A DNA stretch of 64,000 nt from Mycolicibacterium mucogenicum DSM 44124. GTDB taxonomy: Bacteria > Actinomycetota > Actinomycetes > Mycobacteriales > Mycobacteriaceae. The notes beneath the pieces were generated by a model that made no database searches, had not been told where the DNA came from, and saw only the letters and a program-made list of their open reading frames with translations. The stretch spans positions 248,001 through 312,000 of the forward strand of contig NZ_CP062008.1 in NCBI RefSeq assembly GCF_005670685.2. Reading direction: 5' to 3'. Each line of letters opens with the position of its first letter. Within the stretch, counting starts at the first letter, position 1. Shown one piece after another: positions 1-64,000 of the stretch. The position numbers and the translations under genes are program-made.

Positions 1-34
1 CCATAGGCAGCGCCGCGAGAGGGGCGCTACGGGA

Positions 35-208
35 TCAGCTGCGGTTGCCGTATTCGACCCGGTTGAGCACCGATGACGCTGGATCGCCCGATTGCAGCGT
101 CGGCTTGGTGTCCTGCTCCAGCATCAGCGTGGTGCCGAAGACCGCTGCGGCGCCGAGCAACAGACCGACCACGATGCTGGCTCCGGCGGGCACGAGGAAG
201 CGGTCCAT
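35..208 (-). CDS. DUF2613 family small membrane/secreted protein (Rv0236A-like)
   Basis: A 57-residue protein starting MDRFLVPAG. Residues 8-30 form a single hydrophobic segment rich in Val, Leu, Gly and Ala, and the polar C-terminal tail ends EYGNRS. Size, hydrophobic N-terminus and position divergent from lpqI match the mycobacterial DUF2613 mini-protein annotated as Rv0236A in M. tuberculosis. There it lies between aftD (same strand) and lpqI (opposite strand). The ATG at 206-208 is the only sensible start. Function is unknown; the segment may be an uncleaved anchor or a signal peptide. By synteny aftD should lie just left of the window, but only about 34 bases are visible there, too few to call. 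Confidence 0.8.
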   Translation of the reverse strand: MDRFLVPAGASIVVGLLLGAAAVFGTTLMLEQDTKPTLQSGDPASSVLNRVEYGNRS

Positions 209-312
209 GGGCCCCAAACTAGCATGGCGACCTGCCCGCTTCTGTGTTCGCCGGCCTGCGCGCAGGTCATCGCGGGACCAACGTGCCCCGGCTGCGCGAC
301 TCGTCACACGGC

Positions 313-318
313 TAGGCT
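313..318 (+). promoter_or_regulatory. Putative -10 box for lpqI
   Basis: TAGGCT fits the mycobacterial TANNNT -10 consensus and lies 8 nt before the ATG at 327. A transcript could start at or beside the start codon (leaderless or nearly so). No convincing -35 is seen. Inference from motif and spacing only. Confidence 0.35.
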
Positions 319-326
319 CGGACCCC

Positions 327-1514
327 ATGTCCTTGACCCGAACCCTCGGCGCGCTCGCACTGGTGTCCGGATTGATCGCCGGTTGCTCGTCGTCGTCCGA
401 CAAGCCTGCCGCGTCCAGCACACCCAGCCAGACCAAGAGCACGGCGTCGTCGAGCAAGCCGATGGACGCGCCCGCACCGACCGCCCCGCCATGCGATCCG
501 CACGCTCTGCTGAGCACCCTGACGCTGCGGCAGAAGCTGGCCCAGTTGCTCATGGTGGGCGTCAAGGACGCCGCCGATGCCCGTGCCGCCGTGACGGAAC
601 AGCAGGTCGGCGGCATCTTCATCGGTAGCTGGACGGACCTGTCCATGCTGTCGGACGGCAGCATCCCGGCACTGCAGGCCGCGTCCGGTGCGCTGCCGCT
701 GGCGGTCAGCATCGATGAAGAGGGCGGCCGGGTGTCCCGGCTGAAGAAGCTGATCGGTCCGCAGGAGTCGGCGCGCGTGCTGGCGGCGACCAAGACCCCG
801 GCCGAGGTCCAGGCCATCGCCAAGGACCGCGGACAGCAGATGAAGGACAAGTTCGGCATCACCGTCGACTTCGCGCCCGACGCCGACGTCACCGAAGAGC
901 CCGACGACGAGGTCATCGGCGACCGCTCCTTCGGCTCGGACCCGCAGAAGGTGACCGAGTACGCCGGTGCGTACGCCGCGGGCCTGCGCGAGGCGGGGCT
1001 CGTCCCGGTGCTCAAGCACTTCCCGGGACACGGGCACGGCTCGGGCGACTCGCACACCGGTGGCGTCAAGACGCCGCCGCTGGAGGCGCTGAAGGACAAC
1101 GACCTGGTGCCGTACCGGACGTTGACGACGCAGGAGCCCGTCGCCGTCATGGTCGGCCACCTGCAGGTGCCGGGCCTGACGCTCGGTGACGACCCGGCCA
1201 GTCTCAGCAAGCCGGCCTACGACCTGCTGCGCAGCGGCCAGTACGGCGGCCCGCCGTTCGACGGTGTCGTGTTCACCGACGACCTGACCGGCATGGCCGC
1301 CATCACCCAGCACTTCGGCGTGGCCGATGCGGCGCTCAAGGCGCTGCAGGCCGGCGCGGACGTCGCGCTGTGGATCACCACCGACGGGATCCCGGACGTG
1401 CTGGACAAGCTGGAGGCGGCCGCGAAGTCCGGGCAACTGGACCAGGCGCAGATCGACAAGTCGGTGCTGCGCGTCGCGGGCATGAAGGGGCCGGGCGCGA
1501 AATGCGTGAAGTGA
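327..1514 (+). CDS. lpqI: LpqI, lipoprotein beta-N-acetylglucosaminidase (GH3, NagZ-like)
   Basis: A 395-residue GH3 glycosidase expected to remove N-acetylglucosamine from muropeptides during cell-wall recycling at the outer face of the membrane. The signal peptide ends in the lipobox IAGC with Cys20 as acylation site, followed by a Ser/Lys/Pro-rich linker. Family motifs are the DEEGGRVSRL substrate loop, KHFPGHG...DSH near residues 230-243 (the flexible loop supplying the NagZ His/Asp dyad), and VVFTDDL near 316 with the nucleophilic Asp. The frame is open upstream to position 45, but the ATG at 327 gives the lipoprotein signal and has a -10 box just before it. Divergent from the DUF2613 gene and followed by tetR, as Rv0237-Rv0238 in M. 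tuberculosis. Confidence 0.93.
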   Translation: MSLTRTLGALALVSGLIAGCSSSSDKPAASSTPSQTKSTASSSKPMDAPAPTAPPCDPHALLSTLTLRQKLAQLLMVGVKDAADARAAVTEQQVGGIFIGSWTDLSMLSDGSIPALQAASGALPLAVSIDEEGGRVSRLKKLIGPQESARVLAATKTPAEVQAIAKDRGQQMKDKFGITVDFAPDADVTEEPDDEVIGDRSFGSDPQKVTEYAGAYAAGLREAGLVPVLKHFPGHGHGSGDSHTGGVKTPPLEALKDNDLVPYRTLTTQEPVAVMVGHLQVPGLTLGDDPASLSKPAYDLLRSGQYGGPPFDGVVFTDDLTGMAAITQHFGVADAALKALQAGADVALWITTDGIPDVLDKLEAAAKSGQLDQAQIDKSVLRVAGMKGPGAKCVK

Positions 1515-1588
1515 GCCGCTCCTTGCCCGGCCCGATTTGCCGCACTCCTCAACGCGGCTCGTTCCTCACCGCTTGATCGTCGTCCGGC

Positions 1589-1594
1589 TACCCT
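1589..1594 (+). promoter_or_regulatory. Putative leaderless -10 box for the TetR gene
   Basis: TACCCT lies exactly 6 nt before the ATG at 1601, so the predicted transcription start coincides with the A of ATG. Motif-based inference. Confidence 0.4.
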
Positions 1595-1600
1595 GTTCCG

Positions 1601-2200
1601 ATGGCAGGTGGAACCAAGCGGCTGCCGCGGGCCGTCCGCGAACAGCAGATGCTCGACGCCGCCGTGCAGATGTTCTCGGTGAACGGCTATCACGAGACCT
1701 CGATGGACGCGATCGCGGCGCAGGCCGAGATCTCCAAGCCGATGCTGTACCTCTACTACGGCTCGAAGGAAGAGCTGTTCGCGGCGTGCCTGGATCGGGA
1801 GCTGACGCGGTTCGTCGACACCGTCCGGGCAGACATCAACTTCGCCCAGAGCCCACGCGACCTGCTGCGTAACGCGGTGCTGTCGTTCATGACGTACATC
1901 GACCGCAACCGGGCGTCGTGGATCGTGCTGTACACGCAGGCCACCAGCTCGCAGGCGTTCGCCCACACCGTGCGCGAGGGCCGCGAGAAGATCATCGACC
2001 TGGTGGCGCGGCTGCTCAGCGCGGGTACCCGAAACCCGGAGCCGGACAGCGACTTCGAGATGATGGCCGTGGCCCTCGTGGGTGCGGGTGAGGCCATCGC
2101 GTCCCGCGTCAGCGCCGGCGACACCGACGTCAACGACGCCACCGAGCTGATGATCAATCTCTTCTGGCGTGGCCTGAAGGGCAAGCGCGCCGAGTCGTAG
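1601..2200 (+). CDS. TetR/AcrR family transcriptional regulator (Rv0238-like)
   Basis: A 199-residue one-component regulator. Residues about 10-57 carry a typical TetR helix-turn-helix (REQQMLDAAVQMF ... DAIAAQAEISKPMLYLYYGSKEELF). The rest is the helical ligand-binding and dimerisation domain. Position directly after lpqI matches Rv0238. The target is not visible, but it lies near fabG4/fadA2 and fadE5, whose promoters share a TTAC-N6-GTAA palindrome, so it is one candidate reader of that site (inference). No copy of that palindrome is seen in front of this gene, so autoregulation through it is not supported. Confidence 0.88.
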   Translation: MAGGTKRLPRAVREQQMLDAAVQMFSVNGYHETSMDAIAAQAEISKPMLYLYYGSKEELFAACLDRELTRFVDTVRADINFAQSPRDLLRNAVLSFMTYIDRNRASWIVLYTQATSSQAFAHTVREGREKIIDLVARLLSAGTRNPEPDSDFEMMAVALVGAGEAIASRVSAGDTDVNDATELMINLFWRGLKGKRAES

Positions 2201-2325
2201 GTTTCTCGCGCTCCCGCGACGGTGCATACAGATCGCCCTCCCAGTGATTCTGGCGATCTGGTCGCACATTCGCGGTCCGTCAGCCCGTCCGGGGCTCTCT
2301 CCCTTGGCACCTTTCGCCCGGAGCC

Positions 2326-2359
2326 GTCAACTTTCCCTGACGCGTCAAGGAAAGTTGAC
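2326..2359. repeat. Dispersed hairpin repeat, copy A
   Basis: Two 16-nt arms (2326-2341 and 2344-2359), complementary with one mismatch, around a 2-nt centre. The arm core is GTCAACTTTCC. Right-flank sequence (CCAAATCGCATGTGCCAC) is shared with copy B at 6150. Sits 126 nt after the tetR stop, before the riboswitch. It could terminate tetR transcription or be a REP/MITE-like element. Confidence 0.75.
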
Positions 2360-2451
2360 CACTCCAAATCGCATGTGCCACAGGAAAGGACGACACGCCG
2401 CCGGCAGCGACACGCCGCCGCGGCGCTGGTATGGTCCGATTCGAGCTAGTC

Positions 2452-2603
2452 GAACCCAACGCGGTTGGGTCAGGGAATCCGGTGCGAAACCGGAACTGAC
2501 GCGCAGCGGTAAGGGGGACAGGCGGAGCAACGGCCACTGGCCCCACGTGGGCTGGGAAGGCGCTCCGGCCTGGATGATCCCGAGTCCGAAGACCTGCTGG
2601 CTC
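2452..2603 (+). promoter_or_regulatory. Cobalamin (B12) riboswitch
   Basis: The conserved cobalamin-aptamer boxes occur in order: GGGAATCCGGTGCGAAACCGG at about 2474-2493, CGCAGCGGTAAG near 2502, GCCACTGG at about 2533, GTGGGCTGGGAAGGCG at about 2547-2562, and the B12-box core GAGTCCGAAGACCTGC at about 2582-2597. Spacing and order fit the AdoCbl riboswitch family. The GTG start of the next gene lies about 80 nt downstream with a GGAAGG Shine-Dalgarno at 2671-2676, so translational or transcriptional shut-off by B12 is plausible. Exact ends are approximate. Confidence 0.92.
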
Positions 2604-2683
2604 GGGCTCTCGCGGCCTGGCGGCGCGAGGACCCGCCCACGCATGGACTCCGCGAACCGAGTCCCGGATCGGAAGGCGCCGCC

Positions 2684-3691
2684 GTGTCCCGACGCACCAT
2701 TGTGCTTGTCGCACTGGTTGTTTCGCTCGTCTGCTCATGTGGCGGCCCGCGGGCGACCGGAACTGTCAATGCCAGAACCGCCGGCTATCCCGTCACGCTG
2801 GAGAATTGCGGGCGGACGGTGACGGTGAAGGCGCCGCCGCAGCGCGCGGTTTCGATCAATCAGCCGGCCTCCGAGCTGCTCCTGGCGCTCGGACTCGCCG
2901 ACCGGATGGTCGGCACCGCGTCCTGGAGTGACGACGTCCGGCCCGACCTCGCCGCCGACAACGCCAAAGTGCCTGTGCTGAGCCGAGATTTCCCGTCGTT
3001 CGAGCGGGTGCTGAAAGAGAAACCCGACTTCGTGTACGCGACGTTCGACTGGTCGTTCACCGATCAGGGTGTCGCCCCGCGGGATCGGTTCGAGCGCCTC
3101 GGAGTGCCGACGTATCAGTCGTCCAGCGAGTGCGGCGGCCAGGACGCGGCGCAACAACGCCCGCTGACGCTCGACGACATGTACGCCGAAATCGGTGATA
3201 TCGCCAAGGTTTTCGGTATCGCGGAGCGTGGTGACAAGCTGGTGTCGACACTGCAGGCGCGCATGGCGACCGCGACCGCCGGACTCAAGGCCGACGACGT
3301 CTCCCTGATGTGGTGGTACGCCGGTACCAGAACGCCGTACATCGCCGGCTGCTGCGGAGCGCCGGGCATCATCACCACGGCAGTGGGGGCGCGCAACGCG
3401 TTCGCCGACAACCGGCAGCTGTGGCCCGAGATTTCGTGGGAGGCCATCCTCCAGCGCGATCCCGACGTGCTGGTCCTCGCCGATCTCACCCGTGGCAAGG
3501 ACGGTGACAGCGTCGCCGACAAGATCAAGTTCCTCGAAACCGACCCGGCGGCAACCAAGTTGAAGGCCGTGCGGGACAAGCGGTGGATCATCTTGCCGGC
3601 CAGCGCGATGGACCCGTCGCTGCGCAACGTCGACGCCGTCGAGACCGTCGCGTCCGGACTGCGCTCGTTCGGGCTGGGCGGGAAGTCCTGA
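2684..3691 (+). CDS. ABC transporter substrate-binding lipoprotein, BtuF/FecB-like (probable B12/corrinoid binding)
   Basis: A 335-residue periplasmic-binding-type protein of the BtuF/FecB/FhuD class. It starts with GTG at 2684, 7 nt after GGAAGG. The N-terminus MSRRTIVLVALVVSLVCSCGG is a lipoprotein-type signal with candidate Cys17 or Cys19. The family pattern PQRAVSINQPASELLLALGL (about 49-68), then DFPSFERVLKEKPDFVYA, is the usual class III binding-protein fold. First gene of a three-gene operon (5 nt to the permease, then a 4-nt overlap to the ATPase), directly under a cobalamin riboswitch. The family also binds siderophores and haem; the riboswitch is what argues for cobalamin or a corrinoid precursor. 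Confidence 0.85.
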   Translation: MSRRTIVLVALVVSLVCSCGGPRATGTVNARTAGYPVTLENCGRTVTVKAPPQRAVSINQPASELLLALGLADRMVGTASWSDDVRPDLAADNAKVPVLSRDFPSFERVLKEKPDFVYATFDWSFTDQGVAPRDRFERLGVPTYQSSSECGGQDAAQQRPLTLDDMYAEIGDIAKVFGIAERGDKLVSTLQARMATATAGLKADDVSLMWWYAGTRTPYIAGCCGAPGIITTAVGARNAFADNRQLWPEISWEAILQRDPDVLVLADLTRGKDGDSVADKIKFLETDPAATKLKAVRDKRWIILPASAMDPSLRNVDAVETVASGLRSFGLGGKS

Positions 3692-3696
3692 CGGCG

Positions 3697-4701
3697 GTGC
3701 GCACGGCTGCGATGACGCTGCTCGGCCTGGTGGTCCTGGCGCTGTCGATCGCGGCGGCCATGATCATCGGACCCGCCGACCTCGGCTTCGGTGACGTGTA
3801 TGCCGTCGTCGCGCAACATCTTTGGGGCCGCCCGGCGGATGTCACGCCGATCGACGACGGCATCGTCTGGGAACTACGGTTGCCGCGCGCGTTGTTGGCC
3901 GCGATCTGTGGTGCGGGCCTGGGCATCTGCGGGGCGATCCTGCAGTCGCTGATGCGCAACCCGCTGGCCGACCCGTTCATGCTGGGCATCTCCTCCGGCG
4001 CGTCGACGGGAGCGGTGCTGGTCGTCGTGGCGGGTATCGGCGGTGCCTTGACGCTGTCGGGCGGTGCGTTCGTCGGTGCCGTGATCGCGTTCGTTCTGGT
4101 ACTGGCCCTCGCGGCGGTGTCCGGCGGTGGACAGGACCGGGTACTGCTCGCCGGAGTCGCTGGTACCCAGCTCTTTTCGGCGGCAACGGCGTTGGTGGTG
4201 TTCTCGTCGGCCGACGCGCAACAGACCCGCGGGGTGCTGTTCTGGTTGCTCGGCTCGCTGGCCGGGGCCGCCTGGTCTCAGGTGGCGCTGTGCGGTCTTG
4301 TGTGCGCGGCCTGCCTCGCCATCTGCTGGTTGCACTCAGATGCCTTGGACGCATTCGCTTTCGGTCGGGATGCGGCCGCCGCGTTGGGTGTCTCGGTGCG
4401 GCGCGTCCGCGCCGTTTTGTTGGCGACGACAGCGCTCCTGACGGCAGTGCTGGTGAGTGCCGCGGGCGCAATCGGTTTCGTCGGATTGGTGTTGCCGCAC
4501 GCCGCGCGGATGATCGTCGGGCCGTCGCACCGACGGCTGCTGCCGGTCACCGCGATCACCGGAGCCATCTTCCTGGTCTGGGTCGACGCTGCGGCCCGCA
4601 CGGTGTTCGCGCCGCAGGAGTTGCCGGTCGGCGTGGTGACCGCGCTCGTCGGCGTACCGATCTTCATGTGGATTCTCGCTCGACGCAGGCGGATTCGATG
4701 A
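3697..4701 (+). CDS. ABC transporter permease, BtuC/FecCD family
   Basis: A 334-residue integral membrane permease with about nine or ten hydrophobic segments. It has the FecCD signatures LRLPRALLAAICGAGLGICG (about 61-80), QSLMRNPLADPFMLGISSGA and GFVGLVLPHAAR (the cytoplasmic loop that contacts the ATPase). The frame is open upstream inside the preceding gene. I prefer the GTG at 3697, five bases after the previous stop with GGAAG in front; the ATG at 3712 is an alternative five codons later. Its stop overlaps the ATPase start by 4 nt (ATGA), indicating translational coupling. Expected to work with the binding lipoprotein and ATPase as one importer. Confidence 0.9.
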   Translation: MRTAAMTLLGLVVLALSIAAAMIIGPADLGFGDVYAVVAQHLWGRPADVTPIDDGIVWELRLPRALLAAICGAGLGICGAILQSLMRNPLADPFMLGISSGASTGAVLVVVAGIGGALTLSGGAFVGAVIAFVLVLALAAVSGGGQDRVLLAGVAGTQLFSAATALVVFSSADAQQTRGVLFWLLGSLAGAAWSQVALCGLVCAACLAICWLHSDALDAFAFGRDAAAALGVSVRRVRAVLLATTALLTAVLVSAAGAIGFVGLVLPHAARMIVGPSHRRLLPVTAITGAIFLVWVDAAARTVFAPQELPVGVVTALVGVPIFMWILARRRRIR

Positions 4702-5522
4702 CGGGCGCGTTCGCCGCCGAATCCGTCAGCTGGTCGGCCGGCAGGCGACTCGTCATCGAGGCGGTGTCGCTGGCCGTCGCGGACGGCGAGACGCTGGGGC
4801 TGCTCGGGCCCAACGGCGCCGGCAAGTCGTCGCTGTTGCGGCTGCTCGCCGGATTGCGGCATCCCGAGGCCGGCGCCGTCCTGCTCGACGGACGACCGCT
4901 CGCCGACCAAAGTCGTCGCGCGGTGGCGCAACGCGTCGCGGTGGTCGAGCAGCAGGTCAGTACGGAGCTGGACCTCACCGTCGAGCAGATCGTGCGCCTG
5001 GGCCGAATTCCGCACCGCGGCATCTGGTCTGGCGACAGCGTGGCCGACCACCGCGCCGTCGAGCGTGCCCTGGAACAGACCGAGACGACGGCCATGCGCG
5101 ACCGGGATTGGCGCACGCTGTCCGGCGGCGAGCAGCAGCGGGTACAAATCGCCCGCGCCCTCGCGCAGGAGCCCCGCGAACTGCTGCTCGACGAGCCCAC
5201 CAATCACCTCGACATCCGGCACCAGTTCGAGCTGCTGGCACTCATCCGTGCGCTGCCCGTGACAGCGGTGGTGACGTTGCACGACCTGACTCTGGCGGCG
5301 TTGTTCTGCGACCGGCTCGTCGTGCTCGACAAGGGGCGGGTTGTCGCGGCCGGGACGCCCGCCGAAGTCCTCACTGCCGAACTGATTTCGTCGGTCTACG
5401 GCGTCGCGGCCCGCGTCATCCCCGACGGCGCCGGCGACGGCCGCCCGTCGATCCAGCTCCTCCCGCCGTCCGTCCACCAGAGCCCGAAATTGCCGACGGG
5501 TGGCACCACGTCGGTCACCTAA
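4698..5522 (+). CDS. ABC transporter ATP-binding protein, BtuD/FecE-like
   Basis: A 274-residue cytoplasmic ATPase of the importer. Walker A GPNGAGKSS lies near residues 38-46, the Q-loop follows in VAVVEQQVSTELDLTVEQ, the signature is LSGGEQQRVQIARAL, Walker B is ELLLDEPTNHLD, and the H-loop is VVTLHD. The length is usual for the family. The ATG at 4698 overlaps the permease stop. It completes the B12-riboswitch-controlled operon. M. tuberculosis is generally described as lacking BtuFCD and importing B12 through the unrelated Rv1819c (BacA), so this operon would be an additional route. Confidence 0.92.
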   Translation: MTGAFAAESVSWSAGRRLVIEAVSLAVADGETLGLLGPNGAGKSSLLRLLAGLRHPEAGAVLLDGRPLADQSRRAVAQRVAVVEQQVSTELDLTVEQIVRLGRIPHRGIWSGDSVADHRAVERALEQTETTAMRDRDWRTLSGGEQQRVQIARALAQEPRELLLDEPTNHLDIRHQFELLALIRALPVTAVVTLHDLTLAALFCDRLVVLDKGRVVAAGTPAEVLTAELISSVYGVAARVIPDGAGDGRPSIQLLPPSVHQSPKLPTGGTTSVT

Positions 5523-5532
5523 TCTGGAAGAT

Positions 5533-6096
5533 ATGCACAAACGGGCGGGCCGCATCCTGTTGGTCGTGGCTGCCCTGGTGTTGACCGGTGTCGTCGCCCT
5601 GGCCGGGTATCGCGGCTACCGCGAGCACGCCGCCCGGCCGGACTTCCCAGTCGTCGACACCTCGAAGCTGAGCCCCGGGCGCGCGGCCGTCGTGCATGTC
5701 CTGGCGCAGGAGTACGCGGCGCAAGCGGGCATGTCCAAGTACTCCGAAGGCAACGACGAGCCGTGGTGCGCGGACTTCACCAGCTGGGTCATGCGGGAAT
5801 CGGGAAAGCCCTTCACCAATCCCAACTCCGGGCACTGGCGCATTCCGGGTGTCATGACACTCACCGATTACCTGCGCGCCGAGGGGCGCTGGGAGCCGAC
5901 GGACTACTCGCCACTGCCCGGCGACATGGTGCTCTACGACAAGCCGAGCCCGAAGGGCCAGCACGTCAACATCGTGCTCGTCAATGACAACGGCACGCTC
6001 ACCACGGTCGGTGGCGGTGAGGGCACCAATGTGGGCTTGTCGACGTTCAAGATCGCCGACGACCCCGGCATCCGCGGGTTCGGCCGGTACGAATGA
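5533..6096 (+). CDS. Membrane-anchored CHAP-like (NlpC/P60-class) hydrolase
   Basis: A 187-residue protein. Residues 8-28 form one hydrophobic anchor or signal (ILLVVAALVLTGVVALAGY). The soluble domain has a CHAP-type catalytic Cys context, WCADFTSWV near residue 78, and a His in HVNIVL near 144, followed by a Gly-rich loop. Such domains cleave peptidoglycan peptides or amides outside the cell. The gene starts 10 nt after the ATPase gene, so it could share the riboswitch-driven transcript. Activity and a link to B12 uptake are not shown by sequence. Confidence 0.72.
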   Translation: MHKRAGRILLVVAALVLTGVVALAGYRGYREHAARPDFPVVDTSKLSPGRAAVVHVLAQEYAAQAGMSKYSEGNDEPWCADFTSWVMRESGKPFTNPNSGHWRIPGVMTLTDYLRAEGRWEPTDYSPLPGDMVLYDKPSPKGQHVNIVLVNDNGTLTTVGGGEGTNVGLSTFKIADDPGIRGFGRYE

Positions 6097-6149
6097 GGGA
6101 GGCTGGCGCGCGCTCGGCCGCTGGCTACCAACATGTCTCGCCCGGAGCC

Positions 6150-6182
6150 GTCAACTTTCCCTGACAGTCAAGGAAAGTTGAC
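6150..6182. repeat. Dispersed hairpin repeat, copy B
   Basis: Arms 6150-6165 and 6167-6182 pair with one mismatch around a 1-nt centre and match copy A, including the flank CGCCCGGAGCC on the left and CAAATCGCA(A)GTGCCACAGG on the right. It lies between two convergent genes, where it could act as a bidirectional terminator. Confidence 0.75.
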
Positions 6183-6243
6183 GGCGCCAAATCGCAAGTG
6201 CCACAGGAGAGCCGACACGCCCGGGCGAGAGACGCGCGGCGGG

Positions 6244-7086
6244 CTACAGCTCGGTGACCGTCGCCGTCAGGTGCGGGTAACCCTTCGACAGGTTGCGCAG
6301 GGCCAGCTCCCAGCCGCCCTCGATGGGTTCGACGTACAGCCCCACCTTGGCGGGCAGCAGCACCGGCTTGCCGAACTTGACCGAATACTTGACCGCATCC
6401 GGCAACTGGCCCTCGATGTTGGCCAGAACCGCTGCGGCGCTGAACATTCCGTGCGCGATGGCCGTCGGGAAGCCGAACAGCTTGGCGCCGATCGAGCTGG
6501 TGTGGATCGGGTTGTGGTCGCCACCGACGTCGGCGTAGTGCCGAATCTGACCCGGTGTGATGCTGATGACCGCGTTGGGTGGCGGCAGCTTCGGCTGCTT
6601 CACCGGCTCCGGCTTCGGCTCACCCGACAGGCTGGTCCGCTGCTGGTGCAGGAACGTGGTGACCTGATTCCACACCAGGTCGTTGCCGACCTTGACGTCC
6701 GTGATGATGTCGACCAGCAGGCCCTTGCGGTGCTCGCGCAGGTTCTCCGCGCGCACCGCGATGTCCAGTTCGTCGGTCACCTTGATGGGCCGGTATTGCG
6801 TGATGTGGTTCTCGATGTGCACCGAACCCATTGCGGCGAACGGGAAATCGAATCCGGTGACCAACGACATCATGGTCGGGAACGTCAGCGCGAACGGGTA
6901 GGTCAGCGGCACGGTGTCGCCGAACCGCAGCCCGGTCACCGCGGCGTATTCGGCGACGTTCTTCGGGTCGATGTTCAGGCCCGACACCGTGACGGTGCGG
7001 GCCGGCAAGGTGGAACCCCGCGACACGAACGGCAGCGCTCCCGCCACCGCCCGTGCCATGTTCACAAGACCGTTGGGCTGCGACAT
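6244..7086 (-). CDS. htdX: HtdX, (3R)-hydroxyacyl-thioester dehydratase (MaoC family)
   Basis: A 280-residue double-hotdog enzyme that dehydrates (3R)-hydroxyacyl-ACP/CoA to the trans-2-enoyl form. The C-terminal hydratase-2 motif is visible: YADVGGDHNPIHTSS near residues 183-197 with catalytic Asp and His, then FGFPTAIAHGMFS. An N-terminal degenerate MaoC half precedes it. The ATG giving MSQPNGLVNMARAV starts 1 nt after the fabG4 stop, so the two are one operon. Gene pair and order match Rv0241c-Rv0242c. The upstream in-frame codons within fabG4 are unlikely to be used. Confidence 0.92.
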   Translation of the reverse strand: MSQPNGLVNMARAVAGALPFVSRGSTLPARTVTVSGLNIDPKNVAEYAAVTGLRFGDTVPLTYPFALTFPTMMSLVTGFDFPFAAMGSVHIENHITQYRPIKVTDELDIAVRAENLREHRKGLLVDIITDVKVGNDLVWNQVTTFLHQQRTSLSGEPKPEPVKQPKLPPPNAVISITPGQIRHYADVGGDHNPIHTSSIGAKLFGFPTAIAHGMFSAAAVLANIEGQLPDAVKYSVKFGKPVLLPAKVGLYVEPIEGGWELALRNLSKGYPHLTATVTEL

Positions 7087-7087
7087 G

Positions 7088-8437
7088 TCAGGCTCCCAAC
7101 AGGGCCTGGCCGCAGACCCGAATCGTGTTGCCGGTGACGGCATTCGACGCGGGGCTGGCGAAGTAGGCGATCAGCTCGGCGACGTCGACCGGCAGGCCGC
7201 CCTGGAACAGCGAGTTGAGGCGACGCCCCACCTCGCGGGTGGCCAGCGGAATGGCGTCGGTCATCTTGGTCTCGATGAAGCCCGGCGCGACGGCGTTGAT
7301 GGTGACGCCCTTCTCGCCGAACACCTCGGCGTACGCGTCGGTCATGCCGATCATGCCGGCCTTGGTGGCGGCGTAGTTGGTCTGGCCGCGGTTACCGGCG
7401 ATACCGGCCATCGACGACAGGCCCACGATGCGACCACCCTCGCCGATGGTGCCGTTCTCGACCAGGCCCTGCGCAAGACGTTGCGGCGCAAGCAGGTTCA
7501 CGGCGATCACCGAGTCCCAGCGCGCGTCATCCATGTTGGCGAGCAGCTTGTCGCGGGTGATGCCGGCGTTGTTGACGAGCACGTCGGCCTTGCCGCCGTG
7601 GTGCTCGGTCAGATGGGCGACGATCTGGGCGACGGCGTCGTCGGCCGTCACGTCGAGGGCCAACGCGGTGCCACCGACAGCAGCGGCGGTCTCGGTGAGT
7701 GCGTCGGCGGCCTGCGGGACATCGATGGCGACGACGGACGCGCCGTCCCGCGCGAACACGCGGGCGATCTCGGCGCCGATGCCGCGGGCGGCACCGGTCA
7801 CGAGCGCGACCTTGCCGGCCAGCGGCTTGTCCCAGTCGGCCGGGGCGACCGAGTCGGCGGCACCGACGTAGAACACCTGGCCGTCGACGTACGCCGACTT
7901 GCCCGACAGCAGGAAGCGGATGGTCGACTCGATGCCCGAGGCGGCGGGCGACGCCGCAGACGACAGGTAGACCAGCCCGATGGTGGCGCCGCGCTGCAGT
8001 TCCTTGCCGAGCGAGCGCGTGAAGCCTTCGAGGGCACGCTGGGCGATGCGCTCGTCGATGCTGTCGGTCTCGTCGGGCGTGGTGCCGACGACGACGACGC
8101 GGCTGTTGGGGGCGAGGTTGCGCAGCACGGGCGTGAAGAACTGGTGGAGCTGCTTGAGCTGCTCGGGCTTGGTGATGCCGGTGGCGTCGAACAGCAGGCC
8201 GCCGAACGAGTCGGCCCAGCGGCCGCCGACGTTGTTGCCCACGAGGTCGTAGTCATCGGCGAGGGCCGCACGCAGCGGCTCGGCGACGCGGCCTTCGCCG
8301 CCGATCAGCAGGGGGCCGGCCAGCGCGGGCTCGCCGGCCTTGTAGCGGCGCAGCGGCTGGGGCTGGGGTACGCCGAGCTGCTTGGCCAGGAACGAACCGG
8401 GACCGGAGGTGAGGACTTGGGAGAGGACGTCAGCCAT
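7088..8437 (-). CDS. fabG4: FabG4, NADH-dependent high-molecular-weight 3-oxoacyl reductase
   Basis: A 449-residue reductase for 3-ketoacyl thioesters. The N-terminal roughly 200 residues form the extra flavodoxin-like domain typical of high-molecular-weight FabG. The C-terminal SDR domain has the cofactor motif TGAARGIG near residue 212, NNAG, and the catalytic Ser/Tyr/Lys in [20 protein letters not shown] near 353-357. It forms an operon with htdX and is divergent from fadA2 across a 147-bp region with a 16-bp palindrome. Rv0242c is the counterpart. It converts 3-keto to 3-hydroxyacyl intermediates, the step preceding HtdX. Confidence 0.94.
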
Positions 8438-8494
8438 TGCGGACCTTTCTGCGGACGTGTGTCGTATAGACGGAACCGTCTTGTCAGAGACGAA

Positions 8495-8510
8495 CTTACT
8501 CCAGAGTAAG
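8495..8510. promoter_or_regulatory. Palindromic operator CTTAC-N6-GTAAG between fabG4 and fadA2
   Basis: A perfect 5+5 bp inverted repeat, CTTACTCCAGAGTAAG, lies mid-way in the divergent promoter region. The same TTAC-N6-GTAA core occurs upstream of fadE5 at 22965-22978. The layout is that of a TetR-type operator. The cognate protein is unknown; the TetR gene at 1601-2200 is one candidate. Confidence 0.6.
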
Positions 8511-8584
8511 AACGGTGGGTAATATAGGCGTCAAGCAACATCTTGCCTCAGTCATCCGACGTCAAACCGAACTGGAGAAAAACC

Positions 8585-9886
8585 GTGGCCGAGACCAACA
8601 GCCGCCGCCGCGTGGCAGTCCTGGGTGGTAACCGCATTCCCTTCGCGCGATCCGACGGCGCGTACGCAAACGCCTCCAACCAGGACATGTTCACCGCGGC
8701 TCTGGACGGTCTGATCGACCGCTTCAACCTCAAGGGCGAGAAGCTCGACATGGTGATCGGCGGCGCCGTCCTCAAGCACAGCCGTGATTTCAATCTCATG
8801 CGCGAATGTGTGCTCGGCACCTCGCTGTCGCCGTACACGCCGGCCTTCGACCTGCAGCAGGCGTGTGGCACCGGCCTGCAGTCGGCCATCGCGGCGGCTG
8901 ACGGCATCGCTGCTGGCCGCTACCAGGTGGCCGCTGCCGGTGGCGTGGACACCGCGTCGGACGCGCCCATCGCCCTCGGCAACGACCTGCGCCGCGTGCT
9001 GCTGAGCCTGCGCCGCGCCAAGTCGAACGTCGACCGCCTGAAGCTCGTCGGCAAGCTGCCGGCCGCCGTCGGCGTCGAGATTCCGGTCAACAGCGAGGCC
9101 CGCACCGGGCTGTCGATGGGCGAGCACGCCGCCCAGACCGCCAAGGAGATGGGCGTCAAGCGCACCGACCAGGACGCCCTGGCCGCCGCCAGCCACCAGA
9201 ACATGGCCGCCGCCTACGACCGCGGTTTCTTCGATGACCTCGTCAGCCCCTTCCTGGGCCTGTACCGCGACAACAACCTGCGCGCCGACTCGTCGACCGA
9301 GAAGCTGGCCAAGCTCAAGCCCGTCTTCGGTGTGAAGCTGGGCGACGCCACCATGACCGCCGGCAACTCGACCCCGCTGACCGACGGCGCCTCGGTGGCG
9401 CTGCTGTCGACCGACGAGTGGGCGGCTGAGCACAACATCCCGGTGCTGGCCTACTTCGTCGACTCCGAGACCGCCGCGGTCGACTACGTCAACGGCACCG
9501 ACGGCCTGCTCATGGCGCCGACCTACGCGGTGCCGCGCCTGCTGGCCCGCAACAACCTGACGCTGCAGGACTTCGATTTCTACGAGATCCACGAGGCCTT
9601 CGCGTCGGTCGTGCTGGCGACGCTGGCGGCCTGGGAGTCGCCCGAGTACTGCAAGGGCCGCCTCGGCCTGGACGCGCCCCTCGGCTCGATCGACCGGTCC
9701 AAGCTCAACGTCAACGGCTCGTCGCTGGCGGCCGGGCACCCGTTCGCCGCGACCGGCGGCCGCATCGTGGCCCAGCTGGCCAAGCAGCTCGCCGAGAAGA
9801 AGAAGGAGACCGGCAAGCCGGTGCGCGGCCTGATCTCCATCTGCGCCGCAGGTGGACAGGGCGTCACGGCCATCCTGGAGGCCTGA
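8585..9886 (+). CDS. fadA2: FadA2, acetyl-CoA acyltransferase (thiolase)
   Basis: A 433-residue thiolase for the last step of beta-oxidation. The nucleophile is in QQACGTGLQSA (Cys near residue 93). The C-terminal motifs NGSSLAAGHPFAATGGR (His) and CAAGGQGVTAILEA (second Cys) are intact. I choose the GTG at 8585 because GGAGAA lies about 7 nt in front and the protein then begins just ahead of RRRVAVLGGNRIPFARSDGAYA, as in the FadA2 family; an ATG 14 codons upstream is weaker. Divergent from fabG4 with a shared operator. Matches Rv0243. Confidence 0.95.
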   Translation: MAETNSRRRVAVLGGNRIPFARSDGAYANASNQDMFTAALDGLIDRFNLKGEKLDMVIGGAVLKHSRDFNLMRECVLGTSLSPYTPAFDLQQACGTGLQSAIAAADGIAAGRYQVAAAGGVDTASDAPIALGNDLRRVLLSLRRAKSNVDRLKLVGKLPAAVGVEIPVNSEARTGLSMGEHAAQTAKEMGVKRTDQDALAAASHQNMAAAYDRGFFDDLVSPFLGLYRDNNLRADSSTEKLAKLKPVFGVKLGDATMTAGNSTPLTDGASVALLSTDEWAAEHNIPVLAYFVDSETAAVDYVNGTDGLLMAPTYAVPRLLARNNLTLQDFDFYEIHEAFASVVLATLAAWESPEYCKGRLGLDAPLGSIDRSKLNVNGSSLAAGHPFAATGGRIVAQLAKQLAEKKKETGKPVRGLISICAAGGQGVTAILEA

Positions 9887-9899
9887 GTCTCGACGTGCC

Positions 9900-9938
9900 G
9901 GAAATGGCCGCTGGACCAGCGGTTTTGCGGCCATTTCC
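9900..9938 (+). terminator. Stem-loop after fadA2
   Basis: Perfect 12-nt arms, GGAAATGGCCGC at 9900-9911 and GCGGCCATTTCC at 9927-9938, start 14 nt after the fadA2 stop. No U-tract follows, as is common for mycobacterial hairpin terminators. Confidence 0.6.
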
Positions 9939-9988
9939 ACCAATTTCGCCGGGGCTGTAACGCCTCGTGAAGCCCCAGCGATACCCCT

Positions 9989-10039
9989 AGTGCCTCGTGT
10001 TTCCGTCTGACCCCCGACCTGACGGAGGCACGGGGCACT
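9989..10039. repeat. Imperfect 19-bp inverted repeat
   Basis: Arms 9989-10007 and 10021-10039 match in 16 of 19 positions (AGTGCC...CCGTC) around a 13-nt loop. Second of three consecutive inverted repeats between fadA2 and the SDR gene. Role unknown. Confidence 0.5.
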
Positions 10040-10052
10040 CTCGTGTGTCGTG

Positions 10053-10105
10053 GGGATTTGTGCACGATTTTCCGCGCCGCCCGCGGAATTTCGTGCACAA
10101 ATCCC
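10053..10105. repeat. 24-bp inverted repeat with TTGTGCACGA arms
   Basis: Arms 10053-10076 and 10082-10105 pair in 22 of 24 positions around a 5-nt centre (GGGATTTGTGCACGA...CCGCG). Lies about 50 bp before the SDR start. It could be a terminator, a small mobile palindrome or an operator. Confidence 0.55.
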
Positions 10106-10139
10106 TCAGCAGGCTTGCGTTCGAGCGCGCTCAAACTCC

Positions 10140-10145
10140 TAGCGT
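10140..10145 (+). promoter_or_regulatory. Putative leaderless -10 box for the SDR gene
   Basis: TAGCGT is 7 nt before the ATG at 10153 and fits TANNNT. Motif inference only. Confidence 0.33.
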
Positions 10146-10152
10146 CAGCGCC

Positions 10153-11025
10153 ATGACAACATCGACGCCAGCACAGACCTGGCTCATCACCGGAGCCTCG
10201 AAGGGGCTCGGACGCGCACTGGCCGAGGCGGCCCTTGCCGCGGGCGATCAGGTCGTCGCCGCAGTCCGCAATCCCGATAGCGTGGCCGATCTCAGCACCG
10301 CCTACGGTGACCGCTTCGCGGCCGTCGCATTCGACGCCCGCGACGCGAGCGCGGCCGCCCGGCCCATCGAGGCGGCCATCGACCGTTACGGTCGCCTCGA
10401 CGTCCTGGTGAACAACGCCGGGCGGGCGATCGTCGGCGCCGCCGAGGAAGTCACCGACGCGCAGCTGCGCGACTTGATGGACCTGCATCTGTTCGGTCCC
10501 GCCGCTCTGGTGCGCGCGGCGTTGCCGGTCATGCGGGCACAGGGCAGCGGGACGATCGTCCAGATGAGCAGCCAGGGCGGCCGGATGTCGTTCCCCGGCG
10601 TCTCGACGTACTCGGCGTCGAAGTTCGCGCTGGAGGGCTGGTCCGAGGCCCTGGCCGGTGAGGTCGCGCCGTTCGGCATCCGGGTCATGCTGGTCGAGCC
10701 GAGCCGGTTCCGCACCGCCTTCAACGCTGCTGAGGTGCTCGATTTCACCGACAGCTCGTCGACCTACCGGGACGTCCTGGCCGCGGTTCGCGCCGACATG
10801 GCCGGCGCGGACGGCAAGCAGGAAGGCGACCCCGTCGCGGCCGCACAGATCATCGTCTCCCTGGTCCGCTCCGAGGAGGTGCCGCTGCGGCTGCCGCTCG
10901 GTGCCGAGGCCGTCGAGCGGCTCACGACCACCTACCAACGCGGCCTGGACGAAGTCGGTCGGTGGACGGAGCTGGCCCGCAGCGCCGACTTCGCGGACAG
11001 CGCCGTCTCATCGCGGCCGATCTAG
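10153..11025 (+). CDS. SDR family NAD(P)-dependent oxidoreductase
   Basis: A 290-residue classical short-chain dehydrogenase. The nucleotide-binding motif is TGASKGLG (residues about 14-21), NNAG lies near 88, and catalytic Ser and YSASK are near 140-157. Substrate cannot be told from sequence; a Pro-rich or substrate-specificity signature was not recognised. The ATG at 10153 gives the usual short N-terminus before the Rossmann strand; the longer open frame upstream would cover two inverted repeats. The stop TAG doubles as the first bases of the -10 box of the next gene (MerR), suggesting independent transcription of the two. Confidence 0.85.
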   Translation: MTTSTPAQTWLITGASKGLGRALAEAALAAGDQVVAAVRNPDSVADLSTAYGDRFAAVAFDARDASAAARPIEAAIDRYGRLDVLVNNAGRAIVGAAEEVTDAQLRDLMDLHLFGPAALVRAALPVMRAQGSGTIVQMSSQGGRMSFPGVSTYSASKFALEGWSEALAGEVAPFGIRVMLVEPSRFRTAFNAAEVLDFTDSSSTYRDVLAAVRADMAGADGKQEGDPVAAAQIIVSLVRSEEVPLRLPLGAEAVERLTTTYQRGLDEVGRWTELARSADFADSAVSSRPI

Positions 11026-11028
11026 GAT
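11023..11028 (+). promoter_or_regulatory. Putative -10 box for the MerR gene, overlapping the SDR stop codon
   Basis: TAGGAT (TANNNT) overlaps the SDR stop TAG and lies 5 nt before the ATG at 11034, consistent with a leaderless transcript. Motif inference. Confidence 0.35.
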
Positions 11029-11033
11029 CGAGT

Positions 11034-11510
11034 ATGTCCTCCACCGACGACCTGATGAGCAGGGCACTTGCCGCACTCGGCGAGGTGGACGGCCCGATGT
11101 CGATCGAGGTCATCCACCGGCTCGCTGACACCGACGGGCTCGACGAGCCGATGACCATTGCCGAAGTTGCGGACCTGCTCGACGTCTCCGCACACACGCT
11201 GCGTTATTACGAACGTGCTGGGCTGGTCGAGGTCGACCGCGACAGCAGCGGCCACCGGAGGTACCAACCCGAGGCGGTACGCCGACTCGTCTTCCTGACC
11301 CGGATGCGGTTGTCGGGCATGGCCATTCGCGATCTGCAGCACTACATCGCACTCGTGGACAGCGGCGAGCAGACGGTTCCCGAACGTCTCGACATGCTGA
11401 TCGAACATCGCGACACCATCCGCCGCCAGATCCGCGAACTCACGCTCTCCCTGGCCGCCACCGAGTACAAGATCGCGACCTACGGTGGCACCACCGGCGA
11501 CACGTCCTGA
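11034..11510 (+). CDS. MerR family transcriptional regulator
   Basis: A 158-residue regulator. The MerR winged HTH is MTIAEVADLLDVSAHTLRYYERAGLV near residues 39-64, followed by GHRRY and the wing. A helical dimerisation stretch follows to the end (LIEHRDTIRRQIRELTLSLA). No metal-binding Cys pattern is present, so this is not a metal sensor of the MerR/CueR type and may respond to an organic signal. About 35 extra N-terminal residues precede the DNA-binding domain. It lies directly after the SDR gene, which is its most likely target by position. Confidence 0.87.
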   Translation: MSSTDDLMSRALAALGEVDGPMSIEVIHRLADTDGLDEPMTIAEVADLLDVSAHTLRYYERAGLVEVDRDSSGHRRYQPEAVRRLVFLTRMRLSGMAIRDLQHYIALVDSGEQTVPERLDMLIEHRDTIRRQIRELTLSLAATEYKIATYGGTTGDTS

Positions 11511-11525
11511 CCGCCGACCGGAGGT

Positions 11526-11849
11526 CTAGAGCAGCGCGGCCAGGACGGCGACGTGGCTGATCGCGACGTCCTTGGCCGAGGTGGTCAGGGTCACCGGACC
11601 CATCGATCGCAGCTTGGCCAGCTCCGCCGAGTCCGCCAGCTCCGCCCGGTAGTCCGCGGCGAACTTGTCGAACTCGCCGGGATGCGCGTGGTACCACTTG
11701 CGCAGTTCGTTCGACGGCGCGACGTGCGGCATCCACGTGCCGACCCGCGGGTCTTCCTTGGGAATCCCCCGGGGCCACAGTCGGTCGACGGTCACCCGGG
11801 GCGGCTGGGCGGGATCAACCGGGTCGTACACCCGTGCGGTGTCGGTCAT
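11526..11849 (-). CDS. DUF488 family protein
   Basis: A 107-residue protein with the DUF488 signatures RVTVDRLWPRGIPKED and SNELRKWYHAHPGEFDKFAADY, then VTLTTSAKD. The length is normal for the short form of the family. Molecular function is not established. The ATG overlaps the stop of the upstream TDT transporter gene by 4 nt (ATGA), so the two are translated together. The open frame extends far upstream on this strand, but that is an antisense artefact of high-GC DNA. Confidence 0.8.
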   Translation of the reverse strand: MTDTARVYDPVDPAQPPRVTVDRLWPRGIPKEDPRVGTWMPHVAPSNELRKWYHAHPGEFDKFAADYRAELADSAELAKLRSMGPVTLTTSAKDVAISHVAVLAALL

Positions 11850-12961
11850 TTCGGGTCCTTGTGGATGGCTGCCGGAGCAGGCGGCGGCGTGAACAGGCTG
11901 CCTCCGACACTGCCACGCAATGTCCGCACCGCGACCAGTGCCCAGGTGCACAGCAGGAAGACATAGGCCATGACGGCGGCGACGCGGAACGCGGGCAGCC
12001 CGGTGTGCGCGGCGAGCTGCGACGTGCCGGTGACGAACGTCCCGACGGGGAACGTCAGGCTCCACCACGTCAGCGCAAAGGGCATGCCGCGGCGCATGGT
12101 CCGCACCGTCAGGGCGCTCGCCAGGCTGATCCACAGCACCGCGAAGCCCCACACCGGGACGCCGAACAGCACCGCGAAGATGTTCATGCCCGACGCCAGC
12201 TCCGGGCTGATGGCCGAGGCCGCCGCCGTCCCCAGCAGCCCCGCGGCGGTGATGCCCTGTCCCAGCGGACCCAGCACGATCCACAGCGTGGGGACGCGCG
12301 CCGACCCCGAGGTGCCGTAGTGCGCCAGCCGGCTCCAGATCATCGTGATGATGATCAGGGCGGCGATCAGCGACAGCCCGAACATCGCGAAGCAGCCGTA
12401 GAACATCGTGGTGCGGGCCGTGCCCGGTGGCAGGTGCGGCAGCAGCAGCGCGCCCGAAGCCGCCGACACCATCGGCGGCACGACGGGCATCAGCCAGCCA
12501 CCGAACGCGGCGTCCGGCCCGACCTCCAGCTGGGTGAACATGAGAAACGGGATCGTCATCGCGGTGAACAGACCGCCGATGGTGCCCGCGGTCCACAGGA
12601 TCCAGTCGAGGTCGACGGCGAAGCGCGTGCCGATCAGGTCCTTGCCGATCAGCAGGGCGCCGAGGCCGACGGTCATCAGCGCCATCGGTGCGGCACCGTA
12701 GAAGTGCGTCATCTGCGGGTTGCGCACCTGGCTGCGCGCCACCGTGGGGTGACGCACCCACTGCACCGACACCGCGACGATCAGCAGCACCAGCAGTGCG
12801 GTGGCGATCACCCACACGCCTTCGGCGAAGCCCCGGAGCCCTGGCAGATGCACGGGCAGCGACGCGGCCGCGGTGGCGACGATGCCCGTGCCCATGACCG
12901 ACGCGAACCAGTTGGGTCCGAAATATTGCAGCCGGGCAGTCTCTGGTCCGTCGGTCGTCAT
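11846..12961 (-). CDS. TDT family transporter (TehA/Mae1/SLAC1-like)
   Basis: A 371-residue membrane protein with about ten hydrophobic helices, starting MTTDGPETARLQYFGPNWFASVMGTG. The FGPNWFASVMGTGIVA opening is characteristic of the tellurite-resistance/dicarboxylate transporter family. Members export or channel anions such as C4-dicarboxylates, sulfite or tellurite; substrate is not predictable here. Forms an operon with the DUF488 gene. Divergent from the LLM oxidoreductase gene; the two starts are only about 47 bp apart, so the promoters overlap. Confidence 0.85.
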   Translation of the reverse strand: MTTDGPETARLQYFGPNWFASVMGTGIVATAAASLPVHLPGLRGFAEGVWVIATALLVLLIVAVSVQWVRHPTVARSQVRNPQMTHFYGAAPMALMTVGLGALLIGKDLIGTRFAVDLDWILWTAGTIGGLFTAMTIPFLMFTQLEVGPDAAFGGWLMPVVPPMVSAASGALLLPHLPPGTARTTMFYGCFAMFGLSLIAALIIITMIWSRLAHYGTSGSARVPTLWIVLGPLGQGITAAGLLGTAAASAISPELASGMNIFAVLFGVPVWGFAVLWISLASALTVRTMRRGMPFALTWWSLTFPVGTFVTGTSQLAAHTGLPAFRVAAVMAYVFLLCTWALVAVRTLRGSVGGSLFTPPPAPAAIHKDPK

Positions 12962-13007
12962 GGTTCGATACAAACAGGTGACCCAAACCGGCCTCAAGGA
13001 GCATCCC

Positions 13008-13925
13008 GTGCAGATCAGCATTTTCGGTTCGTTGAGTGGTCTCAAATCGCCCGTCGACGACACCGTCGCGTACCTCGCCCAGCTGCGTGACGAGGGATTT
13101 CGCCGGGCCTGGTTCGCTCAGATGCCTTACGAGCCAGACCTTCTCACCGTGCTGACGGTCGGCCTGCGGGAGGTCGACGGCATCGAGGTCGGCACCGGCG
13201 TGCTGCCCATCCAGAATCAGCTTCCGATGCTGCTGGCGCAGCGGGCGCTGACCATCAGCCAGATGGCGGGCGGCCGCCTGCTGCTCGGGCTCGGCATGAC
13301 GCACCAGGCCGTCACCGAGGGCATGTGGGGCATCCCGTGGGACAAGCCGGTGCGCCGGCTCAACGAATACCTGGACGGTCTGCTGCCGCTGCTGAACGGT
13401 GAGAAGGCCGACGCCACCGGTGAGACGGTGACCACGCGCGGCGCGCTGATCATCCCCGGCGCGCCGACGCCGCCGGTGTACATCGCCGCGCTCGGACCGA
13501 AGCTGCTGCAGATTGCGGGCCGACGTTCGTCGGGCACCGTCACGTGGATGACCGGGCCGAAAACCCTTGCGGGCCATGTCGGTCCGACATTGCGCCAAGC
13601 CGCTGCCGACGCCGGCCGCGCCGACGCGGTCCGGGTTGTCGCGGCCATTCCGGTCGCCGTGGCCGACGACGTCGACGGCGCCCGTAAGCAGGCCGCCGAG
13701 CAGTTCGCGATCTACGGTCACCTGCCGTCGTACCGCGCCATGCTCGACCGTGAGGGCTATGCCGGCCCGGAGGACATCGCGATCATCGGCGACGAGCAGA
13801 CGGTGCGCGACCGGCTGGCCGAACTGGAAGCCGCCGGGGTCGACGAGTACGTCGGCGTGACGTTCGATCCGTCGGCCGAAGGCCGCGCCCGCACCCGCGC
13901 AGTGCTCAAAAAACTGGAATCCTGA
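13008..13925 (+). CDS. LLM class F420-dependent oxidoreductase
   Basis: A 305-residue luciferase-like (alpha/beta)8-barrel enzyme, beginning VQISIFGSLSGL. Family features are GTGVLPIQNQLPMLLAQRALTIS, the LLLGLGMTHQ loop and DRLAELEAAGVDEYVGV at the C-terminus. It belongs to the TIGR03564-like F420 group common in mycobacteria and probably reduces or oxidises an organic substrate with F420. GTG at 13008 is chosen because AAGGAG stands 7 nt before it; an in-frame ATG at 12960 would overlap the divergent gene. Confidence 0.85.
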   Translation: MQISIFGSLSGLKSPVDDTVAYLAQLRDEGFRRAWFAQMPYEPDLLTVLTVGLREVDGIEVGTGVLPIQNQLPMLLAQRALTISQMAGGRLLLGLGMTHQAVTEGMWGIPWDKPVRRLNEYLDGLLPLLNGEKADATGETVTTRGALIIPGAPTPPVYIAALGPKLLQIAGRRSSGTVTWMTGPKTLAGHVGPTLRQAAADAGRADAVRVVAAIPVAVADDVDGARKQAAEQFAIYGHLPSYRAMLDREGYAGPEDIAIIGDEQTVRDRLAELEAAGVDEYVGVTFDPSAEGRARTRAVLKKLES

Positions 13926-13973
13926 GCAGGTTTGGCAAGGCTTCATTGGCTGGCGGATCGCCGCGCGCCCGCA

Positions 13974-13979
13974 TAGCGT
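13974..13979 (+). promoter_or_regulatory. Putative leaderless -10 box for the VIT1/CCC1 gene
   Basis: TAGCGT lies 7 nt before the ATG at 13987. Motif inference only. Confidence 0.3.
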
Positions 13980-13986
13980 TGCAGGA

Positions 13987-14700
13987 ATGGCGATCTCGTC
14001 CCATGATGCCGAGCCCCACGCGGGTTCGGTTGCGTCGAAGCTGAACTGGTTGCGCGCCGGCGTGCTCGGTGCCAATGACGGCATCGTGTCGACTGCCGGC
14101 ATCGTCGTCGGTGTCGCGGCCGCGACGGCCGAGCGAGGACCGATCTTCACCGCCGGTATGGCCGGTTTGGTGGCCGGTGCGATATCGATGGCGCTGGGCG
14201 AGTACGTGTCGGTGAGCTCGCAGCGCGACACCGAACGGGCACTGCTGGCCAAAGAACGTCGTGAACTCAAGGAGGACCCGGCCGCCGAACTCGAGGAACT
14301 GGCCGGCCTGCTCGAAGGGCGTGGTCTGTCGGTGTCGACGGCCCGCGCCGCGGCCGAGGAACTGACCGACCACAACGCGTTCGCGGCGCACGCGGTCGTC
14401 GAGTTGGGCATCACGCCAGGCGAATTGGCCAACCCGTGGGCGGCCGCGTTCTCGTCGGCGGTGTCATTCACCATCGGCGCGTTGCTGCCGTTGGTGGCGA
14501 TCCTGCTGCCGCCGACGACGCTCCGCGTCCCGGTCACCATGTTCGCGGTGCTGCTGGCGTTGGCGATCACGGGCGTGGTGTCGGCCCGGCTCGGTGGTGC
14601 GCCGGTCGGCAAGGCCGTGGCACGCAACGTCATCGGTGGTGCCCTCGCGCTGGGCGCAACCTATCTGGTCGGCCATCTCGTCGGCGGCGTGGTGGCCTGA
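13987..14700 (+). CDS. VIT1/CCC1 family Fe2+/Mn2+ transporter
   Basis: A 237-residue membrane transporter. N-terminal family motif LRAGVLGANDGIVSTAGIVVGVAAA (first helix) is followed by AGAISMALGEYVSVSSQRDTE, an acidic cytoplasmic metal-binding stretch (KERRELKEDPAAELEELAGL), and three C-terminal helices. It is expected to move iron or manganese out of the cytoplasm. The membrane topology of about five helices and the length are normal. No iron-box operator was recognised upstream. Confidence 0.9.
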   Translation: MAISSHDAEPHAGSVASKLNWLRAGVLGANDGIVSTAGIVVGVAAATAERGPIFTAGMAGLVAGAISMALGEYVSVSSQRDTERALLAKERRELKEDPAAELEELAGLLEGRGLSVSTARAAAEELTDHNAFAAHAVVELGITPGELANPWAAAFSSAVSFTIGALLPLVAILLPPTTLRVPVTMFAVLLALAITGVVSARLGGAPVGKAVARNVIGGALALGATYLVGHLVGGVVA

Positions 14701-14710
14701 GACCGGCTGG

Positions 14711-14843
14711 CCTGCGCCGCCTGAGCCGGCTGCCCCGCGCCGCCTGAGCCGGCTGCCCCGCCTGCGCCGCCTGAGCCGGCTGCCCCGCCTGCGCCGCCTG
14801 AGCCGGCTGCCCTGCCCGCCGGTCGGTCTGCCCGCCGCCTGAG
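14711..14843. repeat. GC-rich tandem repeat, about 27-bp unit
   Basis: The core CTGAGCCGGCTGCCC recurs at 14721, 14744, 14771 and 14798 (steps of 23, 27 and 27 bp), with a degenerate further copy near 14830. It starts 10 nt after the transporter stop. It contains no supported gene; length variation between strains is likely. Confidence 0.75.
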
Positions 14844-14919
14844 TTCGGCCGACCCGTACCGCCTGCGACCGGCCGCCCTTGCTTGCGTCGTCGGCGCGTC
14901 GGCCCGCGGCGTGTCAGCT

Positions 14920-15007
14920 CTCCTGCGGCACATGTGATTTGGGCCGGTCAACTTTCCTTGACGGTCAAGGAAAGCTGACCGGCCCAGATCGAACATGCCC
15001 CGGAGGA
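14920..15007. repeat. Dispersed hairpin repeat, copy C (most extended copy)
   Basis: Core arms 14941-14962 and 14964-14985 (22 nt each, one mismatch) include GGTCAACTTTCCTTGAC. The complementarity continues imperfectly outward (TCCTGCGG.CACATGTG on the left, CATG.CCCCGGAGGA on the right). The whole element may therefore be an approximately 88-bp imperfect palindrome, of which other copies keep mainly the centre and one flank. Confidence 0.72.
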
Positions 15008-15078
15008 CAGGTGCTCGTCCACAGAAGTTGTCGGTGCCCGGTCGCATACTTCCCCAATATCTCTGGGGAGGGACAAGC

Positions 15079-15435
15079 ATGGGTGGACCGAGTGATGACC
15101 CGTACATGCGTGAGCTGGGTCGTCGTGCGCTGGTGAATCTCCTGGGCGAGGAGGGTGCCTACCGTGCCCTCAATGGCCTCGATGACGACTTGCCCGACGA
15201 TGACGTGTTCGAGGAGCGCGAACCCGAACCCGATCCGGTGTTGGCAGATTTCTACAGTGGAAACAGCTTGCGCGCGTTAGCCGAAGCGCGCGACGGGTTG
15301 GAGGCCGCGAAGGAGCGCTACGACCAGGCCGTCTTTCAAGCTCGAGCTGCTGGGTGGACGTGGCCCGAGATAGCGAGGGTTCTCGGCGTTTCCAAGCAGG
15401 CGCTGCACAGCCGGTTCCGTGCCCGGGCCGGATGA
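15079..15435 (+). CDS. Small HTH protein (sigma-70 region 4-like), function unknown
   Basis: A 118-residue acidic protein. The C-terminal end (AAGWTWPEIARVLGVSKQAL, then HSRFRARAG) is a clear helix-turn-helix of the sigma region 4/Trp-repressor type. The N-terminal half is acidic (GLDDDLPDDDVFEEREPEPD), and a helical link (RALAEARDGLEAAKERYDQAV) joins them. ATG 15079 has GGGGAGGG about 7 nt upstream; the frame stays open further up but lacks support. Short DNA-binding proteins with this C-terminus are common in mycobacteria without assigned function. It sits between hairpin repeats C and D. Confidence 0.7.
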   Translation: MGGPSDDPYMRELGRRALVNLLGEEGAYRALNGLDDDLPDDDVFEEREPEPDPVLADFYSGNSLRALAEARDGLEAAKERYDQAVFQARAAGWTWPEIARVLGVSKQALHSRFRARAG

Positions 15436-15487
15436 ACGGGGGCCGGGCCCGGTCGAACTGCCTCTCTACACAACTCTCACCGGGACC

Positions 15488-15522
15488 GGTCAACTTGCCT
15501 TGACCGTCAAGGCAAGTTGACC
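15488..15522. repeat. Dispersed hairpin repeat, copy D
   Basis: Perfect 17-nt arms (15488-15504 and 15506-15522) around a single base. This copy has compensatory changes relative to A-C: CTTGCC/GGCAAG instead of CTTTCC/GGAAAG, so both arms changed together. The right flank GCTCCAGATCGCATGTGCCA matches the other copies. Lies between convergent genes. Confidence 0.78.
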
Positions 15523-15560
15523 GCTCCAGATCGCATGTGCCAAGGGAGAGAGGCGTCCGC

Positions 15561-15614
15561 CGGGCGACCCGCTCCGCTGAAACCCGGGCGACCCGCTCCA
15601 CGGAACCCGGGCGA
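15561..15614. repeat. Short direct repeat, 24-bp unit
   Basis: CGGGCGACCCGCTCC occurs at 15561 and 15585, and a third partial CGGGCGA at about 15608. It is in the non-coding gap after repeat D and before the depolymerase stop. Confidence 0.5.
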
Positions 15615-15664
15615 GCGCGATGGGCGCCATCCCCGTCGCCCTCGTCGCCTGACCCTGCTCCCGA

Positions 15665-16480
15665 TCACGCGCGTTCCCCCGGCTCATTGAGGAACCGCGC
15701 GATCACCGGCGCCAACTCGCCGGCGTTGGTGATGAGGTCGACGTGCCCGCCGGAATGCAGATGCAGATGCGAGTGCGGCAGTAGGAAATTCATGATGCGT
15801 GCGTTGGCCACCGGGATGATCGGGTCGTCGGTGCCCGCCACGATCAGGGTCTCCTGCCGGACCGCCGGCAGCGCGTGGATGCTCGTCCACACCGCGCCGG
15901 CCATCAATTGATGAAGGTAACCGATTTTCGAACCGGCATGCAGCTGCTGCGGGAACAGCTTGGCGACGTCGTCGCCGTGCTGCCGGACGGTACCGCCGTA
16001 GAGTTCCCCGGCGATCGAGGCGGCGTACGAGGTGTTCGAGAACCGTTTCGGCGTCACCATTTTCGCCAGCACCCGCGGATGTCCGGGCACCATCACGGCC
16101 CCCGTCCCGGTGGCCACGAGGACCAGCCGCCGGCAGCGCCGGGGGTTCTGGAAGGCGAACTGCTGTGCCAGCGCCCCACCCCACGACAGACCGAGGATGT
16201 CGACGACCGTGAACCCCAGCTTGTTCAGCAGCCGGCCCAGAACCCAGGCCAGGTAGGGAAAGCCGTAGGGCGCGAACGAGGTTGGTGATCCGCCGGTGCC
16301 GGGGACGTCGAACCGGATCACGGTGCCCGGCAGGTGCTCGACGAAGGGGTCGAGCACTTCGAGGCTGGCGCCGATGCCGTTGCACAGCACCAGCGGAACC
16401 ACGCTCGGGTCGGTGCCATGGTCGATCCGGACCCGAAGTCGCTGGCCGCCGACCGACAGGTAGCGCTCGGTGACCGTCAT
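15665..16480 (-). CDS. phaZ: PhaZ-like intracellular poly(3-hydroxyalkanoate) depolymerase (alpha/beta hydrolase)
   Basis: A 271-residue alpha/beta hydrolase. The oxyanion/start region is LCNGIGASLEVLDPFVEHL. The nucleophile elbow is GLSWGGALAQQFAF near residues 98-111. The acid is in GTDDPIIPVANA and the His in GGHVDL. The GLSWGGALAQQFA pattern is that of medium-chain-length PHA depolymerases that sit beside phaC in pseudomonads. The ATG overlaps the phaC stop by 4 nt, so it is translationally coupled to the synthase. A generic hydrolase is the alternative, but neighbourhood and motif agree. Confidence 0.8.
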   Translation of the reverse strand: MTVTERYLSVGGQRLRVRIDHGTDPSVVPLVLCNGIGASLEVLDPFVEHLPGTVIRFDVPGTGGSPTSFAPYGFPYLAWVLGRLLNKLGFTVVDILGLSWGGALAQQFAFQNPRRCRRLVLVATGTGAVMVPGHPRVLAKMVTPKRFSNTSYAASIAGELYGGTVRQHGDDVAKLFPQQLHAGSKIGYLHQLMAGAVWTSIHALPAVRQETLIVAGTDDPIIPVANARIMNFLLPHSHLHLHSGGHVDLITNAGELAPVIARFLNEPGERA

Positions 16481-18171
16481 TTCTGCAGCACGTACGTGCC
16501 GGGCGCCGGGCCGGTGGCGATGAAGCCCTCGGCGCCCAGCGTCTTCGGGGCGTCGACGTCGTCGCCGCTGCGCTCGGCCAGCCACGCGACGTAGTCGGGC
16601 CACCAAGAGTCACTGGACTTTTCGGCCTCGGTCAGCCATTCCTCCGGCGTTCCGTCGGTCACCTGGGCGATCCGGTACGACGCCTTCGGGTTCCCCGGCG
16701 GGTTGACCAGCGCGGCGATGTGGCCACTGGTGGACAACACGTAGCGATTGTCCTTGCTGCCCAACAACTTCGCGCTGCGGTAGGTGGCCTGCCACGGTGA
16801 GATGTGGTCGGCGATGCCGCCGATGACGTAGGCGTCGCACGTGATCTTGGACAGGTCGACGGGCGTGCCGAGCATGCTCACCGCGCCGGGCGTGACGAGC
16901 GAATTGTTCAGGCCCATCAGCACCATGTCGCGGTGCAGCGCGGCCGCCATGCGGGTGGTGTCGGCGTTCCAGAACAAGACGTCGAACGCCGCCGGGCTGC
17001 GGCCCTGTACGTAGTTGTTCACCCAGTAGCGCCAGACCAGATCGGTCGGGCGCAGCCACGCGAACATCTCGGCCATGGCCTTGCCGTCCAGATAGCCCTT
17101 CTTTGCGGAGGTCGCGATCGCGGCCTGGGCGGCCCGGTCACTCATTGCGGCAGAGGCGAATCCGGCGCGGTCTTGATCCAGCACCGTCACCGCGAGGGTG
17201 AGGCTGGCGACCTTGTCGCCGTCACCGGTCTCGGCCAGGTGCGCCGCGGTCATGGCCGTGATGATGCCGCCCGAGCAGCTCGCCATCAGGTGGGCGCCGG
17301 CTGCGCCGGTGATGGCCCGCACCGCGTCGATGGCTTCGATGATCGCCGCCCCGTAGGCGTTGATGTCCCAATCCTTTTGCCGGGCTTGTGGATTGCGCCA
17401 CGAGATGGCAAAAACCTGCTGGCCCTGCTGCACGAAGTACTCGATCATGCTGCGGCCGGGGGCGATGTCCATGATGTAGTACTTGTTGATCACCGGCGGC
17501 ACCATCAACAGCGGCACCGCATGCACCGTCGGGGTCTGCGGCGCGTACTGGATCAGCTCGAACATCCGGGTCTGCAGCACCACGGCGCCCTTGGTGACGG
17601 CGACCGTCTCGCCGACGGTGTAGGCGTCCGGCTCGACCATGGCAGGCACCCGTGGTGACGACATGATGTCGCGGGCAAAGGCTTTCAGGCCGCGGACGGC
17701 GCTGAGGCCACCGGTGTCGATCATCGCTTTCCAGCCCAGCGGGCTGATCAACGGGTTGTTGGTGGGGGCCAGACCTTCGATGGCGTTGTCGAACACGAAC
17801 CGCATCTGTGCTTCGTCGCGCCAGTCCAGGTCGGCGTCGGCGAAGAGCTTCTCGGCGGTGTCCGACACGGCCAGGTAGCCCTGCATGATCCGGTGCAGTA
17901 GCGGATTCTGTTGCCACGCAGTATCACTGAAGCGCTTGTCGGCGCGCTGCGGGGCCCGGTCGGAGTCGCCGGTGGCGATGTCGCCGAGCTCGTGGGCCAG
18001 TTCCTTGCCGCGGTCGAGCACGGTGCCGGGCTGCTTGGCCAGGCTGGCGGCCATCCGGGCCCAGGCCTGGTTCGGCATCATGCGGCGGGCGAACGGCTTG
18101 GTGGCGCTGGTCAGCAGCATGTCCAGGGGTGCGGCGAGTTCGGAGGGTTGCAGCGTAGATGTGTGAGCCAT
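16477..18171 (-). CDS. phaC: PhaC, poly(3-hydroxyalkanoate) synthase
   Basis: A 564-residue PHA polymerase joining 3-hydroxyacyl-CoA units on the surface of polymer granules. The lipase-like box is MASCSGG with catalytic Cys near residue 299. The partner Asp is in GGIADHISPW and the His in TSGHIAALVNPPGNPK. Length and motifs fit class I/II single-subunit synthases. The start at 18171 (MAHTSTLQPSEL) lies 1 nt after the acyl-CoA ligase stop. The operon order ligase-phaC-phaZ suggests the ligase provides 3-hydroxyacyl-CoA from free acids. Divergent regulator of the PucR type upstream. Confidence 0.92.
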   Translation of the reverse strand: MAHTSTLQPSELAAPLDMLLTSATKPFARRMMPNQAWARMAASLAKQPGTVLDRGKELAHELGDIATGDSDRAPQRADKRFSDTAWQQNPLLHRIMQGYLAVSDTAEKLFADADLDWRDEAQMRFVFDNAIEGLAPTNNPLISPLGWKAMIDTGGLSAVRGLKAFARDIMSSPRVPAMVEPDAYTVGETVAVTKGAVVLQTRMFELIQYAPQTPTVHAVPLLMVPPVINKYYIMDIAPGRSMIEYFVQQGQQVFAISWRNPQARQKDWDINAYGAAIIEAIDAVRAITGAAGAHLMASCSGGIITAMTAAHLAETGDGDKVASLTLAVTVLDQDRAGFASAAMSDRAAQAAIATSAKKGYLDGKAMAEMFAWLRPTDLVWRYWVNNYVQGRSPAAFDVLFWNADTTRMAAALHRDMVLMGLNNSLVTPGAVSMLGTPVDLSKITCDAYVIGGIADHISPWQATYRSAKLLGSKDNRYVLSTSGHIAALVNPPGNPKASYRIAQVTDGTPEEWLTEAEKSSDSWWPDYVAWLAERSGDDVDAPKTLGAEGFIATGPAPGTYVLQK

Positions 18172-18172
18172 C

Positions 18173-19675
18173 TCAGTCCTTTGAATCGTTTGTGGGGATG
18201 GTGATTTCGCGACGGAGGAGCTTCCCGGTCGGGCCCTTGGGCAGGTCGTCGAGGAACCAGATGCGTCGCGGGTACTTGTAGGCGGCCACCTGGCTCTTGA
18301 CGAACTCGCGGAGTTCGTCGGCGGCGACCTCGAGGCCCGGCTTGAGGCTGACGGCGGCGCCGACCTCCTCGCCGAGCGAGTCGTGCGGGATGCCCACGAC
18401 GGCCGCCTCGGCGACGGCGGGGTGGGTGTAGAGCACCTCTTCGATCTCGCGGGGGTAGACGTTGAAACCGCCGCGGATGATGAGCGCCTTCTTGCGATCG
18501 ACGATGTAGTAGTAGCCGTCCTCATCGGTCCGGGCGATGTCGCCGGTGGCGAACCAACCGTCGGCGTTGATGGCTTCGGCGGTGGCCGCAGGCAGGTTCC
18601 AGTAGCCCTTCATGACGTTGTGCCCGCGGATCTGGATTTCACCGGGCTCGCCCGGCGCCACCTCGGCGCCGTCGTTGTCGACGACGCGCATCTCGACGCC
18701 CTCGACCGGGGTACCGATCGACCCGGGCTTGCGCGGGCGGTCCGGATGGTTGAACGCCGCCACCGGCGAGGTCTCGGACAGTCCGTAGCCCTCCAAGACC
18801 GGGCAGTCGAAGGTCTTCTCGAAGTCCTGCAGCACCTGCACCGGAATCGCGGCGCCGCCCGAGACGGCGATCCGCAGCGTGTCCGTCGACGCCGTACCGG
18901 CCGCGGCCAGGAGCGCCGAGTACATCGTCGGGACGCCCTCGAAGATGGTGACGCCGTCACGCTCGATCAGCTCCAGGGTCCGGGCCGGATCGAAGCGGGG
19001 CAGCAGGCTCAGGGTCGCGCCGGCCAGCACCGCCGAGTTCAGGCCGCAGGTCAGACCGAACACGTGAAACAGCGGCAGGCAGCCCATCACCACGTCGTCG
19101 GGCCCGATGTTCAGCAGCGTCCGCACGCAGACGTCGGCGTTGCGGCCCAGGCCGCCGTGGGTCAGTTCGGCGCCCTTGGGCTTGCCCGTCGTACCCGACG
19201 TGTGGAGGACGACGGCGGTGTCGTCGTCCGCGCGGTTGACCGGGACCGGTTGTGCCGCGAGTCCGTCGATCAGCGCCACCAACCCGGCGTCGTCGACCAC
19301 CCAGCAGCCCGCGCCCGCCGCCTCGGCGCCGGCCTGTGCCTCACCGGCGAAGGCCGGGGGTGCGAACAGCGCCCTGGCCGTCGTGTTGGAGAGGTAGAAC
19401 TCGATCTCCGGGGCCTTGAGCAGCGGGTTCATCGGCACCGCGACGGCGCCGGCGTAGAGAATGCCGTAGAACGCGGCGGCGAAGGCCGGACCGTTCGGCA
19501 GCATGACGCCCACCCGGTCACCCGGTTCGATGCCGGACTGCCGCAGCAGCGTGGCGACGCGGGCGGCGGCGTCGTCGAACTGGGCGTAGGTGTAGGTCTG
19601 GTCGTCACAGCGGAGGGCGACGCTGTCGGGGCGACGGGTCCGGCTGGCGACGAGGTTCTGGGCGAGGTTGGTCAT
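18173..19675 (-). CDS. Long-chain acyl-CoA ligase (AMP-forming), FadD-like
   Basis: A 500-residue ANL-superfamily enzyme. The P-loop is HTSGTTGKPKGAEL near residues 158-171, adenylate motif GYGLSETSP near 299, then GEIQIRGHNVMKGYW, and the hinge/core motif DRKKALIIRGGFNVYPREIE near 399-418. The catalytic Lys is in PTGKLLRR close to the C-terminus. Activates a carboxylic acid with ATP and CoA. First gene of the phaC-phaZ operon with 1-nt spacing, so it probably supplies thioester monomers. The substrate chain length cannot be read from the sequence. Confidence 0.88.
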   Translation of the reverse strand: MTNLAQNLVASRTRRPDSVALRCDDQTYTYAQFDDAAARVATLLRQSGIEPGDRVGVMLPNGPAFAAAFYGILYAGAVAVPMNPLLKAPEIEFYLSNTTARALFAPPAFAGEAQAGAEAAGAGCWVVDDAGLVALIDGLAAQPVPVNRADDDTAVVLHTSGTTGKPKGAELTHGGLGRNADVCVRTLLNIGPDDVVMGCLPLFHVFGLTCGLNSAVLAGATLSLLPRFDPARTLELIERDGVTIFEGVPTMYSALLAAAGTASTDTLRIAVSGGAAIPVQVLQDFEKTFDCPVLEGYGLSETSPVAAFNHPDRPRKPGSIGTPVEGVEMRVVDNDGAEVAPGEPGEIQIRGHNVMKGYWNLPAATAEAINADGWFATGDIARTDEDGYYYIVDRKKALIIRGGFNVYPREIEEVLYTHPAVAEAAVVGIPHDSLGEEVGAAVSLKPGLEVAADELREFVKSQVAAYKYPRRIWFLDDLPKGPTGKLLRREITIPTNDSKD

Positions 19676-19771
19676 GCCTTCAAGCGTGATTCGGCGCGGC
19701 TCCGGAGGCGATGGTGGCGGGAACAACAGTGACCACCGCCAAATGTGACCGGCCACAATCGGCACCTCACC

Positions 19772-19777
19772 TAAGGT
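19772..19777 (+). promoter_or_regulatory. Putative leaderless -10 box for the PucR-type gene
   Basis: TAAGGT is 6 nt before the ATG at 19784. The approximately 108-bp gap to the divergent ligase gene also contains two GTGACC copies (from 19733 and 19745), possible half-sites. Confidence 0.4.
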
Positions 19778-19783
19778 TGGCTG

Positions 19784-20962
19784 ATGGCCGGGGTCGACGA
19801 GCACATGCGGGAACTCAGCCAGATCATGCTGACGCGTGTGGAGGCGCTCGGCGAGCAACTGGCCGACCGCATCTACAGCCGCATCGACGGCTACCGCGCC
19901 ACGCCCGCGGCGCGCGAGAACGTGCGCGAAAGTTGCGTCGCCAACATGACTTTCGTGTTCCACACCCTCTGCAACGACGGCGAGGCGGACCTGTCGCCGG
20001 CGGAAGCGACCGGCCGGCAGCGGGCCGTCGAGGGCATTCCGCTGGCCGCGGTGATGACCGCCTATCGCATCGGGTTCCGGTACATGTGGGAGAGCAGCGT
20101 CGCCGCCGCGCGGGAGGCCGGCATCCCGACCGAGTCCATCCTGGAGGCCAGCGCGCGCATCTTCCTCAGCCAGGACGAGTTCACCCAGGCGATGACCGGC
20201 GCCTACCGGGAGGAGCTCACCAGCCAGATCATGGACCGGGAAGAGGAACGGTCGGCTCTGGTCGAGGCGGTGCTGCTCGGCCGCATCACCGACAACCAGA
20301 GCCTGTGGGAGGCGGCCGATCTGCTGGGCCTGCCGACGACGGGCCCGTATGTGGTTGCGGCGGCCGAGATTCCGGCCATCGGAAAGTTGGGGTTACCCGA
20401 GATCGCGAGCAAGCTCGCTGCCCGTGACATCCGGTCGGCCTGGCGCCTGCTGCCCGATCTGCAGGTCGGCGTCGTGCACCTGCGGCAGGACGCGACGTAT
20501 GACGTGCTGGTCGAGGTGCTGCGCAAGATCGCGACGGCGCGGGTCGGCCTCAGCCCGGCGTTCGCGAGCCTGGCGGAGACCGGTGAAGGGCTGCGTCTGG
20601 CCCGGCTGGCGGTGGCCGGGAGGCCGAGCCGTGACGGCTTCGTCTGCGCCTTCGACGACGCGCCGCTGGCGTTCGCCGCCGTCAGCGCGCCGGAGGTGAT
20701 GAACCGCATCGAGGAGTCGGTGCTCGGCGGGCTCCGTGGGCTGCCCTCCGAGGAGCGGGCGATCCTCTCTCAGACCTTCCAGGCGTGGCTCGACGCCGGC
20801 GGATCCGCCAACGAGGCGGCGGCCGCAATCTTCTGTCACCCCAACACAATTCGGCACCGGCTGCACCGCATCGAGGAGCGGACGGGCCGGTCCCTGTCGC
20901 GTCCGCGCGACGTCGCCGAGCTGTGTCTGGCCTTCGAGATCAGCCAGCGCCTGCCTGACTAG
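19784..20962 (+). CDS. PucR/CdaR family transcriptional regulator
   Basis: A 392-residue regulator. The C-terminal PucR-type HTH is seen in TFQAWLDAGGSANEAAAAIF and CHPNTIRHRLHRIEERTG (about residues 328-366). The N-terminal region (HMRELSQIMLTRVEALGEQL) and a middle GGDEF-like RsbRD/CdaR domain fill the rest. Regulators of this type often control nearby catabolic genes. Its divergent placement against the ligase-phaC-phaZ operon makes control of PHA metabolism the best guess. The gene starts directly at a leaderless-type promoter. Confidence 0.85.
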   Translation: MAGVDEHMRELSQIMLTRVEALGEQLADRIYSRIDGYRATPAARENVRESCVANMTFVFHTLCNDGEADLSPAEATGRQRAVEGIPLAAVMTAYRIGFRYMWESSVAAAREAGIPTESILEASARIFLSQDEFTQAMTGAYREELTSQIMDREEERSALVEAVLLGRITDNQSLWEAADLLGLPTTGPYVVAAAEIPAIGKLGLPEIASKLAARDIRSAWRLLPDLQVGVVHLRQDATYDVLVEVLRKIATARVGLSPAFASLAETGEGLRLARLAVAGRPSRDGFVCAFDDAPLAFAAVSAPEVMNRIEESVLGGLRGLPSEERAILSQTFQAWLDAGGSANEAAAAIFCHPNTIRHRLHRIEERTGRSLSRPRDVAELCLAFEISQRLPD

Positions 20963-21031
20963 TTGCACGCGTTGACCGTGCGTCTACGCAGGCGCCTACT
21001 CGCAAGAGTTCTGCGCTGGCGCACAGCCAAA

Positions 21032-21067
21032 AACAGCAGCCCCCGGCGAATGCCGAGGGCTGCTGTT
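21032..21067. terminator. Bidirectional terminator hairpin between pucR-type gene and fadE5
   Basis: Perfect 11-nt arms AACAGCAGCCC (21032-21042) and GGGCTGCTGTT (21057-21067), with an inner CCGGC.GCCG stem, lie between two convergent stop codons. A-rich sequence (CCAAAAA) precedes and TTCTA follows. Confidence 0.8.
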
Positions 21068-21078
21068 CTAGATGCGGA

Positions 21079-22914
21079 TCAGAAGGACGCTTCGTCCAGC
21101 TCCATGGTCTCGTTGTCGATGGACTCGATGACACCGCGGACGCTGGTGAGCAGCGGCAGCATGTTCTTCGCGAAGAACGAGGCCGACGCGATCTTGCCCT
21201 CGTAGAACGCACGGTCGTCGCCGGTGGCGCCCTCGTCGAGCGCCTTGATGGCGACCGCGGCCTGCTTCAGCAGCAGCCAGCCGATGACCAGGTCACCGAC
21301 GGCCAGCAGGAAGCGGACCGAGCCCAGGCCGACCTTGTAGATCGACTTCGGGTCTTCCTGAGCGGCCATCAGGTAGCCGGTCAGGGTGGCAGCCATGCCC
21401 TGGACGTCGCCCAGAGCGGTGGCGAGCAGCTCGCGCTCGGCCTTCAGGCGGCCGTTGCCGTCCTGGTTCTTGATCAGCTGCTCGATCTCGCCGGCGACGA
21501 AGGCCAGGGCCTGGCCCTTGTCGCGGATGATCTTGCGGAAGAAGAAGTCCTGCGCCTGGATGGCGGTGGTGCCTTCGTACAGCGAGTCGATCTTGGCGTC
21601 ACGGATGTACTGCTCGACCGGGTAGTCCTGCAGGAAGCCGGAACCACCGAAGGTCTGCAGCGACTCGGTCAGCTTCTCGTAGGCGCGCTCGGAGCCGACA
21701 CCCTTGACGATCGGGAGCATCAGGTCGTTGACCTTGAAGGCCAGCTCGGCGTCCACACCGTGGACGGCCTTGGCGACCTCGGCGTCCTGGAACGACGCGG
21801 TGTACAGGTACACGGCGCGCAGGCCCTCGGCGTAGGACTTCTGGGTCAGCAGCGCCCGGCGAACGTCCGGGTGGTGCATGATCGTGACGCGCGGAGCGGT
21901 CTTGTCCATCATCTGGGTCAGGTCAGCACCCTGGATGCGGGTCTTGGCGTACTCGAGAGCGTTCAGGTAGCCGGTCGACAGGGTCGCGATGGCCTTGGTG
22001 CCGACCATCATGCGGGCCTGCTCGATGACGTCGAACATCTGCGCAATGCCGTTGTGGACCTCGCCGACGAGCCAACCGACGGCGGGGATGCCGTGCTGGC
22101 CGAGGGTCAGCTCACAGGTGGCCGAAACCTTCAGGCCCATCTTGTGCTCGACGTTGGTGACGAAGGCGCCGTTGCGCTCGCCGGGCTCGCCGGTCTCGGG
22201 GTCGAAGTGGAACTTCGGCACGAAGAACAGCGACAGACCCTTGGTGCCCGGGCCGGCGCCCTCGGGGCGGGCCAGGACCAGGTGCATGATGTTTTCGAAT
22301 AGGTCGTCCGAGTCGGCCGAGGTGATGAATCGCTTCACACCGTCGATGTGCCAGGTGCCGTCGGCCTGCTGGGTGGCCTTGGTGCGGCCGGCGCCCACGT
22401 CAGAACCGGCGTCGGGCTCGGTCAGCACCATGGTGGCGCCCCAGCCGCGCTCGGCAGCCAGAACGGCCCACTTCTTCTGCTCGTCGGTGCCGTTGTTGTA
22501 GAAGATTTCGCACATGCCCGAGCCCATGGCGTACATGTAGGCGGCCGGGTTGGCGCCGAGGACGTGCTCGATGAGGGCCCACTGCAGCGCGCGGGGCATC
22601 GGCATGCCGCCGAGCTCTTCTTTCAGGCCGACCTTGTCCCAGCCGCCGTCGAGCAGGGCACGCATCGACTTCTTGAAGGGCTCGGGAAGCTTGACGGTGT
22701 GGGTCGCGGGGTCGAAGACCGGCGGGTTGCGGTCGCCGTCGGCGAACGAATCGGCGATCGGGCCCTCGGCCAGGCGCGCGATCTCGTTGAGCATTTCACC
22801 GGCGGTGTCGGCGTCCAGGTCGGCGAACTTGCCTTCACCCATCGCCTTGTCTACGCCGAAGACCTCGAACAGGTTGAACACCTGGTCACGGACGTTGCTC
22901 TTGTAGTGGCCCAC
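21079..22914 (-). CDS. fadE5: FadE5, acyl-CoA dehydrogenase
   Basis: A 611-residue FAD enzyme for the first step of beta-oxidation, with the extended architecture of FadE5 (extra N- and C-terminal helices). Motifs: [45 protein letters not shown], and catalytic Glu in [18 protein letters not shown]. Starts at ATG 22914 ([18 protein letters not shown]). FadE5 in mycobacteria acts on a broad range of chain lengths. The counterpart Rv0244c lies beside fadA2 in M. tuberculosis; here about 11 kb of accessory genes separate them. Its promoter carries the same palindrome as fabG4/fadA2. Confidence 0.95.
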
Positions 22915-22962
22915 GATTTCTCCTCGATGAGATGGACTGTAGGGGTTGGGTACTCAGGGCTA

Positions 22963-22980
22963 AGTTACCCACCAGTAACT
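22963..22980. promoter_or_regulatory. Palindromic operator AGTTAC-N6-GTAACT upstream of fadE5
   Basis: A perfect 6+6 bp inverted repeat lies 49-66 bp before the fadE5 start and contains the TTAC-N6-GTAA core seen at 8496-8509. A further GGGTAACTT half-site follows at about 22999-23007. Probable repressor site coordinating fadE5 with fabG4/fadA2. Confidence 0.6.
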
Positions 22981-23310
22981 GGGGCTAACTATACCGCCGG
23001 GTAACTTCATCGCAAAGCAGTCAAGAGCAAATTTTTCGCAGCTAACCAACCCAGTGGTTGAACGGGGTGGTTTCGCGACCGGTTTATGGCCGCTGACCTG
23101 CAGTTTAGTCCGAATGTGATGTCCGCCACCGGAAACTTCCGGAACTGAGGATGACGTGTCAGTTGGGGCCAATGGGAGCCCTGTTGTGGCGTCTTCGCGG
23201 TGGATGCGAAGGCTTACGCCCGCCGTGATCTCAGCCCGGATCGGCGCGGCCCGACGGCAATCCTGGGGGGTGGCTGTGAGGCGGGTCACCATGCCGTGGT
23301 TATGTGAGGT
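22981..23310. other. Non-coding interval between fadE5 and the dehydrogenase gene
   Basis: About 330 bases without a supported gene. The left part, with a half-site and A/T-rich patch (GAGCAAATTTTTCGC), belongs to the fadE5 promoter. The right part leads to the ATG at 23311 with no clear Shine-Dalgarno. No hairpin or RNA gene recognised. Confidence 0.5.
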
Positions 23311-24390
23311 ATGCGTCGGGTAGCGGTGTGGGGTACAGGCAATATGGGGGCCACGGCGATCCGCTCGGCGGTCGCGTTCCCGGGGCTTGAGCTGACGGCG
23401 GTCATCACCTCGAGCGAGGACAAGGCCGGCCGCGATGCGGCGACGTTCGCCAAGCTCGACACCGCGACCGGGAAGGTCGCCACCACCGACATCGACGCGG
23501 CCCTCGCGGAGTGCGACGCCGTGGCCTATATGTCTTCCGGAGACATCCGCCCGGAGGAGGCCATCGCCGACATCGAGCGCTGTCTGCGGGCCGGCCGGCA
23601 CGTCGTGACGCCGTCGCTGTACTCCCTCTATGACCCGGCTTCGGCGCCCGCCGAATGGGTCGAGCGGCTCTCCGACGCGGCGGCCGCCGGCAACGCCTCG
23701 CTGCTGGTCTCGGGTGTCGATCCCGGGTGGGGCAACGACGCGCTCGCCGTGACGGCCGCCGGGCTGTGCACCCGGATCAAGACCATCCGGTGCCAGGAAA
23801 TCTTCGACTACTCGACCTACAACCAGCCCGAAGCGGTGCGCGTGCGCTGCGGTTTCGGCGGATCGATGGACGAGACGCCGCTGATGCTGATCCCGACCAT
23901 CCCGACCATGGTCTGGGGCGGCAACGTGCGGCTGATCGGCCGCGGGCTCGGTATCGAGATCGACGACATCACCGAGACCTGCGAGCGCCTGCCGCTGACC
24001 GAGGCCGTCGAGAACGTCATGGGCCGATTCGAAGCCGGTACCCAGGGCGCCTTCCGGCTGGAGGTCATTGGCTGGTCGCAGGGTGTGCAGCGCGTGATCA
24101 TCGAACACATCACCCGCATCGACCCGTCCTGCGCGCCGGATTGGCCGCAGCCTGACGAGGGCGTGGGGGATCACCGCGTGATCATCGACGGCGATCCGCA
24201 GCTCACGATCGTGGTGCGGGCCGACGTTCCCGGAGGCACCCGCGCCGACGGCGGCAACACCACCGCGGCCAACCGGCTCCTCGGTGCGATCGAGTGGCTC
24301 GCGACCCAGAAGCCGGGTATCTACGACGGTCTCGACGTGCCGCTGCACCCGCCGCTACCGGCAGCGGTTGAGGCGACGCGCTGGGCCTGA
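23311..24390 (+). CDS. Dihydrodipicolinate-reductase-like NAD(P)H dehydrogenase
   Basis: A 359-residue Rossmann protein starting MRRVAVWGTGNMGATAIRS, a DapB-N-like nucleotide-binding motif (GTGNMG, residues 9-14). GVDPGWGNDALAVTAAG near 138 and a C-terminal alpha/beta substrate domain follow. Mycobacteria have many such proteins, annotated as dihydrodipicolinate reductase-like or NAD(P)H-dependent amine/diaminopentanoate dehydrogenase-like. True DapB is shorter (about 245-270 residues) and has a KKPSGTA-type motif absent here, so lysine synthesis is unlikely. Substrate unknown. It is the last conserved-looking gene before the polysaccharide locus. Confidence 0.72.
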   Translation: MRRVAVWGTGNMGATAIRSAVAFPGLELTAVITSSEDKAGRDAATFAKLDTATGKVATTDIDAALAECDAVAYMSSGDIRPEEAIADIERCLRAGRHVVTPSLYSLYDPASAPAEWVERLSDAAAAGNASLLVSGVDPGWGNDALAVTAAGLCTRIKTIRCQEIFDYSTYNQPEAVRVRCGFGGSMDETPLMLIPTIPTMVWGGNVRLIGRGLGIEIDDITETCERLPLTEAVENVMGRFEAGTQGAFRLEVIGWSQGVQRVIIEHITRIDPSCAPDWPQPDEGVGDHRVIIDGDPQLTIVVRADVPGGTRADGGNTTAANRLLGAIEWLATQKPGIYDGLDVPLHPPLPAAVEATRWA

Positions 24391-24394
24391 AGGC

Positions 24395-24958
24395 TTAGCG
24401 GCTGAGTGTGAGGACGGCCGGTAGCAGCGCCGCGATCTGTTCACCCACCGCCTCGAAGGTTTCGAGGTCCCGACCGATCGGATCTGTGATCTCCACCGGC
24501 TGGTGTTCGTGCAGGCGGAGGCGTAACGGCGCCAGGTCGGACACCGTGCGCACGCCGTAGGTGGAAGCCAAGAGAGCGGCTTCGCCGAGTGTGAACGTCC
24601 GCCGAAGTTGACGCGGCGCGAGTTCGAGTACGGCGGTGCGGTGCGCCGATGTCATCGTCAGGACAAGGTCGGCGTCGGAGGCGATTCGCGGAGTCAGCTG
24701 TCGCGCAGCGAAGTTCGTGGGGTCGCCGCCGAGCCCGATGAGGACCTCTGCTGCGAATCGATGGACCGGATGCCCGATCACGGCGTGTATTCCCGCGCTG
24801 GCGGCGGTGAAGTCAGGGATGCCCATCTGCGCGGCTAGTCCCACGGAAAGTCGTTCTGCGGTAGGCGATCTGCAGATGTTGCCGGTGCAGACGAACAGGA
24901 TGCGCAGGGCGACCTCCCAAAAGAGTCTTAACGCAAACGTCAATAATCCCGTGCGCAC
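24395..24958 (-). CDS. Low-molecular-weight protein tyrosine phosphatase (Wzb-like)
   Basis: The phosphatase P-loop CTGNICRSP (CX5R) opens the domain and the DP acid motif occurs in [12 protein letters not shown] near the end. In capsule systems such enzymes dephosphorylate the Wzc tyrosine kinase, which is present here at 51163-52533. The start is uncertain. GTG at 24958 (187 residues) is the nearest usual start, but the family normally begins at the ILFVCTGN strand. A CTG at 24907 has GGGAGG 5 nt upstream and would give the expected 170-residue protein starting (L)RILFVCTGN. Divergent from rmlA. Confidence 0.85.
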
Positions 24959-24977
24959 GGCTTTGACGTGCCACGAT

Positions 24978-25889
24978 ATGCCCGTGAAGGGCATCATCCT
25001 AGCGGGCGGGTCAGGCACCAGGCTGCACCCGATCACGTTGGGTGTGTCCAAGCAGCTGATTCCGGTTTACGACAAACCGATGGTCTATTACCCGCTGTCG
25101 ACGCTGCTATTGGCGCGGATCCGCGACATCCTAGTGATCACAACGCCTTTCGATGCGCCCAGTTTTGAGCGTCTTTTGGGCGACGGCTCCCAGTTTGGAG
25201 CATCGATCACCTATGCGCGACAGCCTTCGCCGGATGGCCTCGCGCAGGCTTTCTCAATCGGCGCAGATTTCATCGGGTCGGAGAAAGTTGCCCTGATATT
25301 GGGCGACAACCTCTTGTATGGCCCGGGTTTGGGCCGGCAGCTCCAGGATTTCAACGGTGTCGATGGCGGAGCAATCTTCGCTTACCGTGTAGCGGAACCG
25401 AGTCAATACGGCGTCATTGAATTCGATGAACGCGGGTTGGCTATTTCCCTCGAAGAGAAGCCGAAGATTGCCAAGAGTAACTACGCGGTCCCTGGGTTGT
25501 ACTTTTATGACAACGACGTGATTTCAATTGCCCAAGATCTGAAGCCGAGCGCCCGCGGGGAGTACGAGATCACCGACGTCAACCGTGTCTACCTTGAGCG
25601 GGGTGGGCTCCATGTGCAGGTGCTGCCCCGAGGGACCGTCTGGCTCGATACCGGCACGGTCGACAGCATGACCGATGCCGCGGACTTTGTGCGCACCATG
25701 GAGCGGCGTACCGGCTTGAAGGTCGGTGTTCCGGAAGAAATAGCCTGGCGTCAGGGTTTCCTCACCGATGACCAGTTGAGGGAACGGGCCGAGCGTCTAG
25801 TGCGGTCAGGTTATGGCTGGTACCTGCTTGATCTGCTCGACGGGGGATTGTGCCGGCCGATCGCGCCGTCCGATGCTTCGGTGATGTGA
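24978..25889 (+). CDS. rmlA: RmlA, glucose-1-phosphate thymidylyltransferase
   Basis: A 303-residue nucleotidyltransferase making dTDP-glucose from glucose-1-phosphate and dTTP, the first step to dTDP-rhamnose. Signature [20 protein letters not shown] then [17 protein letters not shown] (residues 4-41), GDNLLYGPG, and [19 protein letters not shown] follow, with [10 protein letters not shown] near 195. Start ATG 24978, or GTG 24984 two codons on. RmlB, RmlC and RmlD are not in the window. Mycobacteria have housekeeping rml genes elsewhere, so this is probably a second RmlA dedicated to or captured by the polysaccharide locus. Confidence 0.92.
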
Positions 25890-25922
25890 CACAGAAGCCA
25901 CGGCTCCATTTGAAATGAGACA

Positions 25923-25936
25923 CCGCACGCGTGCGG
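25923..25936. terminator. Small GC palindrome between convergent genes
   Basis: CCGCACGCGTGCGG is a perfect 14-bp palindrome 33 nt after the rmlA stop and 40 nt before the acyltransferase stop. It may help termination but is short. Confidence 0.3.
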
Positions 25937-25975
25937 CGGTGAATCAGAAGCCGAGTACGGCAGCGACTGCTCGTC

Positions 25976-28147
25976 CTACAGCACCCCGGACGCCGCGAGG
26001 GCCTCCTGTATGACCGGAGTTATCTTCTCGCCATAGGCCAGCGTCATATGCACGGTGTCGCGTTTGGTCAGCGTTGTTCCTACGAAACTGGGGCACTTTC
26101 GTGCGTCGTAGCAGAACCATGGGAGGGAATCGACCCATTGGCCACCGAGGGACTGGGCCAGCTGTTGTTCCGCTTCCGCCATTGCTCGCCAAACTCTGGA
26201 GACATTTGACACGCAGTCCACAGGCAAATTCGATTTTTTCCCGTAACACTCGCTGATGGAGACTCCGTCGGGCGGCGGAGCCATTAGCACAATTTTCGAA
26301 GTATTTGACTTGAATTTATTGATGAACTTCTCGAGTGAGTCGATCCACTCCCGGGGCTGGAGGGTGCGGCCACTGCCGGCCAGCTTCCTGATCCAGTAAA
26401 AGTGCGAGACGATGACGATATCGGGGTGCGCATTGTTGATGTATTCGACGGCAAGTGACCTCTTGTTCTCGCACGCATCTTCGAGACTGGTGTCCTTATC
26501 AGCCACACGCTGGTCGATGAAATGACACGAGTATTGAGCCTCGCTATGGACCTGGAGCCCCTCGTTGGAATTGAGTGCCATTGACCGCAGGGGTCCCAAG
26601 TACCCCATCGCGACGGAATCGCCGATCACGACTATCTTTGTGCGCGCCGTCGGGGAACCCCAGGTGCAGGCATCCGAACCCAGCGGATTTTCGTGCCCAC
26701 AGCGGTCGACTTCCGGTGGCGCTATGGGATCTTCGACAGCGGCTTCAACCGAGGGGTCGAACTGAGGCCATTCTGTGGATTTGAGGGCGCCCAACAACGC
26801 CGCCCGTAGCTCGCTTGCAAGTGGCAGGACACCGGCCCCAGATGGTATTTCGTGCGCGGCGGCAACTGAGATATCGCCAGGTGTTACTGCTTGTCGATAC
26901 GCATCGGGTCGTTGTGTGTAGCCGGCCAGTGCGACAACCAATAAGATCGTAGCTGCGACGGCAGCAAGTTGTGTTGAACGCTGCATCTTGATTCTGCCTC
27001 GCTGAAGTGCACGTCTGGCACGACGCAATTTCGCGTAATCGATACGGCGCAAGGGATTTTCGATGAAATGGTAGGAAGCGATAGCCAGCCCCAACGTCAG
27101 TGCCGTCGCTGTCGCGTAGTAGGTGACGGTCGTGTCCATGAGATCGGCTAACAGGATGATTACAGGCCAGTGCACGAGATAAAGCGAATAGGAGATGTCG
27201 CCGAGGTATGTGCTGATCGGATTGCGTAAGAAGGGTTGATACGCAGGTTCACCGCCGACACCCGCCGCGATGACCAACGCCGATCCGGTTACGGGAAGCA
27301 CTGCCCACGGGGCTGGAAATCCCATCGAAGGGTCAGTGATCAGAGCAATGCTCGCCACGATGATGGCTAGGCCTGCCCATGAAAGCACGGGTTTGACAGG
27401 CGTTGGTATTCGGGCGAGGAGTCCGACCGACGTGGCCAGCAACGCTCCGACTCCCAGTTCCCAAACCCGGCTGAACGTACTGAAATACGCCCGCGCCGGC
27501 CACACCGCGGATTCGTACATGGCCCAAGTTAGAGACAGCGCAATCACCAAGCCCATCACGGTGCCGGCGATCTGCATCCTGCGATGGTGCGACCAGGACC
27601 TCCGGAGGACCAGCAGGCTGATTACGAAAATCAAGGCCGGCCAGACGAAATAGAATTGCTCTTCGACTGACAGGGACCAGTAGTGCTGTAGCGGCGACAC
27701 AGAAGTGTCTGCGTTGAAGTAGTCCGTGCCCTCCATGGCGAATCGCCAGTTCGCCATGAAGATGAAGGCAAACACCGCGTCGACCCCTACTTCGTGGGCT
27801 CTGAACGGCTTGAACATCAATGTCGCGGCCACGTAGATCAAGATGAGTACAACTGTGGCGGCGGGCACAATGCGGCGCACGCGGTTCCAGTAGAACTTTC
27901 GGAATGGAACGGTGCCGTTGACCTCCGCCATTCGCAGCAAGTTGCCTGTGATGAGGAATCCGGAAATCACGAAAAACACGTCAAGCGTGACGAATCCACC
28001 TCGCGGCCAGCCCACCAGGTGGGTGATGAAGATGGTGACCATCGCGAACATGCGCAGGCCCTGGAGGTCGAGACGTTGATGGGACGATGCGGCAGCGCGG
28101 TATCGTCGCCGCGAGTATCGCTTGTACCGTTTGAGTAGTGACGCCAC
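25976..28147 (-). CDS. OafA-type acyltransferase fused to SGNH domain (paralog 1)
   Basis: A 723-residue membrane protein. The N-terminal acyltransferase-3 domain has LDLQGLRMFAMVTIFITHLVGW (catalytic His near residue 42), FVTLDVFFVISGFLITG, FYWNRVRRIVPA and LSVEEQFYFVWP, with about ten or eleven helices to residue about 380. The C-terminal extracytoplasmic SGNH domain has GDSVAMG (block I) and RDTVHM (Asp and His). These proteins O-acetylate or O-succinylate glycans outside the membrane. Long basic N-terminus (KRYKRYSRRRYR). Highly similar in layout to 46191-48368. It probably decorates the polymer of this locus. Confidence 0.9.
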   Translation of the reverse strand: MASLLKRYKRYSRRRYRAAASSHQRLDLQGLRMFAMVTIFITHLVGWPRGGFVTLDVFFVISGFLITGNLLRMAEVNGTVPFRKFYWNRVRRIVPAATVVLILIYVAATLMFKPFRAHEVGVDAVFAFIFMANWRFAMEGTDYFNADTSVSPLQHYWSLSVEEQFYFVWPALIFVISLLVLRRSWSHHRRMQIAGTVMGLVIALSLTWAMYESAVWPARAYFSTFSRVWELGVGALLATSVGLLARIPTPVKPVLSWAGLAIIVASIALITDPSMGFPAPWAVLPVTGSALVIAAGVGGEPAYQPFLRNPISTYLGDISYSLYLVHWPVIILLADLMDTTVTYYATATALTLGLAIASYHFIENPLRRIDYAKLRRARRALQRGRIKMQRSTQLAAVAATILLVVALAGYTQRPDAYRQAVTPGDISVAAAHEIPSGAGVLPLASELRAALLGALKSTEWPQFDPSVEAAVEDPIAPPEVDRCGHENPLGSDACTWGSPTARTKIVVIGDSVAMGYLGPLRSMALNSNEGLQVHSEAQYSCHFIDQRVADKDTSLEDACENKRSLAVEYINNAHPDIVIVSHFYWIRKLAGSGRTLQPREWIDSLEKFINKFKSNTSKIVLMAPPPDGVSISECYGKKSNLPVDCVSNVSRVWRAMAEAEQQLAQSLGGQWVDSLPWFCYDARKCPSFVGTTLTKRDTVHMTLAYGEKITPVIQEALAASGVL

Positions 28148-28818
28148 AGCAGTCTCCTAGGTTCGACGGCATCGTATCGGCGTGGGCGTCAATTTTTCGC
28201 GGTTATCGCTGAAAGGTTTGCGCCAAGCGTTCTGGGCGACTATTGGCGGGGCAGCCTCGATGCAGCCGTTGCTGACTGCCGTTGCCGGTCGCCTTGCAGG
28301 CGCTATCGGCAGGGCTCGCCGACCAGCTGCGCGGGAGGCCGCCTTGAGATCGGAAGGCCGGGCGAGGGAACCGAACTCGCGCTTGCGCAGTTGTGGGAAA
28401 CGGTGCGCTGGCGCATTTGTTGCTGGCGCACCGGAGGGCTATGCCGTGGTGCGGTGCCGTGTCGTGTGTTTGGCTTCTCGGGCAGCACTGAGGGCTGGGC
28501 ACAAGCAGGCCTCTGACCAGGAATTATTTGACGCGGCGGTTATTTAGGTCGCCCTTGGTTCGTGGTATCCGTGTGGCGGCATGTTGAATTGCTACGCAAA
28601 TGCCATATGGGTTGCTACGACATGAATTCATAAAACCGGCTAACGAAATCCAATAAATCAATATTGACGTTTTAGCAAAAAACTTGACGAAAGAGCTTCC
28701 TGGAGGCCTGTCGTGGTCGTAGCATCGGCCTCGTATCGGGCCTTCGTGTGGGTTCCATCAGATTCTCATTAGAAGCCCGTTTCCTCACCATTGGAGCTTG
28801 GTCTAGATCGGGGGCCTG
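28148..28818. other. Long non-coding interval at the divergent promoter of the glycosyltransferase gene
   Basis: About 670 bases. The left half is GC-rich with a weak open frame (28182-28547) that has no recognisable protein features. From about 28590 to 28700 the sequence is markedly A/T-rich and holds two TTGACG hexamers 20 bp apart (28664 and 28684), which resemble -35 elements; no matching -10 is clear. It probably contains promoters for both the leftward acyltransferase and the rightward glycosyltransferase. Confidence 0.5.
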
Positions 28819-30015
28819 ATGTCTTCAGTTGCAATAATCGGAACACGCGGATACCCCAGCTACTACGGGGGCTTTGAGACTGCCGTCCGAAAACTTGCCC
28901 CTGACCTGGCCGATATGGGCTGGGATGTCACGGTGTATGGCCGGCGTGGCGCGACCAAACCGGACGACCCCAGCTTGGACCCGCGGATCACGCGGAGGGT
29001 CACCTGGGGCATGGAGACTCAGAAGCTGAGCACTCTCTCGCATGGTTTGACGGCAGCACTCGATGCCGCGGTGCGGAAGCCTGATGTGGCATTGATTATG
29101 AATTGCGCGAATGGCTATTTTTTGCCAATTCTGCGCGCGCGTGGGATCCCAACTTTGGTGAACGTCGATGGTATCGAATGGGAACGGGACAAATGGAGTC
29201 CGACCGCGAAGCGGGTATTCAGAAAAGCAGCGGAATGCACGGCCAAGTGGGCGGACGGGTTGGTGTTCGATGCGCGCCGCATCGAACAATACTGGAGGGA
29301 CACGTTCAACGCCGCGGGCACATTCATTCCCTACGGCGGTGACCTCGCCTCGGAACTGCCTGTGCCCGAGGGACTGGCACATCGCGAGTACGTCCTACTG
29401 GTCACCCGATTCGTCCCGGAGAACACAGTGCCGCAGTTCTTCGAAGCGGTGCCCGCCATCGCGGAGCAGTACCCGGTGGTTATCGTCGGTAGTTCGGGGT
29501 ACGGGGGCGAGTTGGACGCAACCGCGGAGCGCCTCGCCTCCTATCCGTCAGTGACCTGGCTGGGGCACGTGCACGACGACTCGTTGCTTCTGGCGCTGTG
29601 GCAGCACGCGGGTCTCTACTTCCATGGGCACAGCGTCGGCGGAACGAACCCAGCGTTGGTGCAGGCAATGGCTGCGGGTGCGCCGATCTTGGCACGAGAC
29701 ACCGACTACAACCGCGAAGTCCTTGGTTCTGCCGGCGAATTCGTTTGTGATGACCCAGAATTGATCGCGAAGACCGTAGTGCAGTTGATGGAGAATCGTG
29801 CAGAGCGAGAAGACGAATCGCGAGCAATGATGCTTCGGGCCGTTCAGCACTACTCGTGGGCATCAGTGGCTCGCGGCTACGACAGTGCGATGCGCGCAGT
29901 CATGGAGGCGCGCGGCGTGGCGGCGCACGCCGAAGTTCATTCGATTGCGGATCGCGCTACAGCACTGAACATTCCGGTTCCCAGCCCGATGCGGCCTCAG
30001 CAACTGGCCATGTAG
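28819..30015 (+). CDS. Glycosyltransferase, GT4 with DUF1972 N-terminus (rhamnosyltransferase-like)
   Basis: A 398-residue cytoplasmic glycosyltransferase. It opens with IGTRGYPSYYGGFETAVRKL (residues 6-25), the signature of the DUF1972 N-terminal domain seen in capsule rhamnosyl- and related transferases. The C-terminal GT-B half includes LLVTRFVPENTVP and the donor-site stretch HGHSVGGTNPALVQAMAAGAPILA. ATG 28819 follows a GGGGGCC stretch. It is the only rightward gene between acyltransferase 1 and the leftward operon. A dTDP-rhamnose donor would fit RmlA in the same locus (inference). Confidence 0.85.
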   Translation: MSSVAIIGTRGYPSYYGGFETAVRKLAPDLADMGWDVTVYGRRGATKPDDPSLDPRITRRVTWGMETQKLSTLSHGLTAALDAAVRKPDVALIMNCANGYFLPILRARGIPTLVNVDGIEWERDKWSPTAKRVFRKAAECTAKWADGLVFDARRIEQYWRDTFNAAGTFIPYGGDLASELPVPEGLAHREYVLLVTRFVPENTVPQFFEAVPAIAEQYPVVIVGSSGYGGELDATAERLASYPSVTWLGHVHDDSLLLALWQHAGLYFHGHSVGGTNPALVQAMAAGAPILARDTDYNREVLGSAGEFVCDDPELIAKTVVQLMENRAEREDESRAMMLRAVQHYSWASVARGYDSAMRAVMEARGVAAHAEVHSIADRATALNIPVPSPMRPQQLAM

Positions 30016-30037
30016 TCACCATCGGGCCGCGGATACC

Positions 30038-30940
30038 TCAACCTGGGTGCGTACTGATCCATTTCCATGTGCGTTCAAGGCCTTCGCGTAGCGAGACGCG
30101 CGGCTCCCAGCCGAGACTGCGCGCCAGTCCGATGTCAAGGACAGAACGTGGCACGTCGAAGCTGCGTGCGCGCTGGTGTTCGATCAACAACTCGGCCCCT
30201 GCCACATCTGACATTGCGCCCAGTACCTCGTTGAGGGTGACCGGGAGCCCTGAGCCACAGTTGAGCGCACCACGGAATTCGCTCTGCGCGGCCGAGATGC
30301 AGAGATCTCCGACGTCGTCGACATAGACGAAGTCGCGCACGGTCGACTTGGCGGCATACAGAGTGGTCGGTGACGCCCCTAGATGGTTGCGCCAGGCAAC
30401 ACCGATGATGCCCTGCGGACGGGAGAGGTTCTGGCCTGGGCCGTAGGCATTCGCGACGCGCAGGCTTACGGTCCGTGTAGCGGTTCCGCGTGTGATTGCC
30501 GCGACCGCATACTCGGAAGCTACTTTCATGGCTCCGTATGACGAAATTGGGTCAGGGCACTCTGATTCACGATGAGCAGCTGACCCTTCGCCATACACCG
30601 TCCCGCCTGAAGATAGATAGATAAAGCAACCTACGTGCGCAGCTACCGCCTGCTCCGCCAGCCAACTCGAAACACCTACCGATGACGCCAACGCTGTGGC
30701 GGGTGACTCTTGGACTGTCGCCGGAACATAGGATGATGCAGCGTCGACGACGACATCGACGCAATCGAGAAGCTCCTCGAGCCGGAAGCCCAATTCGACG
30801 CGACCGTGGACAAAATCGACTGCGTGATCCAGCAGCAAGTTGGGGTGGGGCGCAAGCGCAGTCACCGAATCACCCTGTTGGATAAATCGATTGGCAATTC
30901 CACTGCCGAGGAGTCCGGCTCCGACCACGAGGATTTTCAG
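30038..30940 (-). CDS. NAD-dependent epimerase/dehydratase (sugar-nucleotide SDR), probable CTG start
   Basis: About 300 residues of extended-SDR fold: Rossmann motif VGAGLLGSG, YLSSGGTVYGE, catalytic YGAMK, RVANAYGPGQ, FVYVDDVGD. Likely modifies a nucleotide sugar for the polymer. No ATG, GTG or TTG precedes the Rossmann motif in this frame; the first is a GTG at 30928, which would delete the first beta strand. A CTG at 30938-30940 gives (L)KILVVGAGLLGSG, exactly the expected N-terminus, and overlaps the upstream stop as CTGA. I annotate that start. Last gene of the leftward operon. Confidence 0.82.
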   Translation of the reverse strand: MKILVVGAGLLGSGIANRFIQQGDSVTALAPHPNLLLDHAVDFVHGRVELGFRLEELLDCVDVVVDAASSYVPATVQESPATALASSVGVSSWLAEQAVAAHVGCFIYLSSGGTVYGEGSAAHRESECPDPISSYGAMKVASEYAVAAITRGTATRTVSLRVANAYGPGQNLSRPQGIIGVAWRNHLGASPTTLYAAKSTVRDFVYVDDVGDLCISAAQSEFRGALNCGSGLPVTLNEVLGAMSDVAGAELLIEHQRARSFDVPRSVLDIGLARSLGWEPRVSLREGLERTWKWISTHPG

Positions 30941-32163
30941 AGTGGTACCCCGGCTTCGGCATACGCCATCGAGAGCCTTTCGACGAACTTTGATCGGCTC
31001 AGTTCCAGTCGTGAGTACTCCATGGCCTCCTTGCCCATTTTTGTGAATCGCTCCTTATCGCAGATGGCGTTGCACAGCTCAGCCGCCAATGCATCGACGT
31101 CCCCTGGCTTGACCATGACGCCGCGATCAGTTCCCAGGAGGTCCGGAACTCCGCCGACCTGTGTGCCGACTACGGGCACCCCGAGTGTCATCGCCTGATA
31201 GATCACCAGCGGCGATACCTCGTGCCAGATTGATGGAACGACGAGGGCAGCAGCTGCCAACATTTCGGCTTCGGCTGCGCTGCCCCAGGCGGTCCCTACG
31301 AATTCAACTGGTGCGGAGAGGGATTCGGCCAGATCTTTCAGCTGTGCCTCGAGGCGCCCGGTGCCGACAATGCGCACTGCGACGCCCGAAAGCGCCGCAG
31401 CTCTGATGAGGACGTCTACGCCCTTTTCGACGACCAGGCGACCGACGTACAGCACGTGACACCCCGGTGATCTATCCGGTGGAGCCGTCGGCGCAGGCCA
31501 AAAGTTGGGAACAATCTTGATGCGATCAGCCTCAATTCCTGCGGCGAGTGCGTTTCGTTGCATCAGCTCGTTGCTCACGAGCACTCTCGAAGCCACGTTG
31601 TATGGCTTCATTGCCATGACAGCTGCAGCTTCGACGCCGAGAATGATGCCGCCTGCCCGTGAGCCTCTCCAGCATCGCGTCTGGCCGGGCGCGGTTATCC
31701 GCCTTCGCGGCTCATCGAGGCAGATGGTGCATATCTGTTGCGTGACGTCGTTGAGCAGCCTGTAACTCGGGCATGACAACTTGTAGTCGTGTACGGAGAG
31801 TAGCGTCGGGATACCTTGCCGCCTGAGCTCCCGCATGAACATCGGGCCAAGCTGGTGGTGGCTGTGTACGACGTGAGCGGCATCGATCTGCTCAGCCTCG
31901 AGGAGGCGTTGGATCGCACGAGTGGTCTCGTCGCCAAGAACCGCACGGCGCGCGGTGCGCAGTCGCTGGCGGGCACCAGGCGCAGTTGGATCAACCTCGG
32001 GCACAAAGTATTCCCGCGACGGCACGTCGAGGGTGTCCTTCTCAAGCTGAGCGAAGGGAACCACTTCATGGCCGAGTTCCTCAAGAACGTCTTTGAGGTG
32101 GAAGCAGTACTCCTCGACACCACCCAGTCGGCGCCAGTACTTGTTGACCAGGAGAATTCTCAA
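30937..32163 (-). CDS. Glycosyltransferase family 4
   Basis: A 408-residue GT-B enzyme. The acceptor-domain opening is RILLVNKYWRRLGGVEEYCF with the usual Gly-Gly loop, VVHSHHQLGP follows, and the donor half has HVLYVGRLVVEKGVDVLI (about 248-265), the GTG motif in AVRIVGTGRLEAQL, and SIWHEVSPLVIYQAMTLGVPVVGT with the E-x7-E-like site. Start is TTG at 32163, with GAAGG about 9 nt before it; the protein then begins directly at the first beta strand. It is 12 nt downstream of the previous gene and overlaps the epimerase start, all one transcript. Sugar and linkage unknown. Confidence 0.87.
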   Translation of the reverse strand: MRILLVNKYWRRLGGVEEYCFHLKDVLEELGHEVVPFAQLEKDTLDVPSREYFVPEVDPTAPGARQRLRTARRAVLGDETTRAIQRLLEAEQIDAAHVVHSHHQLGPMFMRELRRQGIPTLLSVHDYKLSCPSYRLLNDVTQQICTICLDEPRRRITAPGQTRCWRGSRAGGIILGVEAAAVMAMKPYNVASRVLVSNELMQRNALAAGIEADRIKIVPNFWPAPTAPPDRSPGCHVLYVGRLVVEKGVDVLIRAAALSGVAVRIVGTGRLEAQLKDLAESLSAPVEFVGTAWGSAAEAEMLAAAALVVPSIWHEVSPLVIYQAMTLGVPVVGTQVGGVPDLLGTDRGVMVKPGDVDALAAELCNAICDKERFTKMGKEAMEYSRLELSRSKFVERLSMAYAEAGVPL

Positions 32164-32175
32164 ACTTGGACGCCT

Positions 32176-33513
32176 TCACTCATGTGCGGAAGCCGCACTT
32201 GCCTGAACCTGTGGCGATGTAATCCGAAGGCTGTTCGACACTCGCCAACGCACCGGTGCCCCGTTGTCAACTTGCGAATGGCACCTCCGAACGTCGTAGA
32301 CCGCCAACATCGCGTCTGAATAGTCTTCGATTGAGTAGCGCGCGCCGACCTCGGCGAGGGCGGCGGCAACGATCGAGCGTCCCCCTTCGGGGCGTCGCGC
32401 GACGTTGACCATCGCGTCAGCAAGTACGTCCGGGGCGTCGCTCACGCAGTAGAAGAAGTGGTCGGGAAGCGTGCCCTCAATGGCGATGGGCGTTGCGATG
32501 ACGTTCTTCTGCGCCAGAATTCCGGATATCGTCTTGATTTTCACGCCGGCGCCGTAGCGCAACGGGATTATCACAGTGTCGAAGTGCTCGTAGAAACTGT
32601 CGATGTCGTCCACATAACCGGTGACCTCCACGGATTCGCCAATATTCTCGGCTGCATCGCGAAGTTCTTTGGATGGGCGTGAGCCGACAAGGTAGAGGTG
32701 CGCCGCGGGCACTTCATCGACCACGTGGGGCCAAATGTGATTCAGTAGCCACAATCCCGCGTCGTTGTTCTCGGGACGGTGGAACGCAGCGACGAATCCG
32801 AATGCTTGTGTGTGCGAGGTCCTCGTCGGACCCGGTTTCGCGGTAACAGAATCGGACCGGGTCTTCAGCGGAGGATTGAGCACATGTACGTCGAAGTTCA
32901 CACCCCGAGCCGACAGCAGGTCGGCGTCCTTTTGACTGAGAACAATCGCGGCGTGGAGTCCACGGACGAGTTGTCGCTCTTGTGCGGTCACGTACCGGAG
33001 ATACACGCGGCGAAGTGGTCCCCGCCAAGTAGCCACAGCGCGCTCGATGCGTTGGCTCGGCACATCATGCACGTAGCCGATGATCGTTGCCGACGGATTG
33101 AGCCTGTGCACGAGCCGCGCGAATATGAAGAACTCTGCCCATTGCAATTCGACGACGTCAGCGTTGCGGATGCTTTCTCGGAGTCGGCGAGACGTGATAA
33201 ACCCGATACAAGCGCCTAGGTCCGGCAGAACCGGCATGGCGAGCGTCCAAAGTCGCGCAAGTACCTTGCCGATCAGTGTCTTTCGCCACCAGGGAAAACT
33301 GATGATGGCGGGATGGTGATGATCGTCCAACTGAAAATTGCGCCCGGTTTGTGGACGATTGTGGTCGTAATCAGGGGAAAACACATCCAGTCGCACGCAG
33401 TGCTTGAGTAATACGCGGTGATGGTGGAGGAGCAGTTGACCGCCCGCGTGATCGACTCCGTCGTATGGAAGCGCCAACGATAGAGACGTCACTTTCAAGT
33501 CACTGGATTCCAT
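32176..33513 (-). CDS. Glycosyltransferase, GT-B fold (GT4-like)
   Basis: A 445-residue protein. The N-terminal half has HAGGQLLLHHHRVLL and VVELQWAEFFIFARLV. The donor half has FGFVAAFHRPENNDAGLWLL, HLYLVGSRPSKEL, and the conserved VIIPLRYGAGVKIKTISGIL typical of the Glyco_trans_1_4 subgroup. It lies 10 nt after the GT2 gene and 12 nt before the next glycosyltransferase. The C-terminal 50 residues after the donor domain are polar and unassigned. Presumably adds one sugar of the repeat unit in the cytoplasm. Confidence 0.82.
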   Translation of the reverse strand: MESSDLKVTSLSLALPYDGVDHAGGQLLLHHHRVLLKHCVRLDVFSPDYDHNRPQTGRNFQLDDHHHPAIISFPWWRKTLIGKVLARLWTLAMPVLPDLGACIGFITSRRLRESIRNADVVELQWAEFFIFARLVHRLNPSATIIGYVHDVPSQRIERAVATWRGPLRRVYLRYVTAQERQLVRGLHAAIVLSQKDADLLSARGVNFDVHVLNPPLKTRSDSVTAKPGPTRTSHTQAFGFVAAFHRPENNDAGLWLLNHIWPHVVDEVPAAHLYLVGSRPSKELRDAAENIGESVEVTGYVDDIDSFYEHFDTVIIPLRYGAGVKIKTISGILAQKNVIATPIAIEGTLPDHFFYCVSDAPDVLADAMVNVARRPEGGRSIVAAALAEVGARYSIEDYSDAMLAVYDVRRCHSQVDNGAPVRWRVSNSLRITSPQVQASAASAHE

Positions 33514-33523
33514 GGCTGCAGTC

Positions 33524-34678
33524 TCAATTCGCAGCTGGCGCCATGTCGGGCTGGACGTGCGTCTTGGAGTCGAAGCTCTGTACGTAGTCGTCGAGCGATA
33601 TATCCGTAGTGTGGAACGTTCCGCAGACGGCCCAGATCATGTACCACCACGCCAGCCGCAACTGATTGGCGATCCATGTGGAGGCATCGCTCAAGGGCAC
33701 GTTCATGCCGGAAACTTTGATCACCGCAGCCGGAATTACTGCCGCCAACCGCGCGGCACCGCCGACGAAGACGGTCAGCCGTAGCCAGAACAACCCATAG
33801 CCTTGGAGCCGGTGCATGCATTGAACAGGCGCTTCAACCAGCTCCATGATGCGCAGTGCACGCTCGTGCTTGCTGAACGATTTCCTACTGACTCCGCCGA
33901 TGTGGACGGCAGAAAGGTCGGAATGAACGTGAGCTGTGTATCCGTGCCTACGAGCCCGCATGCAGATCTCTTGATCTTCGAGGTACATCGGCAGGCGTGT
34001 ATCGAGTCCGCTATCGAAGACCTTGCCGTTGATGCACATCAACGCACCGCCCACCATGGCAAGTTCCCTTTGATCACAGTCGATTTCGTGCTCGGAAAGA
34101 TTCTGCGAAGGGGTTCCCAGCAGTTGTGCGAACTTCGGATAGCCAATTATGTGACTGAACAGTCTGCGACGATTCCATACCCGTCGGGCGCATCCGCGAT
34201 CGATCGCGCCGGTCGGATCTCTGAGTGTTGGCCCCCAGACGCCGACGTTTTCGACTACCTCGATGGAGGAACGCTGGACCAGTTCCGTGACGACACGGCC
34301 GCCAGCAACGATGTCAGGGTTCATCAGAGCGACGACGTCGAATCTTCCCCATTTACATTGGGCCAGTGCAAATCCCAGATTCACGCCGTGGCTGAAACCC
34401 TCATTGTGGGCTGCTACGTGAACCAGCGCCCGATCTGACGAGCACGTCGCACGAATGGTCTCGGCGACCCGCTGGTCGAGTGAATTCTCGATCACGGCTG
34501 CGTGATTACCCGGATGCGCTTCAACGAAGAATCGCACAGACTCGGCAATGTCTGGAAGTTGGTCAAATGAATTGAACGTCACGACGATCAACAGCGCCGT
34601 GCCGGGTGCGGAGCCATCATCCGAGGCTGCTTCCCCAGCTTGTTGGCGCGCCAACCGGGTGTCGGACAGGTTACTCAT
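33524..34678 (-). CDS. Glycosyltransferase family 2 (rhamnosyltransferase/WbbL-like)
   Basis: A 384-residue GT-A enzyme. LLIVVTFNSFDQLPDIAESV (about 29-48) is the GT2 start, NEGFSHGVNLGF near 92 and ALMNPDIVAGG near 114 carry the DxD-equivalent Asp, and LAMVGGALMCINGKVF then YLEDQEICMRARRHGY complete the acceptor site (ED motif). This pattern is that of dTDP-rhamnosyl transferases such as WbbL/WbbD. The C-terminus has hydrophobic stretches that may contact the membrane. A 223-bp gap separates it from the methyltransferase gene upstream, so a promoter of its own is possible. Confidence 0.86.
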   Translation of the reverse strand: MSNLSDTRLARQQAGEAASDDGSAPGTALLIVVTFNSFDQLPDIAESVRFFVEAHPGNHAAVIENSLDQRVAETIRATCSSDRALVHVAAHNEGFSHGVNLGFALAQCKWGRFDVVALMNPDIVAGGRVVTELVQRSSIEVVENVGVWGPTLRDPTGAIDRGCARRVWNRRRLFSHIIGYPKFAQLLGTPSQNLSEHEIDCDQRELAMVGGALMCINGKVFDSGLDTRLPMYLEDQEICMRARRHGYTAHVHSDLSAVHIGGVSRKSFSKHERALRIMELVEAPVQCMHRLQGYGLFWLRLTVFVGGAARLAAVIPAAVIKVSGMNVPLSDASTWIANQLRLAWWYMIWAVCGTFHTTDISLDDYVQSFDSKTHVQPDMAPAAN

Positions 34679-34901
34679 TCGCTCCTCGCCGTCGGTCGCG
34701 GTGAAGTCCCCGCGAGCTGGGCCACTGCAGCGTCAGCCCTTGGCTGCGCCTCGCCGGCGTCGGCCCGCTTACCTGCATGTTAGTCGCGGGCGTCAATATT
34801 CTGTGGCGAATCCGAGCGATTACGTCGAGTAGGCAGCCGGTACCGGCTTTACCGGCCTGGGCGGCCCAGTCGTCGCCCGCTCGGCGTCTGTAGGGTCGGA
34901 G

Positions 34902-35735
34902 CTAGAGCAGCACCCGTTCTGGGATATGTCCACCCGGTGTTGTTTTGGTTCGTCGTGCCGGGTCCGCCTTTGAGCGCGCGACGTGATCGAGCACGTGGCA
35001 CACATACATTCGTTCGAACCATATGCGGTTCCGGTCCGTCCGGTGCCCGGGCAACGTGCGATCCACATCGATCTTCCTGAGCTGATTCTCGACATTGAAC
35101 TCGTCGACTGCAGCTAGTTCACCGCACCATCTGTTCGAGAAGAACGTCGACACGTCGTCCAGATACACACTCACGGCCGGCGTGTAGAGGTCGGATGCGC
35201 CCTGCAGACACCTCAATGCGTGCTTCGTCGGGGTGTAGATGTCGACGTCGATGGAAATGAAGCCCAATGGTGCGGCAGGGGTGAGGTGCTCGCTGATGAA
35301 ACCGCCGATGGTGTCGTGAATGTCGCCGATGAGGAGGTCTGCCCGCCCCTTCAGCTTCGCCGTCAACTCGGCTTTGTTGAACATTGGGTAGTCGCCCTGC
35401 GACCAGATCTCGGGGTGGTCTTTGTACCCGCTGATCTCGCTCAACCCCTCACCCGTGTCGAAGCCGAAGATTCGGAACTTGATGCCGGTTTCTCGTGTGA
35501 TATCCGATGCCAACTCGACCATGTTCAGGAGCCCGGCTCCCTGAGCCACTCCGAACTCACAAACGGTGACCTCACGATTGCCGAAATGGCTGGCGATATC
35601 CGCGGCGCGCAGCATGCCGTATGCATAAGCCGGACGATTTGCCAGCCCAAGTTTCTCTTTGACGCGAAATGACCGGATCTGTCGCCTTCTGATGCCGTCG
35701 TAGATCCGCTTTGGAGTCAAGCGATGAATATCCAT
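34902..35735 (-). CDS. SAM-dependent methyltransferase, TylF/MycF-like
   Basis: A 277-residue class I methyltransferase. The SAM motif is VCEFGVAQGAGLLNMVELA near residues 58-76, FGFDTGEGLSE is motif II, and GFISIDVDIYTPTKHALRCL is the post-motif with a metal-binding Asp pair typical of TylF/MycF sugar O-methyltransferases. Probably O-methylates a deoxysugar of the repeat unit, which would suit a rhamnose-containing glycan. It lies 14 nt after the flippase gene in the leftward operon. Confidence 0.8.
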   Translation of the reverse strand: MDIHRLTPKRIYDGIRRRQIRSFRVKEKLGLANRPAYAYGMLRAADIASHFGNREVTVCEFGVAQGAGLLNMVELASDITRETGIKFRIFGFDTGEGLSEISGYKDHPEIWSQGDYPMFNKAELTAKLKGRADLLIGDIHDTIGGFISEHLTPAAPLGFISIDVDIYTPTKHALRCLQGASDLYTPAVSVYLDDVSTFFSNRWCGELAAVDEFNVENQLRKIDVDRTLPGHRTDRNRIWFERMYVCHVLDHVARSKADPARRTKTTPGGHIPERVLL

Positions 35736-35749
35736 GTACAGGGTCCCCT

Positions 35750-37366
35750 TTACTGCCGCGATTGGTGACGTGGAATTGTTGCTGATTCGTCGTCGGTGAC
35801 TTGCTGGATCCTTGAATCAGTGAAAACCGGTTGAGCTTGGTTGCCGTCCTGTACATGCTCTGACGAGGGCCCGCAATGGGATCGTGAGTATCTCGGGTAG
35901 GGTCCACCCAAGCGGGCCACGATCGGGTCGACCGCATCGCGAAAGAGCGTGCGGACCGACCGGCTGGACATGATCAGCGATATGTAGATAGCCGTGACGG
36001 CAGGCACGCCGACAAGCATCGAGCCTAGGGGCGATGCGTGCACCAAGTGCGTTACGAGGTACCAGCCCATGCCTCCGGCCACTGCGCCGCAAAGCAACAC
36101 GTGAAGTCCTGATTTCGCAAAGCTTGATATGGGCATGTGATTACACCGCTTGAGCCAGGCCAGGTTGATGAACCACGCAGCTGTCAAGCCGGCGGTGACT
36201 CCACAGGCCACACCCGTGAGGCCCATGGTCGAACCGCCGATGATGCACAGCACCAAAATTGATCGTGTCACCAATGCCGAGAAAAGCAGCGGTCTCGTGT
36301 TGTCGGACGCCAGGTACGCCCAGAACGTCACATAACTCAGTACCTGGATCGCACCGCCGATCGAAAGGATAGAAAGGAGCGGCGCTGATTCGCGCCATTG
36401 CTGGCCCAGCGCAGTTATTACGATTGGTGCGGCGAGCGATGCGGCGATCGAAAATAAGCCGGTGAGTACTACCGAAATGAAGACCTGAACTTTCAATAGG
36501 AAAGGATAAAAGCTATCGCTGTCGTGGTGGCGTTTCGATAGATACGGAAGTACCACGTTCGTGAGCGGTGCCAGGAGCTGGCTTGCCGGCACAGTGAACA
36601 TTTGGAATGCGCGGTTGTAGATCCCTAGAGCACTGGCGCCCCACCGGGTACCTACTACGTAGGAATCCGCATTGAAGGCGACGTAGTTGGTTAGTTGCGC
36701 CAGTCCAGAGTGGAGCCCGAACCGGTATAGGGCGACCATTCCATCAGTCCGTCGTGGCCGGCCCGGCCACCAGTCGGCGATCACGGCTCGTTGTGCGAGC
36801 ACCGATGCATAGATTACGAGCATCTGGATTACCAGCGACCAATAGCCCAGGCCCTCAACCGCGGCGATCAAGCCAGCAACGAGTCCCATGACTTGGGCCG
36901 ATGCGTCTGTTGCGGTCAGTGCCACGAATCGGAGGTCGCGAGTGAGCCTGACCTGGAACTGGGCTTGGAGTGCATTGATGATGAACGCGAGGGCTACCCA
37001 CGGCGCAACGGTGCGCAACGCAGGCTCGCCATAGAGATCCGCTAGTGCCGGTGCGGCGGTGTAAAGCGTGCACGCCATGACTACGCCGATCAGTACGTTG
37101 CTCCAGAACAAGTTGCTTGCTTGTCGCTGAGTGAGTACTGCGGTTTGGATCGATGCCTGGGATAGCCCAAAGTCTCGAAGTAGCTCGCCCAGCGACAGGA
37201 CCACAACCAACATCGTGAATATGCCGATATCTCGTGGACTCAGGAGGTGCGAGAAAGCAATCAAGCCAACTAGCTGTACGAGTGCTTTGACGAGTTGACC
37301 GACGATGGTGACGGCGCCCGCTCTCTTCGCGGAGACCGGCCGTGGGTTGTCAGAATGGTCCGACAC
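35750..37366 (-). CDS. Wzx-type oligosaccharide flippase
   Basis: A 538-residue membrane protein of the MATE/MOP superfamily with about 12-14 helices. The N-terminus GAVTIVGQLVKALVQLVGLIAF, then SHLLSPRDIGIFTMLVVVLS and LRDFGLSQASIQ, is typical of the WzxC branch. Expected to flip lipid-linked repeat units to the outer face of the membrane. The start is GTG at 37366 with GAGG 7-8 nt upstream, 9 nt after the polymerase stop. The last 70 residues are hydrophilic and serine/proline-rich, an extra cytoplasmic tail. Confidence 0.87.
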   Translation of the reverse strand: MSDHSDNPRPVSAKRAGAVTIVGQLVKALVQLVGLIAFSHLLSPRDIGIFTMLVVVLSLGELLRDFGLSQASIQTAVLTQRQASNLFWSNVLIGVVMACTLYTAAPALADLYGEPALRTVAPWVALAFIINALQAQFQVRLTRDLRFVALTATDASAQVMGLVAGLIAAVEGLGYWSLVIQMLVIYASVLAQRAVIADWWPGRPRRTDGMVALYRFGLHSGLAQLTNYVAFNADSYVVGTRWGASALGIYNRAFQMFTVPASQLLAPLTNVVLPYLSKRHHDSDSFYPFLLKVQVFISVVLTGLFSIAASLAAPIVITALGQQWRESAPLLSILSIGGAIQVLSYVTFWAYLASDNTRPLLFSALVTRSILVLCIIGGSTMGLTGVACGVTAGLTAAWFINLAWLKRCNHMPISSFAKSGLHVLLCGAVAGGMGWYLVTHLVHASPLGSMLVGVPAVTAIYISLIMSSRSVRTLFRDAVDPIVARLGGPYPRYSRSHCGPSSEHVQDGNQAQPVFTDSRIQQVTDDESATIPRHQSRQ

Positions 37367-37375
37367 GGCACAGCC

Positions 37376-38731
37376 TCACGCGGCCGACCGCGCTGGTTGT
37401 TCGGGCGCCGTGGCTGTATCAGCTTGATGTTTCGAGAAGGAGATCGTGTCGCCGTCGGCCGAAAGGAAGCCGAATCCGGCAAACCACAGCGGGAGTATCT
37501 CCCACGAGATCATGCCCCACCCCGTCCATGCCACTACCGCGATACCGGGGAGCAACGAGAGCAACGCCGCCGATTTGACGTCAATGCGGCCCTCGCGAAT
37601 CGCGCGAAGGGCGGTCCATACGACGGTGACTATCAAGGGGGAAAAGAACAGCAATCCTATGGGCAGGCCCAGTTCGGCAATGGGGTACAGGAAGGAGTTG
37701 TGCACGGGGAAACCCTTGGCTGCCATCGGATCATACTGGCCCACTACCTCTGAGTAGTAGTTCGGACCGGTACCAGTGGTCAGTGCACTCTTGATCTGCC
37801 CGAGTCCGATATCGAGAAGTGATCCTCGACGTCCGCCGTACGGATCTTCTAGTTGCCGAGCTGCCAGTGCTCCGATTGGACCGGCGTTCATCGCGACGAG
37901 AACTCCGCCAACGAGACCACCGATTGCCAATCGAACAGCGACCGTGGTCGCCCGGTTGCTGAGTATCGTCCACAAGACGATCGCGACGCCGATGGCGACG
38001 ATATTTGCGCGTGCCAAGGTGAGCACTGTGGCCACGGTGCCGAGGACAATCGCAGTGGTCGCCAATCTGCGAGTGAGGGCCCGGCCGCTGGCCGTCAGCG
38101 GCAGGAGGAAGCACAATTGCAGCAGCACCGTCTTCCCCAGAAAGGAAGGATGGTCGTACAGACCGACCATCCTTCCTTGGTTTATCCACAGCGTGGCGTT
38201 GGTAGTGCCAGGTCGAACCAAGAGCACGCCAAGTGCCTGGGCGCCAGTCGTGACGAACTGGATGCCGCACACAACCAGGGAGGTCCACGCGAGTACGAGT
38301 CCGGCATTCGAAGTGAGGTGTTGCCCCAGCCATCGGCCGATGCCGAAGGACACGATGGCAGTCATGTATAGCTTCAGCCCCGACCACTGTTCGGGCGTGT
38401 TGCCCCAGACTCTGAGCAAGAGAATGGAGCTCAGTACCGCGAAGATCAACAGCAGCCAGCCGCCGCTCCATGGGCCACCGCTCGCCCAAATCGCAAGCAA
38501 GGCAAGGGCAAGCAAAAAGTCACTCAGCCAGAATGTCGGTGAGCCCGGGGCGATCCCGTAGTGGATGTTGACGTCTCCCAAGATGAACAGCGTCGTGGTG
38601 ACGCCGCCGAGTGTCAGTAGGTAGCCACTGATGAATGCGGTCGGCCAGCCGGCAAATGGAGCGACTAGGCATACCAATAGTGCGATCCCTGCGATGCAGA
38701 TCAATTGACTCAACGACACCGGACTGCCCAC
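37376..38731 (-). CDS. Wzy-type polysaccharide polymerase (O-antigen ligase family)
   Basis: A 451-residue protein with about ten to twelve membrane segments and one long extracytoplasmic loop. The region GTGPNYYSEVVGQYDPMAAK then GFPVHNSFLYPIAELGLPIG is the Wzy_C signature (VHNSFL with catalytic-type His). It polymerises repeat units after the flippase, outside the membrane. First gene of the leftward operon (wzy-wzx-methyltransferase-GT2-GT-GT4-epimerase). Its start faces the pyruvyl transferase gene across a gap of about 70 bp, which should hold both promoters. Confidence 0.85.
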   Translation of the reverse strand: MGSPVSLSQLICIAGIALLVCLVAPFAGWPTAFISGYLLTLGGVTTTLFILGDVNIHYGIAPGSPTFWLSDFLLALALLAIWASGGPWSGGWLLLIFAVLSSILLLRVWGNTPEQWSGLKLYMTAIVSFGIGRWLGQHLTSNAGLVLAWTSLVVCGIQFVTTGAQALGVLLVRPGTTNATLWINQGRMVGLYDHPSFLGKTVLLQLCFLLPLTASGRALTRRLATTAIVLGTVATVLTLARANIVAIGVAIVLWTILSNRATTVAVRLAIGGLVGGVLVAMNAGPIGALAARQLEDPYGGRRGSLLDIGLGQIKSALTTGTGPNYYSEVVGQYDPMAAKGFPVHNSFLYPIAELGLPIGLLFFSPLIVTVVWTALRAIREGRIDVKSAALLSLLPGIAVVAWTGWGMISWEILPLWFAGFGFLSADGDTISFSKHQADTATAPEQPARSAA

Positions 38732-38802
38732 TAGCCTTGGAGGGACACTTCCTGTTCAGACTATGGCACCGATTCGTGAGCCGTGAGGAAACTGGAGCTC
38801 AA

Positions 38803-40098
38803 ATGGCCGCTGGCGGTGAGATTTTGACCCAATATCGTGGAAGCAGGTCGATCGCGCAACGAGTGTCCGAAAAATGGGCGTTTCTGCTTGACTCAGCGTT
38901 CAGTTCGGAAGCGTTTCTCGTCCGGTCACTCTTACATGATGTGACGAGTGCGGCACAGTTGGTCCCCAGCGCGCCAGAGCGATTGCGGCGCCATCTGCTG
39001 ATTCCGACTGTTGGCAAAGGGAACATCGGTGACCAGGCGATGCTAGAAGCTTTCCTGGCGAATACGACTTGGTCCGTGACCGTCGTTGTCGAACACAACG
39101 ACGGTCATGCTGTGCCGGTGTCTGCCGCGGAACGGGTGCGCAAGGTTGTGATGCCGGAGCTGTTCACTACGCGGCCGTGGGTCAGGTCCCGGATTAGGCC
39201 TCGGCTGGCAAGCCTTATCGCTAGTCATGCAACGCTTTCCGTTATCGGTGCCGACGTGATGGACGGTGGCTACGGCTCAGTCCAATCGATCATCCGATTT
39301 GGCATGCTGTGCATGGGCAATGAGGTTGGAACTCCTAATCGCGCGCTTGGCTTCAGCTGGAACGGTGCACCGCCCCGAGAAGTGAAGCGTGCACTGGGGC
39401 TCTCGCAACCGAGGTCCCTTCTCTGCCTGCGTGACCCACATTCGCTTGCCCGGATACGTATGGCGGGGGATTACAACGTCATCCCAACCGCAGACATGGT
39501 GTTCACCTTAAACACGATGGAGCCGTACGACCGCATTCGTTCCTGGCGGAGCGCGCAAGGGGACAGAGCGCTCGTGATCATCAACGTGAGTGGGATCCTG
39601 GCGCGGAACGGGGTCGATAGCTCGGAGTACGTGGAGGTAATCAGGCATCTGCTTCGGCGTGGCTGTTCAGTTGTCTTGCTGCCGCATGTAATTCGCGCGG
39701 GCGATGACGACCTCACGGCCTGCGGGGCCGTGGCTGCACAACTGGATGCTAGCGCCCATGTCCACCTCGTCCGAGACCTGTTGAGCCCGGCTCAAGTCGC
39801 CTGGTTAGCGGCTCAGGCTACGGCCATCCTGACCGGAAGAATGCACTTGTCCATATTGTCGCTCAATCACGGTGTGCCATCGGCAGTTCTGTCCACTCAA
39901 GGCAAAGTGTCGGGGTTGATGGAGCTGTTTGACATTCCCGAATTGACGATTGAGCCCCAGGCCGGCTTTGCCGCACAAGCTCTATCGGTATTGGATCGGA
40001 TCCTCGACGATCCGAAAATTCGACTACGAGTGTCAAGTGCACTTCCACGCGTCCGCGAACTTGCAGACAAAAACTTCGCCGGTCTTGAGGAGTGCTGA
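38803..40098 (+). CDS. Polysaccharide pyruvyl transferase (PF04230-like)
   Basis: A 431-residue protein. LLIPTVGKGNIGDQAMLEAF (about 66-85) is the N-terminal loop of the family, NRALGFSWNGAPP and YNVIPTADMVFTL lie in the middle, and TGRMHLSILSLNHGVPSAVL with His is the C-terminal active-site signature. Members transfer pyruvate from phosphoenolpyruvate to make a sugar ketal, adding negative charge. ATG 38803 is preferred (GGAG 6 nt before it); the open frame upstream overlaps the divergent polymerase gene. Confidence 0.87.
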   Translation: MAAGGEILTQYRGSRSIAQRVSEKWAFLLDSAFSSEAFLVRSLLHDVTSAAQLVPSAPERLRRHLLIPTVGKGNIGDQAMLEAFLANTTWSVTVVVEHNDGHAVPVSAAERVRKVVMPELFTTRPWVRSRIRPRLASLIASHATLSVIGADVMDGGYGSVQSIIRFGMLCMGNEVGTPNRALGFSWNGAPPREVKRALGLSQPRSLLCLRDPHSLARIRMAGDYNVIPTADMVFTLNTMEPYDRIRSWRSAQGDRALVIINVSGILARNGVDSSEYVEVIRHLLRRGCSVVLLPHVIRAGDDDLTACGAVAAQLDASAHVHLVRDLLSPAQVAWLAAQATAILTGRMHLSILSLNHGVPSAVLSTQGKVSGLMELFDIPELTIEPQAGFAAQALSVLDRILDDPKIRLRVSSALPRVRELADKNFAGLEEC

Positions 40099-40141
40099 AT
40101 TAGGTGCGCGCGCTGCGTTTTCGGCTACGCAGCCCGCATCA

Positions 40142-41767
40142 CTACGGGAGTAACTCCACATCGGTGAGTCTCACCAAAGAACCGTCACCACCCTCCGAGA
40201 AGAAGCCGATTGCCTGCAACGGGCCTGCTGGAATCGAATCGGCATTTGTGTCATCGCTGATGCTGAGCTCGCCAGGATCCGACTCGTCAATGGTTGCGGG
40301 TCGCCATTGACCCTTGTCCCATGACATGACGTGCGTCGCCGTCTCAGCCTTGGTCCAATCCGGCATGTCCGGCTGCTCTGTCTTTGTCTTATACGTCAGC
40401 TGAGAAGCCCACCATTTGCCATCTACTCGGACCAGGATTCGTTGTTCACCCGCCGCCGGGGTCTTTGAGGCGAGTTTGAACCGGATCCGTTTTACCTGCG
40501 TGCTACTCAAACCGGTGAGGGGCACCCAGGTGGCGCCTATCTGGGTGGAGGCCTTGCGTAGGAAGGCCTTCGTCGCGCCCTCTGGTCTCGACACCCGGTA
40601 ACCCTCTCCGATGTCACCGGAGACGTCCGTACAGTTCGGGTCCGATTTTGCGGTCCACCCGATCTCCTTCAATGGGTGACCTCCCGGGGATGTCACCTCG
40701 AACGAGTACCTGGTGATCGGCTCGCCGGGAAGGAGTGTCCCGAGTCGGACGGCCATGATCTCCTCGGCGCTCAATGCGCGATCGAATACTGCCACGCCGC
40801 CCAATTTGCCCTTGGTGAAGTTGATGCCGGGAAACGGAGGCGACCCGTACAGCGCGGCGCCGATGCTGAACCGCTTCGTCGTGGGTGAGCCATTGATGGG
40901 TTTGTCGAGCACATAAGGATTACGGTCGACAGTCTGCCGCAGCGTGTATCCCGGCTCCATGGGCGCCGGCTCGGTAACGCCCTTCCACATGTCGGACAAT
41001 CCGTCAACGTAAGCAACTATTTCGTGGCCGTCATAGGTGAAAGCTTCCATATGCCAACGACCTTGGCCGACTCCGGTGAAGTACTTTCTGGCACTGGCGG
41101 CGTAGTCACGGTTCCACGGGTAGCCCGGCGACGGACCGTCTTGCGCGCCGATGTGCGGTGTGTAGTGGCCCCATGACCAGCCGAGATAAAAGAACCCGTC
41201 GAAGTAGGAGCCGTACTGACGCGCCTCTGCCGGGCCACCTTCGCAATGAGAACCCGCGCGGAACGCCATACCGTTCGCTGACTTGCCGTTCTGTGGATCG
41301 TCGTGGTCGTCGGCGGTGTCGTTCACCCAGTTGATCAGGGTGACCTGCCCACCGGTTTTCGAGACGTCGAGCGCCGCGATGTCACCGTCTTTGACGAAGA
41401 CCGTCTCGCCGTCGAGCACCAGTGACGGCCCGAACGGGCCAGGATCGCCGCTGTCTTTGCTCACCGTCTTGGAACCGCGTGCTGTCAAGGTTGTGGACTG
41501 CGCCCCGGTTCGAGCGGTCACGGTGTTCCCGCCCGTCGGGTCATCCTGGAAGTCCCACATCGCCACCAACCCTCGTGGCCACGCGAAAGTCTTTGCGTCA
41601 ACTCGGCCGAAGGGCGGTGGTTGACTGCACGCGGTGGCCATCGAAACCCCCGCCGCGGCGCCGGCCGTGAGCAGACATATTCGCCGGACTGCTTCACGTC
41701 GCGACAACAGACCGTCTGAAGATGTCGGGGAAGCCCGGTCGGCACCGTTGCCCGCTGGATGTGTCAT
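40142..41767 (-). CDS. Exported LamG-like (concanavalin-fold) protein with Tat-type lipoprotein signal
   Basis: A 541-residue protein. The signal has twin arginines in LLSRREAVRRICLLTAGAAA and ends MATACS, so it may be a Tat-exported lipoprotein anchored at Cys47. The body begins AWPRGLVAMWDFQDD, and GKLGGVAVFDRALSAEEIMAVRLG near residue 320 is the classical end of a LamG jelly roll. A second beta-rich domain (about 350-541) ends in DVELLP. LamG folds bind or cleave glycans. Its place in the locus suggests it acts on the finished polymer (inference). Convergent with the pyruvyl transferase gene. Confidence 0.72.
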   Translation of the reverse strand: MTHPAGNGADRASPTSSDGLLSRREAVRRICLLTAGAAAGVSMATACSQPPPFGRVDAKTFAWPRGLVAMWDFQDDPTGGNTVTARTGAQSTTLTARGSKTVSKDSGDPGPFGPSLVLDGETVFVKDGDIAALDVSKTGGQVTLINWVNDTADDHDDPQNGKSANGMAFRAGSHCEGGPAEARQYGSYFDGFFYLGWSWGHYTPHIGAQDGPSPGYPWNRDYAASARKYFTGVGQGRWHMEAFTYDGHEIVAYVDGLSDMWKGVTEPAPMEPGYTLRQTVDRNPYVLDKPINGSPTTKRFSIGAALYGSPPFPGINFTKGKLGGVAVFDRALSAEEIMAVRLGTLLPGEPITRYSFEVTSPGGHPLKEIGWTAKSDPNCTDVSGDIGEGYRVSRPEGATKAFLRKASTQIGATWVPLTGLSSTQVKRIRFKLASKTPAAGEQRILVRVDGKWWASQLTYKTKTEQPDMPDWTKAETATHVMSWDKGQWRPATIDESDPGELSISDDTNADSIPAGPLQAIGFFSEGGDGSLVRLTDVELLP

Positions 41768-41922
41768 TACGTGAAGAGTACGTCTCGAAGCGAGTCCCCG
41801 CTATGAAACACAAGTCCCAAAATTGAAGCTTGAGACGCCGGCTGGAACGTTGGCTAGAACCAGCCCGAGCATGATCTTTGACCCTGTAGTCAATTATCCC
41901 GCGCGAGGTCTGCTGCGCGGCA

Positions 41923-41928
41923 TATGAT
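41923..41928 (+). promoter_or_regulatory. Strong -10 box, leaderless promoter for acyltransferase 2
   Basis: TATGAT is close to the sigma-A consensus and is exactly 6 nt before the ATG at 41935. It would drive acyltransferase 2, methyltransferase and beta-helix genes as one transcript. Confidence 0.55.
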
Positions 41929-41934
41929 GCGCCG

Positions 41935-44049
41935 ATGGTAGCCACCGACCAGTCGCTCACCGCGGGCCGAGGCGGTACGAAACAGCAACCGGCCCGACAC
42001 AATCAGGGACACGGGTGGCGTCGTCACGATCTCCAGGGAATGCGTGCGCTCGCGGTACTGGTGGCTGTTCTATACCACGTATTCGATTGGCCGCGTGGCG
42101 GTTTCGTCGGTGTGGAGATCTTTTTCGTCCTGAGTGGCTTCTTCATCACCCGCCTCTTGATCCGAGAGCGGACCACGACCGGCAAGCTGTCGTTCCAGAA
42201 CTTCTACATCCGCAGGGTGAAGCGGATTCTGCCTACCGCCTTGCTGGTCTCTGTTGTGACGGTGATCGGCTCGGAACTGCTGTTCACGGCCATTCGCGCA
42301 AAGGCGACGCTTGTCGATGCGCTGTACGCGGCGGTGTTCGCGGCCAACTACCACTTCGAAGCGATCGGGACTGACTACTTCGAAGTTGGGCAGCCGCCGT
42401 CTCCGTTCCAGCATTACTGGTCGCTGTCCGTCGAGGAACAGTTCTACTTTGTCTGGCCGGCGCTCCTCGTCCTGATCTTCGCCCTCACCCGAGCGCTTCG
42501 CCGCAACGGTCACAGTTGGGCTCGGCAGGCAGGCTTGTTCTGTGCCATGTCGCTTGTCGTCATCGCGTCGTTCGCTTGGGCGGTGTACTTCACAAAGCAC
42601 GATCCGACGAGCGCATACTTCTCGACATTTTCCCGCATCTGGGAGCTGGGCACCGGAGCATTGGTGGCCATCGCTGGGCCATGGCTGGCTCGGTTGCCGG
42701 AGTCGATTCGTCCGGCACTCGCGTACCTCGGTCTCGGGGCCGTGGTCGCATCGCTGTTCATGATCGACGCGACGGTGCCGTTCCCCGCTCCGTGGGGGGT
42801 GGTTCCGGTGCTCGGCACGGCGCTCGTCGTCGCTGCGTTCCAGGGCGTTGAGGTTCGGGGCATGTACCCACTCACAAATCCGGTCGCTCGGTACATCGGC
42901 GACACGAGTTACACCCTTTATCTCTGGCACTGGCCGGTCATAGTCCTGTTGATGACGCTGATGCCGCGAGGCGTGCTGTTTGATGTCATCGCCCTCGTTA
43001 CTGCTGCGGTACTGACGGTCGTCACATATCACTTATTCGAGAATCCGATCCGGAACTCGGATTGGCTGACGGGCGACGGCTCGTCCAAGCCTTCGCGGTT
43101 CGCGCTCACACGAACTGGTCTGGCGGTCGTGGGGGTCGTGGCCGTCGTAGCCGTAGTTGGTTCGATATTTGCCATTCAGTACGCCGAGAAAACGGCGCGA
43201 ACATCGCAAGCAGATCAGCAACTTGTCGTCGCTTCCGAGGCGCCCAAGCCTCAGGCGGTCGACCCGTGCTTCGGGGCCGCCGCGATGGTTACGGAGGGGT
43301 GTGCCCTACGGAATTCCGCCGTGCCGCTACGGCCGACAGTTGACGAGTTCGCCAACGACACACAAGGTGCATACGCCTGCTTCCGACTGGAGCATCAGCC
43401 ACTTAAGTCCTGCGTTTACGGCTACAGCGGGGATGACGCGACGCGCATCGCCATCGTCGGAGACTCCCATGCCGGCATGCTGCTGCCGGCCCTGTCCCAG
43501 TACCTCATGGCCAATAAATGGGAGCTTACGACATACGTTGGCTGGGGATGTGAATGGCAGATCCCAGCAGTGGGAGATTGCCCCATCGACGACATTCAAT
43601 CGAGCCTTCTCAAACGCCCATACGATCTCGTAATCACCACCTCCGCGCGCAAGTTCGGCTCTGTCGCCGCCATGCAAAGCGCATGGGAGCCCGTCGCCGC
43701 GGCGGGCAGTCGAATCGCTGTCATCGGGGACAACCCCGAGGTGAGCGAGGAGTCCATCGCGTGCCTGACGCGAGTGACGACCGGTGACGATCGCACCGGC
43801 GACTGCGGTACCCCGGCGGCTCTCGCATTCGCGAAATCGGACCCGCTCCTCAAGGCGGCTGCTCTGGTGCCGAACACGACAGTCATCGACCTCACGAAGT
43901 ACTACTGCACGTCTGATCGGTGTCCGACCGTCATCGGAGATGTCATTGTGTACCGCGACACCGTCGGAGGGCACCTGACGGCGACATATGCAAAAACTCT
44001 CGGTGCAGCCATCGTGGAAGCGATAAACCGAATTATGGCGCCGCACTGA
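41935..44049 (+). CDS. OafA-type acyltransferase fused to SGNH domain (paralog 2)
   Basis: A 704-residue membrane protein. Acyltransferase-3 part: HDLQGMRALAVLVAVLYHVF (catalytic His), FVGVEIFFVLSGFFITRLLI, FYIRRVKRILPTALLV and LSVEEQFYFVWP, followed by about ten helices. SGNH part: RIAIVGDSHAGMLLPALSQY (block I) and YRDTVGGHLTATYA (Asp and His) at the C-terminus. It diverges more from paralogs 1 and 3 than they do from each other, including two Cys pairs in the SGNH domain. Likely adds an O-acyl group to a different sugar. First gene of a rightward trio; its stop overlaps the next start by 1 nt (TGATG). Confidence 0.9.
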   Translation: MVATDQSLTAGRGGTKQQPARHNQGHGWRRHDLQGMRALAVLVAVLYHVFDWPRGGFVGVEIFFVLSGFFITRLLIRERTTTGKLSFQNFYIRRVKRILPTALLVSVVTVIGSELLFTAIRAKATLVDALYAAVFAANYHFEAIGTDYFEVGQPPSPFQHYWSLSVEEQFYFVWPALLVLIFALTRALRRNGHSWARQAGLFCAMSLVVIASFAWAVYFTKHDPTSAYFSTFSRIWELGTGALVAIAGPWLARLPESIRPALAYLGLGAVVASLFMIDATVPFPAPWGVVPVLGTALVVAAFQGVEVRGMYPLTNPVARYIGDTSYTLYLWHWPVIVLLMTLMPRGVLFDVIALVTAAVLTVVTYHLFENPIRNSDWLTGDGSSKPSRFALTRTGLAVVGVVAVVAVVGSIFAIQYAEKTARTSQADQQLVVASEAPKPQAVDPCFGAAAMVTEGCALRNSAVPLRPTVDEFANDTQGAYACFRLEHQPLKSCVYGYSGDDATRIAIVGDSHAGMLLPALSQYLMANKWELTTYVGWGCEWQIPAVGDCPIDDIQSSLLKRPYDLVITTSARKFGSVAAMQSAWEPVAAAGSRIAVIGDNPEVSEESIACLTRVTTGDDRTGDCGTPAALAFAKSDPLLKAAALVPNTTVIDLTKYYCTSDRCPTVIGDVIVYRDTVGGHLTATYAKTLGAAIVEAINRIMAPH

Positions 44050-44732
44050 TGATCACGCTGATTGGTCGCCGAGGCCGGCTCCGCAGCGACTCAAAGGGAC
44101 GAGCCGATGCCGAGAGGGTGGCAGCGGGCAGATTGTTTCGCGGCAGGTTCAAGTCGGCAGTCCGCAAGGCGATCGTTGCCTACAGCCTGCGTAACCGGCG
44201 CAAGAAGACAGACTTCATTCTCGCGTTCCTTGCTGAGCATGACGTCAATGACGTGCTTCTGGTCGGCGCCACCGGAGACGAGCACGGGCAGGCAAACTCC
44301 GGTGTCATCGAAAGTTTTATTGCTGCACGGTATCTGGTGAAGATGGGCATCAACATAGAGCCGGCCAACACCACCTATCCGTTCATGATTGCCGACGCAC
44401 GGGACATGCCCTTCGAGGCCAACTACGTCGATTTTGCGTTGGCGAATGCAATCATCGAGCACGTGGGGCACGAACCCGAGCAGCGCCGTATGGTCGAGGA
44501 GATGTCTCGAGTGGCTCGTACTTGGATTGTCACTACGCCCAACAAGTGGTTTCCCGTGGAGTCGCACACGTCGACCCTGTTTCTTCATTGGTTTCCAGCT
44601 TGGCGTCGGGGTCGTGAGACAGACTTCACGAGATTGCTGTCGCGACGCGAATTTCGCGCGCTCCTGCCGGACGATGCGAAGATCTCGGGGAGTCCGTTCA
44701 GCCCGACTTTCATCGCTTGCTACGCACGCTAA
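44049..44732 (+). CDS. Class I SAM-dependent methyltransferase
   Basis: A 227-residue protein. DVLLVGATGDEHGQAN near residue 68 occupies the SAM motif I position but is unusual (VGATGDE rather than the common GxGxG). The later motifs are clear: YVDFALANAIIEHVGHEPEQ near 128-147, MVEEMSRVARTWIVTTPNKW, and YPFMIADARDMPFE. It is of the Methyltransf_11 type, often found in glycan loci. ATG 44049 overlaps the acyltransferase stop. It is distinct from the TylF-like enzyme at 34902-35735. Substrate unknown. Confidence 0.75.
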   Translation: MITLIGRRGRLRSDSKGRADAERVAAGRLFRGRFKSAVRKAIVAYSLRNRRKKTDFILAFLAEHDVNDVLLVGATGDEHGQANSGVIESFIAARYLVKMGINIEPANTTYPFMIADARDMPFEANYVDFALANAIIEHVGHEPEQRRMVEEMSRVARTWIVTTPNKWFPVESHTSTLFLHWFPAWRRGRETDFTRLLSRREFRALLPDDAKISGSPFSPTFIACYAR

Positions 44733-44749
44733 CGGCGCTCTCCCCATAG

Positions 44750-46150
44750 ATGGACGTCCAATTGCGATCGAGCCTGACACGCCGTGCTGTCATGCGCGCG
44801 ACTCTCGGTGCCGCCCTTGCAACCGTTCTTCCGATCGTCTCTAGTCGGTCCGTCACCGCGGCGGTCGCATCTCCGCCTGATGCGGCTGCGGCCAACCCGA
44901 CCCGCTACATTTCAGCGTCTGGCAGCGACAGTAATGACGGATTGACTCCGAACACTGCGTGGGCAACCATCACGAAAGCAAACTCAGCTCTTCCGAAAGA
45001 CCGTTCCGTCTTATTGTTTCGGCGAGGCGACACCTTCTACGGGGAGTTGAACCTGCCGATGGGTTGCGAGGTCGGAGCCTACGGGGCGGGTGATATGCCG
45101 GTGCTGACCTTATACAAACTGCTGAACCGCTCGGCCGGATGGCTGGAGCACAGCCCGGGAGTCTGGCGGGTGGATCTGCGCTCGCCAACTACGCACAGTG
45201 GCTACACAGCGACAACCGATGCCAATGTCGGCTTTTTGCTGGTCGACGGGGTTGTCCACCCACGCCTGAAGTCTGATGTGGAATCGCTCAGCGCACCATG
45301 GGACTTCGCGTGCGATACCCAGAACGGAATGCTGTATGTGAAGGCATCCGCCAATCCGACGACGCTGGCGAGTGACATCAGGGCGGCACCGAACGGGAGT
45401 CTAGTCGGAGCGGGTGGCGCCGTTATTCACTGTGAACAGGGATCGAACGATATTCACGACGTGCATATCACCGGTGCGGGCGGTTGTGGCATCGTCGGCA
45501 GCGCTCCCGACGTGCGCATCCATCATTGTCTCATCGACTACATCGGCGGCTCAAAGCTTCTCGCAGTGGATCCCGGTGGCGCGATGCGCTACGGCAACGC
45601 GATTGGCAACTGGATCAACGTTGTGCGCTGGCGGATAGAGGGCAACGAGATTGCGCATGTCTACGATGCCGCGTGGAGCCCCCAGGGCTATGACCCGAAC
45701 GGGGGGCCGGTGTCATGGCAGGACCTCGCCTTCCGCGATAACTACGCGCACGATTGCGGCCAGATGATCGAGTTCTGGTCGCAGGGCAGTAACCCGGACT
45801 CGCTAGGGTTTGTGCGAATCTTTGTGGAGGGCAATCGCTTCGAGCGTGCAGGCTATGGCGCCTTCGCTGACGCGAGGGCTGATCAAGAGGTGCGGGTACA
45901 CCTGTTGACCTATCGGCTGGAAACGCCGGTGGATATCACGATTCAGAACAATCTTTTCGACGACGCATTCGGGGCATACAGCTACCACGCGGTCGACCCT
46001 CCGTCTGGGTATATAACTCGCAACAACACCATTCGGTTGCGAGCGCAGCACCTGATTCAATTTCAGCGACCCGAAACAGTCGAACAGTCCGCTGCTTGGC
46101 AGGTTTCGACAGGGCGCGAGAGTGGTTCGGTGTTCACCGTGCAGCTTTAG
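44750..46150 (+). CDS. Exported right-handed beta-helix protein (polysaccharide lyase-like)
   Basis: A 466-residue protein with Tat-like signal LTRRAVMRATLGAALATVLP ending near AVA. The mature part starts YISASGSDSNDGLTPNTAWA, a hallmark of pectate-lyase-like and DUF1565 beta-helix proteins. Parallel beta-helix repeats follow, with motifs such as DVRIHHCLIDYIGG, WRIEGNEIAHVYDA, DLAFRDNYAHDCGQ and ITIQNNLFDDAFGAY. Such folds are usual in polysaccharide lyases, epimerases and hydrolases; the catalytic residues cannot be assigned. It lies 17 nt after the methyltransferase gene. Confidence 0.77.
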   Translation: MDVQLRSSLTRRAVMRATLGAALATVLPIVSSRSVTAAVASPPDAAAANPTRYISASGSDSNDGLTPNTAWATITKANSALPKDRSVLLFRRGDTFYGELNLPMGCEVGAYGAGDMPVLTLYKLLNRSAGWLEHSPGVWRVDLRSPTTHSGYTATTDANVGFLLVDGVVHPRLKSDVESLSAPWDFACDTQNGMLYVKASANPTTLASDIRAAPNGSLVGAGGAVIHCEQGSNDIHDVHITGAGGCGIVGSAPDVRIHHCLIDYIGGSKLLAVDPGGAMRYGNAIGNWINVVRWRIEGNEIAHVYDAAWSPQGYDPNGGPVSWQDLAFRDNYAHDCGQMIEFWSQGSNPDSLGFVRIFVEGNRFERAGYGAFADARADQEVRVHLLTYRLETPVDITIQNNLFDDAFGAYSYHAVDPPSGYITRNNTIRLRAQHLIQFQRPETVEQSAAWQVSTGRESGSVFTVQL

Positions 46151-46190
46151 CTGGAACACGGGCCCAGCACGATCGAGATTTTGTGCGATC

Positions 46191-48368
46191 TTAGAGAATG
46201 CCCTTCTGTTGAAGCGTCTCAATCATCACTGGGTAAAGCTTGTCGGCGTACGTAGGGGCCATGTGGACAGCACCGTACTTCGTCGGAGATGTTCCGACGA
46301 AGGCTGGGCACAACTGTTGTTCGACACTACAGAACCAGGGTCTCGAGTCGATCCAGATTGCGTCGACCGCAGCAGCCAATTGTTGTTCTGCATTGGCCAT
46401 CTGGCTCCATCCGTTGTCTACCTTCCCGACACAATCGGCCGGCGTACTCGACCGTTTGCCGTAGCACTCAGTGGCAGACGGACCGGCGGGAGGCGGTGAC
46501 ATAAACACCAGACGCTGTGCCTTCGGCCGGAACCGTTGCACGATCCGGTGGAGGGAATCGGCCCACTGACTCGGTCCTAGCAGTTCATGGGAACCCGCAA
46601 TATGCAGGTTATTCGGCTGGTTGGCAACGATCACGACGTTTGGGTTGTTGGTATTGATGAAGTCGATCGCGGCACGTTTCCGTCCTTCGCAGTTGTCTGA
46701 AAGGCCGGGACGATCGATTTCGTCGTCGACGAAAGCGCACGATCCCATCGCGAAGTTGTGGAACTGGATCAGATCGTTCGACCCCAATGCGATATCGCGC
46801 AGTGCACCGGCGTAGCCGAGTCCGATCGAATCGCCCACTAAGACTATGCGAACCGGTGCTGACGGCGATCCCCATGCACATTGACTTGCCGGTGCATCGG
46901 CTCCACCACCACAATGGCCGATCTCAGGTAGCGCCATTTCTCCACTCATGACTTCCGGGATTGATGGCTCAAGCATCGGCCATGCGGTGGCTTGCAGCGC
47001 ATGATTGATTTCATTCTGCAGTGCAGAGCCGGCGGGACCGAATTTTGGCTCCGGTGCGGATACGTTCCCCGAGCTGACATAAGCAGCTGCTTTGGGCGGC
47101 GTCGTGTGCGCGTATGCGTCGGGCCGCACGGCGTAGGTGCAGAGCCCGATCGTCAACAGCGCGATTGCGCCTAGCGCTGCGTATTGGCTCGAACGCTTGA
47201 CTCGTATGTGGCCCTGCACGAGGTCGCGAGGCGCGGACCAGACTGTCCGCCAATCCGCTCGTCGCAGCGGATTCTCGACGAAATGGTAAGAGGCGATGGC
47301 CAATCCGAATATGCAGGTTATCGAGGTCAGGTAGTACGCCGGGCCCCGCGTCATGAGAGCGCTGAGGATGACGATGACGGGCCAGTGCACCAGATAGAGC
47401 GAATACGAAATGTCTCCAATGTATGCACTCAGCGGATTTCGCAGCAGCCATTGGTATTTCGGCTCTTCGCCGATACCCGCGGCGATGACCATAGCCGATC
47501 CGAGAACCGGCAGAGCAGCCCAGGGCGCCGGAAAACCGACAGTGTTGGTGCTGATGAAGAGCAGACCGAGGCCGATGACAACCAGACCACTCCAGGACAG
47601 GAACGGGCGGACTGAGTGTGGTATCCGAGCCGATGTCCCTGCCGTTGTGGCTAATACGGCACCGAGTCCCAACTCCCAGACTCGCGAAAAGGTGTTGAAG
47701 TAGGCCCAAGCTGGGTCGTGGGCGCTCTCGTAGAGCGCCCACCCGAACGAAGCGACGATCACAGTAGCCATCACGCATGTTCCAAGCGCCATTCGGCGGC
47801 TATGGGTCCAGGACTTTCGGATGACAATCAAGCTGATCGCGAAGATCAGCGCCGGCCATACGAAGTAGAACTGCTCTTCGACTGACAGGGTCCAATAGTG
47901 CTGTAGTGGCGACACTGTCTGGACAGCAGCTTGAAAGTAGTCGGTGCCCTCGTAGGCGAACCACCAGTTCGACATGAAGACGAAGGCGAAGAGCGCGTCG
48001 ATGCCGATTCGATTCGAGCGGAACGGCAAGAACACGAGCACCGACGCAAGGTAGGTCAGCAGCAGAACGACCGTCGCCGCGGGAACGATGCGGCGCAACC
48101 GATTCCAGTAGAAGCGCTTGAACGAGACGTTGCCTCGAGCCTGGGCGTCCCGTACCAGAATGCCGGTGATCAAGAATCCGGAGATCACGAAAAACACGTC
48201 GACGCCGACGAATCCACCGCTCGGTACGTTGAACAGGTGGTAGACGAGGACGGCAAGTATCGCAGTGGCCCGGAGTCCCTGGATGTCGAGACGCTTGGGC
48301 GTTCCCGACGCTTTTGCGCGACGCTTGCGGGTGCCGCTGGTATGGCGCCTTCTCTCCTGTATGGCCAA
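46191..48368 (-). CDS. OafA-type acyltransferase fused to SGNH domain (paralog 3, SGNH Asp replaced)
   Basis: A 725-residue paralog of 25976-28147, with LDIQGLRATAILAVLVYHLF, FVGVDVFFVISGFLITG, FYWNRLRRIVPAATVV and LSVEEQFYFVWP. Block I of the SGNH domain is VGDSIGLG. The C-terminal motif reads KYGAVHM where paralog 1 has KRDTVHM, so the catalytic Asp of the DxxH block is Gly. I choose the TTG at 48368 because GGGGAGG lies 5 nt before it and the length then equals paralog 1; the open frame runs to 48476. The SGNH half may be weak or inactive. Confidence 0.88.
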   Translation of the reverse strand: MAIQERRRHTSGTRKRRAKASGTPKRLDIQGLRATAILAVLVYHLFNVPSGGFVGVDVFFVISGFLITGILVRDAQARGNVSFKRFYWNRLRRIVPAATVVLLLTYLASVLVFLPFRSNRIGIDALFAFVFMSNWWFAYEGTDYFQAAVQTVSPLQHYWTLSVEEQFYFVWPALIFAISLIVIRKSWTHSRRMALGTCVMATVIVASFGWALYESAHDPAWAYFNTFSRVWELGLGAVLATTAGTSARIPHSVRPFLSWSGLVVIGLGLLFISTNTVGFPAPWAALPVLGSAMVIAAGIGEEPKYQWLLRNPLSAYIGDISYSLYLVHWPVIVILSALMTRGPAYYLTSITCIFGLAIASYHFVENPLRRADWRTVWSAPRDLVQGHIRVKRSSQYAALGAIALLTIGLCTYAVRPDAYAHTTPPKAAAYVSSGNVSAPEPKFGPAGSALQNEINHALQATAWPMLEPSIPEVMSGEMALPEIGHCGGGADAPASQCAWGSPSAPVRIVLVGDSIGLGYAGALRDIALGSNDLIQFHNFAMGSCAFVDDEIDRPGLSDNCEGRKRAAIDFINTNNPNVVIVANQPNNLHIAGSHELLGPSQWADSLHRIVQRFRPKAQRLVFMSPPPAGPSATECYGKRSSTPADCVGKVDNGWSQMANAEQQLAAAVDAIWIDSRPWFCSVEQQLCPAFVGTSPTKYGAVHMAPTYADKLYPVMIETLQQKGIL

Positions 48369-48574
48369 GAGAGCCTCCCCGGTCGGATCGCCGCGAATTA
48401 ACTGACGCCGACGACAGTATCGCGGTAGGCTCCCCGGAGAGGGTGATTCCTGGATCTTCTTAGCTACGACCTCCACACGGGCCGTACGTCAGTGGAAGGG
48501 ACCTGACAGCTTTCGCCTGCCGAAAATCATGACTCCGCGAAGGATTCCAGCCGCAGCATCTGGGGGTGCCCGAA

Positions 48575-49027
48575 ATGATGAGTCTCTCGCGACGCTCTGT
48601 GACACTGTTCGCCGGCGTGATAGTTGCTTCTGCCGCAGCTGTCCTGGGCAGTGGCGTGGCTTCGGCTGACGACCCACTCGTCGGCAAGACCTACGCTGAC
48701 GCCACTGCGCAGATCAAGAAGTGGTCAGGGCACCCAATTCTCTCGACTGTGGTCGGCGACCAGCTCTCGATGGACAAGTGCACCGTGGCTTCGTGGCGGA
48801 AGGATACGAAGACGGGGAAGTTCTTCCTGTCATTGTTCTGCGATACCGGTGTCGCCACGGCGAAGGATGCCGGCAACTCAGCGGGAAGCCCCACGGGCCG
48901 TTCGGCCAAGCAGCACGACATCAATGTCGAGTACCTCCATCAGCACCCAGAGGTCTGTTTGCAGATGAAGGCCGATCACCCTGATTGGTTCAAGAAGCCG
49001 ATGGACGGATGCGAGGGCGTGACCTAG
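48575..49027 (+). CDS. Small secreted protein, mycobacterial, function unknown
   Basis: A 150-residue protein with a Sec signal (MMSLSRRSVTLFAGVIVASA, then AAVLGSGVASADDP; cleavage after ASA near residue 30). The mature part DPLVGKTYADATAQIKKWSG resembles a PASTA-like or mycobacterial secreted-protein repeat, with four Cys later (CTVASW, LFCDTG, VCLQM, GCEGV) that could make two disulfides. It is not clearly an enzyme. GTG 48566 is possible but ATG 48575 has GGGGG about 9 nt upstream. 9 nt before the DUF4012 gene, so probably co-transcribed with DUF4012. Confidence 0.75.
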   Translation: MMSLSRRSVTLFAGVIVASAAAVLGSGVASADDPLVGKTYADATAQIKKWSGHPILSTVVGDQLSMDKCTVASWRKDTKTGKFFLSLFCDTGVATAKDAGNSAGSPTGRSAKQHDINVEYLHQHPEVCLQMKADHPDWFKKPMDGCEGVT

Positions 49028-49036
49028 GTCCGGCCG

Positions 49037-50884
49037 GTGTTGGGCAATCTAATCGCACTAATCGCACGTACGTATAGAAGGATGGCTGGATTGCATGATA
49101 CGGCTGGGGCTCACGATGGCGACGTTCGCTCCCGGCGACGCCTTCTGCTGAAGGGTGCGGGCGGGCTCTTCCTCGGAGTGCTGGTGGGACTGCTGGCTTG
49201 GCTGGCGCTTGAGGCACGCGTGGTGAAAGAGAATCTGGAGCAGGCCCGATCTGAGGCCGTTCAGACAAAAGAAGCCCTTTCGAACGGGAAGGTCGAGGCA
49301 GCGGCCCAGCATGCAGGCGCTGTCCAAGCGCATGCACGTAAGGCCGACGACGCTGCGCACTCCATTCCTTGGAAGCTTGCGGGCAAGCTGCCCTGGATCG
49401 GCTCCCCGTTTGTGACAGGCCAACAGATTTCGAACGTCGTTCTCGGGTTCGCGAATGATGTCCTTGAGCCGTCCGCGCATGTCGGGTTGGCCCTCTCGCC
49501 CGACCGACTGTTCGACGGCAGCCGCCTGGACGTCCAATTGCTCCGCAGTGAGGAGCCCACCATCCGCAAGCTCGCCGCTGATGCGGGTCGATTGGACGCG
49601 GAGGCGAGCGCCATAGCGACGCCTGCGTACCTCTCGGAGGTCGCAGATGCGAGGTCCAAACTCCAGGCTCAGATCTCCAGCATCTCGCGAGTTCTGCAGA
49701 CCACGGCTCTCGCTGCGCGACTGGCTCCGTCCATGATGGGAGCTGACGGCCCGACAACCTATTTCATGGGTTTCCAGACGAATGCCGAAGCTCGCGGCAC
49801 TGGCGGCATTATTGGCGGATTCGGGATTCTGCACTTCGACAATGGCTCGCCGACCGTGGAGACGCTTGGAGCGAACACTGCTTTGGAGGGCCCGTTCCGC
49901 GCATTCGATCTCGGTGTCGAGTATGCGGCGCAATACGGATATACCAATCCGACCACCGATATTCGGAACAGCAATCTCAGCTCAAATTTTCCTTACGCAG
50001 CGCAAATTTGGAAGTCGATGTGGGCGCAAGAATCTGGCGTGAATGTCGATGGTGTGATAGCCATCGACCCGGTCGCATTGAGCTATATCTTGGGCGCCAT
50101 TGGCCCCGTCCGGCTATCGGATGGTGAAGAAGTCAGCAAGGACAATGTCGTCAGATTGACGGAATCCACCGCCTACGACCGTTTTCCGACCGATCAGGTT
50201 GCACGTAAGAAGTACCTGCAGGACATCGCAGCGGAAGTTGTGAAGAAGATGACTCGGTCTGTGCAATCGCCGCGGGAATTGCTCGCAGCACTGGGTAAAG
50301 CCATCGGCGAACGTCGCATTGCTGCGTGGTCTGCCTCGGAAGCAAATCAGAAACTCCTCGCCGCGACGCCACTGGCGCACGAGATTCCCGATGATTCGGC
50401 TCCGTACGCTGAGTTGGTGCTCAACAACCTGGCGGGCAACAAGATGGATTACTACCTGAAGAGGCAGATAACCTACACGGGCGACCGTTGCGGCCAAGGG
50501 ATGCGCAACACCACCGTCACCATGAAGTTGACGAGTGATGCGCCGACGGTGCCGCTGCCGGAGTACGTTGCCGGTGCGCTCGGGCTTAGCCGCGATGTGC
50601 CGATCAAGATGCCGAGTGGTTCGATGATGACGTCTGTCCGTCTCATTGCGACGAAGGGCGCGGTATTGCAGAGCGCGTTCGCCAACAACCAGCAGATACC
50701 TGTCTTCAGCGGTGTCGAGCGTGGACATCCAACGTTTGAGGTCCAGGTTGTCATCCCGCCGAGGCTCTCCGGAGAGCTGATATTCCACCTGTCTGAGCCT
50801 GCGTCGCCCGGTGCACCTCGGGTCCCGGTCCAGCCTTTGGCGGATCCTGTTACGCCTGACATCCGCGTGCCGGAATGCAACTAG
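49037..50884 (+). CDS. DUF4012 family membrane-anchored protein
   Basis: A 615-residue protein. One helix near residues 38-60 (LLLKGAGGLFLGVLVGLLAW) anchors a large extracytoplasmic domain. A coiled-coil-like region (LEQARSEAVQTKEALSNGKV) follows, and the DUF4012 core is visible: TYFMGFQTNAEARGTGGIIG, then VNVDGVIAIDPVALSYILGA and GPV. DUF4012 proteins are common beside glycosyltransferases and Wzc-like kinases in Actinobacteria but have no proven function. GTG 49037 is annotated; ATG 49082 is an alternative, with GAAGG directly before it. Probably works in chain-length control or polymer attachment (inference). Confidence 0.85.
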   Translation: MLGNLIALIARTYRRMAGLHDTAGAHDGDVRSRRRLLLKGAGGLFLGVLVGLLAWLALEARVVKENLEQARSEAVQTKEALSNGKVEAAAQHAGAVQAHARKADDAAHSIPWKLAGKLPWIGSPFVTGQQISNVVLGFANDVLEPSAHVGLALSPDRLFDGSRLDVQLLRSEEPTIRKLAADAGRLDAEASAIATPAYLSEVADARSKLQAQISSISRVLQTTALAARLAPSMMGADGPTTYFMGFQTNAEARGTGGIIGGFGILHFDNGSPTVETLGANTALEGPFRAFDLGVEYAAQYGYTNPTTDIRNSNLSSNFPYAAQIWKSMWAQESGVNVDGVIAIDPVALSYILGAIGPVRLSDGEEVSKDNVVRLTESTAYDRFPTDQVARKKYLQDIAAEVVKKMTRSVQSPRELLAALGKAIGERRIAAWSASEANQKLLAATPLAHEIPDDSAPYAELVLNNLAGNKMDYYLKRQITYTGDRCGQGMRNTTVTMKLTSDAPTVPLPEYVAGALGLSRDVPIKMPSGSMMTSVRLIATKGAVLQSAFANNQQIPVFSGVERGHPTFEVQVVIPPRLSGELIFHLSEPASPGAPRVPVQPLADPVTPDIRVPECN

Positions 50885-51162
50885 TACGTAATTCTGAACC
50901 GAGAGGGGAGAGCGCTGGATAATTCGACCTTCTGCCGTGTTCTGGAAGATGTTCTGTCTCGGGAAAGGCGTTGCAGCGTCAGATATTTCGATGGCTGTGG
51001 CCGATGTGTGACTTGCAGATTGAAGTGCGCTTAACTCGACTGTTTTGCCCTCGCGGTTTTGCCAAATCGTGCGCTCGCGACGCGGTATGGTACGCCCAAG
51101 CCATCTGACCGTGCAGGCAGCAGATCGTCAACGTTGGATGGGCTACGTACTAGCGGTTAGGG

Positions 51163-52533
51163 GTGGCCTTGAAGCTGCAAGACTTTCTCAAGCTGATGCG
51201 CGCGCGATGGATTACGGTCTGCGCCTCGATCGTGGTTGCAGTCGTCGGCGCAATCGCAGTCACTTGGGCGACGACTCCTCTCTACCAGGCGTCTACCCAA
51301 CTCTTTGTCTCCGCATCGGCGAGTGGAACCGCGACTGACATAAACCAGGGAAACCTGTTTTCTCAGCAGCGGGTGATTTCGTATGCGCAATTGCTCATGG
51401 GCAAAACGCTCGCTCAGCGCACTGTCGACAAACTCAAGCTCGGAATTCCGGCCGCGGAGCTTCAGAGCAAGGTCAAAGCAACTGTGAAGCCGAATACGGT
51501 GCTGATCAACGTTGACGTGCTTGACGCCTCCCCGGTTCAGGCCGCTGAGATCGCCAACGCTTTGTCCGACGAGTTTGTCAACATGGTTCGTGAGCTGGAA
51601 ACGCCGGAGCACGGTGTCCAACCGGATGCTCGTGTCGTCGTCGAACAGCGGGCATCAGTGCCCGAACGTCCCGTGGTGCCGGATATCGTTGAGAATATTC
51701 TCATCGGGCTTGGTGTCGGTATCTTGCTCGGAATCGTGCTTGCGGTGGCTCGCCATGTTTTGGACAACACACTCAAGGGCCGCGAGTCGGTGGAGGAGAT
51801 CGCCGGGGCGGGCATGGTTGGTGGAATTCCGCTCGACAAGCAGTGCGTCAGGCAACCAGCTATTTCATTCGCAAAAGACAATTCGCCGATTGCGGAGGCA
51901 TTCCGCAAATTGCGTACGAACCTGAGCTTTCTTGCGGTCGACAACCCGCCTCGGGTGATCGTCGTGACCAGTTCCGTTGCTGGCGAAGGGAAATCGACAA
52001 CGGCCATCAACATCGCATTGGCCCTTGCCGAGGGCGAACAGAATGTTGTTCTGGTTGATGGAGACATGCGCAGGCCATCGGTGGCCAAGTTGCTCGGCGT
52101 GGACGGGCCCGTGGGCCTCAGTACCGTGCTCAGCGGTGCCGTATCGCTCGATGAGGCGCTGCAGAAGACGCGGTTCGACAGGTTGAGTGTGTTGAGCGCC
52201 GGCGCCATTCCGCCGAATCCCAGCGAATTGCTGGGTTCACAGGTCGCCAGCAAGCTGCTGGCCGAGCTCCGAGCGCAGTTCGACTACGTGATCATTGACT
52301 CGTCGCCGTTGCTGGCAGTGACGGACGGGGCGATACTTGCGGCACATTCCGACGGTGCGATTATGTTAGCGCGTTACGGCCGGACCAGGCGTGAGCAGAT
52401 GGCGCATGCCGTGAGCAATCTCCAAGCGGTTGGTGCAACGCTGCTCGGGGTCGTCCTGACTATGGTTCCGACCCGCGGAGACAAGGCGTACGCCTACGCT
52501 TACGGTTACTACGGGGATAGCAAGCCCGAATAG
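51163..52533 (+). CDS. Wzc-like chain-length determinant fused to BY-tyrosine kinase
   Basis: A 456-residue protein. Wzz domain: helix 1 near residues 16-36 (WITVCASIVVAVVGAIAVTW), an extracytoplasmic stretch, and helix 2 near 182-202 with the usual PxxP-type approach (PERPVVPDIVENILIGLGVG). Kinase domain: Walker A SSVAGEGKSTTAIN near 269-282, A-prime VVLVDGDMRRPSV, Walker B YVIIDSSPLL. The C-terminus carries a Tyr cluster (YAYAYGYYG) as phosphorylation site. GTG at 51163. Together with the phosphatase at 24395-24958 it would form the Wzc/Wzb pair regulating polymer length. Confidence 0.92.
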   Translation: MALKLQDFLKLMRARWITVCASIVVAVVGAIAVTWATTPLYQASTQLFVSASASGTATDINQGNLFSQQRVISYAQLLMGKTLAQRTVDKLKLGIPAAELQSKVKATVKPNTVLINVDVLDASPVQAAEIANALSDEFVNMVRELETPEHGVQPDARVVVEQRASVPERPVVPDIVENILIGLGVGILLGIVLAVARHVLDNTLKGRESVEEIAGAGMVGGIPLDKQCVRQPAISFAKDNSPIAEAFRKLRTNLSFLAVDNPPRVIVVTSSVAGEGKSTTAINIALALAEGEQNVVLVDGDMRRPSVAKLLGVDGPVGLSTVLSGAVSLDEALQKTRFDRLSVLSAGAIPPNPSELLGSQVASKLLAELRAQFDYVIIDSSPLLAVTDGAILAAHSDGAIMLARYGRTRREQMAHAVSNLQAVGATLLGVVLTMVPTRGDKAYAYAYGYYGDSKPE

Positions 52534-52612
52534 GCCTTGAATGTAGGTGCTGTACAGGCGACATCCGGGCGTTTGTAGCACTCACTTCGTAGGCCATTAA
52601 GGCCACGCGTTG

Positions 52613-52817
52613 TCAAGCTTGAGAGCCGGTTAGCGTGCCGGTCGTGATCACGGCATAGGGCGAGCGGTCGCGAAGAAGATCGCATATTTCCTTTGACCGC
52701 AGCTCCCCAACGGTCTTGTGCACGCCTTACAACGCGCACAGATTCGTCGCTGAAGCCCCAAATCTGTCGTAGCTCAGCGGGTTCCACATCACCCGGCAAG
52801 GTGTTGGCGGACGGCAC
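52613..52817 (-). pseudogene. Possible frameshifted small gene
   Basis: Two protein-like segments lie in different frames on the same strand. The first, from GTG 52817, begins MPSANTLPGDVEPAELRQIW and continues GFSDESVRVV. The second, ending at 52613, reads HKTVGELRSKEICDLLRDRS then PYAVITTGTLTGSQA. The frames could be joined by a single frameshift near 52720-52730. I do not recognise the family. This lies in a 327-bp gap that otherwise holds no gene, at the right border of the polysaccharide locus. Confidence 0.3.
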
Positions 52818-52860
52818 TACCCGACTGGCGGGCAGCCATTAGGGCTCTGCTGTGCCGCTT

Positions 52861-53289
52861 CTAGCAGCCGCGCGTCAGTGAAACGGTGACTGTCCCGTAA
52901 GGCCCAACCTTTATGCCTGCGCCCAGGAAGCACGCCGAGAAATTGATGTTCTGGGTCAAGCGCTTCCAGGGCTCCTGGAGGAAGCCGGGGATGATCGACA
53001 GCGGGGTGAACGTCCCCACCAGGATGGGTGCCCCTGGGCTCGGGTTCGAGCCCGGTCCGATCCACCACCACGGATCGTTCTGCCACCACGTGTTGAGGGG
53101 AACGGGGGCGAAGATGGGTGCCTGGGCGATGTTGTCCAGGATGTGTGTCACCGGCGCGAGCGGAGCCGGCGTGGAGATATCGGCCTGCGCCACCGGAGTT
53201 AGGACGGCGGCTCCGGCGACCGCGCACGCGGCGGCGCCGACCTGGAGCTTGGTCTTGGTGTTCGAAACATGCATCGCGAGAACAGACAT
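52861..53289 (-). CDS. Small secreted protein (mycobacterial, Trp/Pro-rich)
   Basis: A 142-residue protein with Sec signal KLQVGAAACAVAGAAVLTPV ending AQA near residue 36. The mature chain is Pro- and Trp-rich (PLNTWWQNDPWWWIGPGSNP) with two Cys near the end (SACFLGAGIKVGP and RGC). Such small exported proteins are common in mycobacteria and unassigned. The first Met (53289) and Met6 (53274) are both possible starts. Divergent from the Wzc gene side, same strand as the PKS gene. Overlapping longer frames are shadows. Confidence 0.75.
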   Translation of the reverse strand: MSVLAMHVSNTKTKLQVGAAACAVAGAAVLTPVAQADISTPAPLAPVTHILDNIAQAPIFAPVPLNTWWQNDPWWWIGPGSNPSPGAPILVGTFTPLSIIPGFLQEPWKRLTQNINFSACFLGAGIKVGPYGTVTVSLTRGC

Positions 53290-53421
53290 AGTCCGAGCCT
53301 TCCGCCGATGAGATCGATCCTCATAGGAGCCTGACAGAATTGTCGCTGCACGTCAATAACTTATTGACGTTTGTGCGGGCTATTTCTGGCCTGGTGTAGC
53401 GGTTGCTGGACGGAGAGCGCC

Positions 53422-53457
53422 GGTGTGCACGCGGTCCCACGAGACCGCGTGCACACC
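53422..53457 (-). terminator. Strong hairpin after the PKS gene
   Basis: Perfect 15-nt arms GGTGTGCACGCGGTC (53422-53436) and its complement (53443-53457) surround a 6-nt loop, 12 nt past the PKS stop. It is GC-rich with no U-tract. It would also insulate the small secreted gene. Confidence 0.75.
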
Positions 53458-53468
53458 CGTCACAGTCG

Positions 53469-64000
<10,532 letters not shown>

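Follow-up and report, generated by a model that had tools for sequence, protein, structure and literature searches.

A predicted Wzx/Wzy/Wzc-type surface polysaccharide locus with a conserved frame and a divergent core in Mycolicibacterium mucogenicum

Introduction

The outer layer of mycobacteria is usually described in terms of alpha-glucan, arabinomannan and glycolipids. A gene block of Mycolicibacterium mucogenicum DSM 44124 that resembles the polysaccharide loci of other bacteria therefore raises the question of what kind of surface product it specifies, and whether it belongs to this strain alone. The original prediction, made for part of a 64,000-nucleotide stretch (here called the window), saw in it a near-complete Wzx/Wzy-dependent locus. 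Here we describe its borders, gene content and distribution in the genus, and weigh the readings that these data allow.

Results

Extent and insertion site of the island

The proposed block (24395..52533) held up as a unit but proved too short: the island comprises 29,078 bp (24391..53468) and takes in one further gene, for a small secreted protein (52861-53289). Its left neighbour is a DapB-like dehydrogenase gene (23311-24390), its right neighbour a PKS gene (53469-63962), and its GC content is 57-61%, whereas that of the flanks is 66-72%. Comparison with seven stretches from related genomes revealed an empty site in five of them (G020, G021, G028, G012 and G035), where the flanking genes abut with a gap of -4 to 85 nt; G013 and G016 did not show such a site. 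The PKS gene was considered as a member of the locus and rejected, as it adjoins the other flank in the five genomes without the island at this position. The drop in GC content, the empty site and the clustering of homologues of several island genes in other genomes together indicate a block beyond chance. Carriage by a plasmid or IS found no support: a near-identity search of plasmid DNA with positions 24395-48566 (24,172 of the 29,078 bases) gave zero matches, no 12-mer common to both junction areas was found, and neither a transposase nor an integrase was present among the ORFs scanned in the window.

Genes for building and decorating a repeat unit

All gene types listed in the original prediction were recovered in the locus with Pfam, although one methyltransferase scored below the cut-off and the polymerase was recognized through its homologues. 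RmlA, a glucose-1-phosphate thymidylyltransferase (24636..25889, plus strand; PF00483), was confirmed by the NCBIfam rmlA model TIGR01207 (447 bits, cut-off 360.65); its start is probably at ~24978, a later start that, like those given below for the pyruvyl transferase and the phosphatase, was judged from the translations against the mechanical ORF calls. Four glycosyltransferases are encoded: a DUF1972/GT4 enzyme (28819..30015, plus strand; PF09314, PF13692), which is a relative of the rhamnosyltransferase Cps2T (NF046071 E=7e-40, below cut-off) and has close homologues in genomes G354, G300, G402 and G052, and, on the minus strand, two GT4 enzymes (30937..32163, PF00534 and PF13692; 32176..33513, PF13692 E=7.3e-18) and a GT2 enzyme (33524..34678, PF13641 E=1.3e-6). 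They are accompanied by an NAD-dependent epimerase/dehydratase (30038..30928, minus strand; PF01370 E=5.5e-28).

Modifying functions are represented by a SAM methyltransferase (43920..44732, plus strand, start probably ~44049; PF08241) with a homologue in the G402 locus, a putative, weakly matched SAM methyltransferase (34902..35735, minus strand; PF13578 21.0 bits, below the Pfam cut-off of 26.3), and a polysaccharide pyruvyl transferase (38635..40098, plus strand, start probably ~38803; PF04230 E=1.4e-16, CsaB and WcaK models below their cut-offs). Three AT3-SGNH acyltransferases, each with PF01757 and PF19040, are encoded as well, namely a (25976..28147, minus strand), b (41935..44049, plus strand) and c (46191..48476, minus strand), c being 51% identical to a. 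Judging from these enzyme families, the polymer is predicted to be charged, methylated and acylated and to contain deoxyhexose.

Flippase and polymerase

The Wzx flippase (35750..37366, minus strand) belongs to the MOP family according to PF13440 (E=8.8e-60) and PF01943, the NCBIfam MOP flippase models remaining below their cut-offs. The polytopic polymerase candidate (37376..38731, minus strand) has 10-11 hydrophobic helices and no direct Pfam or NCBIfam family match, and a PDB search with the Wzy profile gave no match. In an alignment of nine sequences (A3, from nine of the 14 genomes with a match to the window Wzy), PF04932 (Wzy_C) was matched by eight members, with the window protein as the sole exception, and by homology only we assign the product as a putative Wzy polymerase.

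These two genes bear on the possibility that the product is no polymer but a lipid-linked oligosaccharide similar to LOS or GPL. Mycobacterial LOS and GPL loci contain NRPS/PKS and acyl-assembly genes, and a PKS gene does stand at the island flank; it is, however, the conserved flank described above, and PKS, NRPS and acyl-CoA ligase were found in none of the 20 ORFs scanned. Pyruvylated and methylated glycolipids are known from mycobacteria, as noted in the available excerpt of PMC6801904, yet a Wzy_C-family polymerase together with a Wzz-kinase favours polymerization, and we regard an oligosaccharide product as very unlikely.

Kinase and phosphatase

The Wzc-type kinase with a tyrosine tail that had been predicted proved to be a Wzz+BY-kinase fusion of the Wzc/CpsCD type (51163..52533, plus strand), with Wzz and AAA domains (PF02706, PF13614; TIGR01007 173.7 bits, cut-off 108.05) and the C-terminal tail YAYAYGYYG. 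It matched the Staphylococcus aureus CapAB structures with E=2.4e-39 and carries GEGKST, VDGDMRRP and IIDSSP, which we take to be the Walker A, A' and B motifs of BY-kinases. The P-loop motif regions and the tyrosine cluster are largely conserved among 15 sequences, and by both features the protein would be classed as a BY-kinase. A Wzb-like low molecular weight (LMW) phosphotyrosine phosphatase is encoded at the other end of the island (24395..25051, minus strand, start probably ~24916; PF01451 E=2.6e-23; motif CTGNICRSP).

Initiating enzyme

The qualification 'near-complete' was apt, as no initiating phosphoglycosyltransferase was found in the island or elsewhere in the window, unlike 12 of 19 related loci, which have one within the fetched stretch. 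Linkage of this enzyme to a Wzx/Wzy locus is usual, not obligatory. PF02397 family matches occur at four other places in the genome, the nearest ~33 kb to the left of the island and one split over two frames.

The missing enzyme, together with the GC content of the island and the empty site, might suggest a recently acquired, incomplete and inactive island. The listed genes are nevertheless open reading frames, complete or split PF02397 genes exist at those four places, and in G300, G354 and G402 the genes for Wzx and Wzy are conserved together with those for the DUF1972 enzyme and for the beta-helix protein described below (35-66% identity). Such an inactive island seems highly improbable to us.

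A constant frame and a divergent core in the genus

With the kinase as query, all 148 of 148 genomes matched at E<=0.001, which we read as an effect of the P-loop superfamily; for this reason, the count was restricted to those of the matches listed that reach 60% identity or more. Such a kinase occurs in 26 other genomes, and the surroundings of its gene were fetched from 19 of these. The co-occurrence expected of a true locus was borne out in these relatives: the kinase (63-69% identical) and the DUF4012 protein were found together in 19 of 19, and homologues of several island genes cluster elsewhere. In two of the 19 (G002 and G042) DUF4012 is not the immediate upstream neighbour of the kinase; in two genomes outside this set (G056 and G066) a distance of ~19 kb separates them or they lie on different contigs. 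Named carriers of both genes, among the matches listed, include Mycolicibacterium hodleri DSM 44183 and M. neoaurum ATCC 25795. A homologue of the LMW phosphatase is present in 14 of the 19 loci, the remaining five being contigs that end early. Against this constant pair, Wzx and Wzy are only ~20% identical on average across the relatives, and the window type of Wzy occurs in seven of 396 genomes of the genus, compared with 125 of 396, or about a third, for the marker gene DUF4012. A conserved kinase/DUF4012 frame around so divergent a Wzx/Wzy core marks the island as a serotype-like locus, one of a large family in the genus; the type of surface coat would then differ between species.

Secreted proteins

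Two larger secreted proteins were absent from the earlier gene list. One (40142..41767, minus strand) combines a twin-arginine-type leader, read by eye, with a ConA/LamG-like domain (PF13385 26.0 bits, just below the cut-off of 27.6); it has two homologues in the G300 locus, 67 and 63% identical, and no match in sequence and profile searches of the PDB. The other (44750..46150, plus strand) is a right-handed beta-helix protein, also with a twin-arginine-type leader (PF13229 17.6 bits, below the cut-off of 25.9). With the E limit set at 1, PF13229 was detected in four of four beta-helix homologues, the best at 3.9e-5 and the window member at 0.003, which is below the cut-off. Among 24 other stretches, the beta-helix protein occurs in exactly three, namely those with a close Wzx homologue. 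The 80 named loci all lack it, including six that have a more distant Wzx homologue; a search against plasmids gave no match. Assignment to a lyase or glycosidase family was set aside, the single-sequence model reaching a pLDDT of 32.4 and the PDB searches yielding no sequence match below E=0.4 and no profile match.

Two small secreted proteins have no Pfam match. That at 48566..49027 (plus strand) has a signal-type N terminus; homologues of it occur in the G300 locus and in one of the named Mycolicibacterium loci (L089). Homologues of the other (52861..53289, minus strand), which lies within the island, are found ~60-145 nt upstream of DUF4012 in other loci, where 20 of 25 upstream ORFs matched it at E<0.01 and 10 at 3e-8 or better in a 27-sequence set. 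The E-values of this search, like those of the search among the 24 stretches and 80 named loci, refer to tiny databases.

The DUF4012 protein

The DUF4012 protein is encoded at 49037..50884 (plus strand; PF13196). In 31 of the 80 loci fetched from the matches listed, mostly actinobacterial ones, DUF4012 and a kinase homologue are no more than 10 kb apart. The structural model of the window protein (pLDDT 91.5) contains a LytR-CpsA-Psr (LCP)-like domain (~235-445), which makes the protein a candidate wall ligase. Profile comparison with LCP gave a weak signal from a single pair (probability 2.6-5.7%; E 0.018 for the domain, 0.0067 for the whole protein), and four control profiles scored worse against the domain (E 0.13-0.66). 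With Foldseek, LCP proteins gave low TM-scores, 0.18-0.21 (query) and 0.30-0.43 (target); the best match, the non-LCP protein 4g2a (E=3.6e-4), covers a different region and is followed by M1 aminopeptidases (E 0.0086 and above). A sequence search of the PDB gave no match. LCP ligases have a conserved Arg/Asp site and a polyprenyl-phosphate pocket. In DUF4012, residues E251, R253, Y380, W431 and K469 are invariant and R427 is present in 29 of 30 sequences; these might be counterparts of that site.

The pathway could instead end in a free, released exopolysaccharide, with DUF4012 as a periplasmic helper or a chain-length partner of the kinase and not a ligase. The company that DUF4012 keeps with the kinase would fit this, as would the sequence profiles, which leave DUF4012 and LCP unlinked. 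At E<=0.001 the protein matched PF13196 only and not PF03816. Three ordinary PF03816 LCP genes in the genome could perform the ligation, and the available excerpt of PMC5412050 names DUF4012 an 'auxiliary protein for envelope protein'. We consider this reading rather unlikely.

A kinase homologue on the Rhodococcus plasmid pDK1 adjoins an NRPS gene, outside any capsule locus.

Discussion

The gene content, the regular pairing of DUF4012 with the kinase, the variable Wzx and Wzy and the clean insertion site all favour the original reading of a Wzx/Wzy/Wzc-type surface polysaccharide locus, and we hold it to be quite probable that the island directs a pathway in which lipid-linked repeats are built, flipped and polymerized, the polymer likely being attached to the wall via DUF4012. 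The enzymatic steps, sugars and attachment point that we infer would be as follows. Either a PF02397 phosphoglycosyltransferase or WecA, encoded elsewhere, would place the first sugar on decaprenyl phosphate. The unit would then be lengthened, probably with rhamnose, by the DUF1972 enzyme and the three other glycosyltransferases, and methyl and pyruvyl groups would be added inside. Wzx would flip the repeat unit, and Wzy would polymerize it, regulated by the Wzz/tyrosine-kinase fusion, itself reset by the LMW phosphatase; outside, the three AT3-SGNH enzymes would acylate the product. Both the beta-helix and the ConA-like protein travel with this Wzx/Wzy type; the former, and perhaps also the latter, may act on the finished polymer, and the DUF4012 protein, with the LCP-like domain of its model, would likely join that polymer to the cell wall. 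To our knowledge, no way by which a polymer of this kind could cross the mycomembrane, a structure that Bifidobacterium longum lacks, has been established.

The island is best filed as a variant of the known Wzx/Wzy-dependent capsule locus. Streptococcal and staphylococcal loci of the Wzy type (CpsBCD, CapAB; in part from the excerpt of PMC7831098) likewise combine Wzx, Wzy, a chain-length protein and tyrosine kinase, a phosphatase and a capsule-acting LCP protein. In the island, by contrast, a single protein unites Wzz and kinase, the phosphatase belongs to the LMW type, and DUF4012, not PF03816, is the LCP-like member. The actinobacterial capsule locus of B. longum 105-A also combines DUF4012 with a neighbouring Wzz-type protein and glycosyltransferases, but includes its priming enzyme, as far as described in the excerpt of PMC5412050. 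The serotype 4 capsule of Rhodococcus equi, from another genus of the order, is serotype-specific, pyruvylated and acidic; its composition, with rhodaminic acid, is based on chemistry (excerpt of PMC6801904), whereas the island has RmlA. In the non-mycobacterial actinomycete Actinoplanes missouriensis, Wzx/Wzy/Wzz exopolysaccharide (wps) clusters were recognized in silico, deletion of one reportedly affecting sporangia; the excerpt of PMC13390465 names DUF4262, as opposed to the DUF4012 of the island. In the open-access literature, among the matches listed, we found no previous account of a locus of this kind in mycobacteria, which is consistent with the view that no such system has been described for them.

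We propose tentatively, with slightly less than even confidence, that about a third of the species of the genus have a capsule-typing system in which a fixed frame of small secreted protein, DUF4012, Wzz-tyrosine kinase and LMW phosphatase surrounds swapped Wzx/Wzy/glycosyltransferase cores, and in which DUF4012 is a second, unrecognized lineage of LCP-fold ligases that tie capsules covalently to the wall. Should DUF4012 prove to be a ligase, this so far unassigned domain would acquire a testable role. A widespread, variable capsule system controlled by a tyrosine kinase would bring a further class of surface polymer to the mycobacteria, could account for colony and phage differences among environmental species, and would raise the question of how such a polymer crosses the mycomembrane or is anchored beneath it.

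Composition and chromosomal setting of the island

The window comprises bases 248001–312000 of one 6.1-Mb contig, and its mycobacterial origin follows from the best named kinase matches, which among the matches listed came from Mycolicibacterium, and from a match to the F6 TB sRNA at 9986–10042; a cobalamin riboswitch lies at 2430–2615. GC content was 57–61% within the island (24391–53468) as against 66–72% outside it, two edge windows being mixed. All the gene types named in the original prediction of a near-complete Wzx/Wzy-dependent polysaccharide locus were recovered by Pfam and NCBIfam searches, with a single methyltransferase falling below the cut-off. Four secreted proteins had been missed: a ConA/LamG-like protein (40142–41767), a beta-helix protein (44750–46150) and two small proteins (48566–49027 and 52861–53289). 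In the terminal part of its SGNH domain, acyltransferase c (46191–48476) reads GAVH where acyltransferases a and b have DTVH and DTVGGH, respectively, and may therefore be without the catalytic Asp.

Left of the island lie genes for an acyl-CoA dehydrogenase and a DapB-like protein; to its right is a two-module PKS gene. The DapB-like and PKS genes are 29,078 bp apart in the window and directly adjoin each other (−4 to 85 nt between them) in five of the seven fetched stretches (genomes G020, G021, G028, G012 and G035). G035 carries DUF4012 and kinase genes on a contig other than that of the empty site, and such loci therefore occupy more than one chromosomal location. The two junction areas have no 12-mer in common.

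Conserved frame, variable core

The kinase, counted at a threshold of at least 60% identity, was present in 27 of the 88 sampled genomes of the genus, M. mucogenicum included. All 27 also encoded DUF4012, which occurred in 29/88 genus genomes overall, in 125/396 of a larger sample and in none of 14 control genomes. Of the 26 other genomes, 19 were examined around the kinase. All 19 loci had DUF4012 nearby (directly upstream of the kinase in 17), 14 had a phosphatase homologue and 12 a PF02397 enzyme; the five without a phosphatase are on contigs that stop short. In most loci a homologue of the 52861–53289 protein precedes DUF4012 by ∼60–145 nt (20 of the 25 ORFs at that position). Among 10 loci scanned, and counting some matches below the curated cut-off, nine had a Wzx-family protein, eight a Wzy_C protein and seven both. 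The kinase averaged 68% identity among loci, but Wzx about 20% and Wzy 19%. The arrangement seen in most of the other loci has the core downstream of the kinase, and the phosphatase and the PF02397 enzyme near the distal end of the core; in the window the core is situated between phosphatase and DUF4012, and a PF02397 enzyme is absent.

Kinase homologues were also seen in a contig assigned to an Akkermansiaceae MAG, which carries a mycobacterial-type DUF4012–kinase pair (L090; kinase identity 61%) and is perhaps a binning error, and in Rhodococcus plasmid pDK1 (L237; 57%), immediately after a giant NRPS gene.

The candidate Wzy (37376–38731) has 10–11 hydrophobic helices and no match in Pfam or NCBIfam. 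PF04932 (Wzy_C) was matched by eight of nine aligned Wzy members (best E = 2e-14), the window protein being the sole exception, and the residues invariant in all nine include G.GPN.Y and P.HN..L....E.G, motifs typical of the Wzy/WaaL family. Counting M. mucogenicum, homologues occurred in 7/396 genomes of the genus and 8/397 of the order; in a first sample of 148 genomes M. mucogenicum alone had one.

Three genomes, G300, G354 and G402, have in common with the window Wzx (52–63% identity), Wzy (35–52%), the DUF1972 glycosyltransferase (66%) and the beta-helix protein (53–58%). Further homologues of window proteins are, in G300, the pyruvyl transferase and two that are ConA-like and, in G402, RmlA and one methyltransferase; G284 matches the window core in Wzy (36%) and pyruvyl transferase (39%). 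Since the beta-helix protein was limited to these three among 24 other stretches, and was found in 0/80 named loci (six of them with a more distant Wzx homologue), it is likely specific to the island's polymer. In both G300 (L197/L195) and G354 (L192–L194), two DUF4012–kinase sets share a stretch of about 30 kb, an arrangement that resembles a stacking of two capsule loci.

Chain initiation and comparison with known capsule loci

No PF02397 enzyme was found within the island. The M. mucogenicum genome has four PF02397 places, at 238473–239039, 2949149–2949712, 2975393–2975955 (split over two frames) and 4212674–4213246. The 238-kb and 4213-kb enzymes are 49–56% identical to 12 of the 19 PF02397 enzymes recovered from relatives' loci and less so to the others. 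Candidates for the initiating enzyme of the island pathway are one of these PF02397 enzymes or WecA. The nearest PF02397 gene, in a stretch outside the window (L165:9579–15224), adjoins genes for a polytopic protein, a PorA-family (PF11271) protein and an AT3 acyltransferase. At about 4.209–4.232 Mb (L044) the M. mucogenicum genome has a second kinase locus, with the usual high GC, which encodes a Wzz-kinase, a separate Wzz protein, a PF02397 enzyme, AT3, three GT4, a secretory lipase and an LGFP/glycosyl-hydrolase protein, and gave no DUF4012 match. A third polysaccharide region (L166–L168, about 2.947–2.977 Mb) includes two PF02397 genes, one of them the split one, with Wzx, GT4, beta-helix, GGDEF and EAL proteins.

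No earlier mycobacterial Wzx/Wzy locus was found in an open-access library, among the matches listed. Compared with Wzx/Wzy capsule loci of the CpsBCD/CapAB type, the island has the tested features except a linked initiating enzyme, but differs in its mycobacterial host, its fused Wzz-kinase with an LMW phosphatase, its DUF4012 member, and its small secreted protein and probably polymer-specific secreted proteins. The island is predicted to work like a capsule locus of that type.
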